From positions 1 to 64,000 of the forward strand of contig CAJXRU010000011.1 in the NCBI GenBank assembly GCA_913060565.1: a stretch of 64,000 nt of DNA, read 5' to 3'. Shown piece by piece: positions 1-64,000 of this stretch. The translations under genes were made by a program, and so were the position numbers. Each line of letters starts with the position of its first letter. The stretch's first letter is position 1. Origin of the DNA: an uncultured Gammaproteobacteria bacterium. Lineage in GTDB: Bacteria > Pseudomonadota > Gammaproteobacteria > Enterobacterales > Psychrobiaceae. The notes below the pieces were generated by a model, which had not been told where the DNA came from, did not search any database, and saw only the letters and a list, made by a program, of their open reading frames with translations.

Positions 1-682
1 ATTGGTCACAGATACGCTAGAGCAGCTAGAATCTGCAACCGACATCGACGTCAATGTGTTATTCCTAGATGCAAGTAAACAGACGCTACTGAAACGCTAC
101 AGCGAAACGCGCCGAATCCACCCTCTTTCGATTGGCCAAGACAAGTTATCACTTAAACAAGCTATCGACTTAGAGAAAAACCTGCTGACACCTCTCGCAG
201 AGCAAGCTTGCCTCGTCATTGATAGCAGTGACTGCAACCTTTACGAGTTGAGTGAAAAGGTTCGATTTAAAGTTGAAGGAAAAGAGAAGCAAGAGTTAAT
301 CATTGTCTTTCAGTCTTTCGGTTTTAAATACGGCCTGCCACGTGATGTTGATTATGTATTTGACGTTCGTTTCCTTCCTAACCCACACTGGGAGCCGGAA
401 CTACGTCCATTAACTGGTCTTGACTTGCCGGTGCAAGAATATTTATCAAGTAATGCGATGGTTAATAAACTTGAATCGCAAATCACTGACTTCATTGGCA
501 CTTGGTTGCCAGAGCTAGAGCGAAATAACCGTAGCTACGTCACTATTGCCATTGGTTGTACTGGTGGTCAACACCGTAGTGTTTATTTGGCCCAAAAATT
601 AGCGAAAAACTTTTCAGAGCAACGCCATAATATTCAGATCCATCATCGTGAAATGGTTCGCAAAGGCACAATTAATAGCTGA
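1..682 (+). CDS. rapZ: RNase adapter protein RapZ, 5'-truncated by window edge
   Basis: RapZ binds the small RNA GlmZ and presents it to RNase E, so it controls glucosamine-6-phosphate synthase; it carries an N-terminal P-loop. Only the C-terminal part, about 226 residues of the usual ~285, is present, and the Walker A motif lies off the left edge. Recognition rests on the block [20 protein letters not shown], the following [15 protein letters not shown] and the C-terminal [10 protein letters not shown] motif. The open frame reaches the first base, so no start is claimed. In many gammaproteobacteria rapZ lies between ptsN and the NPr gene; here mgtE follows directly after 96 nt with no NPr gene. 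Confidence 0.95.
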
Positions 683-778
683 AAATAATTCAAACATCGG
701 TTAGTATTAAATACTATACAAATCAATTGATTTTGTAATAGTTTCAATTAACCAATCTTCAATAAAAGTACTGTCGTT

Positions 779-2140
779 ATGCCAGAAACAGTCATCGAAC
801 AAGATTTCTCGAACAAAAAGTTCGACGAGCTCCAAAATGCGCTAAATAGCGGCATGTTCGTGCACGTTCGGCAAATATTGATGGATATGCCAGCGTGTGA
901 TGTTGCGCTGCTGTTAGAATCTAGTCCCTATCGAAGCCGTCAAGTGCTCTGGCAGCTAGTTGATCATGACGATCAAGGCGATATCCTCGAAGAGTTATCC
1001 GAAGACGTTCAAAAAAGCATTGTTAAACAAATGCAGGCCCATCAAGTTGCAGCAGCAACAGAAGGGATGGACACGGATGACTTAACTGACGTTCTACGCA
1101 CCTTACCAGATAGTATTTATCGCCAAGTGCTAGCCGCAATGGACGCGCAAGATCGTAGCCGCGTTGAAGCAGCAATGGCATATGAAGAAGACAGTGCTGG
1201 TAGTATCATGAATACGGATACTGTCACCTTACGCCCTGACGTTAATCTTGATGTTGTTATGCGTTATTTACGTCTTAAAGGCGAGCTTCCTGAAGCAACT
1301 GACATGCTATATGTCGTGAACAAAGATGATAAGTTGTTGGGGGGCGTTACTTTATCAACGCTTATCACGACCAATCCAATCATGACTGTATCTCAAATCA
1401 TGGATCGCACCATCGAAGCGATTCCTGCTGCAATGGACGAAACCGAAGTTGCTCAACAATTTGAGCGCCATGACTGGTTATCTGCCCCTGTCATCGATAC
1501 TAGCGGCAAACTACTCGGTCGTATTACCATCGATGACGTTGTCGATATTATTCGTGAGGAAGCTGAACACTCCATGATGAGCATGGCAGGTTTAGATGAT
1601 GAAGAAGATACGTTTGCGCCTGTCATCAAGAGTACTCGTAAGCGTTCCTTGTGGCTCGGCATCAATTTATTAACAGCGTTAGCCGCTGTTGCGGTAAGTA
1701 ATTTATTTGAGCCTATTCTTGCTCAAATGGCTATTCTAGCCATTCTTAATACCCTAGTGCCCAGCATGGGCGGTATTGCAGGCAATCAAACTTTAACCCT
1801 GATTATCCGTGGTATGGCACTTGGACATGTCGGCGATCGCAATAAGCGTTGGTTGATCGGCAAAGAGCTAGCGATAGGCATGCTCAACGGCTTACTGTGG
1901 GCTTTAATCTTGTCTGTCGTTGTTGGCTTATGGCAACAGGATGTAAAACTTGGGTTGGTTATCGCTTTTGCAATGCTAGCTAATATGACGGCTGCTGGTT
2001 TATCCGGTGTCTTAATCCCTTTAACACTTAAACGTTTAAAGATTGATCCAGCATTAGCGGGTGGCGTTGTGTTAACCACTATTACTGATGTTGTCGGAAT
2101 ATTTGCCTTCCTAGGTACAGCAACCTTAGCTTATAGTTAA
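779..2140 (+). CDS. mgtE: Magnesium transporter MgtE
   Basis: Inner-membrane Mg2+ channel of the MgtE family, 453 residues, the normal length. Order: helical MgtE N domain (about 30-130), two CBS domains (about 135-260) that act as the cytosolic Mg2+ sensor, and a five-helix pore domain from about residue 287. The pore signature PSMGGIAGNQTL lies near residue 327. The ATG has only a weak ribosome binding site. No Mg2+ riboswitch was seen in the short leader. The stop codon shares the four bases TTAA with the stop of the convergent sulfurtransferase gene, so there is no room for a terminator. Confidence 0.95.
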   Translation: MPETVIEQDFSNKKFDELQNALNSGMFVHVRQILMDMPACDVALLLESSPYRSRQVLWQLVDHDDQGDILEELSEDVQKSIVKQMQAHQVAAATEGMDTDDLTDVLRTLPDSIYRQVLAAMDAQDRSRVEAAMAYEEDSAGSIMNTDTVTLRPDVNLDVVMRYLRLKGELPEATDMLYVVNKDDKLLGGVTLSTLITTNPIMTVSQIMDRTIEAIPAAMDETEVAQQFERHDWLSAPVIDTSGKLLGRITIDDVVDIIREEAEHSMMSMAGLDDEEDTFAPVIKSTRKRSLWLGINLLTALAAVAVSNLFEPILAQMAILAILNTLVPSMGGIAGNQTLTLIIRGMALGHVGDRNKRWLIGKELAIGMLNGLLWALILSVVVGLWQQDVKLGLVIAFAMLANMTAAGLSGVLIPLTLKRLKIDPALAGGVVLTTITDVVGIFAFLGTATLAYS

Positions 2141-2985
2141 AGTGATACGGGGAGTGACTCATCACTGCCCCACTGTGCCCACGAACCATCATATAATCGC
2201 AAATTATTAAATCCAGCAATATGTGCTGCGAGCAATAATATGCATGCCGTAATCCCCGAGCCGCAACTAAAGATCATGGGATGATCAACATCTTCAATAC
2301 CAAGCTCAGCGAATTCCTTTTTTAATGCCTGCACCGACTTAAAACGGCCACAATCAAGCACCTTAGCAAATGGTAAATTTAATGAGTTAGGAATATGCCC
2401 AGGCCGCACATTCGGTCGCGGTTCAAGCGACTGGCCATGAAAACGAACAGCCCCTCGAGCATCAATTACCGTGTAGTCACCATCTTTAAGATTTGCTGAA
2501 ACTAACGATTGATTAGCCAACCACTCATGTTGTAATTGAGCAATATAATGACTTTTTTCACCTAACGCTTGATAGCTAGCGACAACAGGCTGATTCTCTA
2601 GTTGCCATTTTGGTAACCCACCATCGAGTACGTAAACATTTTTATGCCCCATAACTTTGAACAACCACCATGCACGTGGTGCAGAGTACACTCCTTGATT
2701 ATCATAGATAACGACAACATCGTCATTAGTGATACCCAGTTCCATCATATAATCGCTAAACTGCTTAACAGATGGCATGGTATTAGATAATAAAGACGCA
2801 CTATCACTCAAAGCTGTTTCGATATTCAGCGGCAAGCTTTGAGGCAGGAAAATTGGTGATTCATAAACTATTGGCTCTTTACCAACAATTTTTTTCATAC
2901 TGGCATCAACTAACTTAATCTTGTCGTTAGCTAATTGAGTGGCTACCCAATCGCCGTTTACCAATGGTGAATTATTCAATGTCAT
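2137..2985 (-). CDS. sseA: 3-mercaptopyruvate/thiosulfate sulfurtransferase (tandem rhodanese)
   Basis: Two rhodanese domains in about 282 residues; the first is catalytically dead and the second carries the active-site loop CGSGITA (catalytic Cys near residue 242), the CG[S/T]G form typical of 3-mercaptopyruvate sulfurtransferases rather than thiosulfate-specific enzymes. It transfers sulfur from mercaptopyruvate to a thiol acceptor in the cytoplasm. The ATG at 2985 is chosen; a GTG six bases upstream is the alternative and neither has a clear ribosome binding site. It overlaps the end of the upstream histidine kinase gene by about 14 nt, so it is probably translationally coupled to it. Confidence 0.88.
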   Translation of the reverse strand: MTLNNSPLVNGDWVATQLANDKIKLVDASMKKIVGKEPIVYESPIFLPQSLPLNIETALSDSASLLSNTMPSVKQFSDYMMELGITNDDVVVIYDNQGVYSAPRAWWLFKVMGHKNVYVLDGGLPKWQLENQPVVASYQALGEKSHYIAQLQHEWLANQSLVSANLKDGDYTVIDARGAVRFHGQSLEPRPNVRPGHIPNSLNLPFAKVLDCGRFKSVQALKKEFAELGIEDVDHPMIFSCGSGITACILLLAAHIAGFNNLRLYDGSWAQWGSDESLPVSL

Positions 2986-5794
2986 CTTCACTTAATAACG
3001 CAATAAGTTGTTCCGTTAATGTTTTTGCTTTTAAGTGTTGTTGTTGCTTAATCGCTTTTTCAATATCAGCGCCAAGCGTTGCCAATTGTGAAAACTGGAA
3101 CACGGCGGCGGCACCGGAAAAACGATGAGCCGCTTTTGCTAACTCACTGTAATCGAAGGTTGATAATAATAACGCAAAGTTTTTTCGCTCAGATTTAAAG
3201 GACGCTTTAAAATCTTTTGAAATATCAGATGTATCGACTTGAGCCAATTGCTGTGTTTGCTCAGGCACAACTGTTTGACGTAGGTTACGCGCTAATACTT
3301 GTACAAAATAGTTACGAACAATAGGTTTACTGACGTAGTCATCAAAACCAAGACGGATGTAGTGTTCTATTTCATGATTCATTGCGTTTGCCGTCAAGGC
3401 TACAATCGGCACCTTAGCCCCCTGTTGACGTAACGCTTTAAAGGCTTCAATACCGTCCATTTCAGGCATCTGGATATCAAGTAGTACCAAGTCAGGCTTA
3501 CGTAAATTGTATTGTTTTATTGCTTGATAACCATTGGCAGCGGTGACGACATTAAGGCCGAGAACCCGTAATAACCGCTCGGTCAGTCGTCTATTATCAT
3601 CATGATCATCTGCCAATAAAACGAGGCCATTTAATGTCAGATTAGGGTCAAGTCGTTGAGTCACTGCTGGTAATTCTTGCTGAACATAACAAGGCTGCTC
3701 AGAGATTGGTAAGCTAAATATAAACTCACTACCAATATTTATCTCACTCGCGACATCGATATTGCCATTCATCATAATTGCTAATTGCTGCGATAAACAC
3801 AAACCAAGTCCAGAGCCACCAAAACGGCGGCTAATAGAACTATCTCCTTGCGTAAAACGATTAAAAATTTGCGCAAGCTGTTCTTCATTTAAGCCAATAC
3901 CAGTATCTATTACTTTAAATGACACACAATGGGTATCAGCACTAATGATCATGGTTACCCTGCCACGGTAAGTAAATTTAATGGCATTTGAGCATAAGTT
4001 AATAAGAATTTGCTTAAGGCGTAACTCATCAATCATCATTACGAAGGGACTTGATAATCGATTATCAACGACAAAGTCCAACCCTTTCTTTTGTGCTTGC
4101 TCTTGGAAAAAGCTACTGACTTTATCAATGACCTTATGAATATCGTGCTGCTTTAGCTCTAGTTCGAGTTTGTTTGCTTCGATTCGACTCAGATCAAGCA
4201 GATCATTGAGTAGGGTCAATAAATGAGTGCTATTGCTGTATATGATTTCAACTTCTTTATGAACAAATGCCGGCTCAACATCACCAGCAATAATCGCTTC
4301 AGCCTGCCCTATGACGGCAGTCAAAGGAGTGCGAAGTTCATGACTCATATTGGCTAAAAACTGATTCTTTGTGGCGTTAGCTTGCTGGACTTCTTCCATT
4401 AATAGCTCTAGCTCTTCCGTTCTTAGTTTTACTTTTTGAGATAAATTACGCTTGAGCTTCGCCTGTGATCGGCTTCGATAAAAGAAAAAACTGATAACAA
4501 TGAGTAAGATACTGCCAGATAACCATAATTGATAACGTTGCTGCGCCTGCTCAAACTCAAAGGTTTGAAGCTTTTCTTTTTGCATTAAATCGTTTACTTG
4601 AGCCATTAGACGGTCTGCGTTGGATTTAGCACGATATATTGTCATTTTTGCAGTCGCTTGCTCTCGCCCATTTTCATTATATTTAGCCAGCGAATTTCGT
4701 AATGTATTAACGGCATTATGCGTCTCCCCTTTTGACGCTAAAATGAGTGCATAGAGCGCACTGTTATGCATTTGTCTTTCAGGGTTTGTACTTTCAATGG
4801 CGAGTTGTTGGGATTTTTCAATAAATTTAACAGCGGATTCATGATTAGCGCGATAATAATTTACCTTAGCAAGCGCATAATAGGCGCCTGAAACAGCGTC
4901 AGTATTGTCAGTTTTCTCTCCGAGCGCTATCGATTCTTTTGCATGGCGCTCGCTCTTTTCGATCTTATTCAAATCCAAATAAACATTTGCAAGACTATTC
5001 GCAGCAAAAGCGACTTGAAATTCATTATCTTGCGCTTTCAAAGCGACATAGGCTCTATTAATGAATTCAAGCGCAGCCTCGAATTGACCAGCGCCTTGAA
5101 AAGAGCGCCCATACTCTAAATATGCGCGTGCTAGTCTTTCAGGTCGTTCCATCGTTTTTAGTTTTTTTATGACACTCGAAAAGATCGATATAGCGGTTTC
5201 GTACTGTTGTAAACGGTTGTAAAGAATAGCAATATTTTGTTGAACATCAATACTATCTAATGCACTTCCCACATTACTATATATTTCAGCCGCCTCTTCA
5301 AATTGCTTCACCGCTGACTCAAAATCATGCACAGCAGTCGTTGCCAAAGCCATATTATTTAGAACATGTGCTTGTTCAATCTTTTGATTAGTTTCTCGAA
5401 AATAGTCGAGTGAAAGTTGATAGTGCTGCATCGCATTTAATACATCATTTTTAAAAAAGTAGAGGATCCCTACAAATTTACTGGCACGTGCCTCTTGCTC
5501 ACGCAATCCATATTGCTGTGACAATGCTAATGCTCGATGCGCATTATTTAATGCTCTTTTAGGCTGAGAGTTCGAATTATGAAGTTTTGCTAACGTACTA
5601 TGTCCATGCACGTGTTCAATAGGCGTTAGGGTGACGTTCTCAATTATCTCCAGAGCTTGCTCAATAGCTTGTGCTTTATCGCTAGATTGTAGCAATGTAT
5701 TAAATCGCGTCTCATTTTCAGTGTTAGCAGATGCTAACGACGAAAAAAATCCCCCTAACACCGCTATAAAAATTAATTTAGCAAACCGTTCCAC
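2972..5794 (-). CDS. TPR-containing hybrid sensor histidine kinase with receiver and HPt domains
   Basis: A 940-residue phosphorelay protein. A signal-like N-terminus is followed by a periplasmic set of TPR repeats (about 30-390), one membrane helix near residues 430-450, a HisKA domain with phospho-acceptor His about 484 (MSHELRTPLTAV), a HATPase domain with N, G1 and G2 boxes (DTGIGL, GSGLGL), a receiver with phospho-Asp about 773 (LVLLDIQMPEMDG) and a C-terminal HPt domain with His about 889 (AAHRFSGAAAVF). It starts at GTG, preceded by AAGGGAA. It lies 34 nt after glpK and overlaps the sulfurtransferase gene. The output regulator is not in the window, and the TPR ligand is unknown. Confidence 0.9.
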   Translation of the reverse strand: MERFAKLIFIAVLGGFFSSLASANTENETRFNTLLQSSDKAQAIEQALEIIENVTLTPIEHVHGHSTLAKLHNSNSQPKRALNNAHRALALSQQYGLREQEARASKFVGILYFFKNDVLNAMQHYQLSLDYFRETNQKIEQAHVLNNMALATTAVHDFESAVKQFEEAAEIYSNVGSALDSIDVQQNIAILYNRLQQYETAISIFSSVIKKLKTMERPERLARAYLEYGRSFQGAGQFEAALEFINRAYVALKAQDNEFQVAFAANSLANVYLDLNKIEKSERHAKESIALGEKTDNTDAVSGAYYALAKVNYYRANHESAVKFIEKSQQLAIESTNPERQMHNSALYALILASKGETHNAVNTLRNSLAKYNENGREQATAKMTIYRAKSNADRLMAQVNDLMQKEKLQTFEFEQAQQRYQLWLSGSILLIVISFFFYRSRSQAKLKRNLSQKVKLRTEELELLMEEVQQANATKNQFLANMSHELRTPLTAVIGQAEAIIAGDVEPAFVHKEVEIIYSNSTHLLTLLNDLLDLSRIEANKLELELKQHDIHKVIDKVSSFFQEQAQKKGLDFVVDNRLSSPFVMMIDELRLKQILINLCSNAIKFTYRGRVTMIISADTHCVSFKVIDTGIGLNEEQLAQIFNRFTQGDSSISRRFGGSGLGLCLSQQLAIMMNGNIDVASEINIGSEFIFSLPISEQPCYVQQELPAVTQRLDPNLTLNGLVLLADDHDDNRRLTERLLRVLGLNVVTAANGYQAIKQYNLRKPDLVLLDIQMPEMDGIEAFKALRQQGAKVPIVALTANAMNHEIEHYIRLGFDDYVSKPIVRNYFVQVLARNLRQTVVPEQTQQLAQVDTSDISKDFKASFKSERKNFALLLSTFDYSELAKAAHRFSGAAAVFQFSQLATLGADIEKAIKQQQHLKAKTLTEQLIALLSEDDIE

Positions 5795-5828
5795 AATAAT
5801 TCCCTTTATTCATACTATTCGTTGCTGA

Positions 5829-7310
5829 TTACTGCGTTTTGACTCGTTCAACAGCGGTTAACCACTGTTGATACAAGCCATTTCGTTGCGTCGCTAACAT
5901 GGTTGGTGTAAATAGCTTATCTTGATGCCACAACTTAGATATTTGAGACAATGAATCAAAGATGCCAGCTTGAAGGCCTGCTAAATACGCGCAACCTAAC
6001 GCGGTTGTTTCCATAATACTACAGCGACTAATATTAGCCCCTAAAATGTCAGCAAGAAACTGCATTGTCCAATCATTCTGGCTCATCCCACCATCAATTT
6101 GCAGCGACGTAGGTCTGACACCATCCGACTCCATCGCTTTTTGCAAATCTTTAGTTTGGTAACAAACCGACTGTAAGCCCGCGCTCACAATCTCTTTGAT
6201 GCCTGAGTCTCGCGTTAAGCCAACAATGGCACCGCGTGCATTAGGATCCCAAAAGGGCGCCCCAAGACCTGTGAATGCAGGTACTAAAAATACACCATGA
6301 TCGATAGGCGTTTTTTCTGCAATGGCCTGAGTTTCACTGACGTCCTTAATGAATTCTAGACCATCTCGTAACCATTGCACGGTTGCCCCCGCCATAAAGA
6401 TACTGCCTTCCAGTGCGTAAGTTGTTCTGCCATTTAAACGATAAGCTACAGTTGATAACAAACGATTCGTCGATTGAATCGCTTTATCACCTGTATTGAG
6501 CATTAAAAAACAACCCGTACCGTAAGTGCTTTTCGCCATCCCCTTTTCAAAACACGTTTGTCCAAATAACGCCGCTTGTTGATCGCCAATCATCGCCGTA
6601 ATAGGGATCGCCTGCCCCAAAATAGCAGGATCTGTTACGCCAAAATCATCTGCACTGTCTTTTACTTCGGGTAAAATAGCTTTTGGAATGTTAAATAACG
6701 CGAGAAGTTCGTCATCCCAACATTGGTCATGAATATTAAACATTAGCGTACGCGAGGCATTAGTGGCATCAGTTGCGTGTTGGTGCCCTTGAGTAAGATG
6801 CCAGAGCAAGAAGGTGTCGATGGTGCCAAACGCCAGTTCACCGCGTTCAGCGCGTTTACGAGCCCCTTCTACGTGATCTAAAATCCATTGTAATTTACTC
6901 GCGCTAAAATAAGGATCAAGTAACAAACCTGTTTTAGCGGATACGGTCGTTTCATAACCTTGCTCAACTAATTCTCGGCATTTTTCACCTGTTCTTCGAT
7001 CTTGCCAAACAATCGCGTTATATATAGCTTCGCCAGTGTTTTTGTCCCATACCACCGTAGTTTCACGCTGATTAGTAATTCCAACACACCTGACATTACA
7101 AGCGTCGACTTGCGACTTTGCCATGACATCTTTTGCACATTGCACCACAGTCGTTAGAATATCGTTAGGCTTATGCTCTACCCAACCATCTTGAGGAAAG
7201 TGCTGTTCAAACTCAGTTTGCGATTTAGCAACAACCTTACCTTGGTCGTCAAACAGCACCGCGCGAGAACTCGTTGTTCCCTGATCGATTGAGAGGATAA
7301 AATTAGACAT
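5829..7310 (-). CDS. glpK: Glycerol kinase
   Basis: FGGY-family kinase of 493 residues that phosphorylates glycerol to sn-glycerol 3-phosphate. The N-terminus has the ATPase motif [13 protein letters not shown]; further blocks are [13 protein letters not shown], the substrate-loop region WQDRRT, and the C-terminal FGGY signatures around [20 protein letters not shown] and [18 protein letters not shown]. No glycerol facilitator or glycerol-3-phosphate dehydrogenase is beside it, which is unusual since glpF often is. It is the first gene of a same-strand run of glpK, histidine kinase and sulfurtransferase. The ribosome binding site at the ATG is weak. Confidence 0.96.
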
Positions 7311-7455
7311 ATCAGTGACATAGTAATTAATAAAAACTGCGTATTACTTTACCATGCATTCTTAATGTTGTCTGAGAATATCCGTATTAAAAATAAGCAA
7401 ATTGTAAATTTCTATGCGCTTATTTTAGAGCTTATCGTATGAACTAAGAAGTACT

Positions 7456-8052
7456 TCAATCAACCAATTCAATATCTAAACTTTCAAGCAGTCCGATGGA
7501 TTCAAAGCGACTAAACTTAGCATTTCTAATCTTATTATTATAGATATCAATAGTATAATTAGTGGCTCCAGAAAAGTCTGCACCACTAATATTTGTTTGC
7601 GAAAAAGTACTATGTGAAAAATCAGTATTCATGAAACACGCGGAGCTCAAATCCGCTTCCCCAAAATCAACATGAATTGCTTTGCAATTTTCAACGAGTA
7701 TTTCATTCAGCACCAACCCGTAAAAAGAACTGTCGTTTAATAAACATTCTTTGAATTTAATTGGCGCATTAAAGACAAGCCTTTGCCACGCAGCTCGTGT
7801 CCAGTCGACACCAATGATTTTTGAATCATTAAATGAAACGTCTGAGAAGCTACTATAATCAAGGTTCATTAAGCTGAGGTTACAATGATTAAATTCACAG
7901 TCGACAAAACGGCAATGTCGAAAGGTCGTCTCGTTAAAACTGCATCGATTAAAAGTACAGCCATCGAATTCGATGGCATTTAACTCCATATTCGAGCAAT
8001 CTATTCCCTCAAAAATTTCTGAAAAATACTCGCTCTTCTCATTTAGATTCAA
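7456..8052 (-). CDS. Pentapeptide-repeat protein (McbG/Qnr-like size and fold)
   Basis: A 198-residue right-handed quadrilateral beta-helix predicted from tandem A(D/N)Lxx-type pentads, for example CTFNRCSFNETTFRHCRFVD and ADLSSACFMNTDFSHSTFSQ. Size, a break in the repeats around GVDWTRAAWQRL and a short hydrophobic C-terminal tail resemble gyrase-protecting pentapeptide proteins such as McbG and Qnr; that role is inference only. The start is a TTG at 8052 because AGGAG lies eight bases upstream; the next Met is 21 residues in and would remove repeats. The promoter region is shared with the divergent DUF1761 gene. Confidence 0.8.
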   Translation of the reverse strand: MNLNEKSEYFSEIFEGIDCSNMELNAIEFDGCTFNRCSFNETTFRHCRFVDCEFNHCNLSLMNLDYSSFSDVSFNDSKIIGVDWTRAAWQRLVFNAPIKFKECLLNDSSFYGLVLNEILVENCKAIHVDFGEADLSSACFMNTDFSHSTFSQTNISGADFSGATNYTIDIYNNKIRNAKFSRFESIGLLESLDIELVD

Positions 8053-8055
8053 TAT

Positions 8056-8071
8056 TTCACTCCTAAGTGAA
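8056..8071. promoter_or_regulatory. Small inverted repeat over the RBS of the pentapeptide gene
   Basis: TTCACT and AGTGAA form a perfect 6-bp inverted repeat with a CCTA loop between the two divergent genes. On the minus strand the AGGAG ribosome binding site falls in the loop and one arm. It could be an operator or a translation-control hairpin; it is short enough to be chance. Confidence 0.3.
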
Positions 8072-8138
8072 CCGTTTAAGATCTATATGATATTATCAAG
8101 ATTGATACATGACTAAAAATAATAATAAGGAGGGGCTT

Positions 8139-8528
8139 ATGCCCGATATCAATATATTAGCAACGCTCGTTGCTGCAGTAAGTAGTTTTTTTCTCGGCGG
8201 ATTGTGGTATTCACCTGTACTCTTTGGCAAAACATGGATGGCAGAAACGGGTGTTAAAGGGGATGAGCAACACCCAGGAAAAGTTTTTGGTACTGCCTTT
8301 GTGTTTACGTTAATTTCCGCTTTTGTATTCGCTTGTCTATTAGGCCCTGCACCTGAACTGATGCAGTCAATCAAATTCGGGCTATTAGTTGGTATTGGTT
8401 TTGTCGCAGCCAGTTTTGGTATCAACTACCAATTTAGCAATAAAAGTTTTCACTTATTACTGATAGATGCTGGTTATCACTGTGGTCAATTTGTTATTTA
8501 CGCAGTAATTTTAGGATTGTGGCATTAA
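8139..8528 (+). CDS. DUF1761 domain membrane protein
   Basis: A 129-residue inner-membrane protein with four predicted helices. The first helix ends in FFLGGLWYSPVLFGKTWM, the hallmark of the DUF1761 family, whose function is unknown. The ATG at 8139 is preferred over the upstream in-frame ATG at 8109 because AAGGAGGGG sits three to five bases before it. The gene is followed at once by a strong bidirectional terminator and diverges from the pentapeptide gene. Confidence 0.85.
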   Translation: MPDINILATLVAAVSSFFLGGLWYSPVLFGKTWMAETGVKGDEQHPGKVFGTAFVFTLISAFVFACLLGPAPELMQSIKFGLLVGIGFVAASFGINYQFSNKSFHLLLIDAGYHCGQFVIYAVILGLWH

Positions 8529-8538
8529 CTAAAACTAA

Positions 8539-8565
8539 AAAGCCCTCACTTCAAATGAGGGCTTT
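8539..8565. terminator. Bidirectional intrinsic terminator
   Basis: Perfect 10-bp stem AAAGCCCTCA / TGAGGGCTTT with a 7-nt loop, A-rich before and T-rich within the stem end, placed between the convergent DUF1761 and trhO genes. It can serve both. Confidence 0.85.
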
Positions 8566-8593
8566 AAATGGCAATCAACACTAAAGATCTCTA

Positions 8594-9580
8594 TTAAGCG
8601 TTATTTTTCTCTTGTGCTGCTTTTTTAACAGCAACTTTTTGTTCACGGCGATCATTGATAATGTTTTTCACATCACCACCGATGTGGTTTTCACCGCGCT
8701 CTTCCGCTAACTGAATTTGACGCTCACGTTCTGCAAAACGAGCTCGTTGCTCATCAGTCACTTGGTCATGGCAGCGATGACAGCTTACGCCTTTGACGTA
8801 ATGTTCGCTTTTCATTTCTTCTTCCGTTAATGGGAAACGACACGCGAAACACTGATCATATTGACCTTGTTCTAAATCGTGATTTACGGCAACACGGCCA
8901 TCAAAGACGAAACACTCACCTTCCCACATTGATTCTTCTTTTGGTACATCTTCAAGATATTGCAGGATACCGCCTTCAAGGTGGTAGACTTCTTCAAAGC
9001 CTTGCTCTTTCATGTAAGCAGTTGATTTCTCACAGCGAATGCCACCAGTACAAAACATAGCGACTTTCTTATGCTTCGTATTGTCTAGGTTCTCTTTTAC
9101 ATACTGCGGAAATTCACGGAAGGTTTCGGTATTAGGATCCAGTGCGCCTTTAAAGGTACCGATTTCAACTTCATAGTCATTACGTGTATCAACAAGAACA
9201 ACATCAGGATCTGAAATCAATGCATTCCAATCTTGTGGTTTAACGTAAGTACCTACCACGTGATTAGGATCGATACCTTCAACGCCCATGGTTACAATCT
9301 CTTTCTTGAGTTTAACCTTGGTACGTTGAAATGGATTTTCATCGTTATAAGACACTTTATTTGAAATAGGATTTAAACGCTCATCGCTATGCAGGAAGTT
9401 AATTACCGCATCAATACCAGCTTCAGGGCCAGCGATAGTGCCATTGATGCCCTCTAACGCTAATAACAGCGTGCCGCGAACATCATTAGCTTCCATAGTA
9501 GCCAATAACGGCTCGCGAATAGCTTCAAAGTTTTCTAAGCGCACAAATTTGTACATGGCGCATACATGTATTTTTGACAT
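8594..9580 (-). CDS. trhO: tRNA uridine(34) hydroxylase TrhO (YceA, rhodanese family)
   Basis: TrhO makes 5-hydroxyuridine at tRNA position 34 using oxygen. The 328-residue length is normal. N-terminal acylphosphatase-like region (about 1-95), then a rhodanese domain with the loop [16 protein letters not shown] (catalytic Cys about 177), then a C-terminal Zn-binding region with [12 protein letters not shown] and CHRCHD. The start is the ATG before [11 protein letters not shown], with GGGAAAGAA upstream; an in-frame extension of 25 residues upstream has no family similarity. It ends at the shared terminator with DUF1761. Confidence 0.93.
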
Positions 9581-9666
9581 ATTTTCTTTCCCATTGAACG
9601 AGCTGGATCGTAAATCCAGTGCTGTAGACATTCGTAATTCATTCACGAACAACATAATTATTACAA

Positions 9667-9704
9667 CTAACGGTTAAGGCTAATTGCCTTTAGTCCCGTT
9701 ATTA
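9667..9704. other. Weak stem-loop upstream of trhO
   Basis: The stretch contains TAAGGC / GCCTTTA around a TAATT loop, flanked by CTAACGG and CCGTTATTAG that can pair outside it. It lies about 90-125 nt upstream of the trhO start. No known regulatory RNA is recognised, and the outer stem has bulges. Confidence 0.25.
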
Positions 9705-9732
9705 GATGCCTTCAAGAATATTTATGTTAGGG

Positions 9733-9892
9733 AAAAAATCATGGATGATTTTTTAGATTTTTGCGCATGGATGCGCATAAAAATCGGCCCGTAAAGACAG
9801 AAATATTTTTGAAGATCAGCAGCTAATCTTCGGGTCGCCTTTCTTTTGGTTACTTTTCTTTGGCGAAGCAAAGAAAAGTAACTGGTGTGCAA
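9733..9892. repeat. Dispersed palindromic repeat, short copy (copy 1)
   Basis: Noncoding element of consecutive hairpins. First, AAAAAATCAT gg ATGATTTTTT (9733-9754). Second, arm 9756-9767 (GATTTTTGCGCA) and arm 9772-9785 (TGCGCATAAAAATC) with two extra bases in the 3' arm. Third, GAAGAT / ATCTTC (9811-9831). Last, GTTACTTTTCTTTG / CAAAGAAAAGTAAC (9849-9882), preceded by GGGTCGCCTTTCTTTTG and followed by TGGTGTGCAA. A second copy lies at 30466-30768. A 73-codon frame runs through it on the minus strand but is only a by-product of the repeat. The remaining bases between 9893 and the selO stop show nothing recognisable. Confidence 0.85.
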
Positions 9893-10030
9893 TAGAATCA
9901 TCAAACGTTTCATACTACCCGTCAAAAGCACACCAAAAATCAAACAGCGACATGACCTTCGAATTGCGGCGCGCAGTATAGCAAATCTAATTAGCCACAG
10001 ACAAACTTTAGGCTAAAATTGAGAACCAAC

Positions 10031-11653
10031 TTACGAACTGCATGACAACATTGAACAACCTACTTTATCCCTCGCCCAATCAGGACGTTTCTTCGCATAG
10101 CGTTCAAACTCAGGTTGCTCGTCGTAAGGGTAACGCAATAGTTTTTGTAGGCGATGAATTTCACTGTAATCACCTTGCTGTGCGGCATCAATAGCTTGTT
10201 GTGACAAGTAGTTTCGTAATACGTATTTAGGATTAACGCTGTTCATTTGAGAAACTCTTAGTTCATCACTGCGATTATCTTGAATCACTCGTTGTTGCCA
10301 CTTTTCAAGCCAAGCAGCCATTTGTGATAAGTAAGTTTCACTAAGCTCCTCTTGTTGATAATAAGCCTCTTTTAATATGTCTAACCAAGTGGCTGAATCA
10401 CTTAATACTTGTGATAAATCTAACTGAGCAAGCTGGCGATAAAAGATGCTCATGTCCGTTTCAACAAGGCTAAGCAGCGCTTCAAGTGACTCAAATAATG
10501 CTAAATCTTCAGCATCTTGATAACCTTTCAAGCCTAGCTTCTGCGCCATCATTTCTCGCCATGCTAATTGATAGTCATCGGCAAATTGATTGAGGAGCGC
10601 TTCAAGTGGCGGCGCTTCTTCCACCAGCGGATAAATAGCATTGGCAAGTTGGAATAGATTCCACTGGGCAATTTCACCTTGGGTACCAAAGCGATAGCGT
10701 TTATGTTGTCTATCAGTCGTATTGGGGGTGAAGTTAACATCAAAATCATCAATCCAGCCATAAGGACCGTAGTCGATAGTTTCGCCGACTATCGACATAT
10801 TATCGGTATTCATTACCCCGTGAACGAAACCAACTCGCTGCCAGCCAACAACCATTTTACAGGTGCGCTGGCATACCTCTTCAAACCAACGCAGGTAAGT
10901 TTCTTTACCAATAGCTTTATCTTGAGATGACTGTTCTTTTTCAAGTAAATGGGGAAAATCAGCAGCGATGGTGTGATCGGCCAATGCCTTTAACAACTCT
11001 GTATCTTGCCTAAAAGCGGGCAGTTGAAAGTGTCCAAAGCGGGTAAATGATGACGATACTCGGCACACTACGGCACCGGGTTCGAGCGCAGCGTTGCCGT
11101 TATACATCATATCTCGCATCACTTCTTCGCCAGTTAAACTCAATGATAATGCTTTGGTGGTTGCGATACCTAAATGCTCCATCGCTTGGCTGCATAAAAA
11201 CTCACGTACTGAGCTACGTAAAACAGCTAAGCCATCACCACTGCGAGAATATGGCGTAATACCGGCTCCTTTGAGTTGTAAAATACGATGTTCACCTTTT
11301 GGCGTTACCAACTCGCCCAAATTAATGGCACGGCCGTCACCAAGTTGACCAGCCCAGTTACCAAATTGATGGCCACCGTAATTCATTGCATAAGGGGCCA
11401 TGCCGTCTAAAATCGCATTCCCTGCAACAACGTCGCTAAATAGCGGGTCGCTGAGATCTTTATCTTCAAATCCGAGTTCACCAGCAAGTGCTTCATCGAT
11501 AGCAATAACCTTAGGCGCCGCAACCTTGGTGGGCATAACAAAAGAATAGGCTGCGTTATGTACCTGACGCGTAAACTTTTCTGGCTCTTGGTCGGCTGGT
11601 AAATTATTCACAAAGCGGTTGTCAAAGGTGAATTTCGATTGAAGTAATGACAC
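10031..11653 (-). CDS. selO: Protein adenylyltransferase SelO (YdiU)
   Basis: SelO is a pseudokinase-fold enzyme that AMPylates Ser, Thr and Tyr of target proteins in redox stress. Recognised from MNYGGHQFGNWAGQLGDGRA, LKGAGITPYSRSGDG, AVLRSSVREFLCSQAM and MNTDNMSIVGETIDYGPY. The C-terminus ends GCSMLSCSS, which keeps the conserved Cys near the position that is selenocysteine in animals. At 540 residues it is longer than E. coli YdiU (about 480), through extra sequence in the middle and C-terminal helical part. Start is GTG at 11653. Confidence 0.93.
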   Translation of the reverse strand: MSLLQSKFTFDNRFVNNLPADQEPEKFTRQVHNAAYSFVMPTKVAAPKVIAIDEALAGELGFEDKDLSDPLFSDVVAGNAILDGMAPYAMNYGGHQFGNWAGQLGDGRAINLGELVTPKGEHRILQLKGAGITPYSRSGDGLAVLRSSVREFLCSQAMEHLGIATTKALSLSLTGEEVMRDMMYNGNAALEPGAVVCRVSSSFTRFGHFQLPAFRQDTELLKALADHTIAADFPHLLEKEQSSQDKAIGKETYLRWFEEVCQRTCKMVVGWQRVGFVHGVMNTDNMSIVGETIDYGPYGWIDDFDVNFTPNTTDRQHKRYRFGTQGEIAQWNLFQLANAIYPLVEEAPPLEALLNQFADDYQLAWREMMAQKLGLKGYQDAEDLALFESLEALLSLVETDMSIFYRQLAQLDLSQVLSDSATWLDILKEAYYQQEELSETYLSQMAAWLEKWQQRVIQDNRSDELRVSQMNSVNPKYVLRNYLSQQAIDAAQQGDYSEIHRLQKLLRYPYDEQPEFERYAKKRPDWARDKVGCSMLSCSS

Positions 11654-11765
11654 GTGATTCTCGATAAATTACAAATTAATGCCATCAGTATACCCGTTAA
11701 TGTGTACTGAAAAATCCGTAAAATAATTGGGGATAAAATTTATCAAAAAATTCAATAGCCCCTAA

Positions 11766-11967
11766 TTGACTTTATTTTAATCACCCTGCAATATGGTCTT
11801 ATTAATATTTGAAATTATTACCAAAACAATGAAACCATCTATCGCTTTTACATCGCTAATCAATTCATGCTGGCTATCAGTCAGTGTGATGATGTGCCTG
11901 TATAAGCGACTTGATTAGTTTCCATATTATTTTATTCAAGCCGCAGCCTACCTACTGCGGCTTTTTT
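11766..11967 (+). ncRNA. Possible structured leader or small RNA ahead of the EamA gene
   Basis: The region between the divergent selO and EamA genes ends in an intrinsic terminator (11938-11967) that serves no upstream plus-strand gene, so a short transcript is implied. A TTGACT at 11766 may be a -35 box, although the -10 is poor. Inside are complementary segments TCGCTT (11842-11847) / AAGCGA (11904-11909) and CTAATCAA (11856-11863) / TTGATTAG (11911-11918), which interleave and so compete or form a pseudoknot. A 29-codon frame 11829-11918, with adjacent Cys-Trp codons, covers them but has no good ribosome binding site. Attenuator leader or independent small RNA are both possible. Confidence 0.35.
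11938..11967 (+). terminator. Intrinsic terminator upstream of the EamA gene
   Basis: Perfect 9-bp stem AAGCCGCAG / CTGCGGCTT, 8-nt loop, followed by a T run. It sits about 60 nt before the EamA start and no plus-strand gene precedes it. Confidence 0.8.
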
Positions 11968-12025
11968 GTTTCTACATCAATGCTCCAGGCAGTTAGGCTT
12001 CGATAACAAAAGGAAGCCACCTATT

Positions 12026-12913
12026 ATGAAAGTATCTATTTGCTATCTCATTGTCATTGCTATTTGGTCAACAACACCGTTAGGCATAGTGTGGAGTAGT
12101 GAAAGCGTGTCGCCTACGATGGCTGTTATGTTACGAATGATAATAGCCGCAGTATTAGGCACTGCAATTTTAGTTATTTTGCGCATAAAACTGCCTGTTT
12201 CAAACACCGCATTTAGACTCTATGGTTATTCAACGCTCGGCTTGTTTGGCGGAATGACTTGCGGCTATATGGCATCAACTTATGTGACTTCTGGCTTTAT
12301 GTCACTGGTATTCGGCTTGTCACCTATTTTTACAGGGTTACTAGCACGCAGAATACTTGATGAGCCAGCCTTTGATAACAGTAAAAAACTGGCAATGGTT
12401 GTTTGCTTAGCAGGGTTAGCAATTGTCTGCTGAGACAAGCTCTCATTAAGCGGCGATAGCTATATCGGTATCTTATTGCTGTTAGTTGCGATGTTCTTTT
12501 TTAGCCTCAGCGGTGTATTGGTAAAAAGTGTCAACATTAGTATTCATCCACTGGCGACAACACTAGGCACGCTATATTGTTCACTGCCATTATTTTTCTT
12601 TGCTTGGCTGATAACTGATGGGCAGTTCAATGCCCATCAGTGGAGTGTTCGTTCGTTAGCATCCATTGCCTACCTTGGTATCTTTGGTTCATTAATAGGA
12701 TTGATTGCTTATTTCTTTGTCTTGCAACGATTAGCCACCAGCACCGTTGCATTATCAACATTAATAACGCCCAGCTTTGCCATCGCTTTAGGCGCAATTT
12801 TTAACAATGAGCGGATCAGTCATCAGCTGATTATGGGTGCTTTGTTAATTACCCTTGGGTTGGGAATTTACTTTTGGGGGAAACGATTTTCATTGCAACG
12901 TATTAAGTTGTAG
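12026..12913 (+). pseudogene. EamA (DMT) family transporter interrupted by one in-frame TGA
   Basis: Ten-helix drug/metabolite transporter of the EamA type, whose usual length is about 290-310 residues. Reading from the ATG at 12026 (AAGGAAG upstream) gives 135 residues ending GLAIVC, then TGA at 12431-12433, then the same frame continues with DKLSLSGDSYIGILLLLVAM for 159 more residues to 12913. There is no shift of frame and both halves have the expected helices, so a single base change explains the break. It is either a recent pseudogene, a read-through codon or a sequence error. The second half could be restarted from TTG or ATG codons near 12476-12491 but would be half a transporter. Confidence 0.8.
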
Positions 12914-12916
12914 CGC

Positions 12917-12951
12917 ATCATTCCTAACAATTTACTTGTGTTAGGAATGAT
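12917..12951. promoter_or_regulatory. 13-bp perfect inverted repeat enclosing the RBS of the next gene
   Basis: ATCATTCCTAACA (12917-12929) and TGTTAGGAATGAT (12939-12951) pair perfectly across a 9-nt loop. The AGGAA ribosome binding site of the downstream phosphodiesterase gene lies inside the 3' arm and its GTG start follows within two bases. No T run follows, so a plain terminator is less likely than control of translation or an operator. Confidence 0.5.
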
Positions 12952-12952
12952 T

Positions 12953-14173
12953 GTGAAAAAACTACTTTTAGCATGCACTTTTTTGCTACTCAATGCATGT
13001 GCAACGGATTCGGAAAAACAAACATTAGAAACGGCTCAAAAGCCTTATGTATTGCTTATTTCACTTGATGGATTCCGTTGGGATTATGTTGACAAATACA
13101 AACCGGAGTTTATCTCAACATTTGCTAAAGAGGGCGCAAGTTTAACGTCAATGCGTCCTTCTTTTCCTACTAAGACATTTCCAAATCATATCAGTTTGGT
13201 TACTGGCTCTTATCCACAACATCATGGCATTGTTGCCAATAAATTTTACGCACCAGATCTCGATAAAACTTACTACATAAAAGATTTTGAGGCCGTTACT
13301 AACTCAGATTTTTACTTGCGTAAACCATTGTGGGTAATTGCAGAAGAACAAAATGTACGCGCAGCAAGCTACTTCTGGCCAAGTTCTGAAGCAAAAATAG
13401 CTGGCATTCGCCCAAGTTTTTATAAAAAGTATGAGCATTCACAACCTCACCAACAACGCATCGATGGGGTTTTAGCATGGTTACAACTCCCAGAAGAGCA
13501 ACGACCACAACTCATCACAACCTATTTCCATGATATCGATAGCGCAGGCCATGAATTTGGCCAAGATTCACCAGAATTAATCGCCACCATAAAAACGGTC
13601 GACGACGCAATAAAACAGCTGGTTGAAAAAGTGCGTACCCTTGATATCGACGTCAATATTGTGATTGTTTCTGATCACGGCATGGATGACTATCCAGCAG
13701 AAAATTATGAGTACATTCCAGCGTGGGTCAAAGATGAGTTTAAAGTTGCTGCCGCCAATACCATAGTGCATTTGTACCACAATGAAGATAGCAAGATAAC
13801 AACAGAGCAAGCACTGGCGAATATTCGCCAGCAAGCCAAGCACTACCAATGCCATCTATACCAAGAAGTACCAGCCAAGTTTAATGCGTCCAAATCACAA
13901 CGTATGGGTGACATCACTTGTTTTGCTGATAAAGACTGGGCCATTGGTTTCAACGGCCGCACCAGCCATGGCGATCACGGCTGGAGCCAGTTTAATACCA
14001 CAGATATGGATGCAATATTCTACGCACAGGGCCCTGCTTTTAAGAAGAGTTATCAGATGGATACAGTAGAGAATGTCAACGTTATGCCGCTATTGGCACA
14101 CATTCTCGGTGTTAAAATCACAACACCAATTGACGGAAAACTTGAAAAGATGCAACCGCTTTTAAAACAATAA
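12953..14173 (+). CDS. Type I phosphodiesterase/nucleotide pyrophosphatase lipoprotein (NPP, alkaline phosphatase fold)
   Basis: Predicted outer- or inner-membrane lipoprotein of 406 residues: signal peptide with lipobox LLNAC. The metal-binding core is complete: LISLDGFRWDY (first Asp), nucleophile Thr about residue 74 in FPTKTFPNH, HDIDSAGHEFG, VSDHGMDD and SHGDHGW. Family members hydrolyse phosphodiester or pyrophosphate bonds of nucleotides and lipids outside the cytoplasm. GTG at 12953 is chosen because AGGAA lies five bases upstream, whereas the ATG at 12947 abuts that site. The substrate cannot be told from sequence. Confidence 0.88.
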   Translation: MKKLLLACTFLLLNACATDSEKQTLETAQKPYVLLISLDGFRWDYVDKYKPEFISTFAKEGASLTSMRPSFPTKTFPNHISLVTGSYPQHHGIVANKFYAPDLDKTYYIKDFEAVTNSDFYLRKPLWVIAEEQNVRAASYFWPSSEAKIAGIRPSFYKKYEHSQPHQQRIDGVLAWLQLPEEQRPQLITTYFHDIDSAGHEFGQDSPELIATIKTVDDAIKQLVEKVRTLDIDVNIVIVSDHGMDDYPAENYEYIPAWVKDEFKVAAANTIVHLYHNEDSKITTEQALANIRQQAKHYQCHLYQEVPAKFNASKSQRMGDITCFADKDWAIGFNGRTSHGDHGWSQFNTTDMDAIFYAQGPAFKKSYQMDTVENVNVMPLLAHILGVKITTPIDGKLEKMQPLLKQ

Positions 14174-14181
14174 CGTGCTAC

Positions 14182-14212
14182 GAATATTCCAGTTATTAAC
14201 GCTGGAATATTC
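14182..14212 (+). terminator. Hairpin after the phosphodiesterase gene
   Basis: Perfect 11-bp stem GAATATTCCAG / CTGGAATATTC with a 9-nt loop, nine bases after the stop codon. The T tract is weak, so it may be a processing or stability hairpin rather than a full intrinsic terminator. Confidence 0.5.
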
Positions 14213-14395
14213 AAATTAAACTCTTGCGTTATTCTTCACGCTAGTTACTCGACATTAACTGTTCAATAGACTAAATTAAGCGTTCACTTTCATGGTGTGT
14301 GATGTCTTCACCTGAGATATTACAGGAGTGTCCATTAGCTATATTCCAGGAGTTAATAACGACGACAGTCCTCTAATTTTTCTGAGGATAACACC

Positions 14396-15697
14396 ATGGC
14401 AACATCAACACTTCCTAATATCGTTATTATTGGCGGCGGCGCTGGCGGACTTGAACTGGCCACGCAATTAGGACATAAACTAGGGAAGAAAAACCGAGCA
14501 AATATTTTACTGATAGATAAAAATCGTAGTCATATCTGGAAACCACTGTTACATGAAGTGGCGACGGGCTCTCTTGACTCAAATTTAGATGGCGTAGTTT
14601 ACAGTGCACATGCAGCTAAACACGGATATCGATTCCAACTTGGCACTTTTTGCGACCTAAACACCGATACAAAAACAATTACCCTTGCGCCGCAGTTTGA
14701 ACAACAGCAACAAATTTTACCCTCACGAGAAGTGAATTTTGATCATCTAGTTATTGCGATAGGCAGTGTTAGTAATGATTTCAATACGCCCGGAGTCAAA
14801 GAACACTGTTTCTTTTTAGATTCGCATAAGCAAGCTGACCGTTTTCATGGTGCCCTGCTCAATGCGTTTACGCAAATTCATCAAAATACACAAGATGCTC
14901 AGCTCGATGTCGCCATTGTTGGCGCAGGTGCCACCGGTGTTGAATTATCAGCAGAGCTTTATCATGTTGCTGACCTGCTCAAGGTATATGGTTTGAGTAA
15001 TATGACGAGTGCTAAGCTCAATATTCATTTAATTGAAGCTGGCCCGACAATTCTTCCCGCACTGCCGCCACGTATTAGTCAAAGCGCTAAAGATGAACTT
15101 GAAAAACTCGGTGTTAATGTGATGGAAAACACCCGCATTGCCAAGGCAAGCTCTGAGGGCTTTATTACTAGTGAAAAAATACTTATCAACGCCGATTTAA
15201 TGTTATGGGCCGCAGGCGTTAAAGCACCAGACTTTATTCGAGAGATCGATTGTTTTGAGCTCAACCGGGCTAATCAAATTGTTGTTAAGCCGACATTGTT
15301 AAGCTCAACCAACGATGATATTTTTGTCATTGGCGATTGCTGTGCTTGTGAGTTACCAGATGGAAAGTTTGTTCCGCCACGAGCGCAATCAGCACATCAA
15401 ATGGCAAGCTGCGTCGAGTCAAATCTCATCAACAAACTCAACAACAAACCCTTAGAAAATTATCGCTATGTCGATTATGGCTCACTCGTTAACTTAAGTC
15501 GTTTTAGCACCGTTGGCAGCTTAATGGGCAACCTCACTAAACGCTCAATGTTTGTGGAAGGTAAAATTGCGCGCATCATGTATATTTCGTTGTATCGAAT
15601 GCATCAACGTGCCATTCATGGCACGTTGAAAACAATAGGCTTATGGTTTGCTGAAAAGATAATGCGAGTTGTACGGCCGCGAATGAAGCTACATTAA
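14396..15697 (+). CDS. ndh: Type II NADH dehydrogenase (NDH-2)
   Basis: Single-subunit, non-proton-pumping NADH:quinone oxidoreductase bound to the inner face of the membrane; 433 residues, as usual. FAD-binding Rossmann motif IIGGGAGGLELA at about 11-22, NADH-binding motif VAIVGAGATGVELSAELYH at about 170-188, and the second FAD block DDIFVIGDCCACELPDG. The C-terminal membrane-binding helices lie in the last 70 residues. TGAGGATA precedes the ATG. The stop shares TTAA with the convergent DUF4153 gene. Confidence 0.93.
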   Translation: MATSTLPNIVIIGGGAGGLELATQLGHKLGKKNRANILLIDKNRSHIWKPLLHEVATGSLDSNLDGVVYSAHAAKHGYRFQLGTFCDLNTDTKTITLAPQFEQQQQILPSREVNFDHLVIAIGSVSNDFNTPGVKEHCFFLDSHKQADRFHGALLNAFTQIHQNTQDAQLDVAIVGAGATGVELSAELYHVADLLKVYGLSNMTSAKLNIHLIEAGPTILPALPPRISQSAKDELEKLGVNVMENTRIAKASSEGFITSEKILINADLMLWAAGVKAPDFIREIDCFELNRANQIVVKPTLLSSTNDDIFVIGDCCACELPDGKFVPPRAQSAHQMASCVESNLINKLNNKPLENYRYVDYGSLVNLSRFSTVGSLMGNLTKRSMFVEGKIARIMYISLYRMHQRAIHGTLKTIGLWFAEKIMRVVRPRMKLH

Positions 15698-17505
15698 TCA
15701 GAGTCAGTTTGTTCAACATTAATGGCAGAACTGCCTGGTTTTTCTATTAATGTTGGCGGTTTTCGGGATGGTGGTGCAACTTGTTCTCGTACTTCAAACA
15801 ATTCACCGTCGATCTCCAGCGCCTTATAGCGAGTCGGTTTTGCTGTAATTAACTGCTGTTTAAACATATCAACAATACCAATGGCTTTGTCTTCATCATA
15901 ACCAATTCGAATTCTTCCGCTTCTAAGCCATTTACCATCACGCTGATCAAATACCAAAAGATCATCAGAGCCAATCGCATGCAGTAAAATTTCTAAATCT
16001 TCATCATAATCCACATTAAATGGGATGAAATAGCACATTTTATCTCGGCATGTATTCTGATTTAAATCACTGCTTTCTATAATTCTCATTAATTCTTCAT
16101 CAGACCAGAGAGAGTCACCAACCCAAGAATATTGATAAGGTTTCGCTGTTAACCCTTCTTTGAGCTCCCACCAATTGTACTTATCTGTCGCAGAGCTGAG
16201 TGCTTGATAGTATTCAGATAACTCAATATGCTGCGGATGTTTCCCGCTTTTTACATAGTCCGTAAGAGCGTCTTTTCCTCGCTGCCCTAAGTCGAAATAA
16301 AACAGTTCGTAAGCAAAGCCTTCGACGCTTACTTGCTGCTTGTCTAGCCGTAATAATTGGCTTTTTATTGTGACTGATACGGGGTTTAACCACGGATTAT
16401 GACTCATTACCAGCAGAGCAATGACGCAACCAGTTGCGATGACATTAGTACATTTTAACCAGACAAAATTACGTGCTCTCTCTCGCAGTAGTCCAAGATA
16501 TGGCACCGTATAAAATGCCATAACAACAACGATTAACGCCAAATAAACACGCGGCACTGTCCAGCCATATTGCGCGATTCTAAGATAAGAAGAATAAGCT
16601 GCAATAAGCATTAAAACAGTTAATGCAACAATATTAATATAAATAAGTGTGCGCCACACTTTATTGCTAGGTAACGAAAGGCGCAACGTAGATGCTTGAG
16701 GTAAACTCGCACCATTTATTAATAAAATATTGGCGAACACCAACACCAAAATAAGCGGTGTCGCAACGCCTGTTCCCCAAACATTATTGAGGCCAGTAAA
16801 AGCAACACTAGTAACAAAACTCAATGTTAGTAATGTCACTAAAGGTAAGAGCAAACCACACATGCTTAGTAGTAATCGTTTTAAATTATCAATGATATTA
16901 AAATGAGAGTGCGCCGCATGAATTCCGATACCAAAAACGCAACCAAGCACTGGCCATGCGAACCATTTATTTGTAAATAACTCTTCAAAAAAATCAATCC
17001 CGATGACTTGGAATAGCTCCCACCACAACGCCAGTACTAACCAAACCGCTAATGCAGTTAGCCATCCAAATGCAACAATAATTGCATTACACCAAGCGTG
17101 AGAAAATAAAGATTGATAGCTATCGCTCATCCATGATTGATACGTACTATGCCCTTGACTCGCCAGTTGTACAAAGGGAAGAATTAGGTAAGCGACGACG
17201 ACAAAAATTACGCCCCAAATTCCCTGATAACTGGATTTGATATCATCAAGAAAACAAAAGCCGAAGAAACCAAAGATGGCAAAATAACCAATCAGCATCA
17301 TCCACGCCGTTTTTGTCGATTGTCCGCTTATTTTCATCAAGTTAGGCGACAACTGCATAAATAACAATGCCCCCCAAAGTGACATCGTCGCGGTGATGAG
17401 CAACACTTTATCTACACTGTCATTGTCATCAAGCGTGATAAACAGAGCGATAATAACTCCCTGAATAAGGCCGATAAGTGCATTCATATTTAGAAAATTT
17501 TTCAC
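15694..17505 (-). CDS. DUF4153 domain polytopic membrane protein
   Basis: 603 residues with about eleven to twelve predicted membrane helices in the first 370 and a soluble C-terminal part rich in acidic residues. The helix pattern and blocks such as FGWLTALAVWLVLALWWELF and GIGIHAAHSHFNIIDNLKRL match DUF4153 proteins, whose function is unknown. AAGGGAAT precedes the ATG. The C-terminal tail ends in a Pro-rich, Gln-rich segment. It ends on the same four bases as ndh. Confidence 0.8.
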   Translation of the reverse strand: MKNFLNMNALIGLIQGVIIALFITLDDNDSVDKVLLITATMSLWGALLFMQLSPNLMKISGQSTKTAWMMLIGYFAIFGFFGFCFLDDIKSSYQGIWGVIFVVVAYLILPFVQLASQGHSTYQSWMSDSYQSLFSHAWCNAIIVAFGWLTALAVWLVLALWWELFQVIGIDFFEELFTNKWFAWPVLGCVFGIGIHAAHSHFNIIDNLKRLLLSMCGLLLPLVTLLTLSFVTSVAFTGLNNVWGTGVATPLILVLVFANILLINGASLPQASTLRLSLPSNKVWRTLIYINIVALTVLMLIAAYSSYLRIAQYGWTVPRVYLALIVVVMAFYTVPYLGLLRERARNFVWLKCTNVIATGCVIALLVMSHNPWLNPVSVTIKSQLLRLDKQQVSVEGFAYELFYFDLGQRGKDALTDYVKSGKHPQHIELSEYYQALSSATDKYNWWELKEGLTAKPYQYSWVGDSLWSDEELMRIIESSDLNQNTCRDKMCYFIPFNVDYDEDLEILLHAIGSDDLLVFDQRDGKWLRSGRIRIGYDEDKAIGIVDMFKQQLITAKPTRYKALEIDGELFEVREQVAPPSRKPPTLIEKPGSSAINVEQTDSD

Positions 17506-17638
17506 TGTATTCCCTTCAATTGATATCGTGAGTTCGCAATATATACTTTATAAATTAACACAAGCCAAAGCCATCGCTTAGAAAATTGCGTATACTTAGC
17601 ATCAATAAGACATTATCAATAACTAAGCGACTTATCTC

Positions 17639-18118
17639 ATGGCATATTTCCCTCTTTCTCAACACCCAAAAGCTTGGGTATTTCAACATGAAAATATCCC
17701 TATTAGCGACGATGATTTAAGCAAAATAAAACCCATGGAAGCTCAACGTGCAACTACATTTTGGAATACCTTTGTAAGTAAGCAAGTTGATCACCCAGAT
17801 TTTTTCAAAAAAGGCGATTGGCCATTCAATCCTAATACTTGGTCAGATCAAGGAAAGTGGGAAGCACAATGGGAAAGCGACGAAGACACGCTACCAGAAT
17901 CAATTATTGAGCATCTAGCTTGGCCCAGTAACACTGTTGTATATTACTGTAATGACCGTAAACAAGTTATTGAAACAACGTGGGATGTATTTCAACGGAC
18001 TTGGAAAAACTTTTTATTTATGGATGATGGTCCGCTCTTGATTGGTAAAAAACGCGATCAAGTGGTGCAATTTATGTCTAATGGAACATTTAGGATCGGC
18101 AACAAGAACTCTCTCTAA
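17639..18118 (+). CDS. DUF2947 family cytoplasmic protein
   Basis: A 159-residue soluble protein without signal or membrane segment, rich in Trp (about nine) and aromatic residues, for example WPFNPNTWSDQGKWEAQWES. The length, N-terminal AWVFQHENIPISDDDLSKIK and the central NTVVYYCNDRKQVIETTWDVF agree with the DUF2947 family found in Vibrio and Alteromonadales. Function unknown. No clear ribosome binding site is seen before the ATG. Confidence 0.7.
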   Translation: MAYFPLSQHPKAWVFQHENIPISDDDLSKIKPMEAQRATTFWNTFVSKQVDHPDFFKKGDWPFNPNTWSDQGKWEAQWESDEDTLPESIIEHLAWPSNTVVYYCNDRKQVIETTWDVFQRTWKNFLFMDDGPLLIGKKRDQVVQFMSNGTFRIGNKNSL

Positions 18119-18127
18119 TAATAATTT

Positions 18128-18153
18128 CGCCATGTTCCTCGAGTAACATGGCG
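18128..18153. terminator. Hairpin between convergent DUF2947 and signalling genes
   Basis: Perfect 9-bp stem CGCCATGTT / AACATGGCG with an 8-nt loop, ten bases after the DUF2947 stop and before the end of the convergent gene. T tracts are poor on both strands. Confidence 0.5.
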
Positions 18154-18163
18154 CAAATCATCT

Positions 18164-21100
18164 TCAATGCACCGCATTTTCTTTAGCCGCCGCGTTAAGT
18201 TTTTTAGCAACCTCAGAAGCCGTTTCATCTGATAATAAATCCAAGACAGGCATTGGTCTTGCGAAATAATACCCTTGCATATAACGACAACCAAGTTGCT
18301 GTACAATCGAAACTTGTTCAATATCTTCAACACCTTCAACTACGCAATAGCTATTAATATTATCTGCAAGATTAGCAATCGTTTGAACGATTGCCCGACT
18401 CTTAAGATCAGTGGTTATTTCACGAATAAAACATTGATCGATTTTGATGACATCAATTGGAAATTGATTGATATAGGTTAGTGATGAATATCCGGTACCA
18501 AAGTCATCTAAGAACAATCTAAATCCTGCATCTTTGAGTTTATTTAACTGACGTTTAGCATTCTCCGTATCATCGATTAATACTCCTTCAGTAATTTCTA
18601 GTTTCAATCGGCAAGGAGACACCTTTGCTTCATCGAGAATACTCAATAACTTGTTTACCATACCCGGCTGACTAATGTGTAACGCTGACAAATTAATGGA
18701 TAAATAGCGATCATCAATCAACCAATCCTTCAATTCTCTCAATGCTTTTTCTAAAGCTAATTCAGTAACCTCAACAATTTTCCCAATATTCTCCGCCAAC
18801 GGAATAAATTCTGCTGGTGAGACCATTTCACCGTGATTAAACCAGCGCAATAATAATTCAACGCCTCTAATGTTTTGCAACTTAACATCAACAATAGGCT
18901 GATAGTAATTCGTTAGTGCATTTTCTTTTATCGCCCATACAAATTCATTTTCCAACAAGACACGCTGTCTAATTTGTACATTCATTTCTTCGGTGAAAAA
19001 ACGATAACAATTACGCCCTCGTTGTTTAGCGTGCAACATGGCAATATCAGCATTTTGAATTAAATCATCACAATTTTCTGAATCTAATGGGTAAAATGCC
19101 ATACCGATTGAGCAGCTAATATGAATTGTTTGATTTTCAAGTTGGTACGGTTTTGCCAAGCTCTCAATGAGTCTATCAGCATAACGACTCACTCGTTCAG
19201 GCTGAACAATGCCATCTAACATCACGATAAACTCATCGCCACTTTGACGACCAACACTATGCTTGTCTCCAACAACTTTACGCATTCGCTGGGCTACTTC
19301 TTTCAATAACTGATCACCAACAGCATGACCATAAATATCATTAACTTGCTTAAAACGATCCAAATCGATAAAGAGCAAGGCAATGGCAGTATCATTTGCG
19401 TGATTAATAGATTGTTCAATTCTATCTCGAATTAGTGTTCGGTTAGCCAGATGGGTTAGCGGATCATAATTAGCTAAATATTTTAGCTCTTCTTCTACTT
19501 CTTTTTGCTTGCTCAGATCTGAAATAACAATAACGTAATTATCAACTGATTCTTCACCAATAGCTGATATTGAGATCAGCACTGGAATATCAAACCCTGC
19601 GGGCACAGTCAACACTTCTTCTGAGATTAATTTTTTGTTAACAGCCAACGCTTTAATGCTTGAAATATAGCCATTAAGCTTTTCTTCACTCAATACATTA
19701 TTAATAATCTGCTGACTTAACACTTCACCGTCTTTTAAGAATCGTTTATTAAAGGCTGGATTAGAAGCAACAGGCGTCAAATCTTTATCAAGGATAAGCA
19801 GCCATTCATTCATTTTCTGTAATGCATGCCCGTATAACTGAGCTTGTTGCTCATTAGATTTTGTTGCAGTTACATTCGTATAAGTACCCGTAAAAACGTG
19901 ATTTCCAACATGGCTATTTGTAAAACATGCTTTTCCTAAATCACGATACCATACCCATTTATTATCACTATTTCGGATCCGATAAAGCACATCCCATTGC
20001 AATAATTTCCCTGCAATAAATGACTCCCATAAAGGCCCTAACTCTTTACTGTCTTCTGGATGGATATAGGCAAAAAAGTCTGTTATTTGCATGTTATCAG
20101 AAACGTTATGACCTAGTTCGGTTAGTCTATTTTGTATCGATTCTCCCGTTGCATGATTGTAAAACCAGATTCCACTACTACTTGCTTCTAATGCTAACTC
20201 AGCCTTTTGTTTTTCCAATTGCATATCATCAAGCGCTGCTTGTAATATCGATTGTTGTTTCACTCTGCGAATATAAAAGGTCGTAAATACAGAGATTACT
20301 AACACGATGTAGATCATGTACGCGATGGGCGATAACCAAGGGTTATAATTGACCGTAAAATTAAAAGAGGCGGGGGCGGTTATTTCACCTGTTATCGGTG
20401 ATTTAGCCCAGACAGTAAATGTATAATTCCCAGGGTTTAGTCGATTAAACTCGATTGAGTTTTGAGAAAAATCATCGTATAAGACGTCACTTTCTCCAGT
20501 GAGAGATATTTTGTATTTAACATCCTTTTGTAATGCATAATTGAAGTTTGAAAATCTAAATTTAATGCCATAATCATCATGTGCTAATGCCAAGTGAGTG
20601 TTACGCAGTTCCCCAATCAAATGCGTTTTCTTTTGAGAGGCGACTTCAACACTTAAAATACTCACAGGCATCTCTTGTACATTTTTCTCCTCAAAATTAT
20701 CTGCATCAAATGTTATTAACCCCGCCGCGGAGTTAAACGCCAACTTGCCATTATTTAACTTTCTAGCGACGTTATACACTTCGTTACTGACAAGCCCTTG
20801 TTTTGTTGTGTAGTGGCTAATTTTCTTAGTGCTACGTTCAAGCTCAAATAGCCCTGATTGGGAGCTTATCCATAGGTTTTTATGCTCATCTTCGATAATG
20901 CCATATACACGTATATCACTGAGTCCATGTTCTTTGTTAAGTGTTCTAACAACTCGATATTCTTTATCAAGTTCAACGACACCCAAACCATTGATAACGA
21001 GCCAAACATGCCCATCCGATGTTTTTACCCAATCACTGACATATTTATAGTCATGAATATGAAATTCTTCAATTTGAAATACAACCTTATAGGTATTTTC

Positions 21101-22648
21101 AATAAAATTGTAATCAATCAGGCCACCTATGGTCGCAAGAAGCACACTATCCTTTCCAGACAAACTTGGTAAAAACGTCGCTGAGCCTTCCGGTTTAAAG
21201 TTGGCATTTAACGTGTCTAATGAACGAATTTCATTGCGGGTAACATCTAATAAGAAGTGCCCTTTCGAACTGATAAATGTAAATTTATCATCGGCTACCT
21301 GCTCCACGCCATAAGGATAAAGTAAACGAAACTCCTCGTTAACTTTCGGTGATAACGATGAAATCGCGATATTTTTTTCTTTCAGATCAAAGAGGGATAA
21401 TCCGTTACCATGCCACATCCACATCTTGTTATTCTTAATTGGAAATAGCTTGAAAATTGTGTGTTGGCCAGCTAAAGCTTTATCATCAGCATTCACAAAA
21501 AAAGATTGAGTTTCGTCTTTAACACTGTCAATTCTATTTAATCCATTTTCTGTCGCTATCCAATAAACGCCATCGCTTGATTCAAGATAATCATAGACAA
21601 CAGAATTCGTTAACTTTAACTTTGATAAACGACTATAACTCGAGAAATTTCGCACTTTTGGATCAAAAGTAAAAACCCCTTGAATTTGTGAAGACAACCA
21701 AAATAATCCGCTGTGATCTAGATAGATATTTTTAATACTATTATTAGTGATTAACGGATTAACATCGGAGTACTTTACTAAATGGTTAATTTTCTTTGCG
21801 TTTTTATCATAAGTATATAACCCACGCTGAGTACCAATAAATAACTCTGTTCCGTTGTCAATGATCTCCCAAATATTGAGTTCTGGAACAATGACGTTCT
21901 TGGGTTTCTTAGTGATAAGATCAAATGAATAAAGCCCTTGTACAGTCCCGATTAATAACCCGAGAGATGGATCATGAAGAAAGGCCTTTACGTTAATATT
22001 ATCTCGAGTTTTCACCACTGATGCTGGTAAGTGCTCTAACGATACAACGCGTTTAGAGGTCATCTCATACAACCTCAAGCCTCGAGTGGTTGCCATATAT
22101 AACGAGTCGTTATCTAAAGTGAGGGCCCTAATCGCCTGCTCATCATTTCCCATGCTATAACGGACAACATAGGATGTTGACTGTCGATTATACTCGACAA
22201 GGTGCTGACCTATCGCAAACCACAGTGCATTATTCTTCTCCAGCACAAAATCAACAGATAAGACATCATCACTGACTTCGGCAAGTCGCCCAGAAAATAT
22301 TTGATTAGCTGCTAAGGTTTTAGTGTTAAGTAAGTAGGCGCCATTATAATAGGTACTCACGAATAATTCGCCGGATTCTAGTAGAGCAAGATGCACTATC
22401 CCGTCACTTGCAAAACTATTATTGGGTCCTGGAATTTGCTCAAACTCGTATCCGTCGAATCTATTTAACCCAAATTCGGTTGCAACCCAAATATAGCCAT
22501 TGCTATCCTGCAATGTTTGATTAACTAGACTTTGTGATAATCCCTCTTCAACGGAATGATTGATGAGATAACGGCTAAATTCCGCCGCTCCAACACTAAA
22601 GGAGAGAACAAGGGAGAACAAGGTATAAATGACATGTTTATAATTCAT
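18164..22648 (-). CDS. Two-component-propeller sensor with PAS, GGDEF and EAL domains
   Basis: 1494 residues. Signal peptide, then two seven-bladed propeller units (about 30-690) with repeats such as DSNGYIWVATEFGLNRFDGY, a Y_Y_Y domain (about 700-775), one membrane helix (about 785-805), two PAS regions, a GGDEF domain with the variant SGDEF, and an EAL domain. EAL catalytic residues look complete: GVELLLRW, LSINLSA, LEITEG, LDDFGTGYSSL, IKIDQCFI, VVEGVED. It should make and/or break cyclic di-GMP in response to a periplasmic signal. SGDEF is tolerated in some active cyclases, so the balance of activities is uncertain. Orphan gene with its own promoter region. Confidence 0.92.
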   Translation of the reverse strand: MNYKHVIYTLFSLVLSFSVGAAEFSRYLINHSVEEGLSQSLVNQTLQDSNGYIWVATEFGLNRFDGYEFEQIPGPNNSFASDGIVHLALLESGELFVSTYYNGAYLLNTKTLAANQIFSGRLAEVSDDVLSVDFVLEKNNALWFAIGQHLVEYNRQSTSYVVRYSMGNDEQAIRALTLDNDSLYMATTRGLRLYEMTSKRVVSLEHLPASVVKTRDNINVKAFLHDPSLGLLIGTVQGLYSFDLITKKPKNVIVPELNIWEIIDNGTELFIGTQRGLYTYDKNAKKINHLVKYSDVNPLITNNSIKNIYLDHSGLFWLSSQIQGVFTFDPKVRNFSSYSRLSKLKLTNSVVYDYLESSDGVYWIATENGLNRIDSVKDETQSFFVNADDKALAGQHTIFKLFPIKNNKMWMWHGNGLSLFDLKEKNIAISSLSPKVNEEFRLLYPYGVEQVADDKFTFISSKGHFLLDVTRNEIRSLDTLNANFKPEGSATFLPSLSGKDSVLLATIGGLIDYNFIENTYKVVFQIEEFHIHDYKYVSDWVKTSDGHVWLVINGLGVVELDKEYRVVRTLNKEHGLSDIRVYGIIEDEHKNLWISSQSGLFELERSTKKISHYTTKQGLVSNEVYNVARKLNNGKLAFNSAAGLITFDADNFEEKNVQEMPVSILSVEVASQKKTHLIGELRNTHLALAHDDYGIKFRFSNFNYALQKDVKYKISLTGESDVLYDDFSQNSIEFNRLNPGNYTFTVWAKSPITGEITAPASFNFTVNYNPWLSPIAYMIYIVLVISVFTTFYIRRVKQQSILQAALDDMQLEKQKAELALEASSSGIWFYNHATGESIQNRLTELGHNVSDNMQITDFFAYIHPEDSKELGPLWESFIAGKLLQWDVLYRIRNSDNKWVWYRDLGKACFTNSHVGNHVFTGTYTNVTATKSNEQQAQLYGHALQKMNEWLLILDKDLTPVASNPAFNKRFLKDGEVLSQQIINNVLSEEKLNGYISSIKALAVNKKLISEEVLTVPAGFDIPVLISISAIGEESVDNYVIVISDLSKQKEVEEELKYLANYDPLTHLANRTLIRDRIEQSINHANDTAIALLFIDLDRFKQVNDIYGHAVGDQLLKEVAQRMRKVVGDKHSVGRQSGDEFIVMLDGIVQPERVSRYADRLIESLAKPYQLENQTIHISCSIGMAFYPLDSENCDDLIQNADIAMLHAKQRGRNCYRFFTEEMNVQIRQRVLLENEFVWAIKENALTNYYQPIVDVKLQNIRGVELLLRWFNHGEMVSPAEFIPLAENIGKIVEVTELALEKALRELKDWLIDDRYLSINLSALHISQPGMVNKLLSILDEAKVSPCRLKLEITEGVLIDDTENAKRQLNKLKDAGFRLFLDDFGTGYSSLTYINQFPIDVIKIDQCFIREITTDLKSRAIVQTIANLADNINSYCVVEGVEDIEQVSIVQQLGCRYMQGYYFARPMPVLDLLSDETASEVAKKLNAAAKENAVH

Positions 22649-22916
22649 AAATTATCTTATAAATGATTACCCTATCCACTGGGTGTTACATTTTGTTACG
22701 TCCTTACATTAGTTATATCTTATTTATGTTTTTTTACCAACAGGTTTAACTTATTTATTACAAATAATATTTTTAAATACTAAAGAGGTAGATTATTGTA
22801 TTGCTTTAGGATTCAACAGCTTAAATAGTTGCATATTTTTACAGCACTTTGTTCTTATTTACCGATGGATAAACAACCATTAGAATTTAATATCCCCCAC
22901 TGTTAAGGAGCGTTTG
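22649..22916. other. AT-rich intergenic region before the short flagellin
   Basis: Divergent promoter space for the signalling protein and the flagellin. AAGGAG at 22905-22910 is the flagellin ribosome binding site. ACCGATGG near 22861 faintly recalls a sigma-28 -10 box but lacks a matching -35, and no sigma-54 GG-N10-GC pair was found. A direct repeat GTTAC...GTTAC lies at about 22684-22698. Nothing else recognised. Confidence 0.4.
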
Positions 22917-23603
22917 ATGAACTTTTCAATCAATCAAACTTCGTCACTTAGTTTTATCGAGCAAGCGCAAAAAAAGCGCGAAGAGCAGACGGAAAAACTC
23001 GCTTCAGGACTAAAAATCAACCAAGCGGCAGATGATGCAGCGGGTTTACAGATTTCTAATCGTCTGACCTCACAAATCAATGGTTTAAATCAACAAGCTG
23101 TTAATTCACGCGATCAAATTAATCTTAATGATGTGGCTTCGGCGCAATTATCATCAATTACGAACAATCTGCAACGCGCTAACGAATTAGCTGTTCAATC
23201 AGGCAGTCCATTGTCTGACAACTCTGCGATTCAAGGAGAGTTAGATCAACTATCAGGTGAAATTAACGCGGTAGCTGGTCAGGCATTGGGTAATGATAGT
23301 TTTATTTCAGGTCTTGATGCTGGTGACACAGCTGGTTCTCTCGCCGCAATTGAAACGGCATTAGCAAGTGTTGGTGAGCAAGCCTCTAGTTTAGGCGCGC
23401 AATCAAATGGCTTAGAAAGCCAAATCAGTACCTATGAAGTTACAAGCACCAATAGTAGTGCTGCCCGTTCTCGTATTCGTGATACTGATTTTGCACAAGC
23501 CACTGGCGAGCAACAAAAGAATGATATTTTGCTGCAAGCCTCACTAAGTATTCAAAAAACAGAAGAAGAACGTAAGGGACTATTATTCAATCAAATGGTT
23601 TAG
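22917..23603 (+). CDS. Short flagellin homologue (D0/D1 domains only)
   Basis: 228 residues. The N-terminal half has the flagellin D0/D1 helices (EKLASGLKINQAADDAAGL, then QISNRLTSQINGLNQQAVNS) and the C-terminal half the matching D1/D0 helices (ARSRIRDTDFAQATGEQQKN). The variable D2/D3 part is replaced by a short Gly/Ser-rich link, so it is near the minimum for a filament subunit. The C-terminus ends KGLLFNQMV and lacks the usual AQANQ-P-LLQ tail. No flagellar gene is nearby. ATG at 22917 follows AAGGAG by six bases. It may be a minor or specialised flagellin; export by the flagellar apparatus is inferred. Confidence 0.85.
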   Translation: MNFSINQTSSLSFIEQAQKKREEQTEKLASGLKINQAADDAAGLQISNRLTSQINGLNQQAVNSRDQINLNDVASAQLSSITNNLQRANELAVQSGSPLSDNSAIQGELDQLSGEINAVAGQALGNDSFISGLDAGDTAGSLAAIETALASVGEQASSLGAQSNGLESQISTYEVTSTNSSAARSRIRDTDFAQATGEQQKNDILLQASLSIQKTEEERKGLLFNQMV

Positions 23604-24421
23604 TGCTTTTGTTCTGAACTCGTTGGATAGCCAAACAATGCCTTATACCTAGCGCGCCACGATGTGGCGCGTTTTGTTTGTTTAAACAAATGAATCCACT
23701 GATGAAAGCTAATCTTAATCGGATTATCACTATTTAACTGACCGACAATACCAAATTCACAAGGTACTTGTTCATCCTCTTCAACATATGTCCCAAACAA
23801 TTTATCCCAAATAATTAACACACCCGCATAATTGCGATCGATATATTTCGGATTGATAGCATGATGCACGCGATGATGAGACGGCGTGTTAAAGAGCTTT
23901 TCTATTAAGCCAAGCTTGCCAACGATCTTAGTGTGAACAAAAAATTGGAATGCTAAGTTTAAGGCAACTACCGCAAATACAACCTTTGGATCATAGCCAA
24001 TCAAGATCATTGGCGTCCAAAATATCCACATACCTGCAATTGGATACATCAACGATTGTCTAAACGCCGTAGAGTAATTCATGTGGGTCGAGCTATGGTG
24101 AGCCACATGCGCTGCCCACATCCAATGAATGTTATGAGAGGCACGATGAAACCAATAATATAAAAAATCTTGCAATAAAAAGGCGACAAGCATAGTGACA
24201 AAAGAGACTTCAACATCCCACAAACGATATTCATAAAGCACGTAAAACCACGGCATTAATATCGCTAACGCAATAGCGTCAGTACCCTGATGCAATAGCG
24301 CCAATACGGTATTCGCTGCCGAATCTTTTAATTGATAGTTTTCGCGATATTTAAAGAATTCATAGCCAATAAACAGCCAAAAAATTGGGCTAATCGCTAG
24401 AAGAATTAATGCTACGTCCAT
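23600..24421 (-). CDS. Sterol desaturase / fatty acid hydroxylase family membrane protein
   Basis: 273-residue integral membrane di-iron enzyme. The histidine clusters are visible: HRASH, HVAHHSSTHMN and HRVHHAINPKYIDRN, with four to five membrane helices before and between them. Family members hydroxylate or desaturate lipids, sterols or carotenoids; the substrate here is unknown. Its 3' end overlaps the flagellin stop by four bases, and its 5' end overlaps the SRPBCC gene by 32 nt, so the two minus-strand genes form an operon. Confidence 0.88.
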   Translation of the reverse strand: MDVALILLAISPIFWLFIGYEFFKYRENYQLKDSAANTVLALLHQGTDAIALAILMPWFYVLYEYRLWDVEVSFVTMLVAFLLQDFLYYWFHRASHNIHWMWAAHVAHHSSTHMNYSTAFRQSLMYPIAGMWIFWTPMILIGYDPKVVFAVVALNLAFQFFVHTKIVGKLGLIEKLFNTPSHHRVHHAINPKYIDRNYAGVLIIWDKLFGTYVEEDEQVPCEFGIVGQLNSDNPIKISFHQWIHLFKQTKRATSWRARYKALFGYPTSSEQKH

Positions 24422-24830
24422 TAAAGTGCTCCGCTAGTTTTGTAAGCCCATGGCTCATATCTTGATTAATTATTTTTTTAACGATAAAGCTCGGTTGCCA
24501 CCACAGGGCCTGACAAGTGATGAGATAGTTGATTTTGCAACCATTATTACTTTCGATAATATGAATGCTGCCATAGTGATTTCTTACTGGCTTATTACCA
24601 ATGATTCGATAGTGGATACAACGCTGTGTAACAGCAATCACCTCTTCACAAAACTTTTCACCGCGCATGGTAATTTCACGAATAAGCCCAACACCAGTGC
24701 TAGAGCTCGCAGGTTGTTTAACACTAAAGGAGCCATTAAAAAATCGCCCCAATTGCTCATGGTCTAACAACGCATTATGCACATCATCGGCACTGGCATT
24801 AATAGATTTTGTTAATGAAATAGTGAGCAT
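24390..24830 (-). CDS. SRPBCC (START-like) family protein
   Basis: 146 residues with the polyketide cyclase/START-like layout: an N-terminal strand (MLTISLTKSINASADDVHNALLD), a helix-loop, several strands and a long C-terminal helix (DMSHGLTKLAEHFNGR). Such proteins bind hydrophobic ligands. It overlaps the downstream hydroxylase gene, suggesting a shared lipid pathway. ATG at 24830 is chosen over the TTG just upstream. Confidence 0.75.
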   Translation of the reverse strand: MLTISLTKSINASADDVHNALLDHEQLGRFFNGSFSVKQPASSSTGVGLIREITMRGEKFCEEVIAVTQRCIHYRIIGNKPVRNHYGSIHIIESNNGCKINYLITCQALWWQPSFIVKKIINQDMSHGLTKLAEHFNGRSINSSSD

Positions 24831-24883
24831 CAATTAACCAATATTTAAAGAATAATAACCATAAAGATTATTGAATTTATGCT

Positions 24884-24929
24884 TGGCAAACTTGCCGTCT
24901 TGTGACAAGATTTTTGTCTTTAGACGACA
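24884..24929. promoter_or_regulatory. Cluster of short palindromes between SRPBCC and AraC genes
   Basis: Three small inverted repeats adjoin: GGCAA ac TTGCC, CTTGT g ACAAG, and TTGTC tttagac GACAA. They occupy the divergent promoter region, where the AraC-type regulator could bind. Each is short, so support is moderate to weak. Confidence 0.35.
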
Positions 24930-24955
24930 ACTCATCAACAAAACTAAAACTAACG

Positions 24956-25969
24956 ATGAAAAACTCTACTTCAATAAGCTATTTCAGCGGCGTTTTAACC
25001 TTTCTTGAACAGCAAGGTGTTAATCGTGAGGATGCTCTCAATGCGATTAATTTTACTGAGTTTGATAGCTACGACGACTCGCAGCGTGTTTCATTGTCGC
25101 ACTACTCTGATTTACTGGATTACGGTAAAGTGGCTTGCGACAATCCGCTATTTGGCTGCTACTTAGGAACGGATATCCACAGTGCTGACTATGGTGTTTT
25201 AGGTTTCCTAATAGAATCGTGTGAAAACCTAGGCAATGCTATTAACGATTTATTAAAATTTGATCGCATTGTCGCCAACATTGGAAATTGTGTATTTAGT
25301 CATAATTTAGAGCAAGCGAGTATTGCTTGGACACCTCATAATCAGTGTAGTGAGCAAGTCGTGTTAAGAAACATGGCGGCTTGGTTTACCACTACCACGC
25401 AACTCATCGGTTATACATTACCCCCGACAAGCGTCAGCTTTGTTCATTGCTACCCTAAAGAATTGCTAGTCAAGCTGAGTAAACTATTCAATTGCCCTGT
25501 GTATGGTGGTGCCAAAGTCAATAAAATCGATTTTCCGTTTGAGTTTCTTAATCTCGAATTTCGCAACGACAATCCACAAATTCACCAAGCGCTTATGGCG
25601 CTTTCTCAAGAACAATTGAGCAAGCTCAATGACAATGATCTCGCAAAAAATAGAGTCGCCGACCTGCTTAGTACCAAAATAGATTTGAATAACTGCACAC
25701 TCATTCGGTTTGCCGCAGCGCTTCATGTATCACCACGAACACTGCAACGACAGCTCAAAGCAGAAAAACAACAATTCGGCGAGTTATTAGATAGCGAACG
25801 CCAACGGCGCGTCATCGCGCTCATAGGAAAGATGCCACTGGGAGATTTATCGCAGCAATTAGGGTTTAATGAACAAAGCTCATTGAATCGCGCCTTTAAA
25901 AGATGGTTTAACTGCACACCAAAGCAATATCTGGTAAAACAGGACGCAGGAAAACGAGCCGCACTATGA
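24956..25969 (+). CDS. AraC family transcriptional regulator (OruR/ArgR-type)
   Basis: 337 residues from the ATG at 24956. An N-terminal ligand-binding domain of the Arabinose_bd type (FLEQQGVNREDALNAINF, then YGVLGFLIESCENLGNAIND) is followed by a C-terminal AraC HTH (RFAAALHVSPRTLQRQLKAE and LGFNEQSSLNRAFKRWFNCT). An in-frame TTG 18 codons upstream has no ribosome binding site. It is divergent from the SRPBCC-hydroxylase operon, its likely target, and overlaps the next regulator gene by ATGA. Confidence 0.88.
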   Translation: MKNSTSISYFSGVLTFLEQQGVNREDALNAINFTEFDSYDDSQRVSLSHYSDLLDYGKVACDNPLFGCYLGTDIHSADYGVLGFLIESCENLGNAINDLLKFDRIVANIGNCVFSHNLEQASIAWTPHNQCSEQVVLRNMAAWFTTTTQLIGYTLPPTSVSFVHCYPKELLVKLSKLFNCPVYGGAKVNKIDFPFEFLNLEFRNDNPQIHQALMALSQEQLSKLNDNDLAKNRVADLLSTKIDLNNCTLIRFAAALHVSPRTLQRQLKAEKQQFGELLDSERQRRVIALIGKMPLGDLSQQLGFNEQSSLNRAFKRWFNCTPKQYLVKQDAGKRAAL

Positions 25970-26991
25970 ATATTTCATCATCACTCCTATTTTTCTTTAG
26001 CGCATTGGGTGCCTTCAATGGGTTGTTATTATCTGGTTATTTGATGTTTAACAAACCACGTACTGGGCACAATATCTTTCTCTCGTTATTATTACTCATG
26101 ATTAGCGTGCGGATCACCAAATCAGTTTTCTTCTTTTTTAATCCTCAATTGGCTGGTGAGTTTTTACAAGTCGGATTAGCAGCGTGTTTTCTAATAGGTC
26201 CATTTCTTTATTGGTATTGCGCTAGCCAGCAACAAAAACTAGCTAATTTATGGTTGCCTTGGCAACTACAATTGGGCCTGTTAGTTGCTGTTGTTTTGAC
26301 GACCCTTTGGTTAGTGCCTTATTCACGTAGCTCCCACGAGTGGCATGTTATCTTCATGGTAATTAACCGTATTTGGCTATGTTTTATCTTGCTATCTGCC
26401 TATCTGTTAAGGCCTATATTCATTGAATTATGGCAACAGAGAAAGCTCGAAAAGACTGACGATATAATCGCTATTAGCGTATTTGTTGGGGTTAGTTTGA
26501 TTTGGCTAGCGTATTTCACATCCCGTTATACATCATATATTGCAGGCGCTTTGTCATTTTCGGTAGTGCTGTATTTCAATCTAATGTTTTTTGTTTTACG
26601 CCGAAGAGAACATGCTAAAACACCAGAAAAATACAGTGATAAAAAAATAGAAGATGAACAGGCGAATATTCATATTTTGCAATTAGAAACATTGATTACT
26701 CAGCATCGTTTATTTCAAGATGCCGGGCTAACTATCACCAAGGTAGCAAAGAAAATGGGGGTGTCGAGTCCCTATTTATCACAGCTGCTCAACGATAATA
26801 TGAAAGTGACATTCACTCATTTCATTAACGAATACCGCATTGAACTTGCGAAAGAAATGCTACAAACAAATACTAAAAAAGTTGATGACATTGCTGATGA
26901 ATGTGGATTTAATTCAACATCCACTTTTTATGCCGTATTTAAAAAGCATACGCAAATGACGCCATCTGTTTTTAGGAAAAGTACATTATAA
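25966..26991 (+). CDS. Membrane-bound AraC family regulator
   Basis: 341 residues. The first ~215 form about seven membrane helices (FFFSALGAFNGLLLSGYLMF; VVLTTLWLV), and the C-terminal ~100 are an AraC HTH (ITKVAKKMGVSSPYLSQLLN, DIADECGFNSTSTFYAVFKK). Regulators of this plan sense signals in the membrane; the ligand is unknown. Translationally coupled to the soluble AraC gene through a 4-nt overlap. The stop codon overlaps the end of the convergent PepSY-TM gene. Confidence 0.87.
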   Translation: MNISSSLLFFFSALGAFNGLLLSGYLMFNKPRTGHNIFLSLLLLMISVRITKSVFFFFNPQLAGEFLQVGLAACFLIGPFLYWYCASQQQKLANLWLPWQLQLGLLVAVVLTTLWLVPYSRSSHEWHVIFMVINRIWLCFILLSAYLLRPIFIELWQQRKLEKTDDIIAISVFVGVSLIWLAYFTSRYTSYIAGALSFSVVLYFNLMFFVLRRREHAKTPEKYSDKKIEDEQANIHILQLETLITQHRLFQDAGLTITKVAKKMGVSSPYLSQLLNDNMKVTFTHFINEYRIELAKEMLQTNTKKVDDIADECGFNSTSTFYAVFKKHTQMTPSVFRKSTL

Positions 26992-27555
26992 AACAAAGAT
27001 ATATATTGCTGGCACTACACCGCCAGCAATGACCAACCAGCCACGCCGAAAGCGCCATGGACTGTATTTCCCCTTCACCATGAATAATGCAGATAACGAA
27101 AGAAAAATAAGTAATCCAGCATAAACATCAGAAAACGCAATCCACCCATTTTGTGCTTCGTTCAAATGCAGACGATTAAACTGTTTAAACACGTGACGAG
27201 GCCTAACATGTTCAAAAACGCCTTGTTGCTGAATAAAACTGTAGGTTAACGTACCGCCCTCTTCAAAGAACACCTTATAGATCTGTGGTGATTCCCAGTA
27301 GGTAGCACGAATACCTTCATCAATATTAAAGCTCGATAACAAAGCCTCATTGAGCACTTCATCTGACATTGTATTGGCTAACGTTATTTTTTGGGTTTGA
27401 CGATCAACAATATAGTTTGGATTCCAATGACGTAAATGATTTAACGCGATACCAGAAATGGCAAAAACCAATGTCAGGCCAATGCAAAAATATCCAATAT
27501 CACGATGTAATTCTCGATTAAGACGAAACCAGTTAATTCCCTGCTTTCTAGTCAA
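26986..27555 (-). CDS. PepSY-associated transmembrane domain protein
   Basis: 189 residues: an N-terminal cytoplasmic segment NRELHRDIGYFCIGLTLVFA, a first helix, a periplasmic PepSY-like region, and two C-terminal helices around AGLLIFLSLSALFMVKG and GWLVIAGGVVPAIYIFVL. The R-x-LH-R-D-x-G start and the HL-x-HW motif are typical of the PepSY_TM family, often found with iron or haem uptake genes and reductases. It overlaps the DUF4920 gene by 8 nt and is probably co-translated with it. Confidence 0.82.
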   Translation of the reverse strand: MTRKQGINWFRLNRELHRDIGYFCIGLTLVFAISGIALNHLRHWNPNYIVDRQTQKITLANTMSDEVLNEALLSSFNIDEGIRATYWESPQIYKVFFEEGGTLTYSFIQQQGVFEHVRPRHVFKQFNRLHLNEAQNGWIAFSDVYAGLLIFLSLSALFMVKGKYSPWRFRRGWLVIAGGVVPAIYIFVL

Positions 27556-28012
27556 GAATCTTCACCCCAGTTGGCGACACTTGATACAGTGACATACCTG
27601 AGGTTACTGACGCTAAATCAAAGGTTTTTCCAGCGCGTTTAGCCAATGATGCTTTGTAACGCTGAGCTTGTTCTATATTCAACTTAATTTCTTTTAAATA
27701 ACCCGTCGCTAGTGCTTTGCGCCCTTTTGCACTCATTGGAAATACCATATCGCCGTCGCGTACTTTAATACGTAATTTTTCAAAACGCGCGTCAGAGGCT
27801 AGGTTCATCCAACAACCGCGCTTTTCGCATACACCAACAATGGTTCCCGCAACTGTAACCTTCTTATCTACGTAATTTTGTGGTGATGCTAACAACGCTG
27901 AAATCTTTATTGTATCTTTTGCATCTACGGCTTCACCGAAGGTTAACGCCTTTGCATTAACTGTCGATACAAATAAAAGGGCCAATAAAACAGTGGCTAA
28001 TAATGTGCGCAT
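27548..28012 (-). CDS. DUF4920 periplasmic protein
   Basis: 154 residues with a cleavable signal peptide ending VNAKA. The mature part is an OB-fold-like domain with KVTVAGTIVGVCEKRGCWMN, where two Cys flank a Lys-Arg-Gly and could bind metal or form a disulfide. The family DUF4920 has no assigned function. First gene of a two-gene operon with the PepSY-TM protein. A 10-bp palindrome TAACATGTTA lies about 41 nt upstream. Confidence 0.8.
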   Translation of the reverse strand: MRTLLATVLLALLFVSTVNAKALTFGEAVDAKDTIKISALLASPQNYVDKKVTVAGTIVGVCEKRGCWMNLASDARFEKLRIKVRDGDMVFPMSAKGRKALATGYLKEIKLNIEQAQRYKASLAKRAGKTFDLASVTSGMSLYQVSPTGVKILD

Positions 28013-28128
28013 GAAACTCTCCGTTCATCTATTTAATTCCAGAACGAGTTTGTAACATGTTATGAGGCGTCTTTAAAGTCACGGCTAAATATAAATGGTA
28101 ATTATTTGTGTTTGGTCGACTTGCGAGG

Positions 28129-28743
28129 CTATTTCAAGATTTCAAAGGTCGCTATTTCTTGAGGCGTCATCCAATGAATCTCACTTGCGGGTGCCGCATT
28201 TAAGGTATACCAATAAAATGACGTAGGGATTCCGATTTCTCTATAATATTCAATATACTTATCATGTTCTTGATGTGTCTTAAGATATTCCAATGCTTCT
28301 TTCTCTCCGTCGCTCCAAGAGTGAACACCTAATTTAGCCCCAGCTTCTATAGAACGGCTGACGCCCGCCAAAAACATATCTGTTCCACCTGAAGCCACCA
28401 TACCGTCAGCCGGAATATGAGTTGCGACACCGTGCGCTCTGATCTCACGAGACGCTAATAAATTAATTTCATCATCCATTGAACCTGGAACATTAACCAT
28501 CACAATACGCTTAATTTGCGGGTGACGTTTAAATAGATCTTGAATATCCTCTAAAGTATTACCGTAGATGACACCATTCATATACACGGTGTCGCTGTTG
28601 GCATTACCGTCTTTAAATGTAAATTTAGCCCCTTGTTCATTTTCAGACCACAAGATAAATTCTTGCATACTGGCGCAGCCGGAGACAACACTGGTTAGCG
28701 CGACAAATAAACCAATCAAGGTTAAACGATATAAAGATTTCAT
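28129..28743 (-). CDS. Lipoprotein with ClpP/crotonase-like fold (COG3904-like)
   Basis: 204 residues with signal peptide and lipobox VSGC at about 20-23. The middle reads GVIYGNTLEDIQDLFKRHPQ, then MVASGGTDMFLAGVSRS and AKLGVHSWSDG, which follows the order of serine and histidine blocks in ClpP-like periplasmic proteins of the COG3904 type. The Ser of ASGG and the His of GVHSW are candidate catalytic residues. This is fold recognition by eye. It is a single gene with no evident partner. Confidence 0.6.
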   Translation of the reverse strand: MKSLYRLTLIGLFVALTSVVSGCASMQEFILWSENEQGAKFTFKDGNANSDTVYMNGVIYGNTLEDIQDLFKRHPQIKRIVMVNVPGSMDDEINLLASREIRAHGVATHIPADGMVASGGTDMFLAGVSRSIEAGAKLGVHSWSDGEKEALEYLKTHQEHDKYIEYYREIGIPTSFYWYTLNAAPASEIHWMTPQEIATFEILK

Positions 28744-28824
28744 AAGGACATTCCTAACAATAAGCGATATCTCATTATCTAATAATCAGTCACCGATAAA
28801 TGTAAGAAAGTGTCTAAATAATGT

Positions 28825-28846
28825 AGGCAATGAAACTACATTGCCT
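28825..28846. terminator. Hairpin after the halogenase gene
   Basis: Perfect 8-bp stem AGGCAATG / CATTGCCT with a 6-nt loop, nine bases beyond the minus-strand halogenase stop. T tract on the minus strand is modest. Confidence 0.5.
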
Positions 28847-28854
28847 GTTTAAGT

Positions 28855-30348
28855 TCAAATATTTAAGAAGGCTTCATGCTGCGGCATGCTTTCAACCGAG
28901 CGTTGAATTAACGTATTGAGGTTATCCATCAGATCAGCAAGCTGCTCATCAGTTAGCGTACTAGCCATTGGATGAATATCTTGTGGCAATATTTCTTGCC
29001 CCAACAACACTTGCTGCCATGCAATTTCAGTGAACACATCATCTTGCTCACGAAACACTTTGCCAGACTCCTTAAATAACGCAATTTTTCGCGCTAGTGT
29101 TTCTGGAATATCCATACGCTGACATTGCTGCCAAAAAGCACTATCTTGTCGTTGAGTCGCTTTGTAATGGAGAATAATAAAATCCCTAATATTCTCAATT
29201 TCCATTTTCGATTGACGATTGTACTCATCAACCTCACAGGCTTTAATACCGTGATGTGGGAAGCACTTAAGTAACCTAATAACACCCATTTGAATAAGGT
29301 GAATACTCGTTGATTCTAATGGCTCTAAAAAGCCACTTGATAAACCGATAGCAACGACATTTTTATTCCATTGTTTAAGGCGGCGCCCCGTTCTAAATTT
29401 AATAAAGTTAGGCTCCGCTAGCGGTTTCCCAGGAAGAGAGTCAGACAGCGTTTTCAATGCTTGCTCATCCGTCATAAATTTACTGGAATACACCATGCCA
29501 TTACCCATGCGGTGCTGCAATGGAATGTGCCAACACCAGCCAGCCTCTTTAGCAACACTGCGTGTGTAAGGCGCAATCGGTGACGGCGATTCACATGGCA
29601 GGGCAACCGCGCTATCACAGGGTAACCAATGACGCCAATCTTCATACCCAGTGTTAAGCGTTTGCTCAATCAGCAGGCCTCGTAAGCCGCTGCAATCGAT
29701 AAACAAGTCGCCATCAATAGACTGTCCGCTTTCAAGCACTAATTGTTCAACCTCTCCCGATTGCTGATTTTGTATAACATCAACAACCTTGCCCTCAATG
29801 CGCTCAACACCGCGTGCTTGACTATATTCACTCAATAGTTTTGCATAAAGGGAGGCATCAAAATGATAGGCATAAACAATCCCCGGTAAATTAGTACCAG
29901 TGATATGGGGTAATTTATCGAATTTATGCTGTTTTGCCGCTTGATAATTTAATGAAAAATCACCGAACTCATACTCACTTCCCTGCTCTTTAGCACGCAA
30001 AAATACATGGTGAAAGTCGCAAAAAGGTAGGTTTTTTCCTAGGCCGCCAAACGCGTGCATATATTTTGAGTTTTCTGTGCTCCAATTTTCAAATTCAATA
30101 CCAAGTTTCATCGTGCCCTTGGTTGCAGCTAAAAACGTTTTCTCATCAATACCCAGCGCATTATTCAAATGAATAATCGGCGGAATAGTCGCCTCACCAA
30201 CCCCAATAGTGCCAATAGCTTGTGATTCAATCAGCTTGATGTTGTGGGTTTTACCAAGCACTTTTACAAGCAATGCTGCGCTGATCCAGCCAGCAGTACC
30301 ACCACCAACGATAGTGATATTTTTTATTTTAAACTTATCCATTTTCAA
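28855..30348 (-). CDS. Flavin-dependent tryptophan-halogenase family protein
   Basis: 497 residues. FAD-binding motif IVGGGTAGWISAALLVK at the N-terminus, the GVGEATIPP segment, conserved Lys in TMKLGIEFENW (the residue thought to form the lysine chloramine), and the halogenase signature WCWHIP. FADH2-dependent family members chlorinate or brominate tryptophan or other aromatics. No reductase or secondary-metabolite gene is present. The next gene on the same strand is a TonB-dependent receptor in a maltodextrin cluster, an association that recurs in this bacterial group with an unknown substrate. Confidence 0.85.
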   Translation of the reverse strand: MKMDKFKIKNITIVGGGTAGWISAALLVKVLGKTHNIKLIESQAIGTIGVGEATIPPIIHLNNALGIDEKTFLAATKGTMKLGIEFENWSTENSKYMHAFGGLGKNLPFCDFHHVFLRAKEQGSEYEFGDFSLNYQAAKQHKFDKLPHITGTNLPGIVYAYHFDASLYAKLLSEYSQARGVERIEGKVVDVIQNQQSGEVEQLVLESGQSIDGDLFIDCSGLRGLLIEQTLNTGYEDWRHWLPCDSAVALPCESPSPIAPYTRSVAKEAGWCWHIPLQHRMGNGMVYSSKFMTDEQALKTLSDSLPGKPLAEPNFIKFRTGRRLKQWNKNVVAIGLSSGFLEPLESTSIHLIQMGVIRLLKCFPHHGIKACEVDEYNRQSKMEIENIRDFIILHYKATQRQDSAFWQQCQRMDIPETLARKIALFKESGKVFREQDDVFTEIAWQQVLLGQEILPQDIHPMASTLTDEQLADLMDNLNTLIQRSVESMPQHEAFLNI

Positions 30349-30465
30349 TCTCGTTTTACATCAAGACCACTCGACATTCTAAAATGGTCATGTTCACTTA
30401 GGAAAACTAACTTAAAGCGCGGAATTTCCCGCTATTTATTGTCTCAAAATAAAAATTAGCCAATG

Positions 30466-30768
30466 AAAAAATCATGGATGATTTTTTAGTATTTACCGCA
30501 GGGATGCGGATTAAATACGGTATTGAACAGCTTATTTTTCTTTTGAGGATAACAATAAATCTCGGGTCGCCTTTCTTTTGGTTACTTTTCTCTGTAAATC
30601 TCGTCCTGAGATTTATCGCTCAGCGACCTGCTAACGCAGTCCTAGAATATTCCCGATATTCTAGTGGCGAAGCACAAATTAGTCAGGAACTAATTTGAAC
30701 AGCCAAAGGCTGGTCCACAGGACGAAATACACGGATGTATTTCTTAAAGAAAAGTAACTGGTGTGCAA
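30466..30768. repeat. Dispersed palindromic repeat, long copy (copy 2)
   Basis: Same element as 9733-9892 in the same order: AAAAAATCAT gg ATGATTTTTT (30466-30487), a second hairpin with arms 30489-30500 and 30505-30518, the segment GGGTCGCCTTTCTTTTG, then GTTACTTTTC...AAAGAAAAGTAAC and TGGTGTGCAA. The terminal hairpin is enlarged: about 155 bases are spread on either side of the retained core TGGCGAAGCA. They hold at least five more short hairpins, for example AAATCTC/GAGATTT, TAGAATAT/ATATTCTA, AAATTAGT/ACTAATTT, CAGCC/GGCTG and GAAATACA/TGTATTTC. Lies in the 550-nt space between TonB receptor and halogenase; the flanks hold only a terminator. Confidence 0.85.
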
Positions 30769-30839
30769 GTGATAATGCCAATAGTATCAAAGTATCTTAT
30801 TTGCACATCATAAGTTCCGATGACTGTTTTTAGATCAAA

Positions 30840-30872
30840 TAAAAAGCCCCCGCAATTCACATCACAGGGGCT
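30840..30872 (-). terminator. Intrinsic terminator of the TonB receptor gene
   Basis: AGCCCC / GGGGCT stem with a 16-nt loop; on the minus strand it is followed by a run of five T. It lies about 27 nt past the receptor stop. Confidence 0.7.
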
Positions 30873-30898
30873 CTAAACACATTATATAATTTTCTAGA

Positions 30899-33712
30899 TT
30901 ATAACTTGTAGCTAAAGCCTAGTAAGAATGTACGGCCGTACTGCTGGTAATCACGTACTTGCAGTGCGTTATCGCCACTTAGTGATGTAAATGGTTCATC
31001 AGTTAAGTTTTGACCTTGTAGGAAGATAGATAGGCCATCTAATGTCTCAAAGCCAGCATCACCAAAGTTATAACCAATTTGCGCATCAATGATAGTTTCA
31101 CCACGAATATCAACCTGCTCGGTCTTAAAACCAATGCCGTAAACATCACCTTTAAAGTCACTACGTTTACGCATGCTTACGCGAGACTCGAAACCTGATT
31201 TTTCGTAATACAATGTGAACGATTGAATACGCTCAGATAAACCCGGTAGTTCGAATTCATTGTCATTATGATCGGTAAGATCTGATGACACACTCGTATG
31301 ACTCGCAATTAAACCTAAACCATCTAAACTGTCGCTGATCATATTGAATGGGAATGTTACAGACGCTTCCCAGCCTTTCAATGAACCTCCACCGCCATTA
31401 ATTGAACCTGAAACCGTACCGGTTGAACGGTCAGTTGGTGGTACAATGCCAGTATTTGGATCCGCAACCCCTGTCAAATCTTGTTCAAAGCTATCTGAGA
31501 AAATCCAATTACTCAAATCTTTATAAAAATAAGCAACTGAGAAATAACCCTCTGGGCTGAAATAATTTTCATAAGTGAAGTCATAACCTATCGCTTCTTT
31601 TGGCTCTAGCTTCGGATTACCACCGCTTAGACTCCAGTAATTGCCATTATTATCTGGCTGCGCATTTGGCCCAGAACTGAAATTCGCACTCTGTGAAGCA
31701 TTCATATCGTCCATACGCGCACGTGAAATGGTCTTAGCAGCGCCAAAACGTAATGCTTGATCATCATCTAGCTTCAGTGACAAATTTAAACTTGGCAAAA
31801 CATGGTTATAACTGTGTTCTACATAATTTGGCGAAATAGCTACTTTTCCATCTTTACTACCGACAACAGAACCGTCAGATGATTGCTTAGTATGAACATA
31901 ACGTAGTCCCACATTACCTGTTAAAGGCATATCACTGATCTCGGCATTGATGTCAACTTTAACAAATGCAGCAGTAATTTTCTCTTCAACATTCCAAGAA
32001 CTTGTGGCATGAGCGGGATCACTGATACTTTGACGTGTTAAATCATAGAAACCATCATTAATTAGTCCTTGAGTGTCATAAGCAATCATATTACCCATAC
32101 CAATGAAATCTAATGATACGCTGCCTTCACGGTACTGCTCTGGGACAACCAATGTGCCAGGAAACGCGTTAAGCGTCATGTAATAACCTTCAGACTCTTT
32201 ATTTTTCTCACGAGCACGATGCGAAACACCGTAGGTAATATCTGACACAACTTCTGAGTCAATTTGCTGTGTAGCAGCTAGTTTCAATGACATTAATTCA
32301 TCATCAATTTCTGGTGCGTTAATGAAACCATCTTGCGCCGCATTTTCGTAAGGCGTACCAGCCGTGTTGAACTTGTCGTTTAACGCGCCATTCCAACCCC
32401 ATGTTAATGGACCGCCTAATTGAATAAGGTCGTAATCGCTGTAATCTAAACCATGTGTGAATTTAGCGCCTGTGTTGCCACCGTCGAATGTGTAACCAAT
32501 GTTATCTGCAACACCTTCTGCATCTCCACGGCCAGTACCGGCGTAACTTTCGATACTCCAAATTTTACGCTTAACTTTCGAGTAACTAATGTCAGCATCA
32601 ATTGCCCATGTTTCGTTTACTGTCCAGTTAGTGTTGAAACCAAGCGATAATAAATCCGCTTCACGTTCTTCAAAATCATTACGAACAACAACACGTTGAC
32701 CTTCAGTCACAGCGCTTGTTACAAAGCCACTCGCTTCATCAACTGTTGCTGTTGCAGCGTCAATAGAACCTTGACCCCATGCGAATGGTACTTCGATACC
32801 ACGTAGGATTTTTGTGTCTAAGAAATCAACATATAGTGCATCAAATGTCATGTGAAGATCATCATTTGGCGATGCTTCAATCACTAACATGGTTGAATCA
32901 CGATCTAATGTCGATGAACGAACGAATGGCTTAGCACCACCTAGAATAGAGAACTGTTGTCCACCAACTTCAAACTCTGGGTAACCCCAAGCGTTCCAAC
33001 GGTTTTCTTGGTTTGGTGAGCTCATCATTGAATGAGCAAATGCTACACCAATAGTATCATCAGCAAATTTATCGACGTAAGAGAAAGTGCCACGGAAACC
33101 TGTTTTATCGCCGTCTGGATTTAGTTTATCTAAACCAGTTTGCTCCATTTGACCGTTAAATTGAATAACGCGCTCATCAACAGATAATGGCTTGATGGTT
33201 TGTAAATCGATCACACCAGCAATACCTTCACCTTCTAGTGATGAATCAGGTGTTTTATAAACCGTTACGCCGCTCATAATTTCAGATGGGTATAAATCAA
33301 ATTCAACGCCGCGGTTATCACCAATAGAGACTTGCTCACGACCGTTAAATGTTGTGCTTGATTCATTTTCACCGAAACCACGAATAGTTACACGGCTAGC
33401 ACGACCGTCAAGACGTTGTGCAGCTAGGCCCGGTAGGCGTGCGATAGATTCTGCGATAGAAGAGTCTGGAAGTTTACCGATATCTTCAGCTGATAATGCT
33501 TCAACAACACTAGAAGAATAACGTTTAGTATTTAATGATTGAATAACACTGCGGCGAAAGCCAGTTACTTCAATTTTTTCAATTGCTTTTTTAGTTGCTT
33601 CGGCGGCTTGTTGCTTCGCATCTTTTTTCTCAGCATCGGCGGCGTGAACAGTTCCCACTAATCCTGCTGATATTAATGCAAGCGTTACCAAACTTGGCTT
33701 AAACTTCGACAT
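30899..33712 (-). CDS. TonB-dependent receptor, probable maltodextrin uptake
   Basis: 937-residue outer-membrane barrel. Signal peptide about 1-24, then an N-terminal extension rich in Ala/Lys, plug domain (about 45-175) with VVEALSAEDIGKLPDSSIAE, RVTIRGFGE and EGIAGVIDLQTIKPL, then a 22-strand barrel with long acidic loops, ending FLLGFSYKL. The length and plug match the sugar-type TonB receptors of Alteromonadales and Xanthomonadales. It is divergent from the alpha-glucosidase gene and has a 14-bp LacI-type operator 142 nt upstream, so a linear alpha-glucan is the inferred substrate. ATG preceded by GGAG. Confidence 0.9.
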   Translation of the reverse strand: MSKFKPSLVTLALISAGLVGTVHAADAEKKDAKQQAAEATKKAIEKIEVTGFRRSVIQSLNTKRYSSSVVEALSAEDIGKLPDSSIAESIARLPGLAAQRLDGRASRVTIRGFGENESSTTFNGREQVSIGDNRGVEFDLYPSEIMSGVTVYKTPDSSLEGEGIAGVIDLQTIKPLSVDERVIQFNGQMEQTGLDKLNPDGDKTGFRGTFSYVDKFADDTIGVAFAHSMMSSPNQENRWNAWGYPEFEVGGQQFSILGGAKPFVRSSTLDRDSTMLVIEASPNDDLHMTFDALYVDFLDTKILRGIEVPFAWGQGSIDAATATVDEASGFVTSAVTEGQRVVVRNDFEEREADLLSLGFNTNWTVNETWAIDADISYSKVKRKIWSIESYAGTGRGDAEGVADNIGYTFDGGNTGAKFTHGLDYSDYDLIQLGGPLTWGWNGALNDKFNTAGTPYENAAQDGFINAPEIDDELMSLKLAATQQIDSEVVSDITYGVSHRAREKNKESEGYYMTLNAFPGTLVVPEQYREGSVSLDFIGMGNMIAYDTQGLINDGFYDLTRQSISDPAHATSSWNVEEKITAAFVKVDINAEISDMPLTGNVGLRYVHTKQSSDGSVVGSKDGKVAISPNYVEHSYNHVLPSLNLSLKLDDDQALRFGAAKTISRARMDDMNASQSANFSSGPNAQPDNNGNYWSLSGGNPKLEPKEAIGYDFTYENYFSPEGYFSVAYFYKDLSNWIFSDSFEQDLTGVADPNTGIVPPTDRSTGTVSGSINGGGGSLKGWEASVTFPFNMISDSLDGLGLIASHTSVSSDLTDHNDNEFELPGLSERIQSFTLYYEKSGFESRVSMRKRSDFKGDVYGIGFKTEQVDIRGETIIDAQIGYNFGDAGFETLDGLSIFLQGQNLTDEPFTSLSGDNALQVRDYQQYGRTFLLGFSYKL

Positions 33713-33853
33713 ACTTAGACTCCACTTTTTTGATTTTTATTCTACTTATATAAGACAAACATTAATGTGACTTAGCTTGTCTTAATAAAAGTTGTATTTG
33801 CTTTTGTAGTTTGAAGCGATACTACTCCCCTACTTGATTAACAAACAACCTTA

Positions 33854-33867
33854 TGCATACGTATTCA
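33854..33867. promoter_or_regulatory. LacI-type operator, receptor side
   Basis: TGCATACGTATTCA, a 14-bp near-palindrome with central CG typical of LacI-family sites. Same sequence, base for base, as the site at 57497-57510. Lies 142 nt upstream of the TonB receptor start. Confidence 0.75.
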
Positions 33868-34000
33868 AAGCCTATTCGCTACATTTTGTTAACATAAAAA
33901 CCTAAAAAACAAACACTTCACAGGGTGAAAAACCATCATAAACCACTGAATTTAAACAATTATATTTTTCATGTAAAAAAGTGTGAATTATCCCGTGTTA

Positions 34001-34014
34001 TGCATACGTATGCA
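34001..34014. promoter_or_regulatory. LacI-type operator, alpha-glucosidase side
   Basis: TGCATACGTATGCA, a perfect 14-bp palindrome with central CG, 128 nt upstream of the GH13 gene. One base differs from the other two sites. Confidence 0.78.
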
Positions 34015-34141
34015 GTAGTATTGAACATTTTAGTGAACCTAACGTATTCTGCTTGCAACTTAAATTGGCACGCTCTCAATAAGAATTTAGCCAATAAATA
34101 GCATGCACATATTTAAGTGCATCGAAATAATTGAGGTTGAT

Positions 34142-35782
34142 ATGCAGCATACCCCTTGGTGGCAAGGCGCCGTTATTTATCAGGTGTACCCACGTAGTTT
34201 CATGGATTCGAATAACGATGGCGTTGGAGATTTAAAAGGAATTATTGATCGCTTCGATTATATCGAGTCATTGGGCGTTGATGCAGTTTGGGTATCGCCA
34301 TTTTTCAAATCACCGATGAAAGACTTTGGTTATGACATCAGTGATTATCGCGATGTGGATCCACTTTTTGGTTCACTCGATGATTTTGACGCGTTAATTG
34401 CCCGTGCTAAACAATCTGATATTAAAATCATTATTGATCAGGTTCTTAGTCATACGTCTGATCAACACGCATGGTTTGAAGAGTCACGCCAAGATAAAAC
34501 TAATCCAAAAGCTGATTGGTATGTGTGGGCTGATCCTAAACCTGACGGCACGGCACCAAATAACTGGATGTCTATTTTCGGTGGTACAGCATGGCAATGG
34601 GAACCTCGTCGTGGCCAATATTTCTTGCATAACTTTTTATCAAGCCAACCCGATCTCAATTTTCACAATGAAGACGTGCAAAAAGCCGTTCTAGACAATG
34701 TCGAGTTTTGGCTAAAGCGTGGCGTTGGTGGCTTTAGGTTAGACGCAATCAACTTTTGTTTCCATGACAAAGAACTCCGTGATAATCCTGCAAAGCCAAA
34801 AGAATTGCGAGCAGGTCGTGGCTTTAGCGAAGATAACCCATACGCATATCAGTACCACTATTTCAATAATACACAGCCTGAAAACCTTGAGTTTATGGAG
34901 CAACTTCGTCAACTCTTTGATCAATATGATGAAGTGGTTAGTCTTGGTGAAATTTCATCTGAAGATTCATTAAAAGACATGGCGTTATATACACATAATA
35001 ATCAACGGCTGAACATGGCTTATAGTTTTGAGCTATTAACCGATGATTTTTCAGCGCAGCACATCAAAGATACTGTTTCATCACTCGAAGCACAGATGAC
35101 AGGTGGCTGGCCATGTTGGGCAGTAAGCAACCATGATGCAGATCGTGTGGTTACACGTTGGGGCAAAGGCAAAGAAAACGCCCAGTTAGCGCGAATGCTA
35201 GCTGCAATGCTTGGCTCATTAAAAGGCAGTATCTGTACTTATCAGGGCGAAGAATTAGGATTATCTCAAGCTGAGCTTAGTTTTGAAGAGCTCCAAGATC
35301 CGTTCGGCATTACATTTTGGCCACAATTTAAAGGCCGTGATGGTTGTCGTACGCCAATGCCATGGCAACATGATGCGAAGCAAGGTGGGTTCTCAACTGA
35401 AAAACCATGGTTACCAGTCTCTCAATCGCACTTACCATTAGCCGTCGATAAACAAGATAGCGATGAGTCCTCTCCACTCAATAGCTATCGTACATTTATG
35501 AAGTGGCGCAAGGCACATCCAGCATTAGTGACAGGCGATATCGAATTTGTGAGCACCGACGATAACGTGTTGATGTTCATCAGACATTGTCCAAATGCCA
35601 GCATGGAAAAAATTCTCTGTGTGTTCAACTTTAATGAACATAACGTAGATATCAAGCTTACTCACGATGTTGCACAGTTCCTCAATGGTTGTCCATTTGT
35701 GATGAATGCCAGCACGCTAGCGTCATCAACAACGAGCATTAACGTCGACGGTTTCAGTGGCTTTTACGCCCACATTAAGTAA
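34142..35782 (+). CDS. GH13 alpha-glucosidase
   Basis: 546-residue cytoplasmic glycoside hydrolase with no signal peptide, so it acts on imported maltose or maltodextrins. N-terminal WWQGAVIYQVYPRSFMDSNN and GIIDRFDYIESLGVDAVWV are typical of the oligo-1,6-/alpha-glucosidase branch. Catalytic residues: nucleophile Asp about 201 (GGFRLDAINF), acid/base Glu about 270 (VSLGEISSED), stabilising Asp about 332 (SNHDADRV). The ATG at 34142 is chosen because GAGGTTG precedes it and the family N-terminus starts there; an upstream in-frame start adds 13 unrelated residues. Confidence 0.93.
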   Translation: MQHTPWWQGAVIYQVYPRSFMDSNNDGVGDLKGIIDRFDYIESLGVDAVWVSPFFKSPMKDFGYDISDYRDVDPLFGSLDDFDALIARAKQSDIKIIIDQVLSHTSDQHAWFEESRQDKTNPKADWYVWADPKPDGTAPNNWMSIFGGTAWQWEPRRGQYFLHNFLSSQPDLNFHNEDVQKAVLDNVEFWLKRGVGGFRLDAINFCFHDKELRDNPAKPKELRAGRGFSEDNPYAYQYHYFNNTQPENLEFMEQLRQLFDQYDEVVSLGEISSEDSLKDMALYTHNNQRLNMAYSFELLTDDFSAQHIKDTVSSLEAQMTGGWPCWAVSNHDADRVVTRWGKGKENAQLARMLAAMLGSLKGSICTYQGEELGLSQAELSFEELQDPFGITFWPQFKGRDGCRTPMPWQHDAKQGGFSTEKPWLPVSQSHLPLAVDKQDSDESSPLNSYRTFMKWRKAHPALVTGDIEFVSTDDNVLMFIRHCPNASMEKILCVFNFNEHNVDIKLTHDVAQFLNGCPFVMNASTLASSTTSINVDGFSGFYAHIK

Positions 35783-35788
35783 TTTTCT

Positions 35789-35814
35789 AAGCCAACACTA
35801 CGTTGGCTTTTTTT
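35789..35814 (+). terminator. Intrinsic terminator after the alpha-glucosidase
   Basis: AAGCCAAC / GTTGGCTT, 8-bp stem, 5-nt loop, then seven T. It separates the GH13 gene from the MFS gene, so the latter either has its own promoter or is reached by read-through. Confidence 0.85.
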
Positions 35815-35841
35815 ATAAAATATAACAATAAAAGGTGACCT

Positions 35842-37116
35842 ATGAGCATTACAACCCCATCACCTAGTGCCAATCCAACCGACAGCCAGCAAGGCAACGG
35901 TTATGGATTTGCACTAGTGAGTCTAACTTCGCTATTTTTTATGTGGGGATTTATTACCTGTCTCAATGACATTCTAATTCCTCACTTACAAAGCGTGTTT
36001 TCATTAACGCATTTTCAAGCCATGCTTATTCAGTTTTGTTTTTTTGGCGCTTACTTCATCGTTTCAATCCCAGCGGGAATTCTAGTAAAACGTGTGGGCT
36101 ATAAAGCGGGCATAGTCACGGGACTAATTATCGCTGCCATTGGTTGTTTACTATTTTACCCAGCAGCATCAATGCAAGAATATGCCGTATTTTTAGGGGC
36201 CCTTTTTGTCCTTGCTTCAGGTATTACTATTTTACAAGTTGCTGCTAATCCTTATGTCACAGCATTAGGTCCACAAAAAACGGCGGCGAGTCGTTTAAAT
36301 TTAACACAAGCATTTAATGCTATGGGCACAACAGTTGCACCGTGGTTTGGCTCATTACTCATTTTGTCTGCCGTTGCACACGACGTCAGCACGATGGATG
36401 AAGTCCAGCGTTTAGCACAAGCCGAATCAGTGCAATTTCCTTATATTTTATTAGCATCAATGTTATTAATTCTGGCCGCTATTTTTAGCCAATTAAAGCT
36501 GCCAGTGATCGATGCCATTGAAGACACGTCAGGCGAAAAAACAGATGATAGTGCATGGAATCATCGCCACCTAGTGCTTGGTGCCGTGGGTATATTCATG
36601 TACGTTGGCGCAGAAGTCGCCATTGGTAGCTTTTTAGTCAATTTCTTTGGCTTAGAGAATATTGCCGGCTTAAATCATTCTGATGCCGCTAAGCTACTAA
36701 CCTATTATTGGGGTGGCGCAATGATTGGGCGTTTCGTTGGATCAGTTGTGATGCAAAAAATTGCTGCTGGTAAAGTGCTAGCGTTCAACGCTGGCGCGGC
36801 AGTTCTATTGTTGATACTCACCATTATTGGTGAAGGAAAACTCGCTATGTACGCCATTCTATTAGTTGGCTTATGTAACTCAATTATGTTTCCTACTATT
36901 TTCTCACTCGGCGTAGCTGGATTAGGAAAGGTGACGAGTCAAGGCTCTGGCATTTTATGTTTAGCCATTGTAGGTGGCGCGCTAGTACCACCGTTACAGG
37001 GGTTATTGGCAGATAGCATTGGCATTCAACTGTCATTTGCATTACCGCTGCTTTGTTATATCTATATTGCTTACTATGGATTAATTGGCTCTCAGGTTAT
37101 TCCAAACAAAAAATAG
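35842..37116 (+). CDS. Sugar MFS transporter, FucP/GlcP (FHS) family
   Basis: 424 residues, twelve membrane helices. The N-terminus [19 protein letters not shown] and the helix-5 region [18 protein letters not shown] are the signatures of the fucose/glucose-galactose H+ symporter family. With an alpha-glucosidase upstream and a LacI regulator downstream it most likely takes up glucose or a maltose breakdown product across the inner membrane. AAAGGTG lies before the ATG. A strong terminator follows. Confidence 0.9.
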
Positions 37117-37122
37117 TTATCC

Positions 37123-37156
37123 AAGCGCCGCTTTCTCTCTCTAGCGGCGCTTTTCC
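37123..37156 (+). terminator. Intrinsic terminator after the sugar transporter
   Basis: Perfect 10-bp stem AAGCGCCGCT / AGCGGCGCTT, 10-nt pyrimidine loop, then T residues. Confidence 0.85.
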
Positions 37157-37243
37157 AACCAATTTTTGTCTATTAATTTCCCAGTTTGAGACTCTCTGCA
37201 AACTTCGGTATTATCAACGCACTAGTTTGACTGAGAATCCACC

Positions 37244-38275
37244 ATGAGAAATAAAGCCACCTCTTTTGATATTGCCTATCATGCAGGGGTATCACAATCG
37301 ACCGTTTCTCGTGCGTTGAGTGGCAGCCCGCTAGTGAGTGAAGAAACTCGCCAACGAATTCAAGCTATTGCTAAAGAACTCAATTACAAAGTAGACAAGA
37401 ACGCCAGTAATTTAAGAACTCAAAGTAGTCACACCATTGCACTACTGTTGTTTGAAGATGCCACTGTTGACGACTCCAATATTAATCCCTTTTATTTATC
37501 AATGCTTGGTAGTATTACCAAAGCCTGTGCCGATGCTGGTTATGATTTGTTGGTGTCTTTTCAACAAATGAATGACGACTGGCATGCTGAATACGAAGAT
37601 TGCCACAAAGCCGATGGCCTTATTCTATTGGGTTACGGTGACTTCTTAGCATATGAGAAAAAACTCAATCAACTTATTGAGCAAGAGACACATTTTGTAT
37701 TGTGGGGCGCCGGTGATAAAGGTATTGATGCCATTTCGGTACGTTGTGATAACAAGCAAGGCGGGCTTGCAATTACTGAACATTTGATTGAACAAGGGCG
37801 CAAAAACATTGCCTTTGTCGGCGAAGCATCTGATGCAACTCCAGAGCTATTAGAACGCTATCAAGGATACTGTCAGGCATTAAAAAATGCTGAGATAACC
37901 ATCGATAAAGCGCTACATGTTGACGCGCAAATAACCGAGCTCTCGGGCTATGAAGCCACGCTAGAACTTTTATCAAAATCAACCCCAGTTGATGCCATTT
38001 TTACAGCCTGTGATCTAATGGCCATTGGCGCTATGCGAGCAATTAGCGACAAAGGCTTAAAAGTCGGCGATGACATTGCGGTTGTTGGTTACGATGATAT
38101 ATCCGTCGCGCAATTTACAAATCCGCCACTGACAACAGTGCGTCAAGATACAACGATTGCCGGACAGCTCTTGGTTAAAAACCTTGTTGGATTAATCAAA
38201 GGTAATGAAGTCTCAGGCTCTATTATTGAACCTGTCACTGTTGTACGCTCATCGTGCGGAACCAGCGCTAACTAG
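37244..38275 (+). CDS. LacI family regulator, probable maltodextrin repressor (MalR-like)
   Basis: 343 residues. N-terminal HTH and hinge: SFDIAYHAGVSQSTVSRALS followed by VSEETRQRIQAIAKELNYK, then a periplasmic-binding-protein-like sugar domain (IALLLFEDATVDDSN through VVGYDDISVAQFTNPPLTTV). The position next to the alpha-glucosidase and two TGCATACGTATGCA-type sites nearby make it the probable regulator of these genes and of the glucoamylase-transporter operon at 53435-57424. No copy of the site was seen in its own short upstream region, so autoregulation is not indicated. Confidence 0.9.
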   Translation: MRNKATSFDIAYHAGVSQSTVSRALSGSPLVSEETRQRIQAIAKELNYKVDKNASNLRTQSSHTIALLLFEDATVDDSNINPFYLSMLGSITKACADAGYDLLVSFQQMNDDWHAEYEDCHKADGLILLGYGDFLAYEKKLNQLIEQETHFVLWGAGDKGIDAISVRCDNKQGGLAITEHLIEQGRKNIAFVGEASDATPELLERYQGYCQALKNAEITIDKALHVDAQITELSGYEATLELLSKSTPVDAIFTACDLMAIGAMRAISDKGLKVGDDIAVVGYDDISVAQFTNPPLTTVRQDTTIAGQLLVKNLVGLIKGNEVSGSIIEPVTVVRSSCGTSAN

Positions 38276-38303
38276 TTGTAGTCACGTCGATTTGCCCTTA
38301 CTA

Positions 38304-38328
38304 TGCAGTCAATACTGCACCATTTTTT
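38304..38328 (+). terminator. Probable terminator after the LacI gene
   Basis: TGCAGT / ACTGCA, 6-bp stem with a CAAT loop, then a few bases and a T run, just before the start of the next gene. Confidence 0.6.
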
Positions 38329-38337
38329 GGAAACATA

Positions 38338-39705
38338 GTGACGATTGCAACCATTCTTATTGTCGATGATAGGCCCGATATTAGGCTCAGCGCAGCCTTT
38401 GTACTGGAAGACAACAACTATCAGGTTCTGGAAGCCGAATCACCATATCAAGCGCAGCAAACGATAAACGACAATGACGTTTCATTAATTCTATTGGATA
38501 TGAACTATTCACTCGACACGACATCAGGTGACGAGGGCTTAGAACTATTGCGATGGCTTTCAAAAAATCATCCGAATGTGCCAGCTATTGCGATGACAGC
38601 ATGGTCTAACGTTGAACTTGCCGTTAAATCGATGCAAATTGGTGCCAGTGACTTTATAGAGAAACCATGGAAAAATCAGCGTCTGTTACAGGTCATTTCA
38701 CAACAACTTGCGATGGCGGGATTGAAACAACAAAATCAACGATTACATCAACGCCTCGAGTCAGAGCCACAGCATGCCTACCAATGGCGCTCAAGTTGTA
38801 TGGTTAACCTGATGGCACAAATCGATAATGTAGCTGCCACAGATGTTGCCATTTTGCTTACTGGCGACAATGGTACGGGTAAGAGTCAACTCGCTAAACA
38901 TATTCATCAGCGGTCTCAACGTGCTCCGCAACCCTTTATCAGTGTCAATATGGGCGCAATTTCTGAATCATTATTTGAAAGTGAGATGTTTGGGCACACC
39001 AAGGGCGCATTTACGGATGCAAAATCCAGTCGTATTGGTCGCTTTGAACTAGCACAACAAGGAACACTATTTCTGGATGAAATTGCCAACATTCCATTAT
39101 CACAACAAGCAAAACTACTACGCGTTGTTGAGTCAGGTGAATTTGAGCCCTTAGGAAGCAGCAAAACTCAGCAAACCAATTGTCGATTAATCAGCGCGTC
39201 AAATGGTGATTTCACCAAGTTGATAGCAGATGAGCAATTTAGAGAAGATTTATTTTATCGCTTAAATACACTCGAATTTCGCGTTCCCTCTTTATATGAA
39301 CGACTCGACGACATTGTGCCATTAGCTGAGCATTTTATGGCGCAATTCGCTAATAAATATAAACGTATGCTCCCAGCGCTAAGTCAATGTGCTAAACAAG
39401 CATTACTTGGTTATCATTGGCCCGGCAACATTCGAGAATTGAGTCATGTAATGGAGCGCGCAATATTGCTATCACCAATCACTGATGAACAGCCGATATT
39501 GCAAGAGTCCGACCTTCCAATTTCAGCAGTGCGCACAAACAATACGGCAATGACATTCATGACTCTCGAGCAAGCAGAAGTCAGCTTGATTGAGCAGGCA
39601 TTAGCGCGCACAGAAAAAAATGTTCCTCAGGCAGCACAATTGCTTGGCCTTACAAAATCGTCACTATATCGTCGTCTCGAAAAATATGATCAAGTTCAGC
39701 GTTAG
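38338..39705 (+). CDS. NtrC-type sigma-54-dependent response regulator
   Basis: 455 residues. Receiver domain (about 1-125; phospho-Asp in LILLDMNYSL), AAA+ domain with Walker A GDNGTGKS near 175, a GAFTDA loop near 225, Walker B GTLFLDEI and FREDLFYRLN, then a Fis-type HTH (VPQAAQLLGLTKSSLYRRLE). The sigma-54-contacting loop is usually GAFTGA; here the fifth residue is Asp, a variant seen in some activators. Start is GTG at 38338. The kinase gene overlaps its end, and a sigma-54 promoter lies after the kinase, so it should activate the exporter genes. Confidence 0.92.
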   Translation: MTIATILIVDDRPDIRLSAAFVLEDNNYQVLEAESPYQAQQTINDNDVSLILLDMNYSLDTTSGDEGLELLRWLSKNHPNVPAIAMTAWSNVELAVKSMQIGASDFIEKPWKNQRLLQVISQQLAMAGLKQQNQRLHQRLESEPQHAYQWRSSCMVNLMAQIDNVAATDVAILLTGDNGTGKSQLAKHIHQRSQRAPQPFISVNMGAISESLFESEMFGHTKGAFTDAKSSRIGRFELAQQGTLFLDEIANIPLSQQAKLLRVVESGEFEPLGSSKTQQTNCRLISASNGDFTKLIADEQFREDLFYRLNTLEFRVPSLYERLDDIVPLAEHFMAQFANKYKRMLPALSQCAKQALLGYHWPGNIRELSHVMERAILLSPITDEQPILQESDLPISAVRTNNTAMTFMTLEQAEVSLIEQALARTEKNVPQAAQLLGLTKSSLYRRLEKYDQVQR

Positions 39706-40981
39706 CCGGTCACTAGAGCGTTATCTAACCATTCGCGGTGTTTTCCTGACGGCGCTGATATTGTGCTTAAGTACAATCATTTTTTATCAGTTAGCTATCA
39801 CGCCATGGAATATAGCGATACTACTCGGGTTAATTGGATTAGCCTGTGGCATTGTTCTTAGTCAAATATACCGACGGATAATGTCTACCTATAGTCGTGG
39901 CTTGTTGCATATTGAGGCGATGCGAGTCGAAGACTACAATCAATACGCTAAATGCGATTTTACCCAAGGATACGCAGCTGAGTTCCACCAGCAATTAAAA
40001 CAACTGAGTGAGCACCTTGCGGAGCAAAAGTCTCGCTATGATCAACATGCCTTTTTGGTCTATCAATTAATTGATCAGCTCAACATTCCAATTTTAGTCT
40101 TTAATCAAAAAAATAAACTGAGCTATGCCAATGGTGCTTTTTCAGCTTTGTACGCACAACCATGGCAGATGTTTCGCAATGCGTCACCTAAGTTATTAAA
40201 CCTCACCAAACGTGACAATAAATGGCAGCTAAATAAAAATAGTCAGCAATGGCAAATCAGCCAAAGTGAATTTATCGACGATGGTCAAACCCACCAGTTA
40301 CTCGTATTTACCAACGTAGAATCAGTTAAACGAGAGAGTCAGCAAAACGCATGGCACCAAATTATTCGAGTCATGAGCCACGAAATAAGAAACTCACTTA
40401 CACCAGTCTCATCGCTGGCCGAAAGTCTTGCGACACGCAGTAGCAGTGAGCGCGATCAAAAGGCGTTGGCTTTAATCCACGAACGTTGTCATCATCTTCA
40501 AGACTTTGTTAGTCGATATTCATCATTGTCGCAACAATTCAATTTAGAACCCAAGCAAATTGACACTGCGCAGTTACAAGAACGCCTTGGCGGTTTATTT
40601 AATACCCATCAACTTGAAATGAGCTCGCAATGCCAGTGGATATGGGCAGATCAAACATTTATAGAACAAGTTTTGATTAACTTAATAAAGAATTCTATCG
40701 AGGCAAATGCAAGCAATATTCAATTGCTAATTCGCCAAATAGGACAGTACAACGAAATAACCATTACTGATAATGGCCACGGTTTCGCCAATCTCGACAA
40801 TTTATTCGTACCACTGTTTTCAACAAAAAGTCAGGGCCAAGGTATTGGCCTTAACTTCTGTCGTAATATTATCGAACAACATCAAGGAACTATTGCGCTT
40901 GAAAACAACCAAGAAACTGGTGTAACTGTCACCATCAAACTCCCAACCAGCGCACCAAAGAAAAAGAGCAATAACGCTTAA
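39686..40981 (+). CDS. Sensor histidine kinase (NtrB/NtrY-like)
   Basis: 431 residues from ATG at 39686, which overlaps the activator gene by 20 nt. Two membrane helices near the N-terminus (GVFLTALILCLSTIIFYQLA; NIAILLGLIGLACGIVLSQI), a PAS-like region (VYQLIDQLNIPILVFNQKNK), a HisKA with phospho-His about 232 (VMSHEIRNSLTPVSSLAES) and a HATPase (NLIKNSIEA, DNGHGFANL, GQGIGLNFC). Partner of the sigma-54 activator. Its periplasmic part is very small, so it probably senses in the membrane or cytoplasm, possibly cell-envelope stress. Confidence 0.9.
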   Translation: MIKFSVSRSLERYLTIRGVFLTALILCLSTIIFYQLAITPWNIAILLGLIGLACGIVLSQIYRRIMSTYSRGLLHIEAMRVEDYNQYAKCDFTQGYAAEFHQQLKQLSEHLAEQKSRYDQHAFLVYQLIDQLNIPILVFNQKNKLSYANGAFSALYAQPWQMFRNASPKLLNLTKRDNKWQLNKNSQQWQISQSEFIDDGQTHQLLVFTNVESVKRESQQNAWHQIIRVMSHEIRNSLTPVSSLAESLATRSSSERDQKALALIHERCHHLQDFVSRYSSLSQQFNLEPKQIDTAQLQERLGGLFNTHQLEMSSQCQWIWADQTFIEQVLINLIKNSIEANASNIQLLIRQIGQYNEITITDNGHGFANLDNLFVPLFSTKSQGQGIGLNFCRNIIEQHQGTIALENNQETGVTVTIKLPTSAPKKKSNNA

Positions 40982-41008
40982 AACTCAGTTCGTTATTGAA
41001 AACAGTCG

Positions 41009-41022
41009 GTCCGATATCGGAC
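41009..41022. promoter_or_regulatory. Perfect 14-bp palindrome, likely activator binding site
   Basis: GTCCGATATCGGAC lies about 70 nt upstream of the -24 element of the sigma-54 promoter, the usual position of an enhancer for an NtrC-type activator. Only one copy was seen; activators often use two. Confidence 0.65.
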
Positions 41023-41085
41023 TGGCTCCCCTATCCAACACTTCAAGACAAACACAAACCCCTGAATTAAAAGGAAAAATAAACT

Positions 41086-41101
41086 TGGCACGTTACTCGC
41101 T
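41086..41101 (+). promoter_or_regulatory. Sigma-54 promoter of the ABC exporter operon
   Basis: TGGCACG-TTAC-TCGCT against consensus TGGCACG-N4-TTGCW, one mismatch. The invariant GG (41087-41088) and GC (41099-41100) are ten bases apart as required. Transcription would start near 41112, just before the adaptor gene. Confidence 0.82.
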
Positions 41102-41137
41102 ATTAGGTTGTTATTATCGAATAATCCTGAGGGTATC

Positions 41138-42394
41138 ATGGACGTTGTCAAAACTAAGAAACAAGCCAAAATTAATTGGTCGAACAAAACGCTGCTAGTT
41201 ATTGGCATATTAGTCGTTGCGGTATTAGTGTTTTGGGCCAATCAAAGTGCGAGTTCTGTAAGTGTAAAACGTGGCGAGATTTTAATTGATCATGTTAAGC
41301 AAGGAGATTTGAATGTCATTATCGAGGGATATGGCAGCTTAAAATCAGATAAACAGCAATTGATCACCGCTTTTTCTCGAGCAACGGTGAAAGAGATTGT
41401 TCTTAAACCCGGTGCAAATGTACAAGCAGATAGCGTCATTGTGCTACTAGACAATCCAGAATTACAGCAACAGCTCGATAGCGCTAAACGTGGCCTGAGT
41501 CAGGAGAAAGCCAACCTGCGCCAATTAAAACTTAATCAACAACGTGAAAAACTCAATGAAGCAGCCGCACTTGCACAAATTAATGCTAATTACGAAACCG
41601 CATCGCTCAAGCGCGTTGCTGAAGAAAAGTTAGAAAAACAAGGCATTGTTTCTACGCTCACATTTCAACAAACATTGCTCAATGAACAACAACTCAAAAA
41701 ACGTATCAGTATTCTTAAACAACGTCTCGCACAACTTGATTTAGTTCATCAAGAAGCCATAAGCATTGGACAAGATCGTGTGCATCAACAGCAAGGACTA
41801 TTGGACATAGCGCAGGCACGTCTTGATAAATTAACGGTTCGTGCAGGCTTTGACGGTGTACTGCAACGCTTATCGGTTGAGTTGGGACAAAGTTTATCAG
41901 CGGGTCAAGAAGTCGCGCTTATAGGTAGTGTCAGTGATTTAATTGCATTAATTCGAGTGCCGCAAAGCCAAGCGCAACAAATCGAAATTGGCCAGTCGAC
42001 AGTCATTGATACACGTCGCGATAAAATCATCGGTAAAGTGTCACGTATTGATCCTATCGTTGCTGACAATACAGTCGAAGTTGAGATTGAGCTGCCAAAA
42101 GATTTACCTGCCAGTGCACGACCAATGCTCAATGTAGACGGCATCATTACCGCCGATACATTACGTAACGTGCGCTACATTCAGCGTCCGCCGAGCATTA
42201 AGGCTAATAGTAAAATTTCTCTTTACCGAGTTGATCCGCAATCACAACAGGCTCAGCTCGTCGAACTTAAATTAGGCCGCCAAGCCGGTCGTTACATTGA
42301 AATCATCTCTGGGGCACAAAAAGAGCAACAATTTATCGTCTCAGATCTATCAAACATAACCAAAACAGCCTCTGTACTAGGTATCAAATCTTAG
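41138..42394 (+). CDS. HlyD/MacA-type periplasmic adaptor of an ABC exporter
   Basis: 418 residues. One N-terminal membrane anchor (TLLVIGILVVAVLVFWAN), a lipoyl-like half motif (ATVKEIVLKPGANVQADSVI), a long coiled-coil hairpin about residues 115-215 rich in Leu, Gln and Lys, the second lipoyl half (VRAGFDGVLQRLSVELGQSL), and a beta-barrel domain. It should link the inner-membrane ABC permease to an outer-membrane channel. ATG at 41138 has GAGGG upstream. First gene after the sigma-54 promoter, 34 nt before the ATPase gene. Confidence 0.9.
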   Translation: MDVVKTKKQAKINWSNKTLLVIGILVVAVLVFWANQSASSVSVKRGEILIDHVKQGDLNVIIEGYGSLKSDKQQLITAFSRATVKEIVLKPGANVQADSVIVLLDNPELQQQLDSAKRGLSQEKANLRQLKLNQQREKLNEAAALAQINANYETASLKRVAEEKLEKQGIVSTLTFQQTLLNEQQLKKRISILKQRLAQLDLVHQEAISIGQDRVHQQQGLLDIAQARLDKLTVRAGFDGVLQRLSVELGQSLSAGQEVALIGSVSDLIALIRVPQSQAQQIEIGQSTVIDTRRDKIIGKVSRIDPIVADNTVEVEIELPKDLPASARPMLNVDGIITADTLRNVRYIQRPPSIKANSKISLYRVDPQSQQAQLVELKLGRQAGRYIEIISGAQKEQQFIVSDLSNITKTASVLGIKS

Positions 42395-42428
42395 TCACAC
42401 GCCTAAGCTATTTTATAAGGAATTCACC

Positions 42429-43145
42429 ATGAACAATATTAAAATCAAGATGACCAACATCGCTAAAGTTTTTGAAACTGATGAATTAGAAACTCATGCA
42501 TTAAAGAGTATCGATTTAGAAATTTACGAAGGCGATTATGTATCAATTTCAGGCCCCTCTGGCTGTGGTAAGTCAACTCTGCTCTCAATTTTAGGGTTAT
42601 TGGATATGCCTAGCGGCGGCGAATACTTTATCGAAGACGTCAATGTAACTGATTTTTCGCTCGATATGGCAGCGGAGATCCGCAGTAGTAAAATTGGATT
42701 CATTTTTCAATCATTTAACTTGATTGACGAGTTATCTGTATTTGACAACGTCGCACTGCCATTGCGTTACGGTAGCGCTAAGCTTAGCGATGAACAAATC
42801 AAGGAACGAGTTCAAGAATGTTTAGAGCTCGTTGATATGAGTCATCGTATTAGCCATAAACCAAATCAACTTTCTGGTGGTCAGCAACAGCGTATTGCAA
42901 TCGCCCGTGCACTTGTTGCCAAGCCAGCAATATTACTTGTTGACGAGCCTACTGGTAACCTTGATTCGAAAAGTGGCGATCAGGTGATGGATGTTTTGGA
43001 ACAATTAAATAAAGCGGGGACGACTATCTGTATGGTGACCCATGATCCTCGTTATGCTGATATGGCAACGACTCAGCTTAAATTACTAGATGGTGCCATT
43101 CTTACCACACCTAATCTTGAATCAGTTGAGAAGGAGGCTGTATGA
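42429..43145 (+). CDS. ABC transporter ATP-binding protein (MacB/LolD type)
   Basis: 238 residues. Walker A GPSGCGKSTLLS, Q loop FIFQSFNLIDELSVFDNVAL, signature LSGGQQQRIAIARAL, Walker B ILLVDEPTGNLDS and switch His in MVTHDPRYADMA. This set is typical of mechanotransmission ABC systems of the MacB, LolD and FtsE group. It energises the adjacent permease, overlapping it by 4 nt. Confidence 0.93.
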   Translation: MNNIKIKMTNIAKVFETDELETHALKSIDLEIYEGDYVSISGPSGCGKSTLLSILGLLDMPSGGEYFIEDVNVTDFSLDMAAEIRSSKIGFIFQSFNLIDELSVFDNVALPLRYGSAKLSDEQIKERVQECLELVDMSHRISHKPNQLSGGQQQRIAIARALVAKPAILLVDEPTGNLDSKSGDQVMDVLEQLNKAGTTICMVTHDPRYADMATTQLKLLDGAILTTPNLESVEKEAV

Positions 43146-45571
43146 GTCAATTTTCCTACCAACAAAAGCAAGCGTGGGCTGGCTTAAAAAAGAAACCAGG
43201 CTTTATTGCTGCGATAGTCACGACTATGGGTACCACACTTGGTGCATTGCTATGTGTATTAACGCTGGCTTATGTGCTCATTGCCAAACCGTTACCTTAT
43301 CCGGATCAAGAGCAGTTGTTTCAGGTAAACAGTATTTTTAACAATAACAAGGGCGAACGTGTTGGAAATGCCTTCACTTACCCTGGTTTAGTGCACCTTT
43401 ATGAAAATCAAACAGTATTTAGCCAAGCCGCTCTGCTCTATGCGTCTGAAGACGTACTGATTAACTCACTAAATCAGCCAACGCTTGAAGTGCTGTTTGT
43501 CACGCCAGAATATTTCAAACTTGTCGATGCCCCCTTGGCGTTAGGCCGGTCTTTTGAAGAGACGGAAGCTAAAGATAAGAACAACCCTGTAGGTATTATT
43601 AGCTATCAAACGTGGCAACAACAGTTTGCTGGCGACGAAAATATCTTGGGTAAAAAAATGGACTTTAGCGGCAATAGCTTTTCGATTGTCGGTGTATTAG
43701 CACAAGAATTCATCGAGCCAGAGCTGTTCGAAACAGGGGTTACTACTCACGTCTTCTTGCCATGGGACTACAATCAGGCAGGCCCGCGCTTAAGAACATC
43801 TTGGGGTAATATTAACAGCTCGCAAATGTACATTGGTAAACTCACGTCGCCAATGACTATTAGTCAAATTAATCAAACACTGACAACCCTTGTTAACGAT
43901 AAATGGCAGGGAGAAGTCACTTCAGTCGAGTTCTTTAAAGGTTGGAGTATCGCCATGGATACCAAAAGCTTTAAAACTGAAATTCTTGGCGATAGTCAGC
44001 GTACTGTTTATTTATTACTGGCTGGTGTCATCGGCTTAGTGTTGATTGCTTGTGCGAACATAGCCAATTTATTCATCTCTCGTACGGCAGAGCAACAGCG
44101 TCAATTAGCTATTCGCGCCGCCGTTGGCGCTAACAAAAAGCATTTGTTTAGTACCATTTTTGCTGAAACTAACTTATTAATGCTATTTTCAGTGGGTGTT
44201 GCATTAGTCATTTCAAGTGGTGGTTTTTACATGATGCAACAGTTACTAGCACAGCAATTACCGCGAGTTGGCGAGCTGTCTATAAGTTGGTTTACGTTGA
44301 GTTGTGCCGTGATTATCGCCTTGTCATTAGCCCTGTTTTTTGCTCGCCTTAGTACGCGCATGATCAATTACAAAGCGCTGAACTCCACTCTACAGTCAAG
44401 CGGTAAAGGCACAGGTGTTCAAGTCTCACAAGGTATTCGTAAGTTACTGATCATTAGTCAAGTAACTATAGTGACAACGCTAGTGTTTATTAACATTAGT
44501 TTGTTTCAAGATGCCAAAGAGTCTATTGAGAAACCTTTAGGCTATAGCACCGCGAACCTAAGCACCTTGTCTCTATCTATATCTGCGACCACGACACCAC
44601 CTGAAGCAGAAAGAATTCCGGTGATGAACGAAGTTCGTCAAAAGCTACTTGAGCTGCCACAAGTTGTCGCCATCAATCAGTCAAGCGCGCCGCTTAATAG
44701 TTTTAACCTAAACGCCCAAACTTCTGTGGCCACCAACGAGCGCTTTGTCGTTAATACTAAATTTATCGATCAACACTATTTCAATATGATCGGCCAAACC
44801 TTACTCGAAGGTGACAACTTTACCGCCGCCGATATAAAGGACGATAACGCAGTAATGATTGTAAATACCGAATTTGCAAAAGCGTTAGCATCTGAAGGCA
44901 GCGCAATTGGTCAGCAGATAAGCTTTGGTGGTGATCAATCTGCGACTATTATTGGCATCGTAAAAGGGACTTTGTATCCTGGTCAAGCAGAGCAACCTAT
45001 GCAAGCTTATCGCCCCGGTTCACAAGCGAGCACAGTTATGACGCTGCGAATTGTGGAAGGTCAGGAGCTTACTCGAGAACAAGCGGTTGCCGTACTTAAA
45101 GATATAACAACACAATATACGGTCTTTGACTTGGTAAGCATGGATAGTCGACGTAGCGAAATGCTATTCACTCAATACACGACAGCAGTAACTAGCGCCG
45201 TGCTGGCTGTGTTAACAATAGTGCTTTCTGCAATCGGCTTATACGGTATTTTAAGCTACAGCACACAGATGCGCGGTTTTGAAATAGGAACTCGCATGGC
45301 TATCGGTGCCAAAGGTCGTGACCTTATCAAATTAATAGTACGTGAAAACTCTAGCGCTATTGCCATTGGCATGATTGTTAGCATGATGATATTACTAGGA
45401 ATTTATATCGGCTTTAACGAAGAATTGGCCAACTACTTCTCTCTTCAATTATTGCCTGTTTTTGTTGTGACTATTGTACTAATTAGTCTAATCGCACTAT
45501 TCGCATGTTACTGGCCACTGCGCCAATTCATTAATCGCCCAGCAATTCATTCGCTACGCGGTAGTGAATGA
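43142..45571 (+). CDS. ABC exporter permease with two FtsX/MacB units
   Basis: 809 residues. An N-terminal helix, a MacB-type periplasmic domain (about 55-270), three helices including VYLLLAGVIGLVLIACANIA, then a second helix-periplasmic-three-helix unit ending about residue 800. The motif AIRAAVGANKKHLF and the later GTRMAIGAKGRDLIKLIVRE are the paired coupling motifs of each FtsX unit. The double layout resembles the large duplicated permeases (ADOP-like). With adaptor and ATPase it forms a tripartite exporter; the cargo is unknown. Confidence 0.9.
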   Translation: MSQFSYQQKQAWAGLKKKPGFIAAIVTTMGTTLGALLCVLTLAYVLIAKPLPYPDQEQLFQVNSIFNNNKGERVGNAFTYPGLVHLYENQTVFSQAALLYASEDVLINSLNQPTLEVLFVTPEYFKLVDAPLALGRSFEETEAKDKNNPVGIISYQTWQQQFAGDENILGKKMDFSGNSFSIVGVLAQEFIEPELFETGVTTHVFLPWDYNQAGPRLRTSWGNINSSQMYIGKLTSPMTISQINQTLTTLVNDKWQGEVTSVEFFKGWSIAMDTKSFKTEILGDSQRTVYLLLAGVIGLVLIACANIANLFISRTAEQQRQLAIRAAVGANKKHLFSTIFAETNLLMLFSVGVALVISSGGFYMMQQLLAQQLPRVGELSISWFTLSCAVIIALSLALFFARLSTRMINYKALNSTLQSSGKGTGVQVSQGIRKLLIISQVTIVTTLVFINISLFQDAKESIEKPLGYSTANLSTLSLSISATTTPPEAERIPVMNEVRQKLLELPQVVAINQSSAPLNSFNLNAQTSVATNERFVVNTKFIDQHYFNMIGQTLLEGDNFTAADIKDDNAVMIVNTEFAKALASEGSAIGQQISFGGDQSATIIGIVKGTLYPGQAEQPMQAYRPGSQASTVMTLRIVEGQELTREQAVAVLKDITTQYTVFDLVSMDSRRSEMLFTQYTTAVTSAVLAVLTIVLSAIGLYGILSYSTQMRGFEIGTRMAIGAKGRDLIKLIVRENSSAIAIGMIVSMMILLGIYIGFNEELANYFSLQLLPVFVVTIVLISLIALFACYWPLRQFINRPAIHSLRGSE

Positions 45572-45585
45572 CCTATAAGAAAGCG

Positions 45586-45623
45586 TTATCACCAACGAGT
45601 AATATTTTACTCGTTGGTGATAA
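45586..45623. terminator. Long hairpin after the exporter operon
   Basis: 17-bp perfect stem TTATCACCAACGAGTAA / TTACTCGTTGGTGATAA with a TATT loop, 14 nt after the permease stop. Very stable; only a short T tract follows. Confidence 0.7.
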
Positions 45624-45760
45624 ACGTTATTTCTAGTTATGGGGGCTTATTTGCCGAACTCATTCAAACAGCTCACTCTCAGTCAAATAATTAGCAACGA
45701 AAATTGTCGTCTTATGTTATTTTAAATAACAATTAATTAAGTGCTATACAGAGAGTTTGC

Positions 45761-47542
45761 ATGCTGTTCTCAGTTTTTTCAGGAAGTAAAAATGGCGATA
45801 GTAGTCCCGATCTATTGCTACGCCGAGATAAGCTAAATATCATTTTAAAACATTATGTGGCAACAACTTATGGGAATATTGTTGTCGCTGCGTTTACAGC
45901 TTACATTCTAAGTACATTACGTCCGCAACAAGAGCTGTTCATGTGGTTTGTGACTATTGTTTTGTTGTGCACCACGTATATTGTCATTAGAAATATTTAT
46001 TCACGTCAGGAAAATCAAGATCCAAAAAACGTAAAAAAGTGGGCAAGAATATTCACACTTTCAGCCTTAATTTGCGGCACACCATGGAGCTACGCAGCGT
46101 GGTTTTTCATCATTGAATCTCAACCACAATATATGGCATTCATGGCTGTTGTGTTGATGGGAATGGCAGCAGGTGCAATTGGCTCTAACAGTGGTTATTT
46201 TCCTGCGTTCATCGCATACGCTGTGCCATTTATGCTAGTGATGAGTTTACGTTTCTTTTCCATTGATACGGTTGAAGCACAAGTACTTAGTTTTTTGATA
46301 ATTAGCTTAACCGGTGGTTTTATCCATTTTGCTTATCTCAATCAAAACTCCATCGAAGAATCTCTACATTTACGTTATGAAAATACGCAACTTCTTGAGC
46401 AGCTAGCAGAGAAAAATGACGCACTATCGTTGCAAAATAAACTTGCTGAAGAAGCCAATCGACACAAATCGCAATTCTTAGCCAACGCCAGCCATGATTT
46501 ACGACAGCCTCTACAAGCACTCACTTTATTCAGCGAAATTCTGAGTCACCAAATCACCACCTCAGAAGCGCGAGAGTCATTATCTAAAATGGGGCAATCT
46601 ATCGAGGCGCTTAATTCCTTGCTCAATGCATTACTTGATATATCCCAACTGGAAGCGGGAGATGTGAATTCTACGCCCACCAATGTAAATTCAAATGATC
46701 TATTTTTAGCCTTGAAGCATAGCTTTCTTGAACCAGCAAGAATAAAAGGAATAGAGCTGACTATTAGCGGCGAAACTCCATTTATCTATACAGATCAACA
46801 GCTGCTAAAGCGTTGTTTATCAAACCTCATTGTTAATGCAATCAATCATAGTGACGGCTCAACAATTTTAATTGAATCAGTTATCAAATTTAATGACGTT
46901 ATTATCACCATTACAGACAATGGAAAGGGTATTCCCAAAGAAGAACAAAACGACATTTTCAATGAATTTCATCAGCTCGATAACCCAGAAAGAGATCGCC
47001 AAAAAGGATTGGGATTAGGATTAGCTATTGTTAAACAAACCTGTCAATTACTTGGGCATAGATTGACCCTTGAGTCATCACCAAATCATGGCAGTAAATT
47101 TTCAATAAGACTGCCTTTAGGAGAAGCATTTGCGATTAAAGAAAACAAAGTATCAACCCCATTGAACTCCCTAGAGAATAAGCAAGTTCTCGTTATTGAT
47201 GACGAGAAAAACATCCGCGAAGCATTGTCAGCCTTGTTAAGTGGCTGGGGAATTGCAGTCACCACCGCTGCAAATGAAAAGGATATAAATGTCTTAATTG
47301 CCCATCGTTATGTTCCCGATGCCATTATTTCAGACTATCGTTTACCTAATAATACAACTGGAGCCAAGGTTATTGATACGATAAGAAAAACCTACGAAAA
47401 ACAAATTCCAGCCATGTTAGTCACTGGAGATACGGCGAAAGAGCGGATAAATGAAGCCAGAGAAACAGGCTTATATCTTCTGCACAAACCCGTACAACCA
47501 GCACGGCTTAGAATGGCACTAACAAAGATTCTTGATAATTGA
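45761..47542 (+). CDS. Membrane hybrid sensor kinase with C-terminal receiver
   Basis: 593 residues. Six to seven membrane helices in the first 195, a coiled linker (NQNSIEESLHLRYENTQLLE), HisKA with phospho-His about 245 (NASHDLRQPLQALTLFSEIL), a HATPase (NLIVNAINHS, DNGKGIPKE, GLGLGLAIV) and a C-terminal receiver with phospho-Asp about 524 (AIISDYRLPN). There is no DNA-binding output, and no cognate regulator gene is beside it. The SHDLRQPL form of the H box marks a subgroup found in many proteobacteria. Single gene flanked by hairpins. Confidence 0.9.
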   Translation: MLFSVFSGSKNGDSSPDLLLRRDKLNIILKHYVATTYGNIVVAAFTAYILSTLRPQQELFMWFVTIVLLCTTYIVIRNIYSRQENQDPKNVKKWARIFTLSALICGTPWSYAAWFFIIESQPQYMAFMAVVLMGMAAGAIGSNSGYFPAFIAYAVPFMLVMSLRFFSIDTVEAQVLSFLIISLTGGFIHFAYLNQNSIEESLHLRYENTQLLEQLAEKNDALSLQNKLAEEANRHKSQFLANASHDLRQPLQALTLFSEILSHQITTSEARESLSKMGQSIEALNSLLNALLDISQLEAGDVNSTPTNVNSNDLFLALKHSFLEPARIKGIELTISGETPFIYTDQQLLKRCLSNLIVNAINHSDGSTILIESVIKFNDVIITITDNGKGIPKEEQNDIFNEFHQLDNPERDRQKGLGLGLAIVKQTCQLLGHRLTLESSPNHGSKFSIRLPLGEAFAIKENKVSTPLNSLENKQVLVIDDEKNIREALSALLSGWGIAVTTAANEKDINVLIAHRYVPDAIISDYRLPNNTTGAKVIDTIRKTYEKQIPAMLVTGDTAKERINEARETGLYLLHKPVQPARLRMALTKILDN

Positions 47543-47551
47543 GTACATTTA

Positions 47552-47579
47552 TATGCCCACAATCAAGAAAGTTCGGGCA
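47552..47579. terminator. Weak hairpin between convergent genes
   Basis: ATGCCC / GGGCAT with a 16-nt loop between the hybrid kinase and the cytochrome c-rhodanese gene. No clear T run. Confidence 0.35.
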
Positions 47580-47597
47580 TCGATACTGGCGTAGTTT

Positions 47598-48689
47598 TCA
47601 GTTTTTCACATTGTCAACATCACGCCTTACCACCGGATAACCCAAGTTCATCCAGCCAAAAACGCCTTCCCATAAAACTGCTGTGCGTGTGTAACCTTTG
47701 CGTCGTAGTTTTTTAATCGTATGATCGGCGGCAGCTCGCGGACACGAACAATAGGCAACAATTTGCACGTCCTTTGGAATGCCTACAACGGTTTCATCTA
47801 AATCAGCATAATAAGGAAATGGAATAGCCCCTTCAATATGCGCCGTTTGCCATACAGACGGTACACGCGTATCCAGTAACACCATACGTTTTTTACCGTT
47901 AAGTGCTTCGTTTAAGTCTTTAGACGATACGTACATACCATCTTGTAATGAAAAATTAGGATCGTCACCTTGCGGATTCACGATGTACTGCTCAGGTTTT
48001 GGTAGTGCACGTAAAACGGGTTTATTCATTGTCCAACCGCTGGCTTTACTACGTAAGAATGCGGTTAGGTTATTGATTTGAATTTGTGACAACTTATCCT
48101 TAAACGGCAACATTGGCGTATCTTGACGGCCATTTTCAATCGCATGACGAATAAACTCGTCCGTATTATGGGCTAGCGCAGATTGATTCCCTAATGCTGG
48201 CGCGTTAACACCTTCGCCATTCACGCCATGACAACTTGTGCAATATTGCTGATACAACTTTCCACCAGCAACACTGTCACCAAGCACAGGTTTAGTTGAA
48301 AACTTTAAACGATCATAACCGGCTTGCTCCCACAACCAATAGGTAAGATCCCACGTTTCGTCAAGCGTCATTGGGCCGCCGACTTCATCTAAATAACCCC
48401 CCATCGCAGTGCCTTCACGACCATAAGACATCGGCCTTAAGATTGCGTGCGGCACACCCGACTCCATCAGACTCTTACTTCGCAATGATGGCGCGTGATC
48501 GTTTGCATACCCTTCTCGCTCTTTACCGTGGCACAATGCGCAATATTCTTGATAATTACTCGCGGCAACCTTTGCTTGTTCGCCCGTGAGCTTTCTAGGT
48601 GGAGAGATAGTTTCGCGCTCTGCTGCAACAATCCCATGGCACACCAACAACATGCCGCAACTTAGAACGATTAATGGTCTTATACTCAT
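47598..48689 (-). CDS. Dihaem cytochrome c fused to a rhodanese domain
   Basis: 363 residues, secreted through an N-terminal signal peptide ending near VAA. Two cytochrome c modules follow: haem motifs CALCH about 50-54 and CTSCH about 149-153, with possible Met ligands in MSYGREGTAMGG and TPMLPF. A C-terminal rhodanese domain (about 255-350) has the loop CSCPRAAADH, where the catalytic Cys is about residue 312. The protein is periplasmic and could couple sulfane-sulfur chemistry to electron transfer, which is an inference. GAGGG precedes the ATG. Confidence 0.88.
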   Translation of the reverse strand: MSIRPLIVLSCGMLLVCHGIVAAERETISPPRKLTGEQAKVAASNYQEYCALCHGKEREGYANDHAPSLRSKSLMESGVPHAILRPMSYGREGTAMGGYLDEVGGPMTLDETWDLTYWLWEQAGYDRLKFSTKPVLGDSVAGGKLYQQYCTSCHGVNGEGVNAPALGNQSALAHNTDEFIRHAIENGRQDTPMLPFKDKLSQIQINNLTAFLRSKASGWTMNKPVLRALPKPEQYIVNPQGDDPNFSLQDGMYVSSKDLNEALNGKKRMVLLDTRVPSVWQTAHIEGAIPFPYYADLDETVVGIPKDVQIVAYCSCPRAAADHTIKKLRRKGYTRTAVLWEGVFGWMNLGYPVVRRDVDNVKN

Positions 48690-48794
48690 CGATTTACCCT
48701 CGAAAATAATCGGATAAATTTTAGACTATCGAGTTAACTAAGGATCCGCAATGAACTATGTCTGATAGAAAGATTTGGTAACAATTACGCAGGA

Positions 48795-49307
48795 CTAATC
48801 AAGCATTGAAAGAATCTTGTTCATGGTATTTAAATTTCGTGCCGTGGCTGAAATTCCCAAACAAGACTCCATGTTTGTTGCAAACTTAGAACGCCCAATA
48901 CCATCAGGCGCGAACAAATATAAGGTGCGTCCTAACACGCAATATTGCTCATTTTCTCGCTGATATTTAGTCACTTTATTAATATCTAATCTAGGTGTGT
49001 CATGACAAACAAATGCATGAACTAACTTACCTTCTTCATCTTGATAGGGATTATCGTCGGCAATACTTCTAAATTCACTCGCTTCTATTGTCATAATAGC
49101 AGGCGATATTCCACATAACTCTTCAACAACTTGTGCCACTATAAGTTGAGGTTCACCATCACTAGTTAATACTACATTTCCCGACTGAATATAATATTTA
49201 ACATCGTTAAATCCAGCTTCTTCTAACGCAGCAACCAGAGGCTTCATGGCAACTTTATTGTTGCCGCCAACATTAATTCCTCGAAATAAAACAACATACT
49301 GCGTCAC
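48795..49307 (-). CDS. DUF1697 family protein
   Basis: 170 residues. The N-terminus YVVLFRGINVGGNNKVAMKP and the following VKYYIQSGNVVLTS are the recognition blocks of DUF1697, a small cytoplasmic family of unknown function. GTG at 49307 is chosen because AAGGAG lies six bases upstream; an in-frame TTG at 49313 would touch that site. Located between the cytochrome and the polysaccharide export operon, and probably not part of either. Confidence 0.88.
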   Translation of the reverse strand: MTQYVVLFRGINVGGNNKVAMKPLVAALEEAGFNDVKYYIQSGNVVLTSDGEPQLIVAQVVEELCGISPAIMTIEASEFRSIADDNPYQDEEGKLVHAFVCHDTPRLDINKVTKYQRENEQYCVLGRTLYLFAPDGIGRSKFATNMESCLGISATARNLNTMNKILSMLD

Positions 49308-49372
49308 AATCAACTCCTTTTAATTAACTTATAGATATAAAAATACAAGGCGTTTAGTGAATCCGACAAGTA

Positions 49373-51466
49373 TCAATCTTTAGCACTATTAGAATTAACA
49401 TTTACATGGGAATATGTTCCGTAATAATGCTGTTCATCATGTTTCACCCGATTAAGAATAACACCTGTTATATCAATATTACTGTGTTGTAATTCATGCA
49501 TGTTCTTTATAAATTTAGCCGTCGAACTTTTCGTAACATCGGCAACTAACGCAACCCCTTGAACATTCTTTGCTATTACCAAGGCATCACTCACTGACAG
49601 CAATGGAGGGCATTCTAAAATAATTCGATCATATTTTTTGAGTAAAGCCTTCAGCAATAATGAAAAACGTATTGATGACAAAAATAGCAATGCATTTTGT
49701 GGTTTGATACCAGATGATAAAACATCAGCATTAAGTTCATCACTGTTAAAGACACATTGTTCAAATGAATGAGTACCCGCAATTAAATTTGATAATCCCA
49801 ACCGATGTGGGCTTTCGCCTAATACCTTAGCAATGGAAGGAGCTCGTAAGTCAGCATCAATGATAATGACACGTTCCAATTCTGAAAAGGAACGTGCTAA
49901 CTGTAAACAACAACTCGATTTTCCTTCATTAGGCATCAGTGATGTCACTGCAATCAGTCGGTTATCAACAGAGCCTCTACTGACCATATAATTGGTGCGA
50001 ATTGAACGTATTGCTTCCTGATAAGCAGTAAATCGTTTGCCTTTACCACGAACGATAGGCTCCTTTGCTCGAGCGACTTTGACCTCAGGGAGCTTTCCTA
50101 ATACAGTGAAATTATGATCGGCAACAATTTGACGATAACGGTCATGATTAGAGCTCATAAAATAAGAAATAAGTGTGATAAAACAAGATATCATGTAGCC
50201 CAACAATAAAGCTATTGTCATAATCAGCGATTTTTTAGGCCCGACAGGGGTAAATTCTACGCGAGCAGGATCAACGATAATAAAACTAGCCATAGAACCT
50301 TCATTGTCAACGACTTCAATTTGTTTCTGCCGAGAGGTTAACTTTTTGAGTAGCTCTAAATGAATTTGTATATCATGTTGCAGTTTTTCGTATTCTCCCA
50401 CCTTGATGATAGACATATCCAGATTGCGTTTTGCGACCTGCTGCTTTTTATTAATAATCGTAATTAAGTGCTTAACATCTGTTAGACGTGCATGATCTTG
50501 AGCCAATTGATGCTCTATTTGCGTTGATATTTGTCGCTGTGTTTCATCTATACGTAACACAATAGCTTGATATTTAGGATGCTTGCGTAAATAACGTAAT
50601 TTAATTTGAGACAATTCAATTTTCAAAGCTTCTAACGTATTAAGCAATTCGTTAATTATTGGGATATCGGCAATTCGTTTTATGGTTAGTAGGCGATTAA
50701 CATTATGCTTAAAGTTACTACTTTTAACCTTATCAATATGCCGTTCAAGCATCTCCCGTTCACTATTAAGTACACGTTTTTCATTAAACAATAGGCTAAT
50801 TTCATGCTGCTCTTGCTTCACTAAATTAGTGATATCAATTGCACTATTGTCGTAACGAAAAGCATTTAATTGTTTTTCTTCCACTGCCAATTGTTGCTGC
50901 AAGCTAGCTATCTTATCATCGAGCCACGCACCATTCTTTTTCACACCTGGTTGCAACAATGAAGCTTTGTAGTCAATAAAGTTTGCAGTTATAACATTAA
51001 CTAGTTGAGCGCTAAACTGTGGTTCTGTACTTTCAAAAGATATTTCTAACAAATTAGTCGCAGAAACTTTTGACACTGTTAAATTTTGAGAAATATCAGC
51101 CACATTAAATGAGTTCTCATTTCTCTTCAGTTGAATGCTGTCGGGCACAGACAGCTTAGGGACGATACTGTGTAAAAATTGATGCGATGTTAATAACTTA
51201 ATAGAAGTATCAAAATCAACATTACTACTAACAGCGCCCGGCAATAGCGACGCAATGGTACTGTTAGTATTTTGACCATCTAGCAATACTGTCGCTTTGG
51301 ATTTATATCGATGGGGTAATGAATCGGCATAAAGGTACCCAATCAATAATGCGCTAACACTAACAAATATGATGAAGAGCTTCTTACGCCATAGTACTGA
51401 AAATAATTCAGAAAGATCAATCTCATCATCAGTGGCATGCGATGACTCATGAGATAATTCAGACAT
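49373..51466 (-). CDS. Polysaccharide co-polymerase / BY-type tyrosine autokinase (Wzc-like)
   Basis: 697 residues. Wzz domain with first helix about 32-50 (LFIIFVSVSALLIGYLYA), a long periplasmic coiled-coil region, second helix about 415-435, and a cytoplasmic ATPase. The ATPase has a modified Walker A (SLMPNEGKSS), Walker A' (VIIIDADLRAPSI) and Walker B-like DRIILECPP. A short Tyr-containing tail (HYYGTYSHVNV) is the likely autophosphorylation cluster. It controls chain length and export of an exopolysaccharide. Its start overlaps the stop of the Wza-like gene by one base. Confidence 0.9.
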   Translation of the reverse strand: MSELSHESSHATDDEIDLSELFSVLWRKKLFIIFVSVSALLIGYLYADSLPHRYKSKATVLLDGQNTNSTIASLLPGAVSSNVDFDTSIKLLTSHQFLHSIVPKLSVPDSIQLKRNENSFNVADISQNLTVSKVSATNLLEISFESTEPQFSAQLVNVITANFIDYKASLLQPGVKKNGAWLDDKIASLQQQLAVEEKQLNAFRYDNSAIDITNLVKQEQHEISLLFNEKRVLNSEREMLERHIDKVKSSNFKHNVNRLLTIKRIADIPIINELLNTLEALKIELSQIKLRYLRKHPKYQAIVLRIDETQRQISTQIEHQLAQDHARLTDVKHLITIINKKQQVAKRNLDMSIIKVGEYEKLQHDIQIHLELLKKLTSRQKQIEVVDNEGSMASFIIVDPARVEFTPVGPKKSLIMTIALLLGYMISCFITLISYFMSSNHDRYRQIVADHNFTVLGKLPEVKVARAKEPIVRGKGKRFTAYQEAIRSIRTNYMVSRGSVDNRLIAVTSLMPNEGKSSCCLQLARSFSELERVIIIDADLRAPSIAKVLGESPHRLGLSNLIAGTHSFEQCVFNSDELNADVLSSGIKPQNALLFLSSIRFSLLLKALLKKYDRIILECPPLLSVSDALVIAKNVQGVALVADVTKSSTAKFIKNMHELQHSNIDITGVILNRVKHDEQHYYGTYSHVNVNSNSAKD

Positions 51467-51981
51467 CAGAAGAAACTTTTGTGAATTTTAATAACATCAC
51501 CTGGATGAACAATCGTATCACCGAGTACCTTGAATACTTTCTTATTTAGTCCTCTTTGGATAGTCCAATGCTTACTGGATGCTCTATCTTTCAAACCACC
51601 AGATAAAGCAATCACCTGTTCGATCGTAATATCAGGCTGGTAAGCATAACTGCCAGGCGCACGCACTTCGCCATAAATGAAAAAAGGACGATAAGTCGTC
51701 ACCAATACTGAAACGCTTGGTTTCACTAAATAGTCTTTACCTAGTAACGCTTCAACTTTTGTTTTCGACTCTCTCTGGCTAAGTCCGTTAAGTTCGACGT
51801 TTCCCAGTAATGGAAAGTCTATAAATCCTTGTTGACTTATTTGCCCTATGAATGAAAGATCTTCTTCTTGATACACTGTTATTTTTAAAGAATCACCAGG
51901 GCCTAATCGATATATATCTGCCTGACCATAGCTTTCAAATGAAAACAGCAAGATCCATAACCAGCTAAGATATTTCACCAT
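51466..51981 (-). CDS. Polysaccharide export protein (Wza-like, short)
   Basis: 171 residues with a signal peptide (LSWLWILLFSFESYG) but no lipobox Cys. A Poly_export domain (LGPGDSLKITVYQEEDLSFI) and one SLBB domain (FFIYGEVRAPGSYAYQPDIT) are present. It lacks the long C-terminal membrane-spanning helix of E. coli Wza, so the outer-membrane pore may be formed by the neighbouring barrel protein. It overlaps both neighbours by 1-7 nt, a tight operon. Confidence 0.88.
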   Translation of the reverse strand: MVKYLSWLWILLFSFESYGQADIYRLGPGDSLKITVYQEEDLSFIGQISQQGFIDFPLLGNVELNGLSQRESKTKVEALLGKDYLVKPSVSVLVTTYRPFFIYGEVRAPGSYAYQPDITIEQVIALSGGLKDRASSKHWTIQRGLNKKVFKVLGDTIVHPGDVIKIHKSFF

Positions 51982-53102
51982 TTATACCCCACACTCACTC
52001 CAAGTTTTTGTTGAGTGCGGCTGACAGCGTTCTGAACATTAAAACGAGAAGTTTCAGTGTGGCTAGCGTTCGCGCTTATCACGACGTCAGAGGCAACCTT
52101 CCACTGCCATGCAATGCCAATAGATTTATTTATCGCTCTATCTCTAATTTCTTTTATATTATTTTTTTGGTGGCGTAGGTTTAGATCTAATTGATGAGTA
52201 TCATTAAACTTAAACATTGAATTAATTTGATAAATGGTCGCAATTTGACTAACACCACCTGCACTATTATTAAGTGTTGAGCGCTGAGATGTTTCCAGTT
52301 TAATAGTTAGTTGTTCTGATGCAGCCCAAGAGTTCGAAAGAGTCCAAAACAAACCTTTTTGATCGTTCTCTATCCGTTTGTACCCACCAGCAATAACGTT
52401 TAATTCATTACTTCCTCCGAGCCCTGTAATTGCACCGACCCCAGCTTCAGCCAATCTCGTTAGTCGACCATTAGATTGCTGCCATTGGTAGCTCCCGCTC
52501 AATTGAAAGTAGCTGTCTTCACTGATTCTAAAGCCATATTGAGAGCCAATTTTTTTGATGCTTTTACTAAAGGAAGCCTTTGAGCTCATAAGTTCACTAT
52601 CAGAATAGTTTACATTGACCGATAAAAACTCATTCTTAGGTGCTTGGCCAACATCCAGCGACATACCAATAAAACGCCGTTTATTATCTAAAGCCTTAAA
52701 TGATTCATCTGAAAATTCAGCACCGACATTGCCACCAAAAATTTGATTTCTATTTACTTTTGAAATGAATTTAAATGTCGTATTCGGAGACAAGAAAAAC
52801 TGAGCCGATGGCTTAAACTCGAAAGATGTATTATCCAAATTTGAGTCTTTTGAGTATGAAAAGCGATGAATAGAAAATGGCAAGGCTACGCCATACCCTT
52901 CAAATAATGAAACGCTATTGTTAACAATTGCTAACTGCGAGACAGATGATCCCACTTGTGTATCAGCATGATTATATATATTGCTGTGATGATCTAATGT
53001 AAGAGATGTTGCAAACTGACTGATATCCTTATCCCATTGAGACGCATGGGCAATACTACTCATCATTAGAAGCCAAATACTGCATAAAAACAGTGACTTC
53101 AA
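51975..53102 (-). CDS. Outer-membrane beta-barrel protein of the polysaccharide export operon
   Basis: 375 residues: signal peptide ending AHA, then alternating amphipathic strands such as FKFISKVNRNQIFGG and YSDSELMSSKASFSKS, ending with the aromatic GVSVGYKW expected for a barrel terminus. The pattern and the place before wza and wzc genes fit the EpsL-like barrels of this family, perhaps the outer-membrane part for polysaccharide export. The start is TTG at 53102, with AAGAG eight bases upstream. First gene of the three-gene operon. Confidence 0.75.
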   Translation of the reverse strand: MKSLFLCSIWLLMMSSIAHASQWDKDISQFATSLTLDHHSNIYNHADTQVGSSVSQLAIVNNSVSLFEGYGVALPFSIHRFSYSKDSNLDNTSFEFKPSAQFFLSPNTTFKFISKVNRNQIFGGNVGAEFSDESFKALDNKRRFIGMSLDVGQAPKNEFLSVNVNYSDSELMSSKASFSKSIKKIGSQYGFRISEDSYFQLSGSYQWQQSNGRLTRLAEAGVGAITGLGGSNELNVIAGGYKRIENDQKGLFWTLSNSWAASEQLTIKLETSQRSTLNNSAGGVSQIATIYQINSMFKFNDTHQLDLNLRHQKNNIKEIRDRAINKSIGIAWQWKVASDVVISANASHTETSRFNVQNAVSRTQQKLGVSVGYKW

Positions 53103-53380
53103 AATTATTACTCTTTTTTATTATTATTTTATATATGACATTTAACGAAACTAATTCGTTAATAAATATTCTCTCACTACAACAATCTATAACAAATATG
53201 TAACAATAAATATTTCGGGCATTCTAACTAAATCACCCAACCATAGTAACACCCTAAAGGGTTGTTTATTTATAGTTACTAGCACTAAAGTAGTAAATAT
53301 AAGAAATCAAAAAAAGCAATTGAGAACTCATACGTTGTATGGGGTTATTTTTACAAAACGTTTTGTCTCGTTAAAATAAA
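53103..53380. other. Promoter region of the polysaccharide export operon
   Basis: Noncoding and AT-rich. It contains TAGTAAC ... GTTACTA arms enclosing ACCCT aa AGGGT (about 53236-53281), and a perfect palindrome ACAAAACGTTTTGT at 53353-53366 with the central CG of LacI-type sites. These may be operators for the export operon. No small gene was found. Confidence 0.45.
53353..53366. promoter_or_regulatory. Perfect 14-bp palindrome with central CG
   Basis: ACAAAACGTTTTGT, symmetrical about CG. It lies 251 nt upstream of the export operon and beyond the glucoamylase terminator. A LacI/GalR-type operator is possible, but it differs from the maltodextrin sites. Confidence 0.4.
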
Positions 53381-53404
53381 AAATGCCGCTAAAAAGCGGC
53401 ATTT
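53381..53404 (-). terminator. Intrinsic terminator of the glucoamylase operon
   Basis: Perfect 10-bp stem AAATGCCGCT / AGCGGCATTT with a 4-nt loop; on the minus strand a T-rich tract follows. It lies 30 nt after the glucoamylase stop. Confidence 0.85.
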
Positions 53405-53434
53405 ATCATCATTGAGCAGGTAAATATCAGTTAG

Positions 53435-55891
53435 CTACTTACGCTTAAACTGATCCGTCAGTTCGCTGTAGTTATCCCACACTTGCTGATCAGCAAAAGA
53501 GCGTAATAACTTAACGTATTCAGCGTGTGTCCAAGCAAGTGGAGTCGCTGAGTTAGTACCCTGACCTAGTTTGTAGCCGTATTTTTCGTTGCTACCAACA
53601 CCGTCCCATACTTGCTCCGGTAGCATCATGCCTTCGTTAGCAAATAGCTCCATCGTACGAACGTATTTATTACGCAACTTATCCATCGTTGGTGAACTTA
53701 CTTGCTGTTCTTTGAGTTTCGCAGCAGCTAGTTCATAGTGACCACGTTCACCAGTGAAGAATGGCCATACACGACCGCGCTGGGCTTCAATATTTTGCCC
53801 TGTCGCGTGATAACCGCGACCTTTGGTAGTATCTTCACCATAACCGTCATTACCATAGCGACGCCAGCCTGGGAACGAGCCCTCAACGCCGTCGAAGGTA
53901 AAGTTGTATTTAACACGCAAATTGTCTTCAATATTCTGGCTATCGTATTCAACCAGCGTATCTAAAATAGCAGCATCGTCTGCACTACGTACACCATAAC
54001 GAACAAGTTCTAAGAAACCGCCATCGACGATGTTTTTCTTGTCAACACCAGGTTTTCCGTTGTTATCACCAAGCTTCTCGTCATCGTTTACCGCTTTGTC
54101 TTTGTTTAAACGAACAAAATACTGACCATTGTCATCACCTTCGGTGAAAGCGCCTTTAGTAGTGAACATTAGCTTTTCGATATTAGCGGCATACTCGGTC
54201 GCCGTTTTGTCAAATAACGCTGCACCTTCTTTATCACCAGCCAGTTTTGCAATATCAGCCGCCGCCGCAAGACCTGTAATGATAGCCGCTGTTGTCGAAG
54301 GTGAATGACCTGATTGCTCTTCCCAACGCTCTTGTTGCGTCATTGGCGGGGTGATTTTAGTGTTATTCCAATCAATATTAACCGTACCGCCTTTCACTAA
54401 GAATTCAGCAGCAGGTTTAAGCATTTTGTGATACCAACTCACCAACTGATCATCAGATAACACTTTGTTATTCCAAAGCTTCCAACCCAGCATAATCGGC
54501 ATCGCCGTTTGATCTAGTTGAACGCCAACCCATTCGATAGTGCCATCAACGTGAGTTTTTTGTAGGAACCAGCCGCCATCGCCTTTGTTTTCTTTAAACT
54601 TGTCAGAAACCTGTACTTTCTCAAGGTAGTTAAATGATACAAGCGGCGTTTGCTCATCGCCCAACGCTAGAAGCGCCATGGCACATTGATAAAAGTCACG
54701 CGGCCAAACAGCTTTGTAACCTGTGCTACCTTTTTCAGCTGAAACTGTATCGCCCCAAGGATTAGACAATGAGGCAATCAACGCACCAGCGTGGGTTTTA
54801 TCTTCTTGGGCTTTTAATACCAATGCACTGGTATGCAATAATTTACCGTTATCTGTCGTAGTTTTGATCATCGACTCTAAGCCGTTTAAGCTCGCCAAAT
54901 AATCTTGCCAACCGATGGCATCACCTTCACCGTTGTAGTGAGCTAATACTTCGCTATAACCACGTTTTAGTGAGTTTTTAGCCGCGTGATTACTTTCATC
55001 TTTGCTATGGCCAAAACCAACAGCCACATTGTACTCAACAGTAACGCTGTCTTCGCCGTTAAGTTTTACTGGTGTAAATTGAGCAGTTAAACCAACATTA
55101 CCTGCTGTCTCACCTGTCGTCTGATACTGCCAATCCATGGTGCCGTCTTTTAGATCTGTCATACCGTCAGATTCGCCAATGAAACCAACCGATGTTTTAG
55201 CAAAATCGGTGTCACTTAAAACAGTTAGATAACTACCGTTATCTTCAGCAGATAAGCTGTCTTTAGTTGCCAGCGCCATATCGTTACTGCCGCTGTTATT
55301 AACATGCGGGTTCACCACTAAGTTTGCACTAATACCGTCTTCGTTAGCAGTAAAGAAGGTTTTAACAAATAACGTGTTATTACTAGGATCGGTAAACACA
55401 TGCTTCTCGATGCTATATTTACCTTCTTTGTCTTTATTGACGATTTTGTATGCCAATGAAAGTGGGCGGCCAGCAGCGTCTTTATAAAGGTAATCAATCG
55501 TAGAAATCGTATCGTGCTGCTCGGTATCAACGAAACCATTACCTGTAATCACAAACTGCATATCTTTGATTTGCGCTTCGTGGATCAAACCAAACATGGT
55601 TTCAGTAATAATGCCTTGGGCGAGTGAGAACCAAACTTTTGATACCTTGCCAGTAACAGCTTCATCGCTGTAGCCTAAATCTTTATAAGCTTCATAAGAG
55701 CTACCAATACCTGTTTTACCAGAATAAGCCCATGTTGATGGTGCACCCGGTGCGCCTGGCGCACTAACCAGTGCAGCAGGCGTCGCCTCTGCAACTGGTG
55801 TTGACTCTTCCCCACAACCCGCTAAACCTAACGTACTTGCTAGCGCGATAGCCACTAATGATGGCTTAGTGTTAAAACGATTAAAATTCAC
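53435..55891 (-). CDS. Glucan 1,4-alpha-glucosidase (GH15 glucoamylase), lipoprotein
   Basis: 818 residues with a lipoprotein signal (lipobox LAGC). An N-terminal beta-sandwich domain typical of bacterial glucoamylases (about 45-300) precedes the (alpha/alpha)6 GH15 barrel. Catalytic acid Glu lies near residue 524 (RWEEQSGHSPST) and catalytic base near 714 (WPFFTGERGHYELA). The enzyme releases glucose from maltodextrin ends at the cell envelope. GTG start at 55891 follows AGGAG by six bases. Downstream of the MalT-like gene by 12 nt, so it shares its promoter and operator. Confidence 0.93.
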   Translation of the reverse strand: MNFNRFNTKPSLVAIALASTLGLAGCGEESTPVAEATPAALVSAPGAPGAPSTWAYSGKTGIGSSYEAYKDLGYSDEAVTGKVSKVWFSLAQGIITETMFGLIHEAQIKDMQFVITGNGFVDTEQHDTISTIDYLYKDAAGRPLSLAYKIVNKDKEGKYSIEKHVFTDPSNNTLFVKTFFTANEDGISANLVVNPHVNNSGSNDMALATKDSLSAEDNGSYLTVLSDTDFAKTSVGFIGESDGMTDLKDGTMDWQYQTTGETAGNVGLTAQFTPVKLNGEDSVTVEYNVAVGFGHSKDESNHAAKNSLKRGYSEVLAHYNGEGDAIGWQDYLASLNGLESMIKTTTDNGKLLHTSALVLKAQEDKTHAGALIASLSNPWGDTVSAEKGSTGYKAVWPRDFYQCAMALLALGDEQTPLVSFNYLEKVQVSDKFKENKGDGGWFLQKTHVDGTIEWVGVQLDQTAMPIMLGWKLWNNKVLSDDQLVSWYHKMLKPAAEFLVKGGTVNIDWNNTKITPPMTQQERWEEQSGHSPSTTAAIITGLAAAADIAKLAGDKEGAALFDKTATEYAANIEKLMFTTKGAFTEGDDNGQYFVRLNKDKAVNDDEKLGDNNGKPGVDKKNIVDGGFLELVRYGVRSADDAAILDTLVEYDSQNIEDNLRVKYNFTFDGVEGSFPGWRRYGNDGYGEDTTKGRGYHATGQNIEAQRGRVWPFFTGERGHYELAAAKLKEQQVSSPTMDKLRNKYVRTMELFANEGMMLPEQVWDGVGSNEKYGYKLGQGTNSATPLAWTHAEYVKLLRSFADQQVWDNYSELTDQFKRK

Positions 55892-55903
55892 GACAAACTC
55901 CTA

Positions 55904-57424
55904 TTATTGTTCTGATTGTGTCGTTGAGGCGTTAGCGTCGCTAACAAATAACGTTGAAATTCCGGCGATAATCATCGAAACACCACCGAGCACTAATGCA
56001 TAAATAGTTTGATCATCAAAGACGTAGCGCACTAACACACCTAAAATACTTGCAGCTAATAACTGTGGGATAACGATGAAGAAATTAAAGATCCCCATGT
56101 AAACACCCATCTTGTGGGCCGGCAGTGAATTGGATAATAGCGCGTAAGGCAATGAAAGGATTGATGCCCAAGCGAAGCCGACACCAACCATCGATACCAA
56201 TAAATAGTCAGGATTAGTAATGAATACAAAAGAGATAAGGCCAGCAGCACCTAAAAACAGATTGATTAAGTGACTAACACGCAGTCCCATTTTGCTCACC
56301 ATCACGGGAATAAAAATGGCCGCGAGCGCCGCAAACCCGTTATAAGAGGCGAACAACACACCTACCCAATCTGCACCGTCGTTGTATAACTTACTGGTAG
56401 TATCCGAGCTGCCAAAGTGATGTATGGTAATGGCCGAGGTGGTGTAAATCCACATCGCAAACAACGCAAACCACGAGAAAAACTGCGTGATTGCAAGCTG
56501 TTTCATGGTTTTAGGCATATGGAATAGATCATTTACAACCTGATAAAAGCCATTTTTAACCGCATTACGCTTGACCATCAAGGCACTAATTAGCTCAATA
56601 ATGGCAAATGCTATCAAGCCGCCAGCCACTAAATAGAGTTCTTTGTCTAAGTCGTTGCTGTAAATAAAAGCCAGTAACGCTGCGCCAACTACACTCCATA
56701 ATGCAAAACCACTTAAGTATTGATTAGCCGTGCGGTGGTTCTCAACATAAGCCGCTTTCGACGCATTTTCTGCTTGTTCAAACGCTGATAATTGCTCTGG
56801 CGAATACTCTTTGGTGCGATAAACAGTCCAGCCGACGGCTGCTAATAACACAACAGCACCTGCATAGAATGAGTAAGTGACCGAATCTGAAATCTGCCCT
56901 TGTGGTGCAACATTGGCGACATCAAACCAGTTGGTTAGCACCCACGGTAAAGCGGACGCAACAATGGCACCAATACCGATGAAGAAACTTTGAAATGCAT
57001 ATCCTTTTGCCCGTTGTTTTTCAGGCAACATGTCGCCAACAAAGGCGCGAAATGGTTCCATTGTGATATTGATAGATGCATCCATAATCCACAGCGTACC
57101 TGCTGCAATCCACAGCACAGGAGCATTTGGCATTACGACAATTGCAAGAGAAGTAGCAATAGCACCATACAAGAAATAAGGGCGACGACGGCCAAGGCTA
57201 TTCCACGTATTATCACTTAAGTAGCCAATAATAGGCTGCACAATAAGACCCGTTAACGGCGCAGCAATCCACAGAATAGGAATGTCATCAATGTCGGCGC
57301 CCAATGTTTGAAAAATTCGGCTAACGTTAGCGTTTTGTAATGCAAAACCAAACTGAATGCCCAAGAATCCAAAACACATATTCCAAATCTGCCAAAAGCT
57401 AAGATTAGGCTTTTGCTGCGACAT
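55904..57424 (-). CDS. malT: Maltose/maltodextrin MFS transporter (SLC45/MalT-like)
   Basis: About 506 residues with twelve helices. The N-terminus FWQIWNMCFGFLGIQFGFAL and the loop RRRPYFLYGA are typical of the SLC45/sucrose-maltose carrier family, whose bacterial members MalT move maltose with H+ or Na+ in glucoamylase clusters. The symbol follows that usage and is not the E. coli activator MalT. ATG at 57424 is chosen because GGGGTG lies a few bases upstream; a GTG two codons earlier is the alternative. A TGCATACGTATTCA site lies 73 nt upstream. First gene of a two-gene operon with the glucoamylase. Confidence 0.9.
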   Translation of the reverse strand: MSQQKPNLSFWQIWNMCFGFLGIQFGFALQNANVSRIFQTLGADIDDIPILWIAAPLTGLIVQPIIGYLSDNTWNSLGRRRPYFLYGAIATSLAIVVMPNAPVLWIAAGTLWIMDASINITMEPFRAFVGDMLPEKQRAKGYAFQSFFIGIGAIVASALPWVLTNWFDVANVAPQGQISDSVTYSFYAGAVVLLAAVGWTVYRTKEYSPEQLSAFEQAENASKAAYVENHRTANQYLSGFALWSVVGAALLAFIYSNDLDKELYLVAGGLIAFAIIELISALMVKRNAVKNGFYQVVNDLFHMPKTMKQLAITQFFSWFALFAMWIYTTSAITIHHFGSSDTTSKLYNDGADWVGVLFASYNGFAALAAIFIPVMVSKMGLRVSHLINLFLGAAGLISFVFITNPDYLLVSMVGVGFAWASILSLPYALLSNSLPAHKMGVYMGIFNFFIVIPQLLAASILGVLVRYVFDDQTIYALVLGGVSMIIAGISTLFVSDANASTTQSEQ

Positions 57425-57496
57425 AAACACCCCAAATTATTAATACTTATAATAGCCATTGATAATATAGCGAGTGCCTGATGATGCCTAGGTATT

Positions 57497-57510
57497 TGCA
57501 TACGTATTCA
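57497..57510. promoter_or_regulatory. LacI-type operator upstream of the MalT-like gene
   Basis: TGCATACGTATTCA, identical in all 14 bases to the site at 33854-33867 and one base off the perfect palindrome at 34001-34014. Confidence 0.78.
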
Positions 57511-57600
57511 TCACAAGTCTGCAACATTGGTTCATGCAATAAACTTAACAAACCATTGTTCTTTATTAAAATGCTAGACGCTACCCTAAAAAACCAACAT

Positions 57601-57619
57601 AATAATAATAATCATTATC
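57601..57619. promoter_or_regulatory. Fur box upstream of the azurin gene
   Basis: AATAATAATAATCATTATC matches the 19-bp consensus GATAATGATAATCATTATC at 17 positions. It lies 17 nt upstream of the azurin start, where binding of Fur would block transcription or initiation. Confidence 0.75.
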
Positions 57620-57635
57620 AATAACAGGAAGCGCT

Positions 57636-58076
57636 ATGACTAAATACTTTATCGGCCTGATCTTAATTATGGGATCAAATATTGCCTTCGCAAAATGCAG
57701 TATTAATATCGAGGCCAGCGATGCAATGCAATTTAATCAGTCAAATATCACGATTGATTCCAGCTGTAAAAAACTCACTCTAACCTTAAAACATACGGGA
57801 AAATTGCCGGTCAATGCCATGGGACATAATTGGGTGATGACTAAATCTTCAGATATGACAGACATTGCTAACGCTGGTTTGGCAGCAGGTTTAAGTAACA
57901 ACTATTTGCCTAATAACGATCAACGAGTCATTGCTTCGACAAAAATTATTGGTGGCGGACAATCAGACATCATTGAAATTGATGTAAGCAAACTTACTAA
58001 AGGCGGCGATTATGTATTTTTTTGCTCTTTCCCCGGCCATTGGGCAATCATGAAAGGCAAAGTGTCTGTTATCTAG
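57636..58076 (+). CDS. azu: Azurin
   Basis: 146-residue type 1 copper protein. Signal peptide ends AFA, before KCSINIEASD. The copper ligands are His64 in MGHNW, Cys130 and His135 in FFCSFPGHW, and axial Met139. The disulfide Cys residues (KCSINI, SSCKKL) are present. It carries electrons in the periplasm between cytochromes and oxidases or reductases. AGGAAG precedes the ATG. A Fur-box match directly upstream suggests iron-dependent control, unusual for azurin. A hairpin follows the gene. Confidence 0.93.
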   Translation: MTKYFIGLILIMGSNIAFAKCSINIEASDAMQFNQSNITIDSSCKKLTLTLKHTGKLPVNAMGHNWVMTKSSDMTDIANAGLAAGLSNNYLPNNDQRVIASTKIIGGGQSDIIEIDVSKLTKGGDYVFFCSFPGHWAIMKGKVSVI

Positions 58077-58088
58077 ATAATACGAGTA

Positions 58089-58129
58089 TTAGGCAGTGGC
58101 CAATTTACTTAGCTATTCCCACTGCTTAA
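58089..58129. terminator. Terminator between convergent azurin and SRPBCC genes
   Basis: GCAGTGG / CCACTGC stem extended by TTA/TAA and a G-U pair to about 11 bp; loop 19 nt. It can serve both convergent genes. Confidence 0.6.
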
Positions 58130-58133
58130 TCAA

Positions 58134-58595
58134 CTAATGATTGTTCGTTTCAACGTGCGCTTTAATATCAGCTAAATCAGCTTCTAACATCTTAATCATC
58201 GATTTGGTCATGAAAAAACCCATTACTTTTGACATTAAGTTCACAAACCATGACTCTGAGGTTCCTGAAAAATCCATTGTTAATTTAGTTGTATCACCTT
58301 CGGGAATAACAGTAAGTTTGGACACATAAATAGCACCGCAATTCTCAGCGCGAGTGGTGTATGATTTTCCATCGACGCAATCCGTGATCCACATAGTTTC
58401 AGTGGCTTCCTTACCAAACATCTTACGCGTTTCTTGCCATTTAAAGCCGACTAAACCATCTTCTGGTTGCTCCAAAATAGTCACGTTTAAGATGCCGCCA
58501 ATCCAATTCTCACAATGCTCAAAGTCAGTAATTGCTCGCCAAACATTATCTGGTGAGCTGTTAATATTTGTAGAAACACAAAGTTGCATAGTCAT
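58134..58595 (-). CDS. SRPBCC family protein (polyketide cyclase-like)
   Basis: 153 residues with the START-like layout: VSTNINSSPDNVWRAITDFE at the N-terminus, a central EGLVGFKWQETRKMFGKEA-like region, strand TKLTMDFSGTSES and a long C-terminal helix ending near DIKAHVETNNH. No signal peptide; it probably binds a small hydrophobic ligand in the cytoplasm. Not obviously paralogous to the SRPBCC gene at 24390. Divergent from the DJ-1-like gene with a 21-bp palindrome between them, so it may share control. Confidence 0.78.
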   Translation of the reverse strand: MTMQLCVSTNINSSPDNVWRAITDFEHCENWIGGILNVTILEQPEDGLVGFKWQETRKMFGKEATETMWITDCVDGKSYTTRAENCGAIYVSKLTVIPEGDTTKLTMDFSGTSESWFVNLMSKVMGFFMTKSMIKMLEADLADIKAHVETNNH

Positions 58596-58681
58596 TCAAA
58601 CCGTTGATATAAGTCTTTATAACCTAACACGAAATGAAATAATTATTGTTCTATTTTCGTTATCAGTTTTCTCTTAATTTA

Positions 58682-58702
58682 TAAATCAGGAATCCTGATT
58701 TA
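58682..58702. promoter_or_regulatory. 21-bp palindrome shared by divergent SRPBCC and DJ-1-like genes
   Basis: Arms TAAATCAGGA (58682-58691) and TCCTGATTTA (58693-58702) are perfect inverted repeats around a single A. It lies 87 nt from one start and 69 nt from the other, which suits a repressor site. The regulator is not in the immediate area. Confidence 0.65.
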
Positions 58703-58770
58703 CATCTTATTAATGTTATATAGCAGCTAGTTAGATACTTTTGTTGGTGAATTTCAACAAGGAAAATATT

Positions 58771-59922
58771 ATGCGTTTATCAACACCTGTATTTATCGTT
58801 GCAAGCTTATTCGCAACAAGTGCATTTGCAATGCCGCCAACCGAAATCAACGAAACAAGTGACCGTAAGCAGATTGAGAATACTTTGAATGACTATATTC
58901 AAGGTACCTCATTTTCAAACCCTAAACAGATTGAGCGTGCATTTGAATCTCAAGCCAATCTTTACCTCACAAAAAAAGATCAACCGCACTGGATAGTGCC
59001 ATCAAAAACCTACGTTAGCTGGTTTGAAAAACGTCCTGTAGGAACACCGGGCGGTCGTATTGGTGAAATCATTTCGATTGATATTGAAGGTGATGTCGCA
59101 GCAGCCAAAGTCGAAGTCATCATGCCAAAACGTAAAGCACGTTTTGCCGACCTAATGTTACTCAAAAAACTGGATGGTCAATGGAAAATCATTAGTAAAA
59201 CGGCGTCGAGTAAAGCATCTAATCAACATGGTAAACGTATTTTGTTTATTGTTTCTAGCCACGATTTTCATGGCGACTCCAAGATGCGAGCAGGAACGAG
59301 TTTCTCTGAGTTAGTAAACGCTTATGAAGAATTTAAAAAAGCAGGCTATACCGTCGATTTCATGAGTCCTGACGGCGGTGCCATCTCGCTAGCCTATATT
59401 GATACCTCAAAGCCTATGCATAAGAAATATGTTTATGACGAGCAGTTTATGAATGCGCTAGAGTTCACAAAGTCTCCGTCTGAAATTACCCCTAAAAACT
59501 ATCGTGCGGTGCATTATGTTGGTGGCAGTAATGCAATGTATGGCGTGCATGACAACGCTGAAATAGCTAAAGTAACCATGGAGATTTACGAAAAGCACAA
59601 CGGTATAATCTCTTCTGTGTGTCATGGGACAGCAGGTATTGCAGACTTAAAAACACAAGATGGTAAATATTTGGTTTCAGGTAAAAAGATCAGCGGTTAT
59701 CCAACGGCATTTGAGAATACCAAGGCAAAATACTATAAGAATTTTCCATTTGATATGACTAATCGTTTAAAGCAACATGGCGCAGATTTTAAAGTAGGTG
59801 CTCAAGGCAAGCCCTTTATGGTGAAAGATGGACGCGTTATTACTGGCCAAAACTATGCGTCTTCAGCAGTCGTCGCCAAAGAAATCATTGCAACATTAAC
59901 TCACTTGGACAGCAATAAATAG
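58771..59922 (+). CDS. Periplasmic NTF2-like plus DJ-1/PfpI fusion protein
   Basis: 383 residues. Signal peptide ending AFA at about 20, an NTF2-like/lumazine-binding-type domain (about 30-140: QIENTLNDYIQGTSFSNPKQ and DLMLLKKLDGQWKIISKTAS), then a DJ-1/PfpI domain (about 150-375) with nucleophile elbow SSVCHGTAG, Cys about 284, and an early HDFHGD segment. Family members include chaperones, glyoxalases and proteases; the periplasmic location is inferred. ATG at 58771 follows AAGGAAAA; an upstream in-frame TTG has no support. Confidence 0.85.
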   Translation: MRLSTPVFIVASLFATSAFAMPPTEINETSDRKQIENTLNDYIQGTSFSNPKQIERAFESQANLYLTKKDQPHWIVPSKTYVSWFEKRPVGTPGGRIGEIISIDIEGDVAAAKVEVIMPKRKARFADLMLLKKLDGQWKIISKTASSKASNQHGKRILFIVSSHDFHGDSKMRAGTSFSELVNAYEEFKKAGYTVDFMSPDGGAISLAYIDTSKPMHKKYVYDEQFMNALEFTKSPSEITPKNYRAVHYVGGSNAMYGVHDNAEIAKVTMEIYEKHNGIISSVCHGTAGIADLKTQDGKYLVSGKKISGYPTAFENTKAKYYKNFPFDMTNRLKQHGADFKVGAQGKPFMVKDGRVITGQNYASSAVVAKEIIATLTHLDSNK

Positions 59923-60027
59923 TTAGCGATAGTACGTACATTTAGTTACATCATTCGTATAATTATTACTCAATAAATCAGAGGCAAGGTCGATAAGTAT
60001 CTATCGTAAGATATCAAGGAATCGATC

Positions 60028-61125
60028 ATGCCTATTGAACAACTTAGTCAACAATCAAAAACCAACTATTTAGCCCAACAAACTCGTGGGCAACAAGTTA
60101 TTGAAATTAAAGCTGATGATCCAAGGCATTCAGAAAACCAATCACGCAGTGGCGCTCAGAAAATCGCTTTAGATATCGTAGACTTTACATCAAAGGCCAC
60201 ATCAACAAGTCAGCCAGTTGATGAAGCAGATACTTATCAACGCCCCCTTTCGCCCCAACTACAACAAAATAAAATACTACTTGAGGCGATATTCGACATC
60301 GAAGTCCAAGATGATAACAAAGCGCTTGCCGAAGCTATCAATCAACTATCGTTAGCAGGTTCAAATTCTTCACTTGCCAACATCACAAGTCAAAGACCGA
60401 TTTCCTTCACTGACATTGAGACCCAAGGGTTTGTTTCCATTCAAGCGTTTGGCCAATCATTTGCGCAAGACTCAGACCTTGTGATTATGGATACCATTAC
60501 CAATTCACAAACACTTAATTACTCAACGTCAGGCTTATATAAAATCAATGATCAGGTGTTTAACTCATCGTTCGAATTATCATTATCTGAAAAGCGTGTG
60601 TCTATGACTCAGTCTCAAATTCCTGCAATCACCCTAAAAGATCCATTGTTAGTCCAATTTGGTCCACGAGCTCTTGGACAACTCAATGAACAAAGCAGCG
60701 ATATTGACATCAATTCTGACGGTGTAATCGACAGTTTACCGATGTTCGACGGTGATGTTGGCTATTTGGTGCATGATAAAAACAATAATGGCAAAGCCGA
60801 TGACGGCAGTGAACTCTTTGGCCCGCAGTCGGGTAGCGGTTTTACCGATTTAAGCGCGCTAGACAGTAACGGTAACGGCTTTATCGATCGTGAAGACGAC
60901 GAGTTCTCCGCCCTAAAACTATGGCAAATAGACAGCAATGGTAAAGAGAGCTGGCGCGCTTTAAGCGATACTAATATTGAAGCCATTAATCTAAATAGCA
61001 CAGCAACGCCGTTTAATTTCTACGATAAAGATGATGAACTTCAAGCACAGCTAACCCAATCAAGTGTCGCACTAACCGATAAAGGTAAAGCCTATGGCGT
61101 CCATCAAGTAGATGTACGTATCTAG
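60028..61125 (+). CDS. Calcium-binding EF-hand/haemolysin-type repeat protein
   Basis: 365 residues, no signal peptide, Gln- and Ser-rich. Three Ca2+-type loops lie in the second half: DINSDGVIDSLPMFD near 227, DKNNNGKADDGSELFG near 250 and DSNGNGFIDREDDEF near 279, followed by LKLWQIDSNGKESWRALS. This string is the module seen at the end of many large RTX/haemolysin-like secreted proteins, here free-standing and without glycine-rich RTX nonapeptides. AAGGAA precedes the ATG. Its N-terminal half is unrecognised. Export route unknown. Confidence 0.75.
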   Translation: MPIEQLSQQSKTNYLAQQTRGQQVIEIKADDPRHSENQSRSGAQKIALDIVDFTSKATSTSQPVDEADTYQRPLSPQLQQNKILLEAIFDIEVQDDNKALAEAINQLSLAGSNSSLANITSQRPISFTDIETQGFVSIQAFGQSFAQDSDLVIMDTITNSQTLNYSTSGLYKINDQVFNSSFELSLSEKRVSMTQSQIPAITLKDPLLVQFGPRALGQLNEQSSDIDINSDGVIDSLPMFDGDVGYLVHDKNNNGKADDGSELFGPQSGSGFTDLSALDSNGNGFIDREDDEFSALKLWQIDSNGKESWRALSDTNIEAINLNSTATPFNFYDKDDELQAQLTQSSVALTDKGKAYGVHQVDVRI

Positions 61126-61163
61126 GATTATCTATGTTAAAAAATTTTTATTGTTTGAAGCCT

Positions 61164-62468
61164 TTATTTTTGGGAGCCGCTATTTTTATAAAACAGTACT
61201 CTAAATTTAGCGCCGCCAAGGTTTTCACTTTGCTCAATAGCTAACGAGCCTTGATGCCATTGCAAAATTCTAGTCACGATAGCCAGTCCCATGCCATAAC
61301 CTTTCACAGATTGTTCACTGTCGTTACCACGGATAAAAGGCTTGATGATTTGTTGGCGATCATCTTCTGGAATACCAAGACCATCGTCACTCACCGATAA
61401 CAACACACTTTCGTCGATTTGTGAGATGCTAATAATTACCTGTTTTTCGCCGTAGTTAAGTGCATTTTGCAGTAAATTATTCACCAAGATCATCAAATAA
61501 GCGGGATCGCCGAACACATGAATATCATCATCATCATCAAATTCAATGTGCTTATCATCGACGGTTTTAGTCTTAATACAGCTAGCAACGATTGATGTCA
61601 GCGATACACTGCGTTTTTCAAGATTAATCATGGCTTGGTCAAGGCGTGCATAATTAAGTAGCGTTTCCACCAGCTCAACCATTTCATCAACATTGTCACT
61701 AATACGCTGTTCAAAACGTTGTCGCAGTTTAGGATCGTCTTCTTCAGCCAATGTATCTAACCCAAAACGAATTCTCGCCAGCGGCGTGCGTAAGTCGTGA
61801 GATACAGCATTACTTAGTAGCTTTACATCACTTACTAAACTCTCAATGCGCTGCGCCATATGATTAAATTCAGTCTCTAAATCACGGATATAGGTCACTG
61901 AACTTACATTAACCCGTTGCGTCAAATCTCCTTCACCAAAAGCTTTGGCGACTAACCGCAGTTTTAATAAGCGACGTAAAAGCGGATAAAGCCACGCTAG
62001 CATTAACATCATCATCAACAGATAAAACACGCTAGTTATAACCAATCGCAATGATGAATCAATGGGTTTAGTCATTAGCGGCGGTGCGTCTATCACTAAC
62101 AATTGTTGGTGGTTATTGAGTAAAAAATAAAGTGATAATCCGGCATCGGTTTCTAACATCACCGATTGGCCAGCAATTAGATCTGTCATAAGTGGTTGCG
62201 GCAGCGGAAACTTATCGACAGCAATCAACTTCATTTGGTGTGAATCAGCCGTTGGCCATTGCGCAACAAAGTCGTTAGGTTGAGGTAGTTTGTCTAATGT
62301 TTGCGCCATATGACTACCCAGTGACTCTAATTCACTCACGGCGTCGTTTGAGGTACGAGTTGACGCAGGCGCCTGAAGGTACTGAGCGACGACATTATCG
62401 AACATCCACCCCAAACCGATAGTGGCAATGAGTACAACAGCAATGAGTGAGAATATTAGACGGCGCAT
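61164..62468 (-). CDS. Sensor histidine kinase of OmpR-type two-component system (RstB-like)
   Basis: 434 residues. First helix about 5-22, a periplasmic domain to about 140, second helix about 142-165 (VITSVFYLLMMMLMLAWLY), HAMP (about 165-220), HisKA with phospho-His about 222 (VSHDLRTPLARIRFGLDTL) and a HATPase (NNLLQNALNYG, DDGLGIPEDD, GYGMGLAIVTR). Forms a pair with the response regulator, from which it is two bases apart, and probably senses an envelope signal linked to the MipA and DUF3019 genes upstream. Confidence 0.9.
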   Translation of the reverse strand: MRRLIFSLIAVVLIATIGLGWMFDNVVAQYLQAPASTRTSNDAVSELESLGSHMAQTLDKLPQPNDFVAQWPTADSHQMKLIAVDKFPLPQPLMTDLIAGQSVMLETDAGLSLYFLLNNHQQLLVIDAPPLMTKPIDSSLRLVITSVFYLLMMMLMLAWLYPLLRRLLKLRLVAKAFGEGDLTQRVNVSSVTYIRDLETEFNHMAQRIESLVSDVKLLSNAVSHDLRTPLARIRFGLDTLAEEDDPKLRQRFEQRISDNVDEMVELVETLLNYARLDQAMINLEKRSVSLTSIVASCIKTKTVDDKHIEFDDDDDIHVFGDPAYLMILVNNLLQNALNYGEKQVIISISQIDESVLLSVSDDGLGIPEDDRQQIIKPFIRGNDSEQSVKGYGMGLAIVTRILQWHQGSLAIEQSENLGGAKFRVLFYKNSGSQK

Positions 62469-62470
62469 AA

Positions 62471-63181
62471 TTACCAGCTATCCTTAGCCAGCAAATAACC
62501 TTTACCCCAAATCGTTTTAATGCGAAAAGGGTTAGCAGAATCATCACCAAGTTTTTTACGCAACCGTGAAATTCGCAAATCTATTGAACGATCAAAACCA
62601 TCGTAATCAAATCCCCGTAAGTCAGTTACTAATGATTCACGTGACACAACTTCGCCAGCCTGTTTGGCCAGCAACCACAGCACATCAAACTCATTAGATG
62701 ATAGCTTCACCAGCTCATCATTTAGCATCACACTGCGACTTTCACTATTTACAGTTAAGCCACTTAAGATTACTTCATGACCTGGTGCTTCAATCACGTC
62801 ATCCGATTGATTCGGCACACTACGGCGCAATGCCAACCGAATACGTGCCAATAAAGCACGGGCGCGAATAGGTTTGGTCATGTAGTCATCGGCGCCCATT
62901 TCCAAACCTAACACTTCGTCAATTTCTTCATCACGCGCTGTGATCATGATAATTGGATTAGTAAAATCAGGACGTACAGTTTTACACACATCCAGTCCGT
63001 CCATGCCGGGTAACATGCCATCCAATAAGACTAAATCCGGTTGCAATGATCTAATAAACTCCACGGCGTCGTCGCCACGATGGCAGGTAGTGACTTTAAA
63101 CTCACGTGCAATTAAATAGTCTTCGACCCACTCGGCTAAAGCGATATCATCTTCAACAAGTAATATGTGTGGTGCGTCCAT
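62471..63181 (-). CDS. OmpR family response regulator
   Basis: 236 residues from ATG at 63181. Receiver domain with phospho-Asp about 54 (LVLLDGMLPGMDG) and Lys in YMTKPIRAR, then a winged-helix DNA-binding domain ending RSIDLRISRLRKKLG and KTIWGKGYLLAKDSW. Resembles RstA-type regulators. An in-frame extension to 63214 would overlap the DUF3019 gene and lacks similarity. The kinase follows by two bases. Confidence 0.92.
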   Translation of the reverse strand: MDAPHILLVEDDIALAEWVEDYLIAREFKVTTCHRGDDAVEFIRSLQPDLVLLDGMLPGMDGLDVCKTVRPDFTNPIIMITARDEEIDEVLGLEMGADDYMTKPIRARALLARIRLALRRSVPNQSDDVIEAPGHEVILSGLTVNSESRSVMLNDELVKLSSNEFDVLWLLAKQAGEVVSRESLVTDLRGFDYDGFDRSIDLRISRLRKKLGDDSANPFRIKTIWGKGYLLAKDSW

Positions 63182-63198
63182 TGTTATTTTTCGATTCC

Positions 63199-63591
63199 TT
63201 AAAAAAGGCGCCACGATGTACGTGGCTTACCTTTTTTCTTGTAAACCCAAGCTAGCTTTAAAAAGCCTGTTGCCAATGCTGCTTCGCTATTAAATTGGCG
63301 AATACTAAAGGTAACATTTTTGCTGGTTTTAATGTCAATTTCGGTTTGGCCATCGTGTTGATTTTTCCAACACTGAATTGGCTGCTTCTGCATGGTTGAA
63401 TGTAAACAGTAATGTCCAGCATCATGCATATTCCACGATATTTCGACAGTGATATAACACGGATTACCTTGTTTCATTGCGACACATTGCGCTGGTTGCA
63501 CGTTAATTGCTGGCTCAGGCGTTGCCGGAGCAGCGTAAACTGAATTTGCAAACATATAACTGGTAAGTAGCAGTGTAAATAGAGCTTTCAT
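63199..63591 (-). CDS. DUF3019 periplasmic protein
   Basis: 130 residues with a signal peptide ending VYA. Mature part carries four Cys (QCVAMKQGNPCYITVEISW, then HYCLHSTMQ and QCWKNQH) likely paired as disulfides. The family is DUF3019, found in Shewanella and related genera next to MipA/OmpV and an OmpR-type system as here. Function unknown. It lies 9 nt after the MipA-like gene and 17 nt before the regulator. Confidence 0.85.
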   Translation of the reverse strand: MKALFTLLLTSYMFANSVYAAPATPEPAINVQPAQCVAMKQGNPCYITVEISWNMHDAGHYCLHSTMQKQPIQCWKNQHDGQTEIDIKTSKNVTFSIRQFNSEAALATGFLKLAWVYKKKGKPRTSWRLF

Positions 63592-63599
63592 GCTACCCC

Positions 63600-64000
63600 C
63601 TAAAATACGTACGTTAATAAGATGCCAGCGCGAGTGCCATCTTCTACGTTGTCATTACGAGCTGCTTTTGTACGCTCAGATAACGTATTAAAACGCACGA
63701 AACTACCAAATACCCAGTCAGTACTCAATGGGTATTCTAAGCCAACTTCTGCTGAATAACTCATGCCAGAAAAATCTTCGTCGCCGGTTAACTTATGGGA
63801 ATAACTGTCAATGACGTCTTTAGAGCGATAATGTGCACCCACTGCGGTGTATATACTTACGTTGCGAACTTGCCATTCCATATTGTAGGAAATAGAGGCT
63901 TCAACACCGTCTTCGTCACCATTATCTGGGCTATAAGGTGAGAACATCACTTGCAATTGACTATCTTCAAAGTAACCCGTTGCTCGAATACCACCACGTT
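63600..64000 (-). CDS. MipA/OmpV family outer-membrane protein, 5' part beyond the window
   Basis: The last 132 or so codons of a barrel protein; the frame stays open to the right edge (RGGIRATGYFEDSQLQVMFS at the boundary). Strands such as VRNVSIYTAVGAHYRSKDVI, SYSAEVGLEYPLSTDWVF and the terminal GTRAGILLTYVF end in Phe as barrels do. The MipA/OmpV family includes murein-scaffold and porin-like proteins induced by various stresses. First gene of a mipA-DUF3019-regulator-kinase unit. Confidence 0.82.
   Translation of the reverse strand, partial: RGGIRATGYFEDSQLQVMFSPYSPDNGDEDGVEASISYNMEWQVRNVSIYTAVGAHYRSKDVIDSYSHKLTGDEDFSGMSYSAEVGLEYPLSTDWVFGSFVRFNTLSERTKAARNDNVEDGTRAGILLTYVF

Follow-up and report, generated by a model that had tools for sequence, protein, structure and literature searches.

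Comparative sequence analysis identifies the two structured repeats in our window, a stretch of 64,000 nucleotides from an uncultured gammaproteobacterium, as members of a mobile multi-copy non-coding DNA family in beta- and gammaproteobacterial genomes, and evolutionary comparison strongly supports a long triple helix in its pseudoknot core. An initial annotation had described both copies as stacked hairpins with compensatory arm changes; both copies, both anchor words and the identical first hairpin were recovered at the positions it gave, and in 0 of 100 shuffles did any of the three words match twice. Both elements proved longer than first noted. Their features, all on the + strand unless indicated, are as follows.

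Copy 1
about 9695-9935, +: whole copy, outer ends left out
9628-9966, no strand assigned: insertion interval, from comparison with relatives
9695-9834, +: 5' multibranch domain with outer stem CCCG...CGGG, inner stem and two GGA-loop hairpins (cmscan, consensus fold, covariation)
9733-9754, +: hairpin 1, AAAAAATC-ATGGAT-GATTTTTT (sequence; conserved in relatives)
9756-9785, +: hairpin 2, GATTTTTGCGC-ATGGAT-GCGCATAAAAATC, with a two-base 3' bulge (covariation; bulge kept)
9836-9881, +: H-type pseudoknot (covariation of S1 and S2; three-strand covariation)
9836-9839 and 9862-9865, +: S1, CGCC paired with GGCG
9840-9847, +: loop 1, TTTCTTTT
9850-9861 and 9870-9881, +: S2, TTACTTTTCTTT paired with AAAGAAAAGTAA
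9870-9877, +: AAAGAAAA, on which loop 1 is proposed to form eight parallel base triples
9883-9935, +: terminal hairpin D, TGGTGTGC...GCACACCA (covarying types)

Copy 2
about 30428-30810, +: whole copy, outer ends left out
30428-30566, +: 5' multibranch domain, architecture as in copy 1
30466-30487, +: hairpin 1, identical to that of copy 1
30489-30518, +: hairpin 2, GTATTTACCGCA-GGGA-TGCGGATTAAATAC, bulge as in copy 1 (sequence, covariation)
30568-30757, +: pseudoknot with expanded S2 loop (coordinates)
30568-30571 and 30666-30669, +: S1, CGCC and the retained GGCG
30572-30579, +: loop 1, TTTCTTTT
30582-30593 and 30746-30757, +: 5' and 3' arms of S2
30595-30745, +: hairpin-cluster insertions flanking the S1 3' strand on both sides
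30759-30810, +: terminal hairpin D, TGGTGTGC...GCACATCA

A dispersed and mobile family

A genome search for the anchors showed that the two window copies are not the only ones. The family is dispersed over intergenic regions with about 15 copies in its own genome (15 anchor matches) and at least 21 in the complete genome of the relative G007 (21 matches), these counts being pattern matches. Its distribution across species is patchy, the pseudoknot core being common to distant families. Matches were found in only 12 records of a plasmid collection, phage records and E. coli gave no match to the element, and a viral contig scan gave one. No conserved neighbouring or cargo gene recurs across genera. 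Relative to the flanking genes, 16 copies are forward, 19 reverse, 16 convergent and 2 divergent; divergent intergenic regions are avoided (2 of 53 copies) and 3' gene ends filled. Inverted neighbouring copies also occur.

Comparison among relatives shows the elements to be mobile, as intergenic insertions are missing in relatives, orthologous sites carry inversions and breakpoints fall within copies. The interval of copy 1 measures 48 nt in the relative G001 vs about 340 nt in the window, with flanks about 95 % identical, and the same site holds no element in G007 and G009; the empty-site comparison at copy 1 revealed no target-site duplication. The element is inverted at three orthologous sites, rearrangement breakpoints are located within copies, and, as regards terminal inverted repeats of the MITE kind, the outer CAGTTAAG...CTTAACTG is present in one subfamily only.

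Covarying stems and the folded strand

Covariation, initially claimed from two copies, holds on a larger sample: 14 of 77 stem pairs covary at E<0.05 in an alignment of 32 gap-free copies, judged against a home-made, R-scape-like, tree-aware null. Copies are thus many and covariation is in excess, and the suggested selection on an RNA or single-stranded DNA structure is supported by tree-aware, pseudoknot-stem and three-strand covariation alike. As had been described, the arms of hairpin 2 differ between the copies and both keep the pairing and the two-base 3' bulge, which is retained in 32 of 32 aligned copies. The bulge is AT in 29 of these copies and GT in the other 3, so perfect copying of a palindrome does not account for the pattern, and quasi-palindrome correction as the source of the covariation was ruled out by the retained bulge. 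Hairpin D occurs in the covarying types TGGCGTGC/GCACGTCA and TGATGTGC/GCACATCA.

The 5' domain carries one or two GGA-loop hairpins, with TwoAYGGAY in gammaproteobacteria and another hairpin in betaproteobacteria, where most copies lack GGA loops. In the window copies, the two hairpins bear AYGGAY loops, both AUGGAU in copy 1, AUGGAU and AGGGAU in copy 2. The recurring GGATG or GGGATG loop of the initial annotation is real and strand-specific, GGA outnumbering TCC in hairpin loops by 38 to 4 in the genus copies, by 30 to 0 in other gammaproteobacteria and by 16 to 4 in a further count. Paired positions show G-U vs A-C ratios of 74 to 39 in the genus copies and 33 to 20 in the pseudoknot cores. 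Because of the strand-specific GGA loops and the G-U bias, we favour RNA over single-stranded DNA as the folded strand.

A pseudoknot with a putative triple helix

The crossing stems S1 and S2 both covary, the S1 pairing score reaching 330 of 364 vs at most 292 in 2000 shuffles, and 12 S1 types are fully paired. The register of loop 1 in copy 1 exactly fits eight parallel major-groove triples. Of 142 cores picked solely by Watson-Crick pairing of S1 and S2, 141 have a loop 1 that mirrors the S2 arm exactly, in four sequence words. A separate scan of 370 genomes found 81 of 86 distinct cores to be consistent (60 of type I, 21 of type II) and one cross combination only, slipped by one base, and the reversed-pattern control gave 0. 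Within the 23-nt core, 66 of 77 allowed mismatches sit in the 7 non-triplex positions. By this comparison, the eight bases of loop 1 and S2 covary as parallel U.A-U and C+.G-C triples would. A coding reading of the core (R-L-S-F-G-Y-F-S-L) was discarded, as the loop length ranges from 5 to 9 nt and insertions break the frame. Hairpin-cluster insertions placed as in copy 2 are found in L002, L007, L009, G007 and G008 and carry GGA on both strands; at the copy 2 site of G001, the copy is present without the insert.

The core resembles the triple-helix H-type pseudoknots of telomerase RNA and the SAM-II and SAM-V riboswitches (PMC6061858) in its proposed geometry: judging by covariation, loop 1 would run along the purine strand in parallel orientation, occupy the stem 2 major groove and form U.A-U and C+.G-C triples. 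It differs in its eight contiguous triples proposed from three-strand covariation, in the lack of an evident ligand pocket, and in being part of a mobile multi-copy bacterial repeat. Being short and easy to synthesise, the core lends itself as a model of triple-helix pseudoknots.

Relation to known RNA families

The 5' half of copy 1 (about 9691-9830) matches TwoAYGGAY (RF01731) in cmscan with 53.2 bits (E 3e-6), above the curated cut-off of 43, and shares its two hairpins with AYGGAY-like loops; this match did not show up when the whole window was scanned with default filters. Copy 2 has no TwoAYGGAY match among those listed, so we do not claim it as a member. TwoAYGGAY was earlier proposed as a CsrA-binding RNA (PMC4333381). 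Its model is confined to the 5' domain: it includes neither the closing hairpin nor the 3' pseudoknot and takes no account of the family's dispersed, mobile character or of the GGA-less beta forms. In G034, which has 14 TwoAYGGAY matches, the core is absent from all 13 loci examined. At the other end, the Burkholderia copies in L030, L036 and L115 match Bp1_684 (RF02421) with 53.8-131.5 bits (cut-off 44 bits) from the S2 3' strand onward and on the same strand, whereas the window copies gave no match to this covariance model. The start of the Bp1_684 model falls within the pseudoknot, and neither the 5' domain nor S1, loop 1 or the S2 5' arm is part of this model.

The 3' half of the element, the H-type pseudoknot, is undescribed as far as we could find: literature searches on the core sequence and on bacterial triple-helix pseudoknot repeats returned nothing relevant, with most subscription journals outside their coverage. 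Two unexplained Rfam fragments are joined in one element family and their missing middle supplied, a pseudoknot with a seemingly unusually long contiguous major-groove triple helix and a rarely seen support by three-strand covariation.

Favoured explanation and alternatives

Both copies are probably a non-autonomous mobile element whose information lies in a folded single strand, most likely + strand RNA, ordered as 5' multibranch domain, 3' H-type pseudoknot with triples and closing hairpin. The + strand would be transcribed, and the triple-helix knot may lock and protect the RNA or serve as a handle for a shared protein. The GGA hairpins of gammaproteobacterial copies are predicted to bind CsrA; assuming + strand transcription, the element resembles CsrB/RsmZ-type CsrA-binding RNAs in its GGA hairpin loops, and its copies could each serve as a minor sink for CsrA or hitch-hike on it, which would tie a mobile repeat to this protein. 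A function common to the whole family cannot lie in CsrA, since GGA loops are missing from most beta copies. New copies would be generated by a process that works on the folded strand, and inverted duplication and ectopic recombination would reshuffle them.

In line with RNA, the Bp1_684 transcript of B. pseudomallei, detected by RT-PCR (PMC3521395), has its start within the 3' strand of S2 in the Burkholderia copies, on the same strand. Against the favoured reading, this transcription may be operon read-through, the absent orientation preference is odd for read-through RNA, and GGA occurs on both strands of the inserted hairpin clusters. The family offers a clean test case for an RNA-based spread or action of dispersed bacterial repeats. 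By analogy to telomerase RNA, one may even speculate about a bacterial SINE-like RNA, a protein-less element of beta- and gammaproteobacteria propagating via RNA with the triple-helix pseudoknot as host-enzyme handle, which we regard as unlikely.

The folded strand might instead be single-stranded DNA, exposed at the replication fork or in an intermediate of conjugation or transposition, that is the substrate of a DNA-processing enzyme, with incidental transcripts. This is possible, if rather doubtful: copies without orientation preference, neighbouring copies in inverted arrangement and orthologous sites with inversions speak for it, and DNA too can form G.T wobbles as well as T.A-T and C+.G-C triples, but the strand specificity of the GGA loops and the match to TwoAYGGAY are in keeping with RNA, the HUH Y1 family PF01797 is missing from G007 despite its 21 copies, and phage and viral sequences yielded the single match given above.

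It is improbable that the element is a host-beneficial block retained like REPs, which guards mRNA 3' ends or terminates transcription. Triple helices do guard RNA ends in other systems, and the avoidance of divergent regions with filled 3' gene ends would suit such a role; however, both orientations are equally common despite the strand-specific pseudoknot, sites are empty in close relatives, and the species distribution is patchy.

Spread of hairpin units by a tyrosine HUH transposase, as in RAYT/REP systems, is very improbable. The element shares with REP/BIME, ERIC and MITE-type repeats its multi-copy, intergenic, palindromic, protein-less and insertion-polymorphic nature and the avoidance of divergent promoters, and its own genome encodes one Y1_Tnp protein (G000:C85, 239 aa). 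The suggested REP-associated transposase nevertheless failed as a partner, since Y1_Tnp (PF01797) gave no match in the core carriers G007, G190, G238 and G244 and its presence does not split genomes with the element from those without. RVT_1 reverse transcriptase was likewise ruled out, with none in G000, G134, G141, G190 and G244. Neither gene is needed, and these searches identified no consistent transposase or reverse transcriptase partner. Further differences from such repeats are the length of about 300 nt with a pseudoknot vs 20-40 nt for REPs, the lack of a detectable target duplication, and a complex covarying pseudoknotted single-strand fold with its core in distant families.

Finally, we rejected as next to inconceivable a conformational switch in which loop 1, instead of being a third strand, trades places with the S2 arm in Watson-Crick pairing: both have equal base composition, but a switch requires identity to the arm, the sole such case in 86 cores being the one-base-slipped one, and the mirror order is preserved through all four words. 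Templated copying yields direct or inverted rather than mirror repeats.

Element copies in the window and the genus

Both copies of the element, their anchors and the identical first hairpin described in the initial annotation are borne out by the window sequence, whereas the intervals assigned there (9733-9892 and 30466-30768) cover only the middle of the element. Counted from the stem through the closing hairpin, the two copies extend over:

9695-9935, copy 1
30428-30810, copy 2

Chance was ruled out for the three words examined, as at least two matches to any word occurred in 0 of 100 shuffles. The proposed anchor search revealed many further copies, with 15 occurrences of the anchor GGGTCGCCTTTCTTTTGG in the draft source genome and 21 occurrences of a slightly longer core in the relative G007.

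Covariation in the 5' domain

All 32 gap-free copies aligned from five genomes of the genus (281 columns) contain hairpins 1 and 2 together with an inner stem and an outer stem (CCCG..TTA..GC/GC..TAA..CGGG). The covariation proposed from two copies holds across this alignment: 14 of 77 pairs covary at E<0.05 under a home-made tree-aware null following the R-scape idea, in which Fitch substitutions are re-thrown on the branches. Palindrome-correcting replication was ruled out as its source, because the bulge of hairpin 2 (AT in 29 copies, GT in 3) is kept while the arms change.

Copy 1 matches the Rfam family TwoAYGGAY (RF01731), for which CsrA binding has been proposed (PMC4333381), scoring 53.2 bits under permissive filters (cut-off 43). 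A default gathering-mode Rfam scan of window positions 1-64000 reported no match and missed copy 1; default filters can thus hide members of this family. Counts of GGA versus TCC in plus-strand hairpin loops are 38/4 for copies from the genus, 30/0 for other gammas and 16/4 for mostly beta contigs, a strong excess of GGA.

A 3' pseudoknot with a proposed third strand

In distant gammaproteobacteria, the bases directly 5' of TTTCTTTT covary with those directly 3' of the hairpin-C arm, forming a stem S1 with pair types including CGCC/GGCG, GTCC/GGAC, GGCC/GGCC and CACC/GGTG and a pairing score of 330/364, compared with at most 292 in 2000 shuffles. As S1 crosses hairpin C, the core is an H-type pseudoknot in the order S1, loop 1, S2. 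Loop 1 (TTTCTTTT) lies parallel to the S2 purine strand (AAAGAAAA), and U.A-U and C+.G-C triples require a parallel third strand. A search of 21 genomes that tolerated three mismatches to the 23-nt core gave 77 mismatches, of which 66 fell in the 7 non-triplex positions.

A degenerate pattern leaving the C position free in all three strands was then scanned against 370 Gammaproteobacteria genomes, where the reversed control pattern gave 0 matches. Among 86 distinct genome/core rows, 60 from 31 genomes were type I (TTTCTTTT/TTTTCTTT/AAAGAAAA) and 21 from 14 genomes type II (TTTTCTTT/TTTCTTTT/AAAAGAAA), the remainder being one slipped cross combination and four single changes; five genomes hold both types. 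The three-strand association reaches Fisher p ~1e-18 by row and ~6e-12 by genome, both uncorrected for kinship. In a second test, cores from all examined loci were chosen only by Watson-Crick pairing of S1 and S2 and a pyrimidine S2 arm. Loop 1 mirrors the S2 arm in 141 of these 142 cores, TTCTCTTT and CTTTCTTT words included; many of the loci had been retrieved with the type I word, while the 20 other-word cores, 19 of which show the mirror, mostly had not. An alternative-strand switch would need a loop 1 equal to the S2 arm, and no such core was seen. Since templated copying yields direct or inverted repeats and not mirror repeats, selection for Hoogsteen pairing is the natural reading, and from this covariation we propose a triple helix of loop 1 with S2.

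One genome (G034) contains 14 TwoAYGGAY matches above cut-off, with the triplex core nearby in 0 of 13 loci examined (L287, L296, L302-L312), so that TwoAYGGAY domains can occur without it.

Acting strand, distribution and partner genes

The acting strand is probably RNA and not single-stranded DNA. The strand-specific GGA loops, the TwoAYGGAY match and a plus-strand excess of G-U over A-C (74/39 and 33/20) favor RNA, as does the Burkholderia sRNA Bp1_684 (RF02421): in Burkholderia copies, its model begins in the S2 3' strand, and the sRNA itself was detected by RT-PCR in B. pseudomallei (PMC3521395). However, the copies have no orientation preference, and promoter evidence was not found.

The core occurs in 42 of 370 sampled Gammaproteobacteria (GTDB sense, betas included) and in 0 of 135 genomes from other classes of the phylum; the E. 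coli and phage records searched gave no match. Burkholderia, Ralstonia, Polaromonas, Variovorax, Silvimonas and Aggregatibacter are among the named carriers. Three Firmicutes-labelled records with the core (L033, L060, L097), all MAGs, may be binning errors.

The suggested REP-associated transposase found no support as a partner, Y1_Tnp (PF01797) being missing from G007 and several further carriers and its presence across genomes not tracking the element. The source genome encodes a single RAYT-like Y1_Tnp protein (239 aa; L016 1441-2160, G000:C85), ~7 kb from element copy L008. Several carriers lack the reverse transcriptase RVT_1, and no recurrent neighbor gene of the element was found.

Mobility and rearrangement

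All 55 copies examined are located outside genes of 100 aa or more; neighboring genes are co-directional forward in 16 cases, reverse in 19, convergent in 16 and divergent in 2. At the copy-1 site, G001 has 48 nt between flanks ~95% identical, and G007 and G009 have no element. The copy-2 site holds an element of a different subtype in G001 and none in G007 and G008; in G007 (L232, C4:245900-248300) it is intergenic with short REP-like units CCTACATGGATGTAGGTACTTAG. At three sites, the orthologous copies of the element are inverted relative to each other:

L002 versus L173/L185
L007 versus L172/L186
L009 versus L189

In G007, each of the two flanks of L005 adjoins a different element, and in G001 the break falls at the element, which points to recombination between copies. 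Element copies lie at both breakpoints of the G007 rearrangement (L178 and L184 versus L005). In several genera, pairs of elements recur in inverted arrangement at distances of 430-620 bp, and those in Burkholderia are near-perfect. Such pairs suggest inverted duplication followed by loss as a possible route to inversion. The Burkholderia pairs (L036 1680-2337; also L030, L062, L089) have arms of ~350 bp and occur in several species. Inverted neighbors often combine a type I with a type II core (L294, L260, L280), which would prevent pairing between the two.

Nested hairpin insertions

A cluster of short hairpins with TCC and GGA loops is inserted in element loops in the window (30595-30745) and in L007, L009, L180, L184, L190, L195 and L292, in the last within loop 1; the S1 3' strand is retained mid-cluster. 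Other nested modules (e.g. CTGCATGGATGCAG plus GGCAACGCAGGAGCAGTTGCC) lie within the loops of hairpin 1 or 2 in L011, L014, L176, L181, L168, L194, L196 and L197, which suggests that insertions target loops or are tolerated nowhere else.
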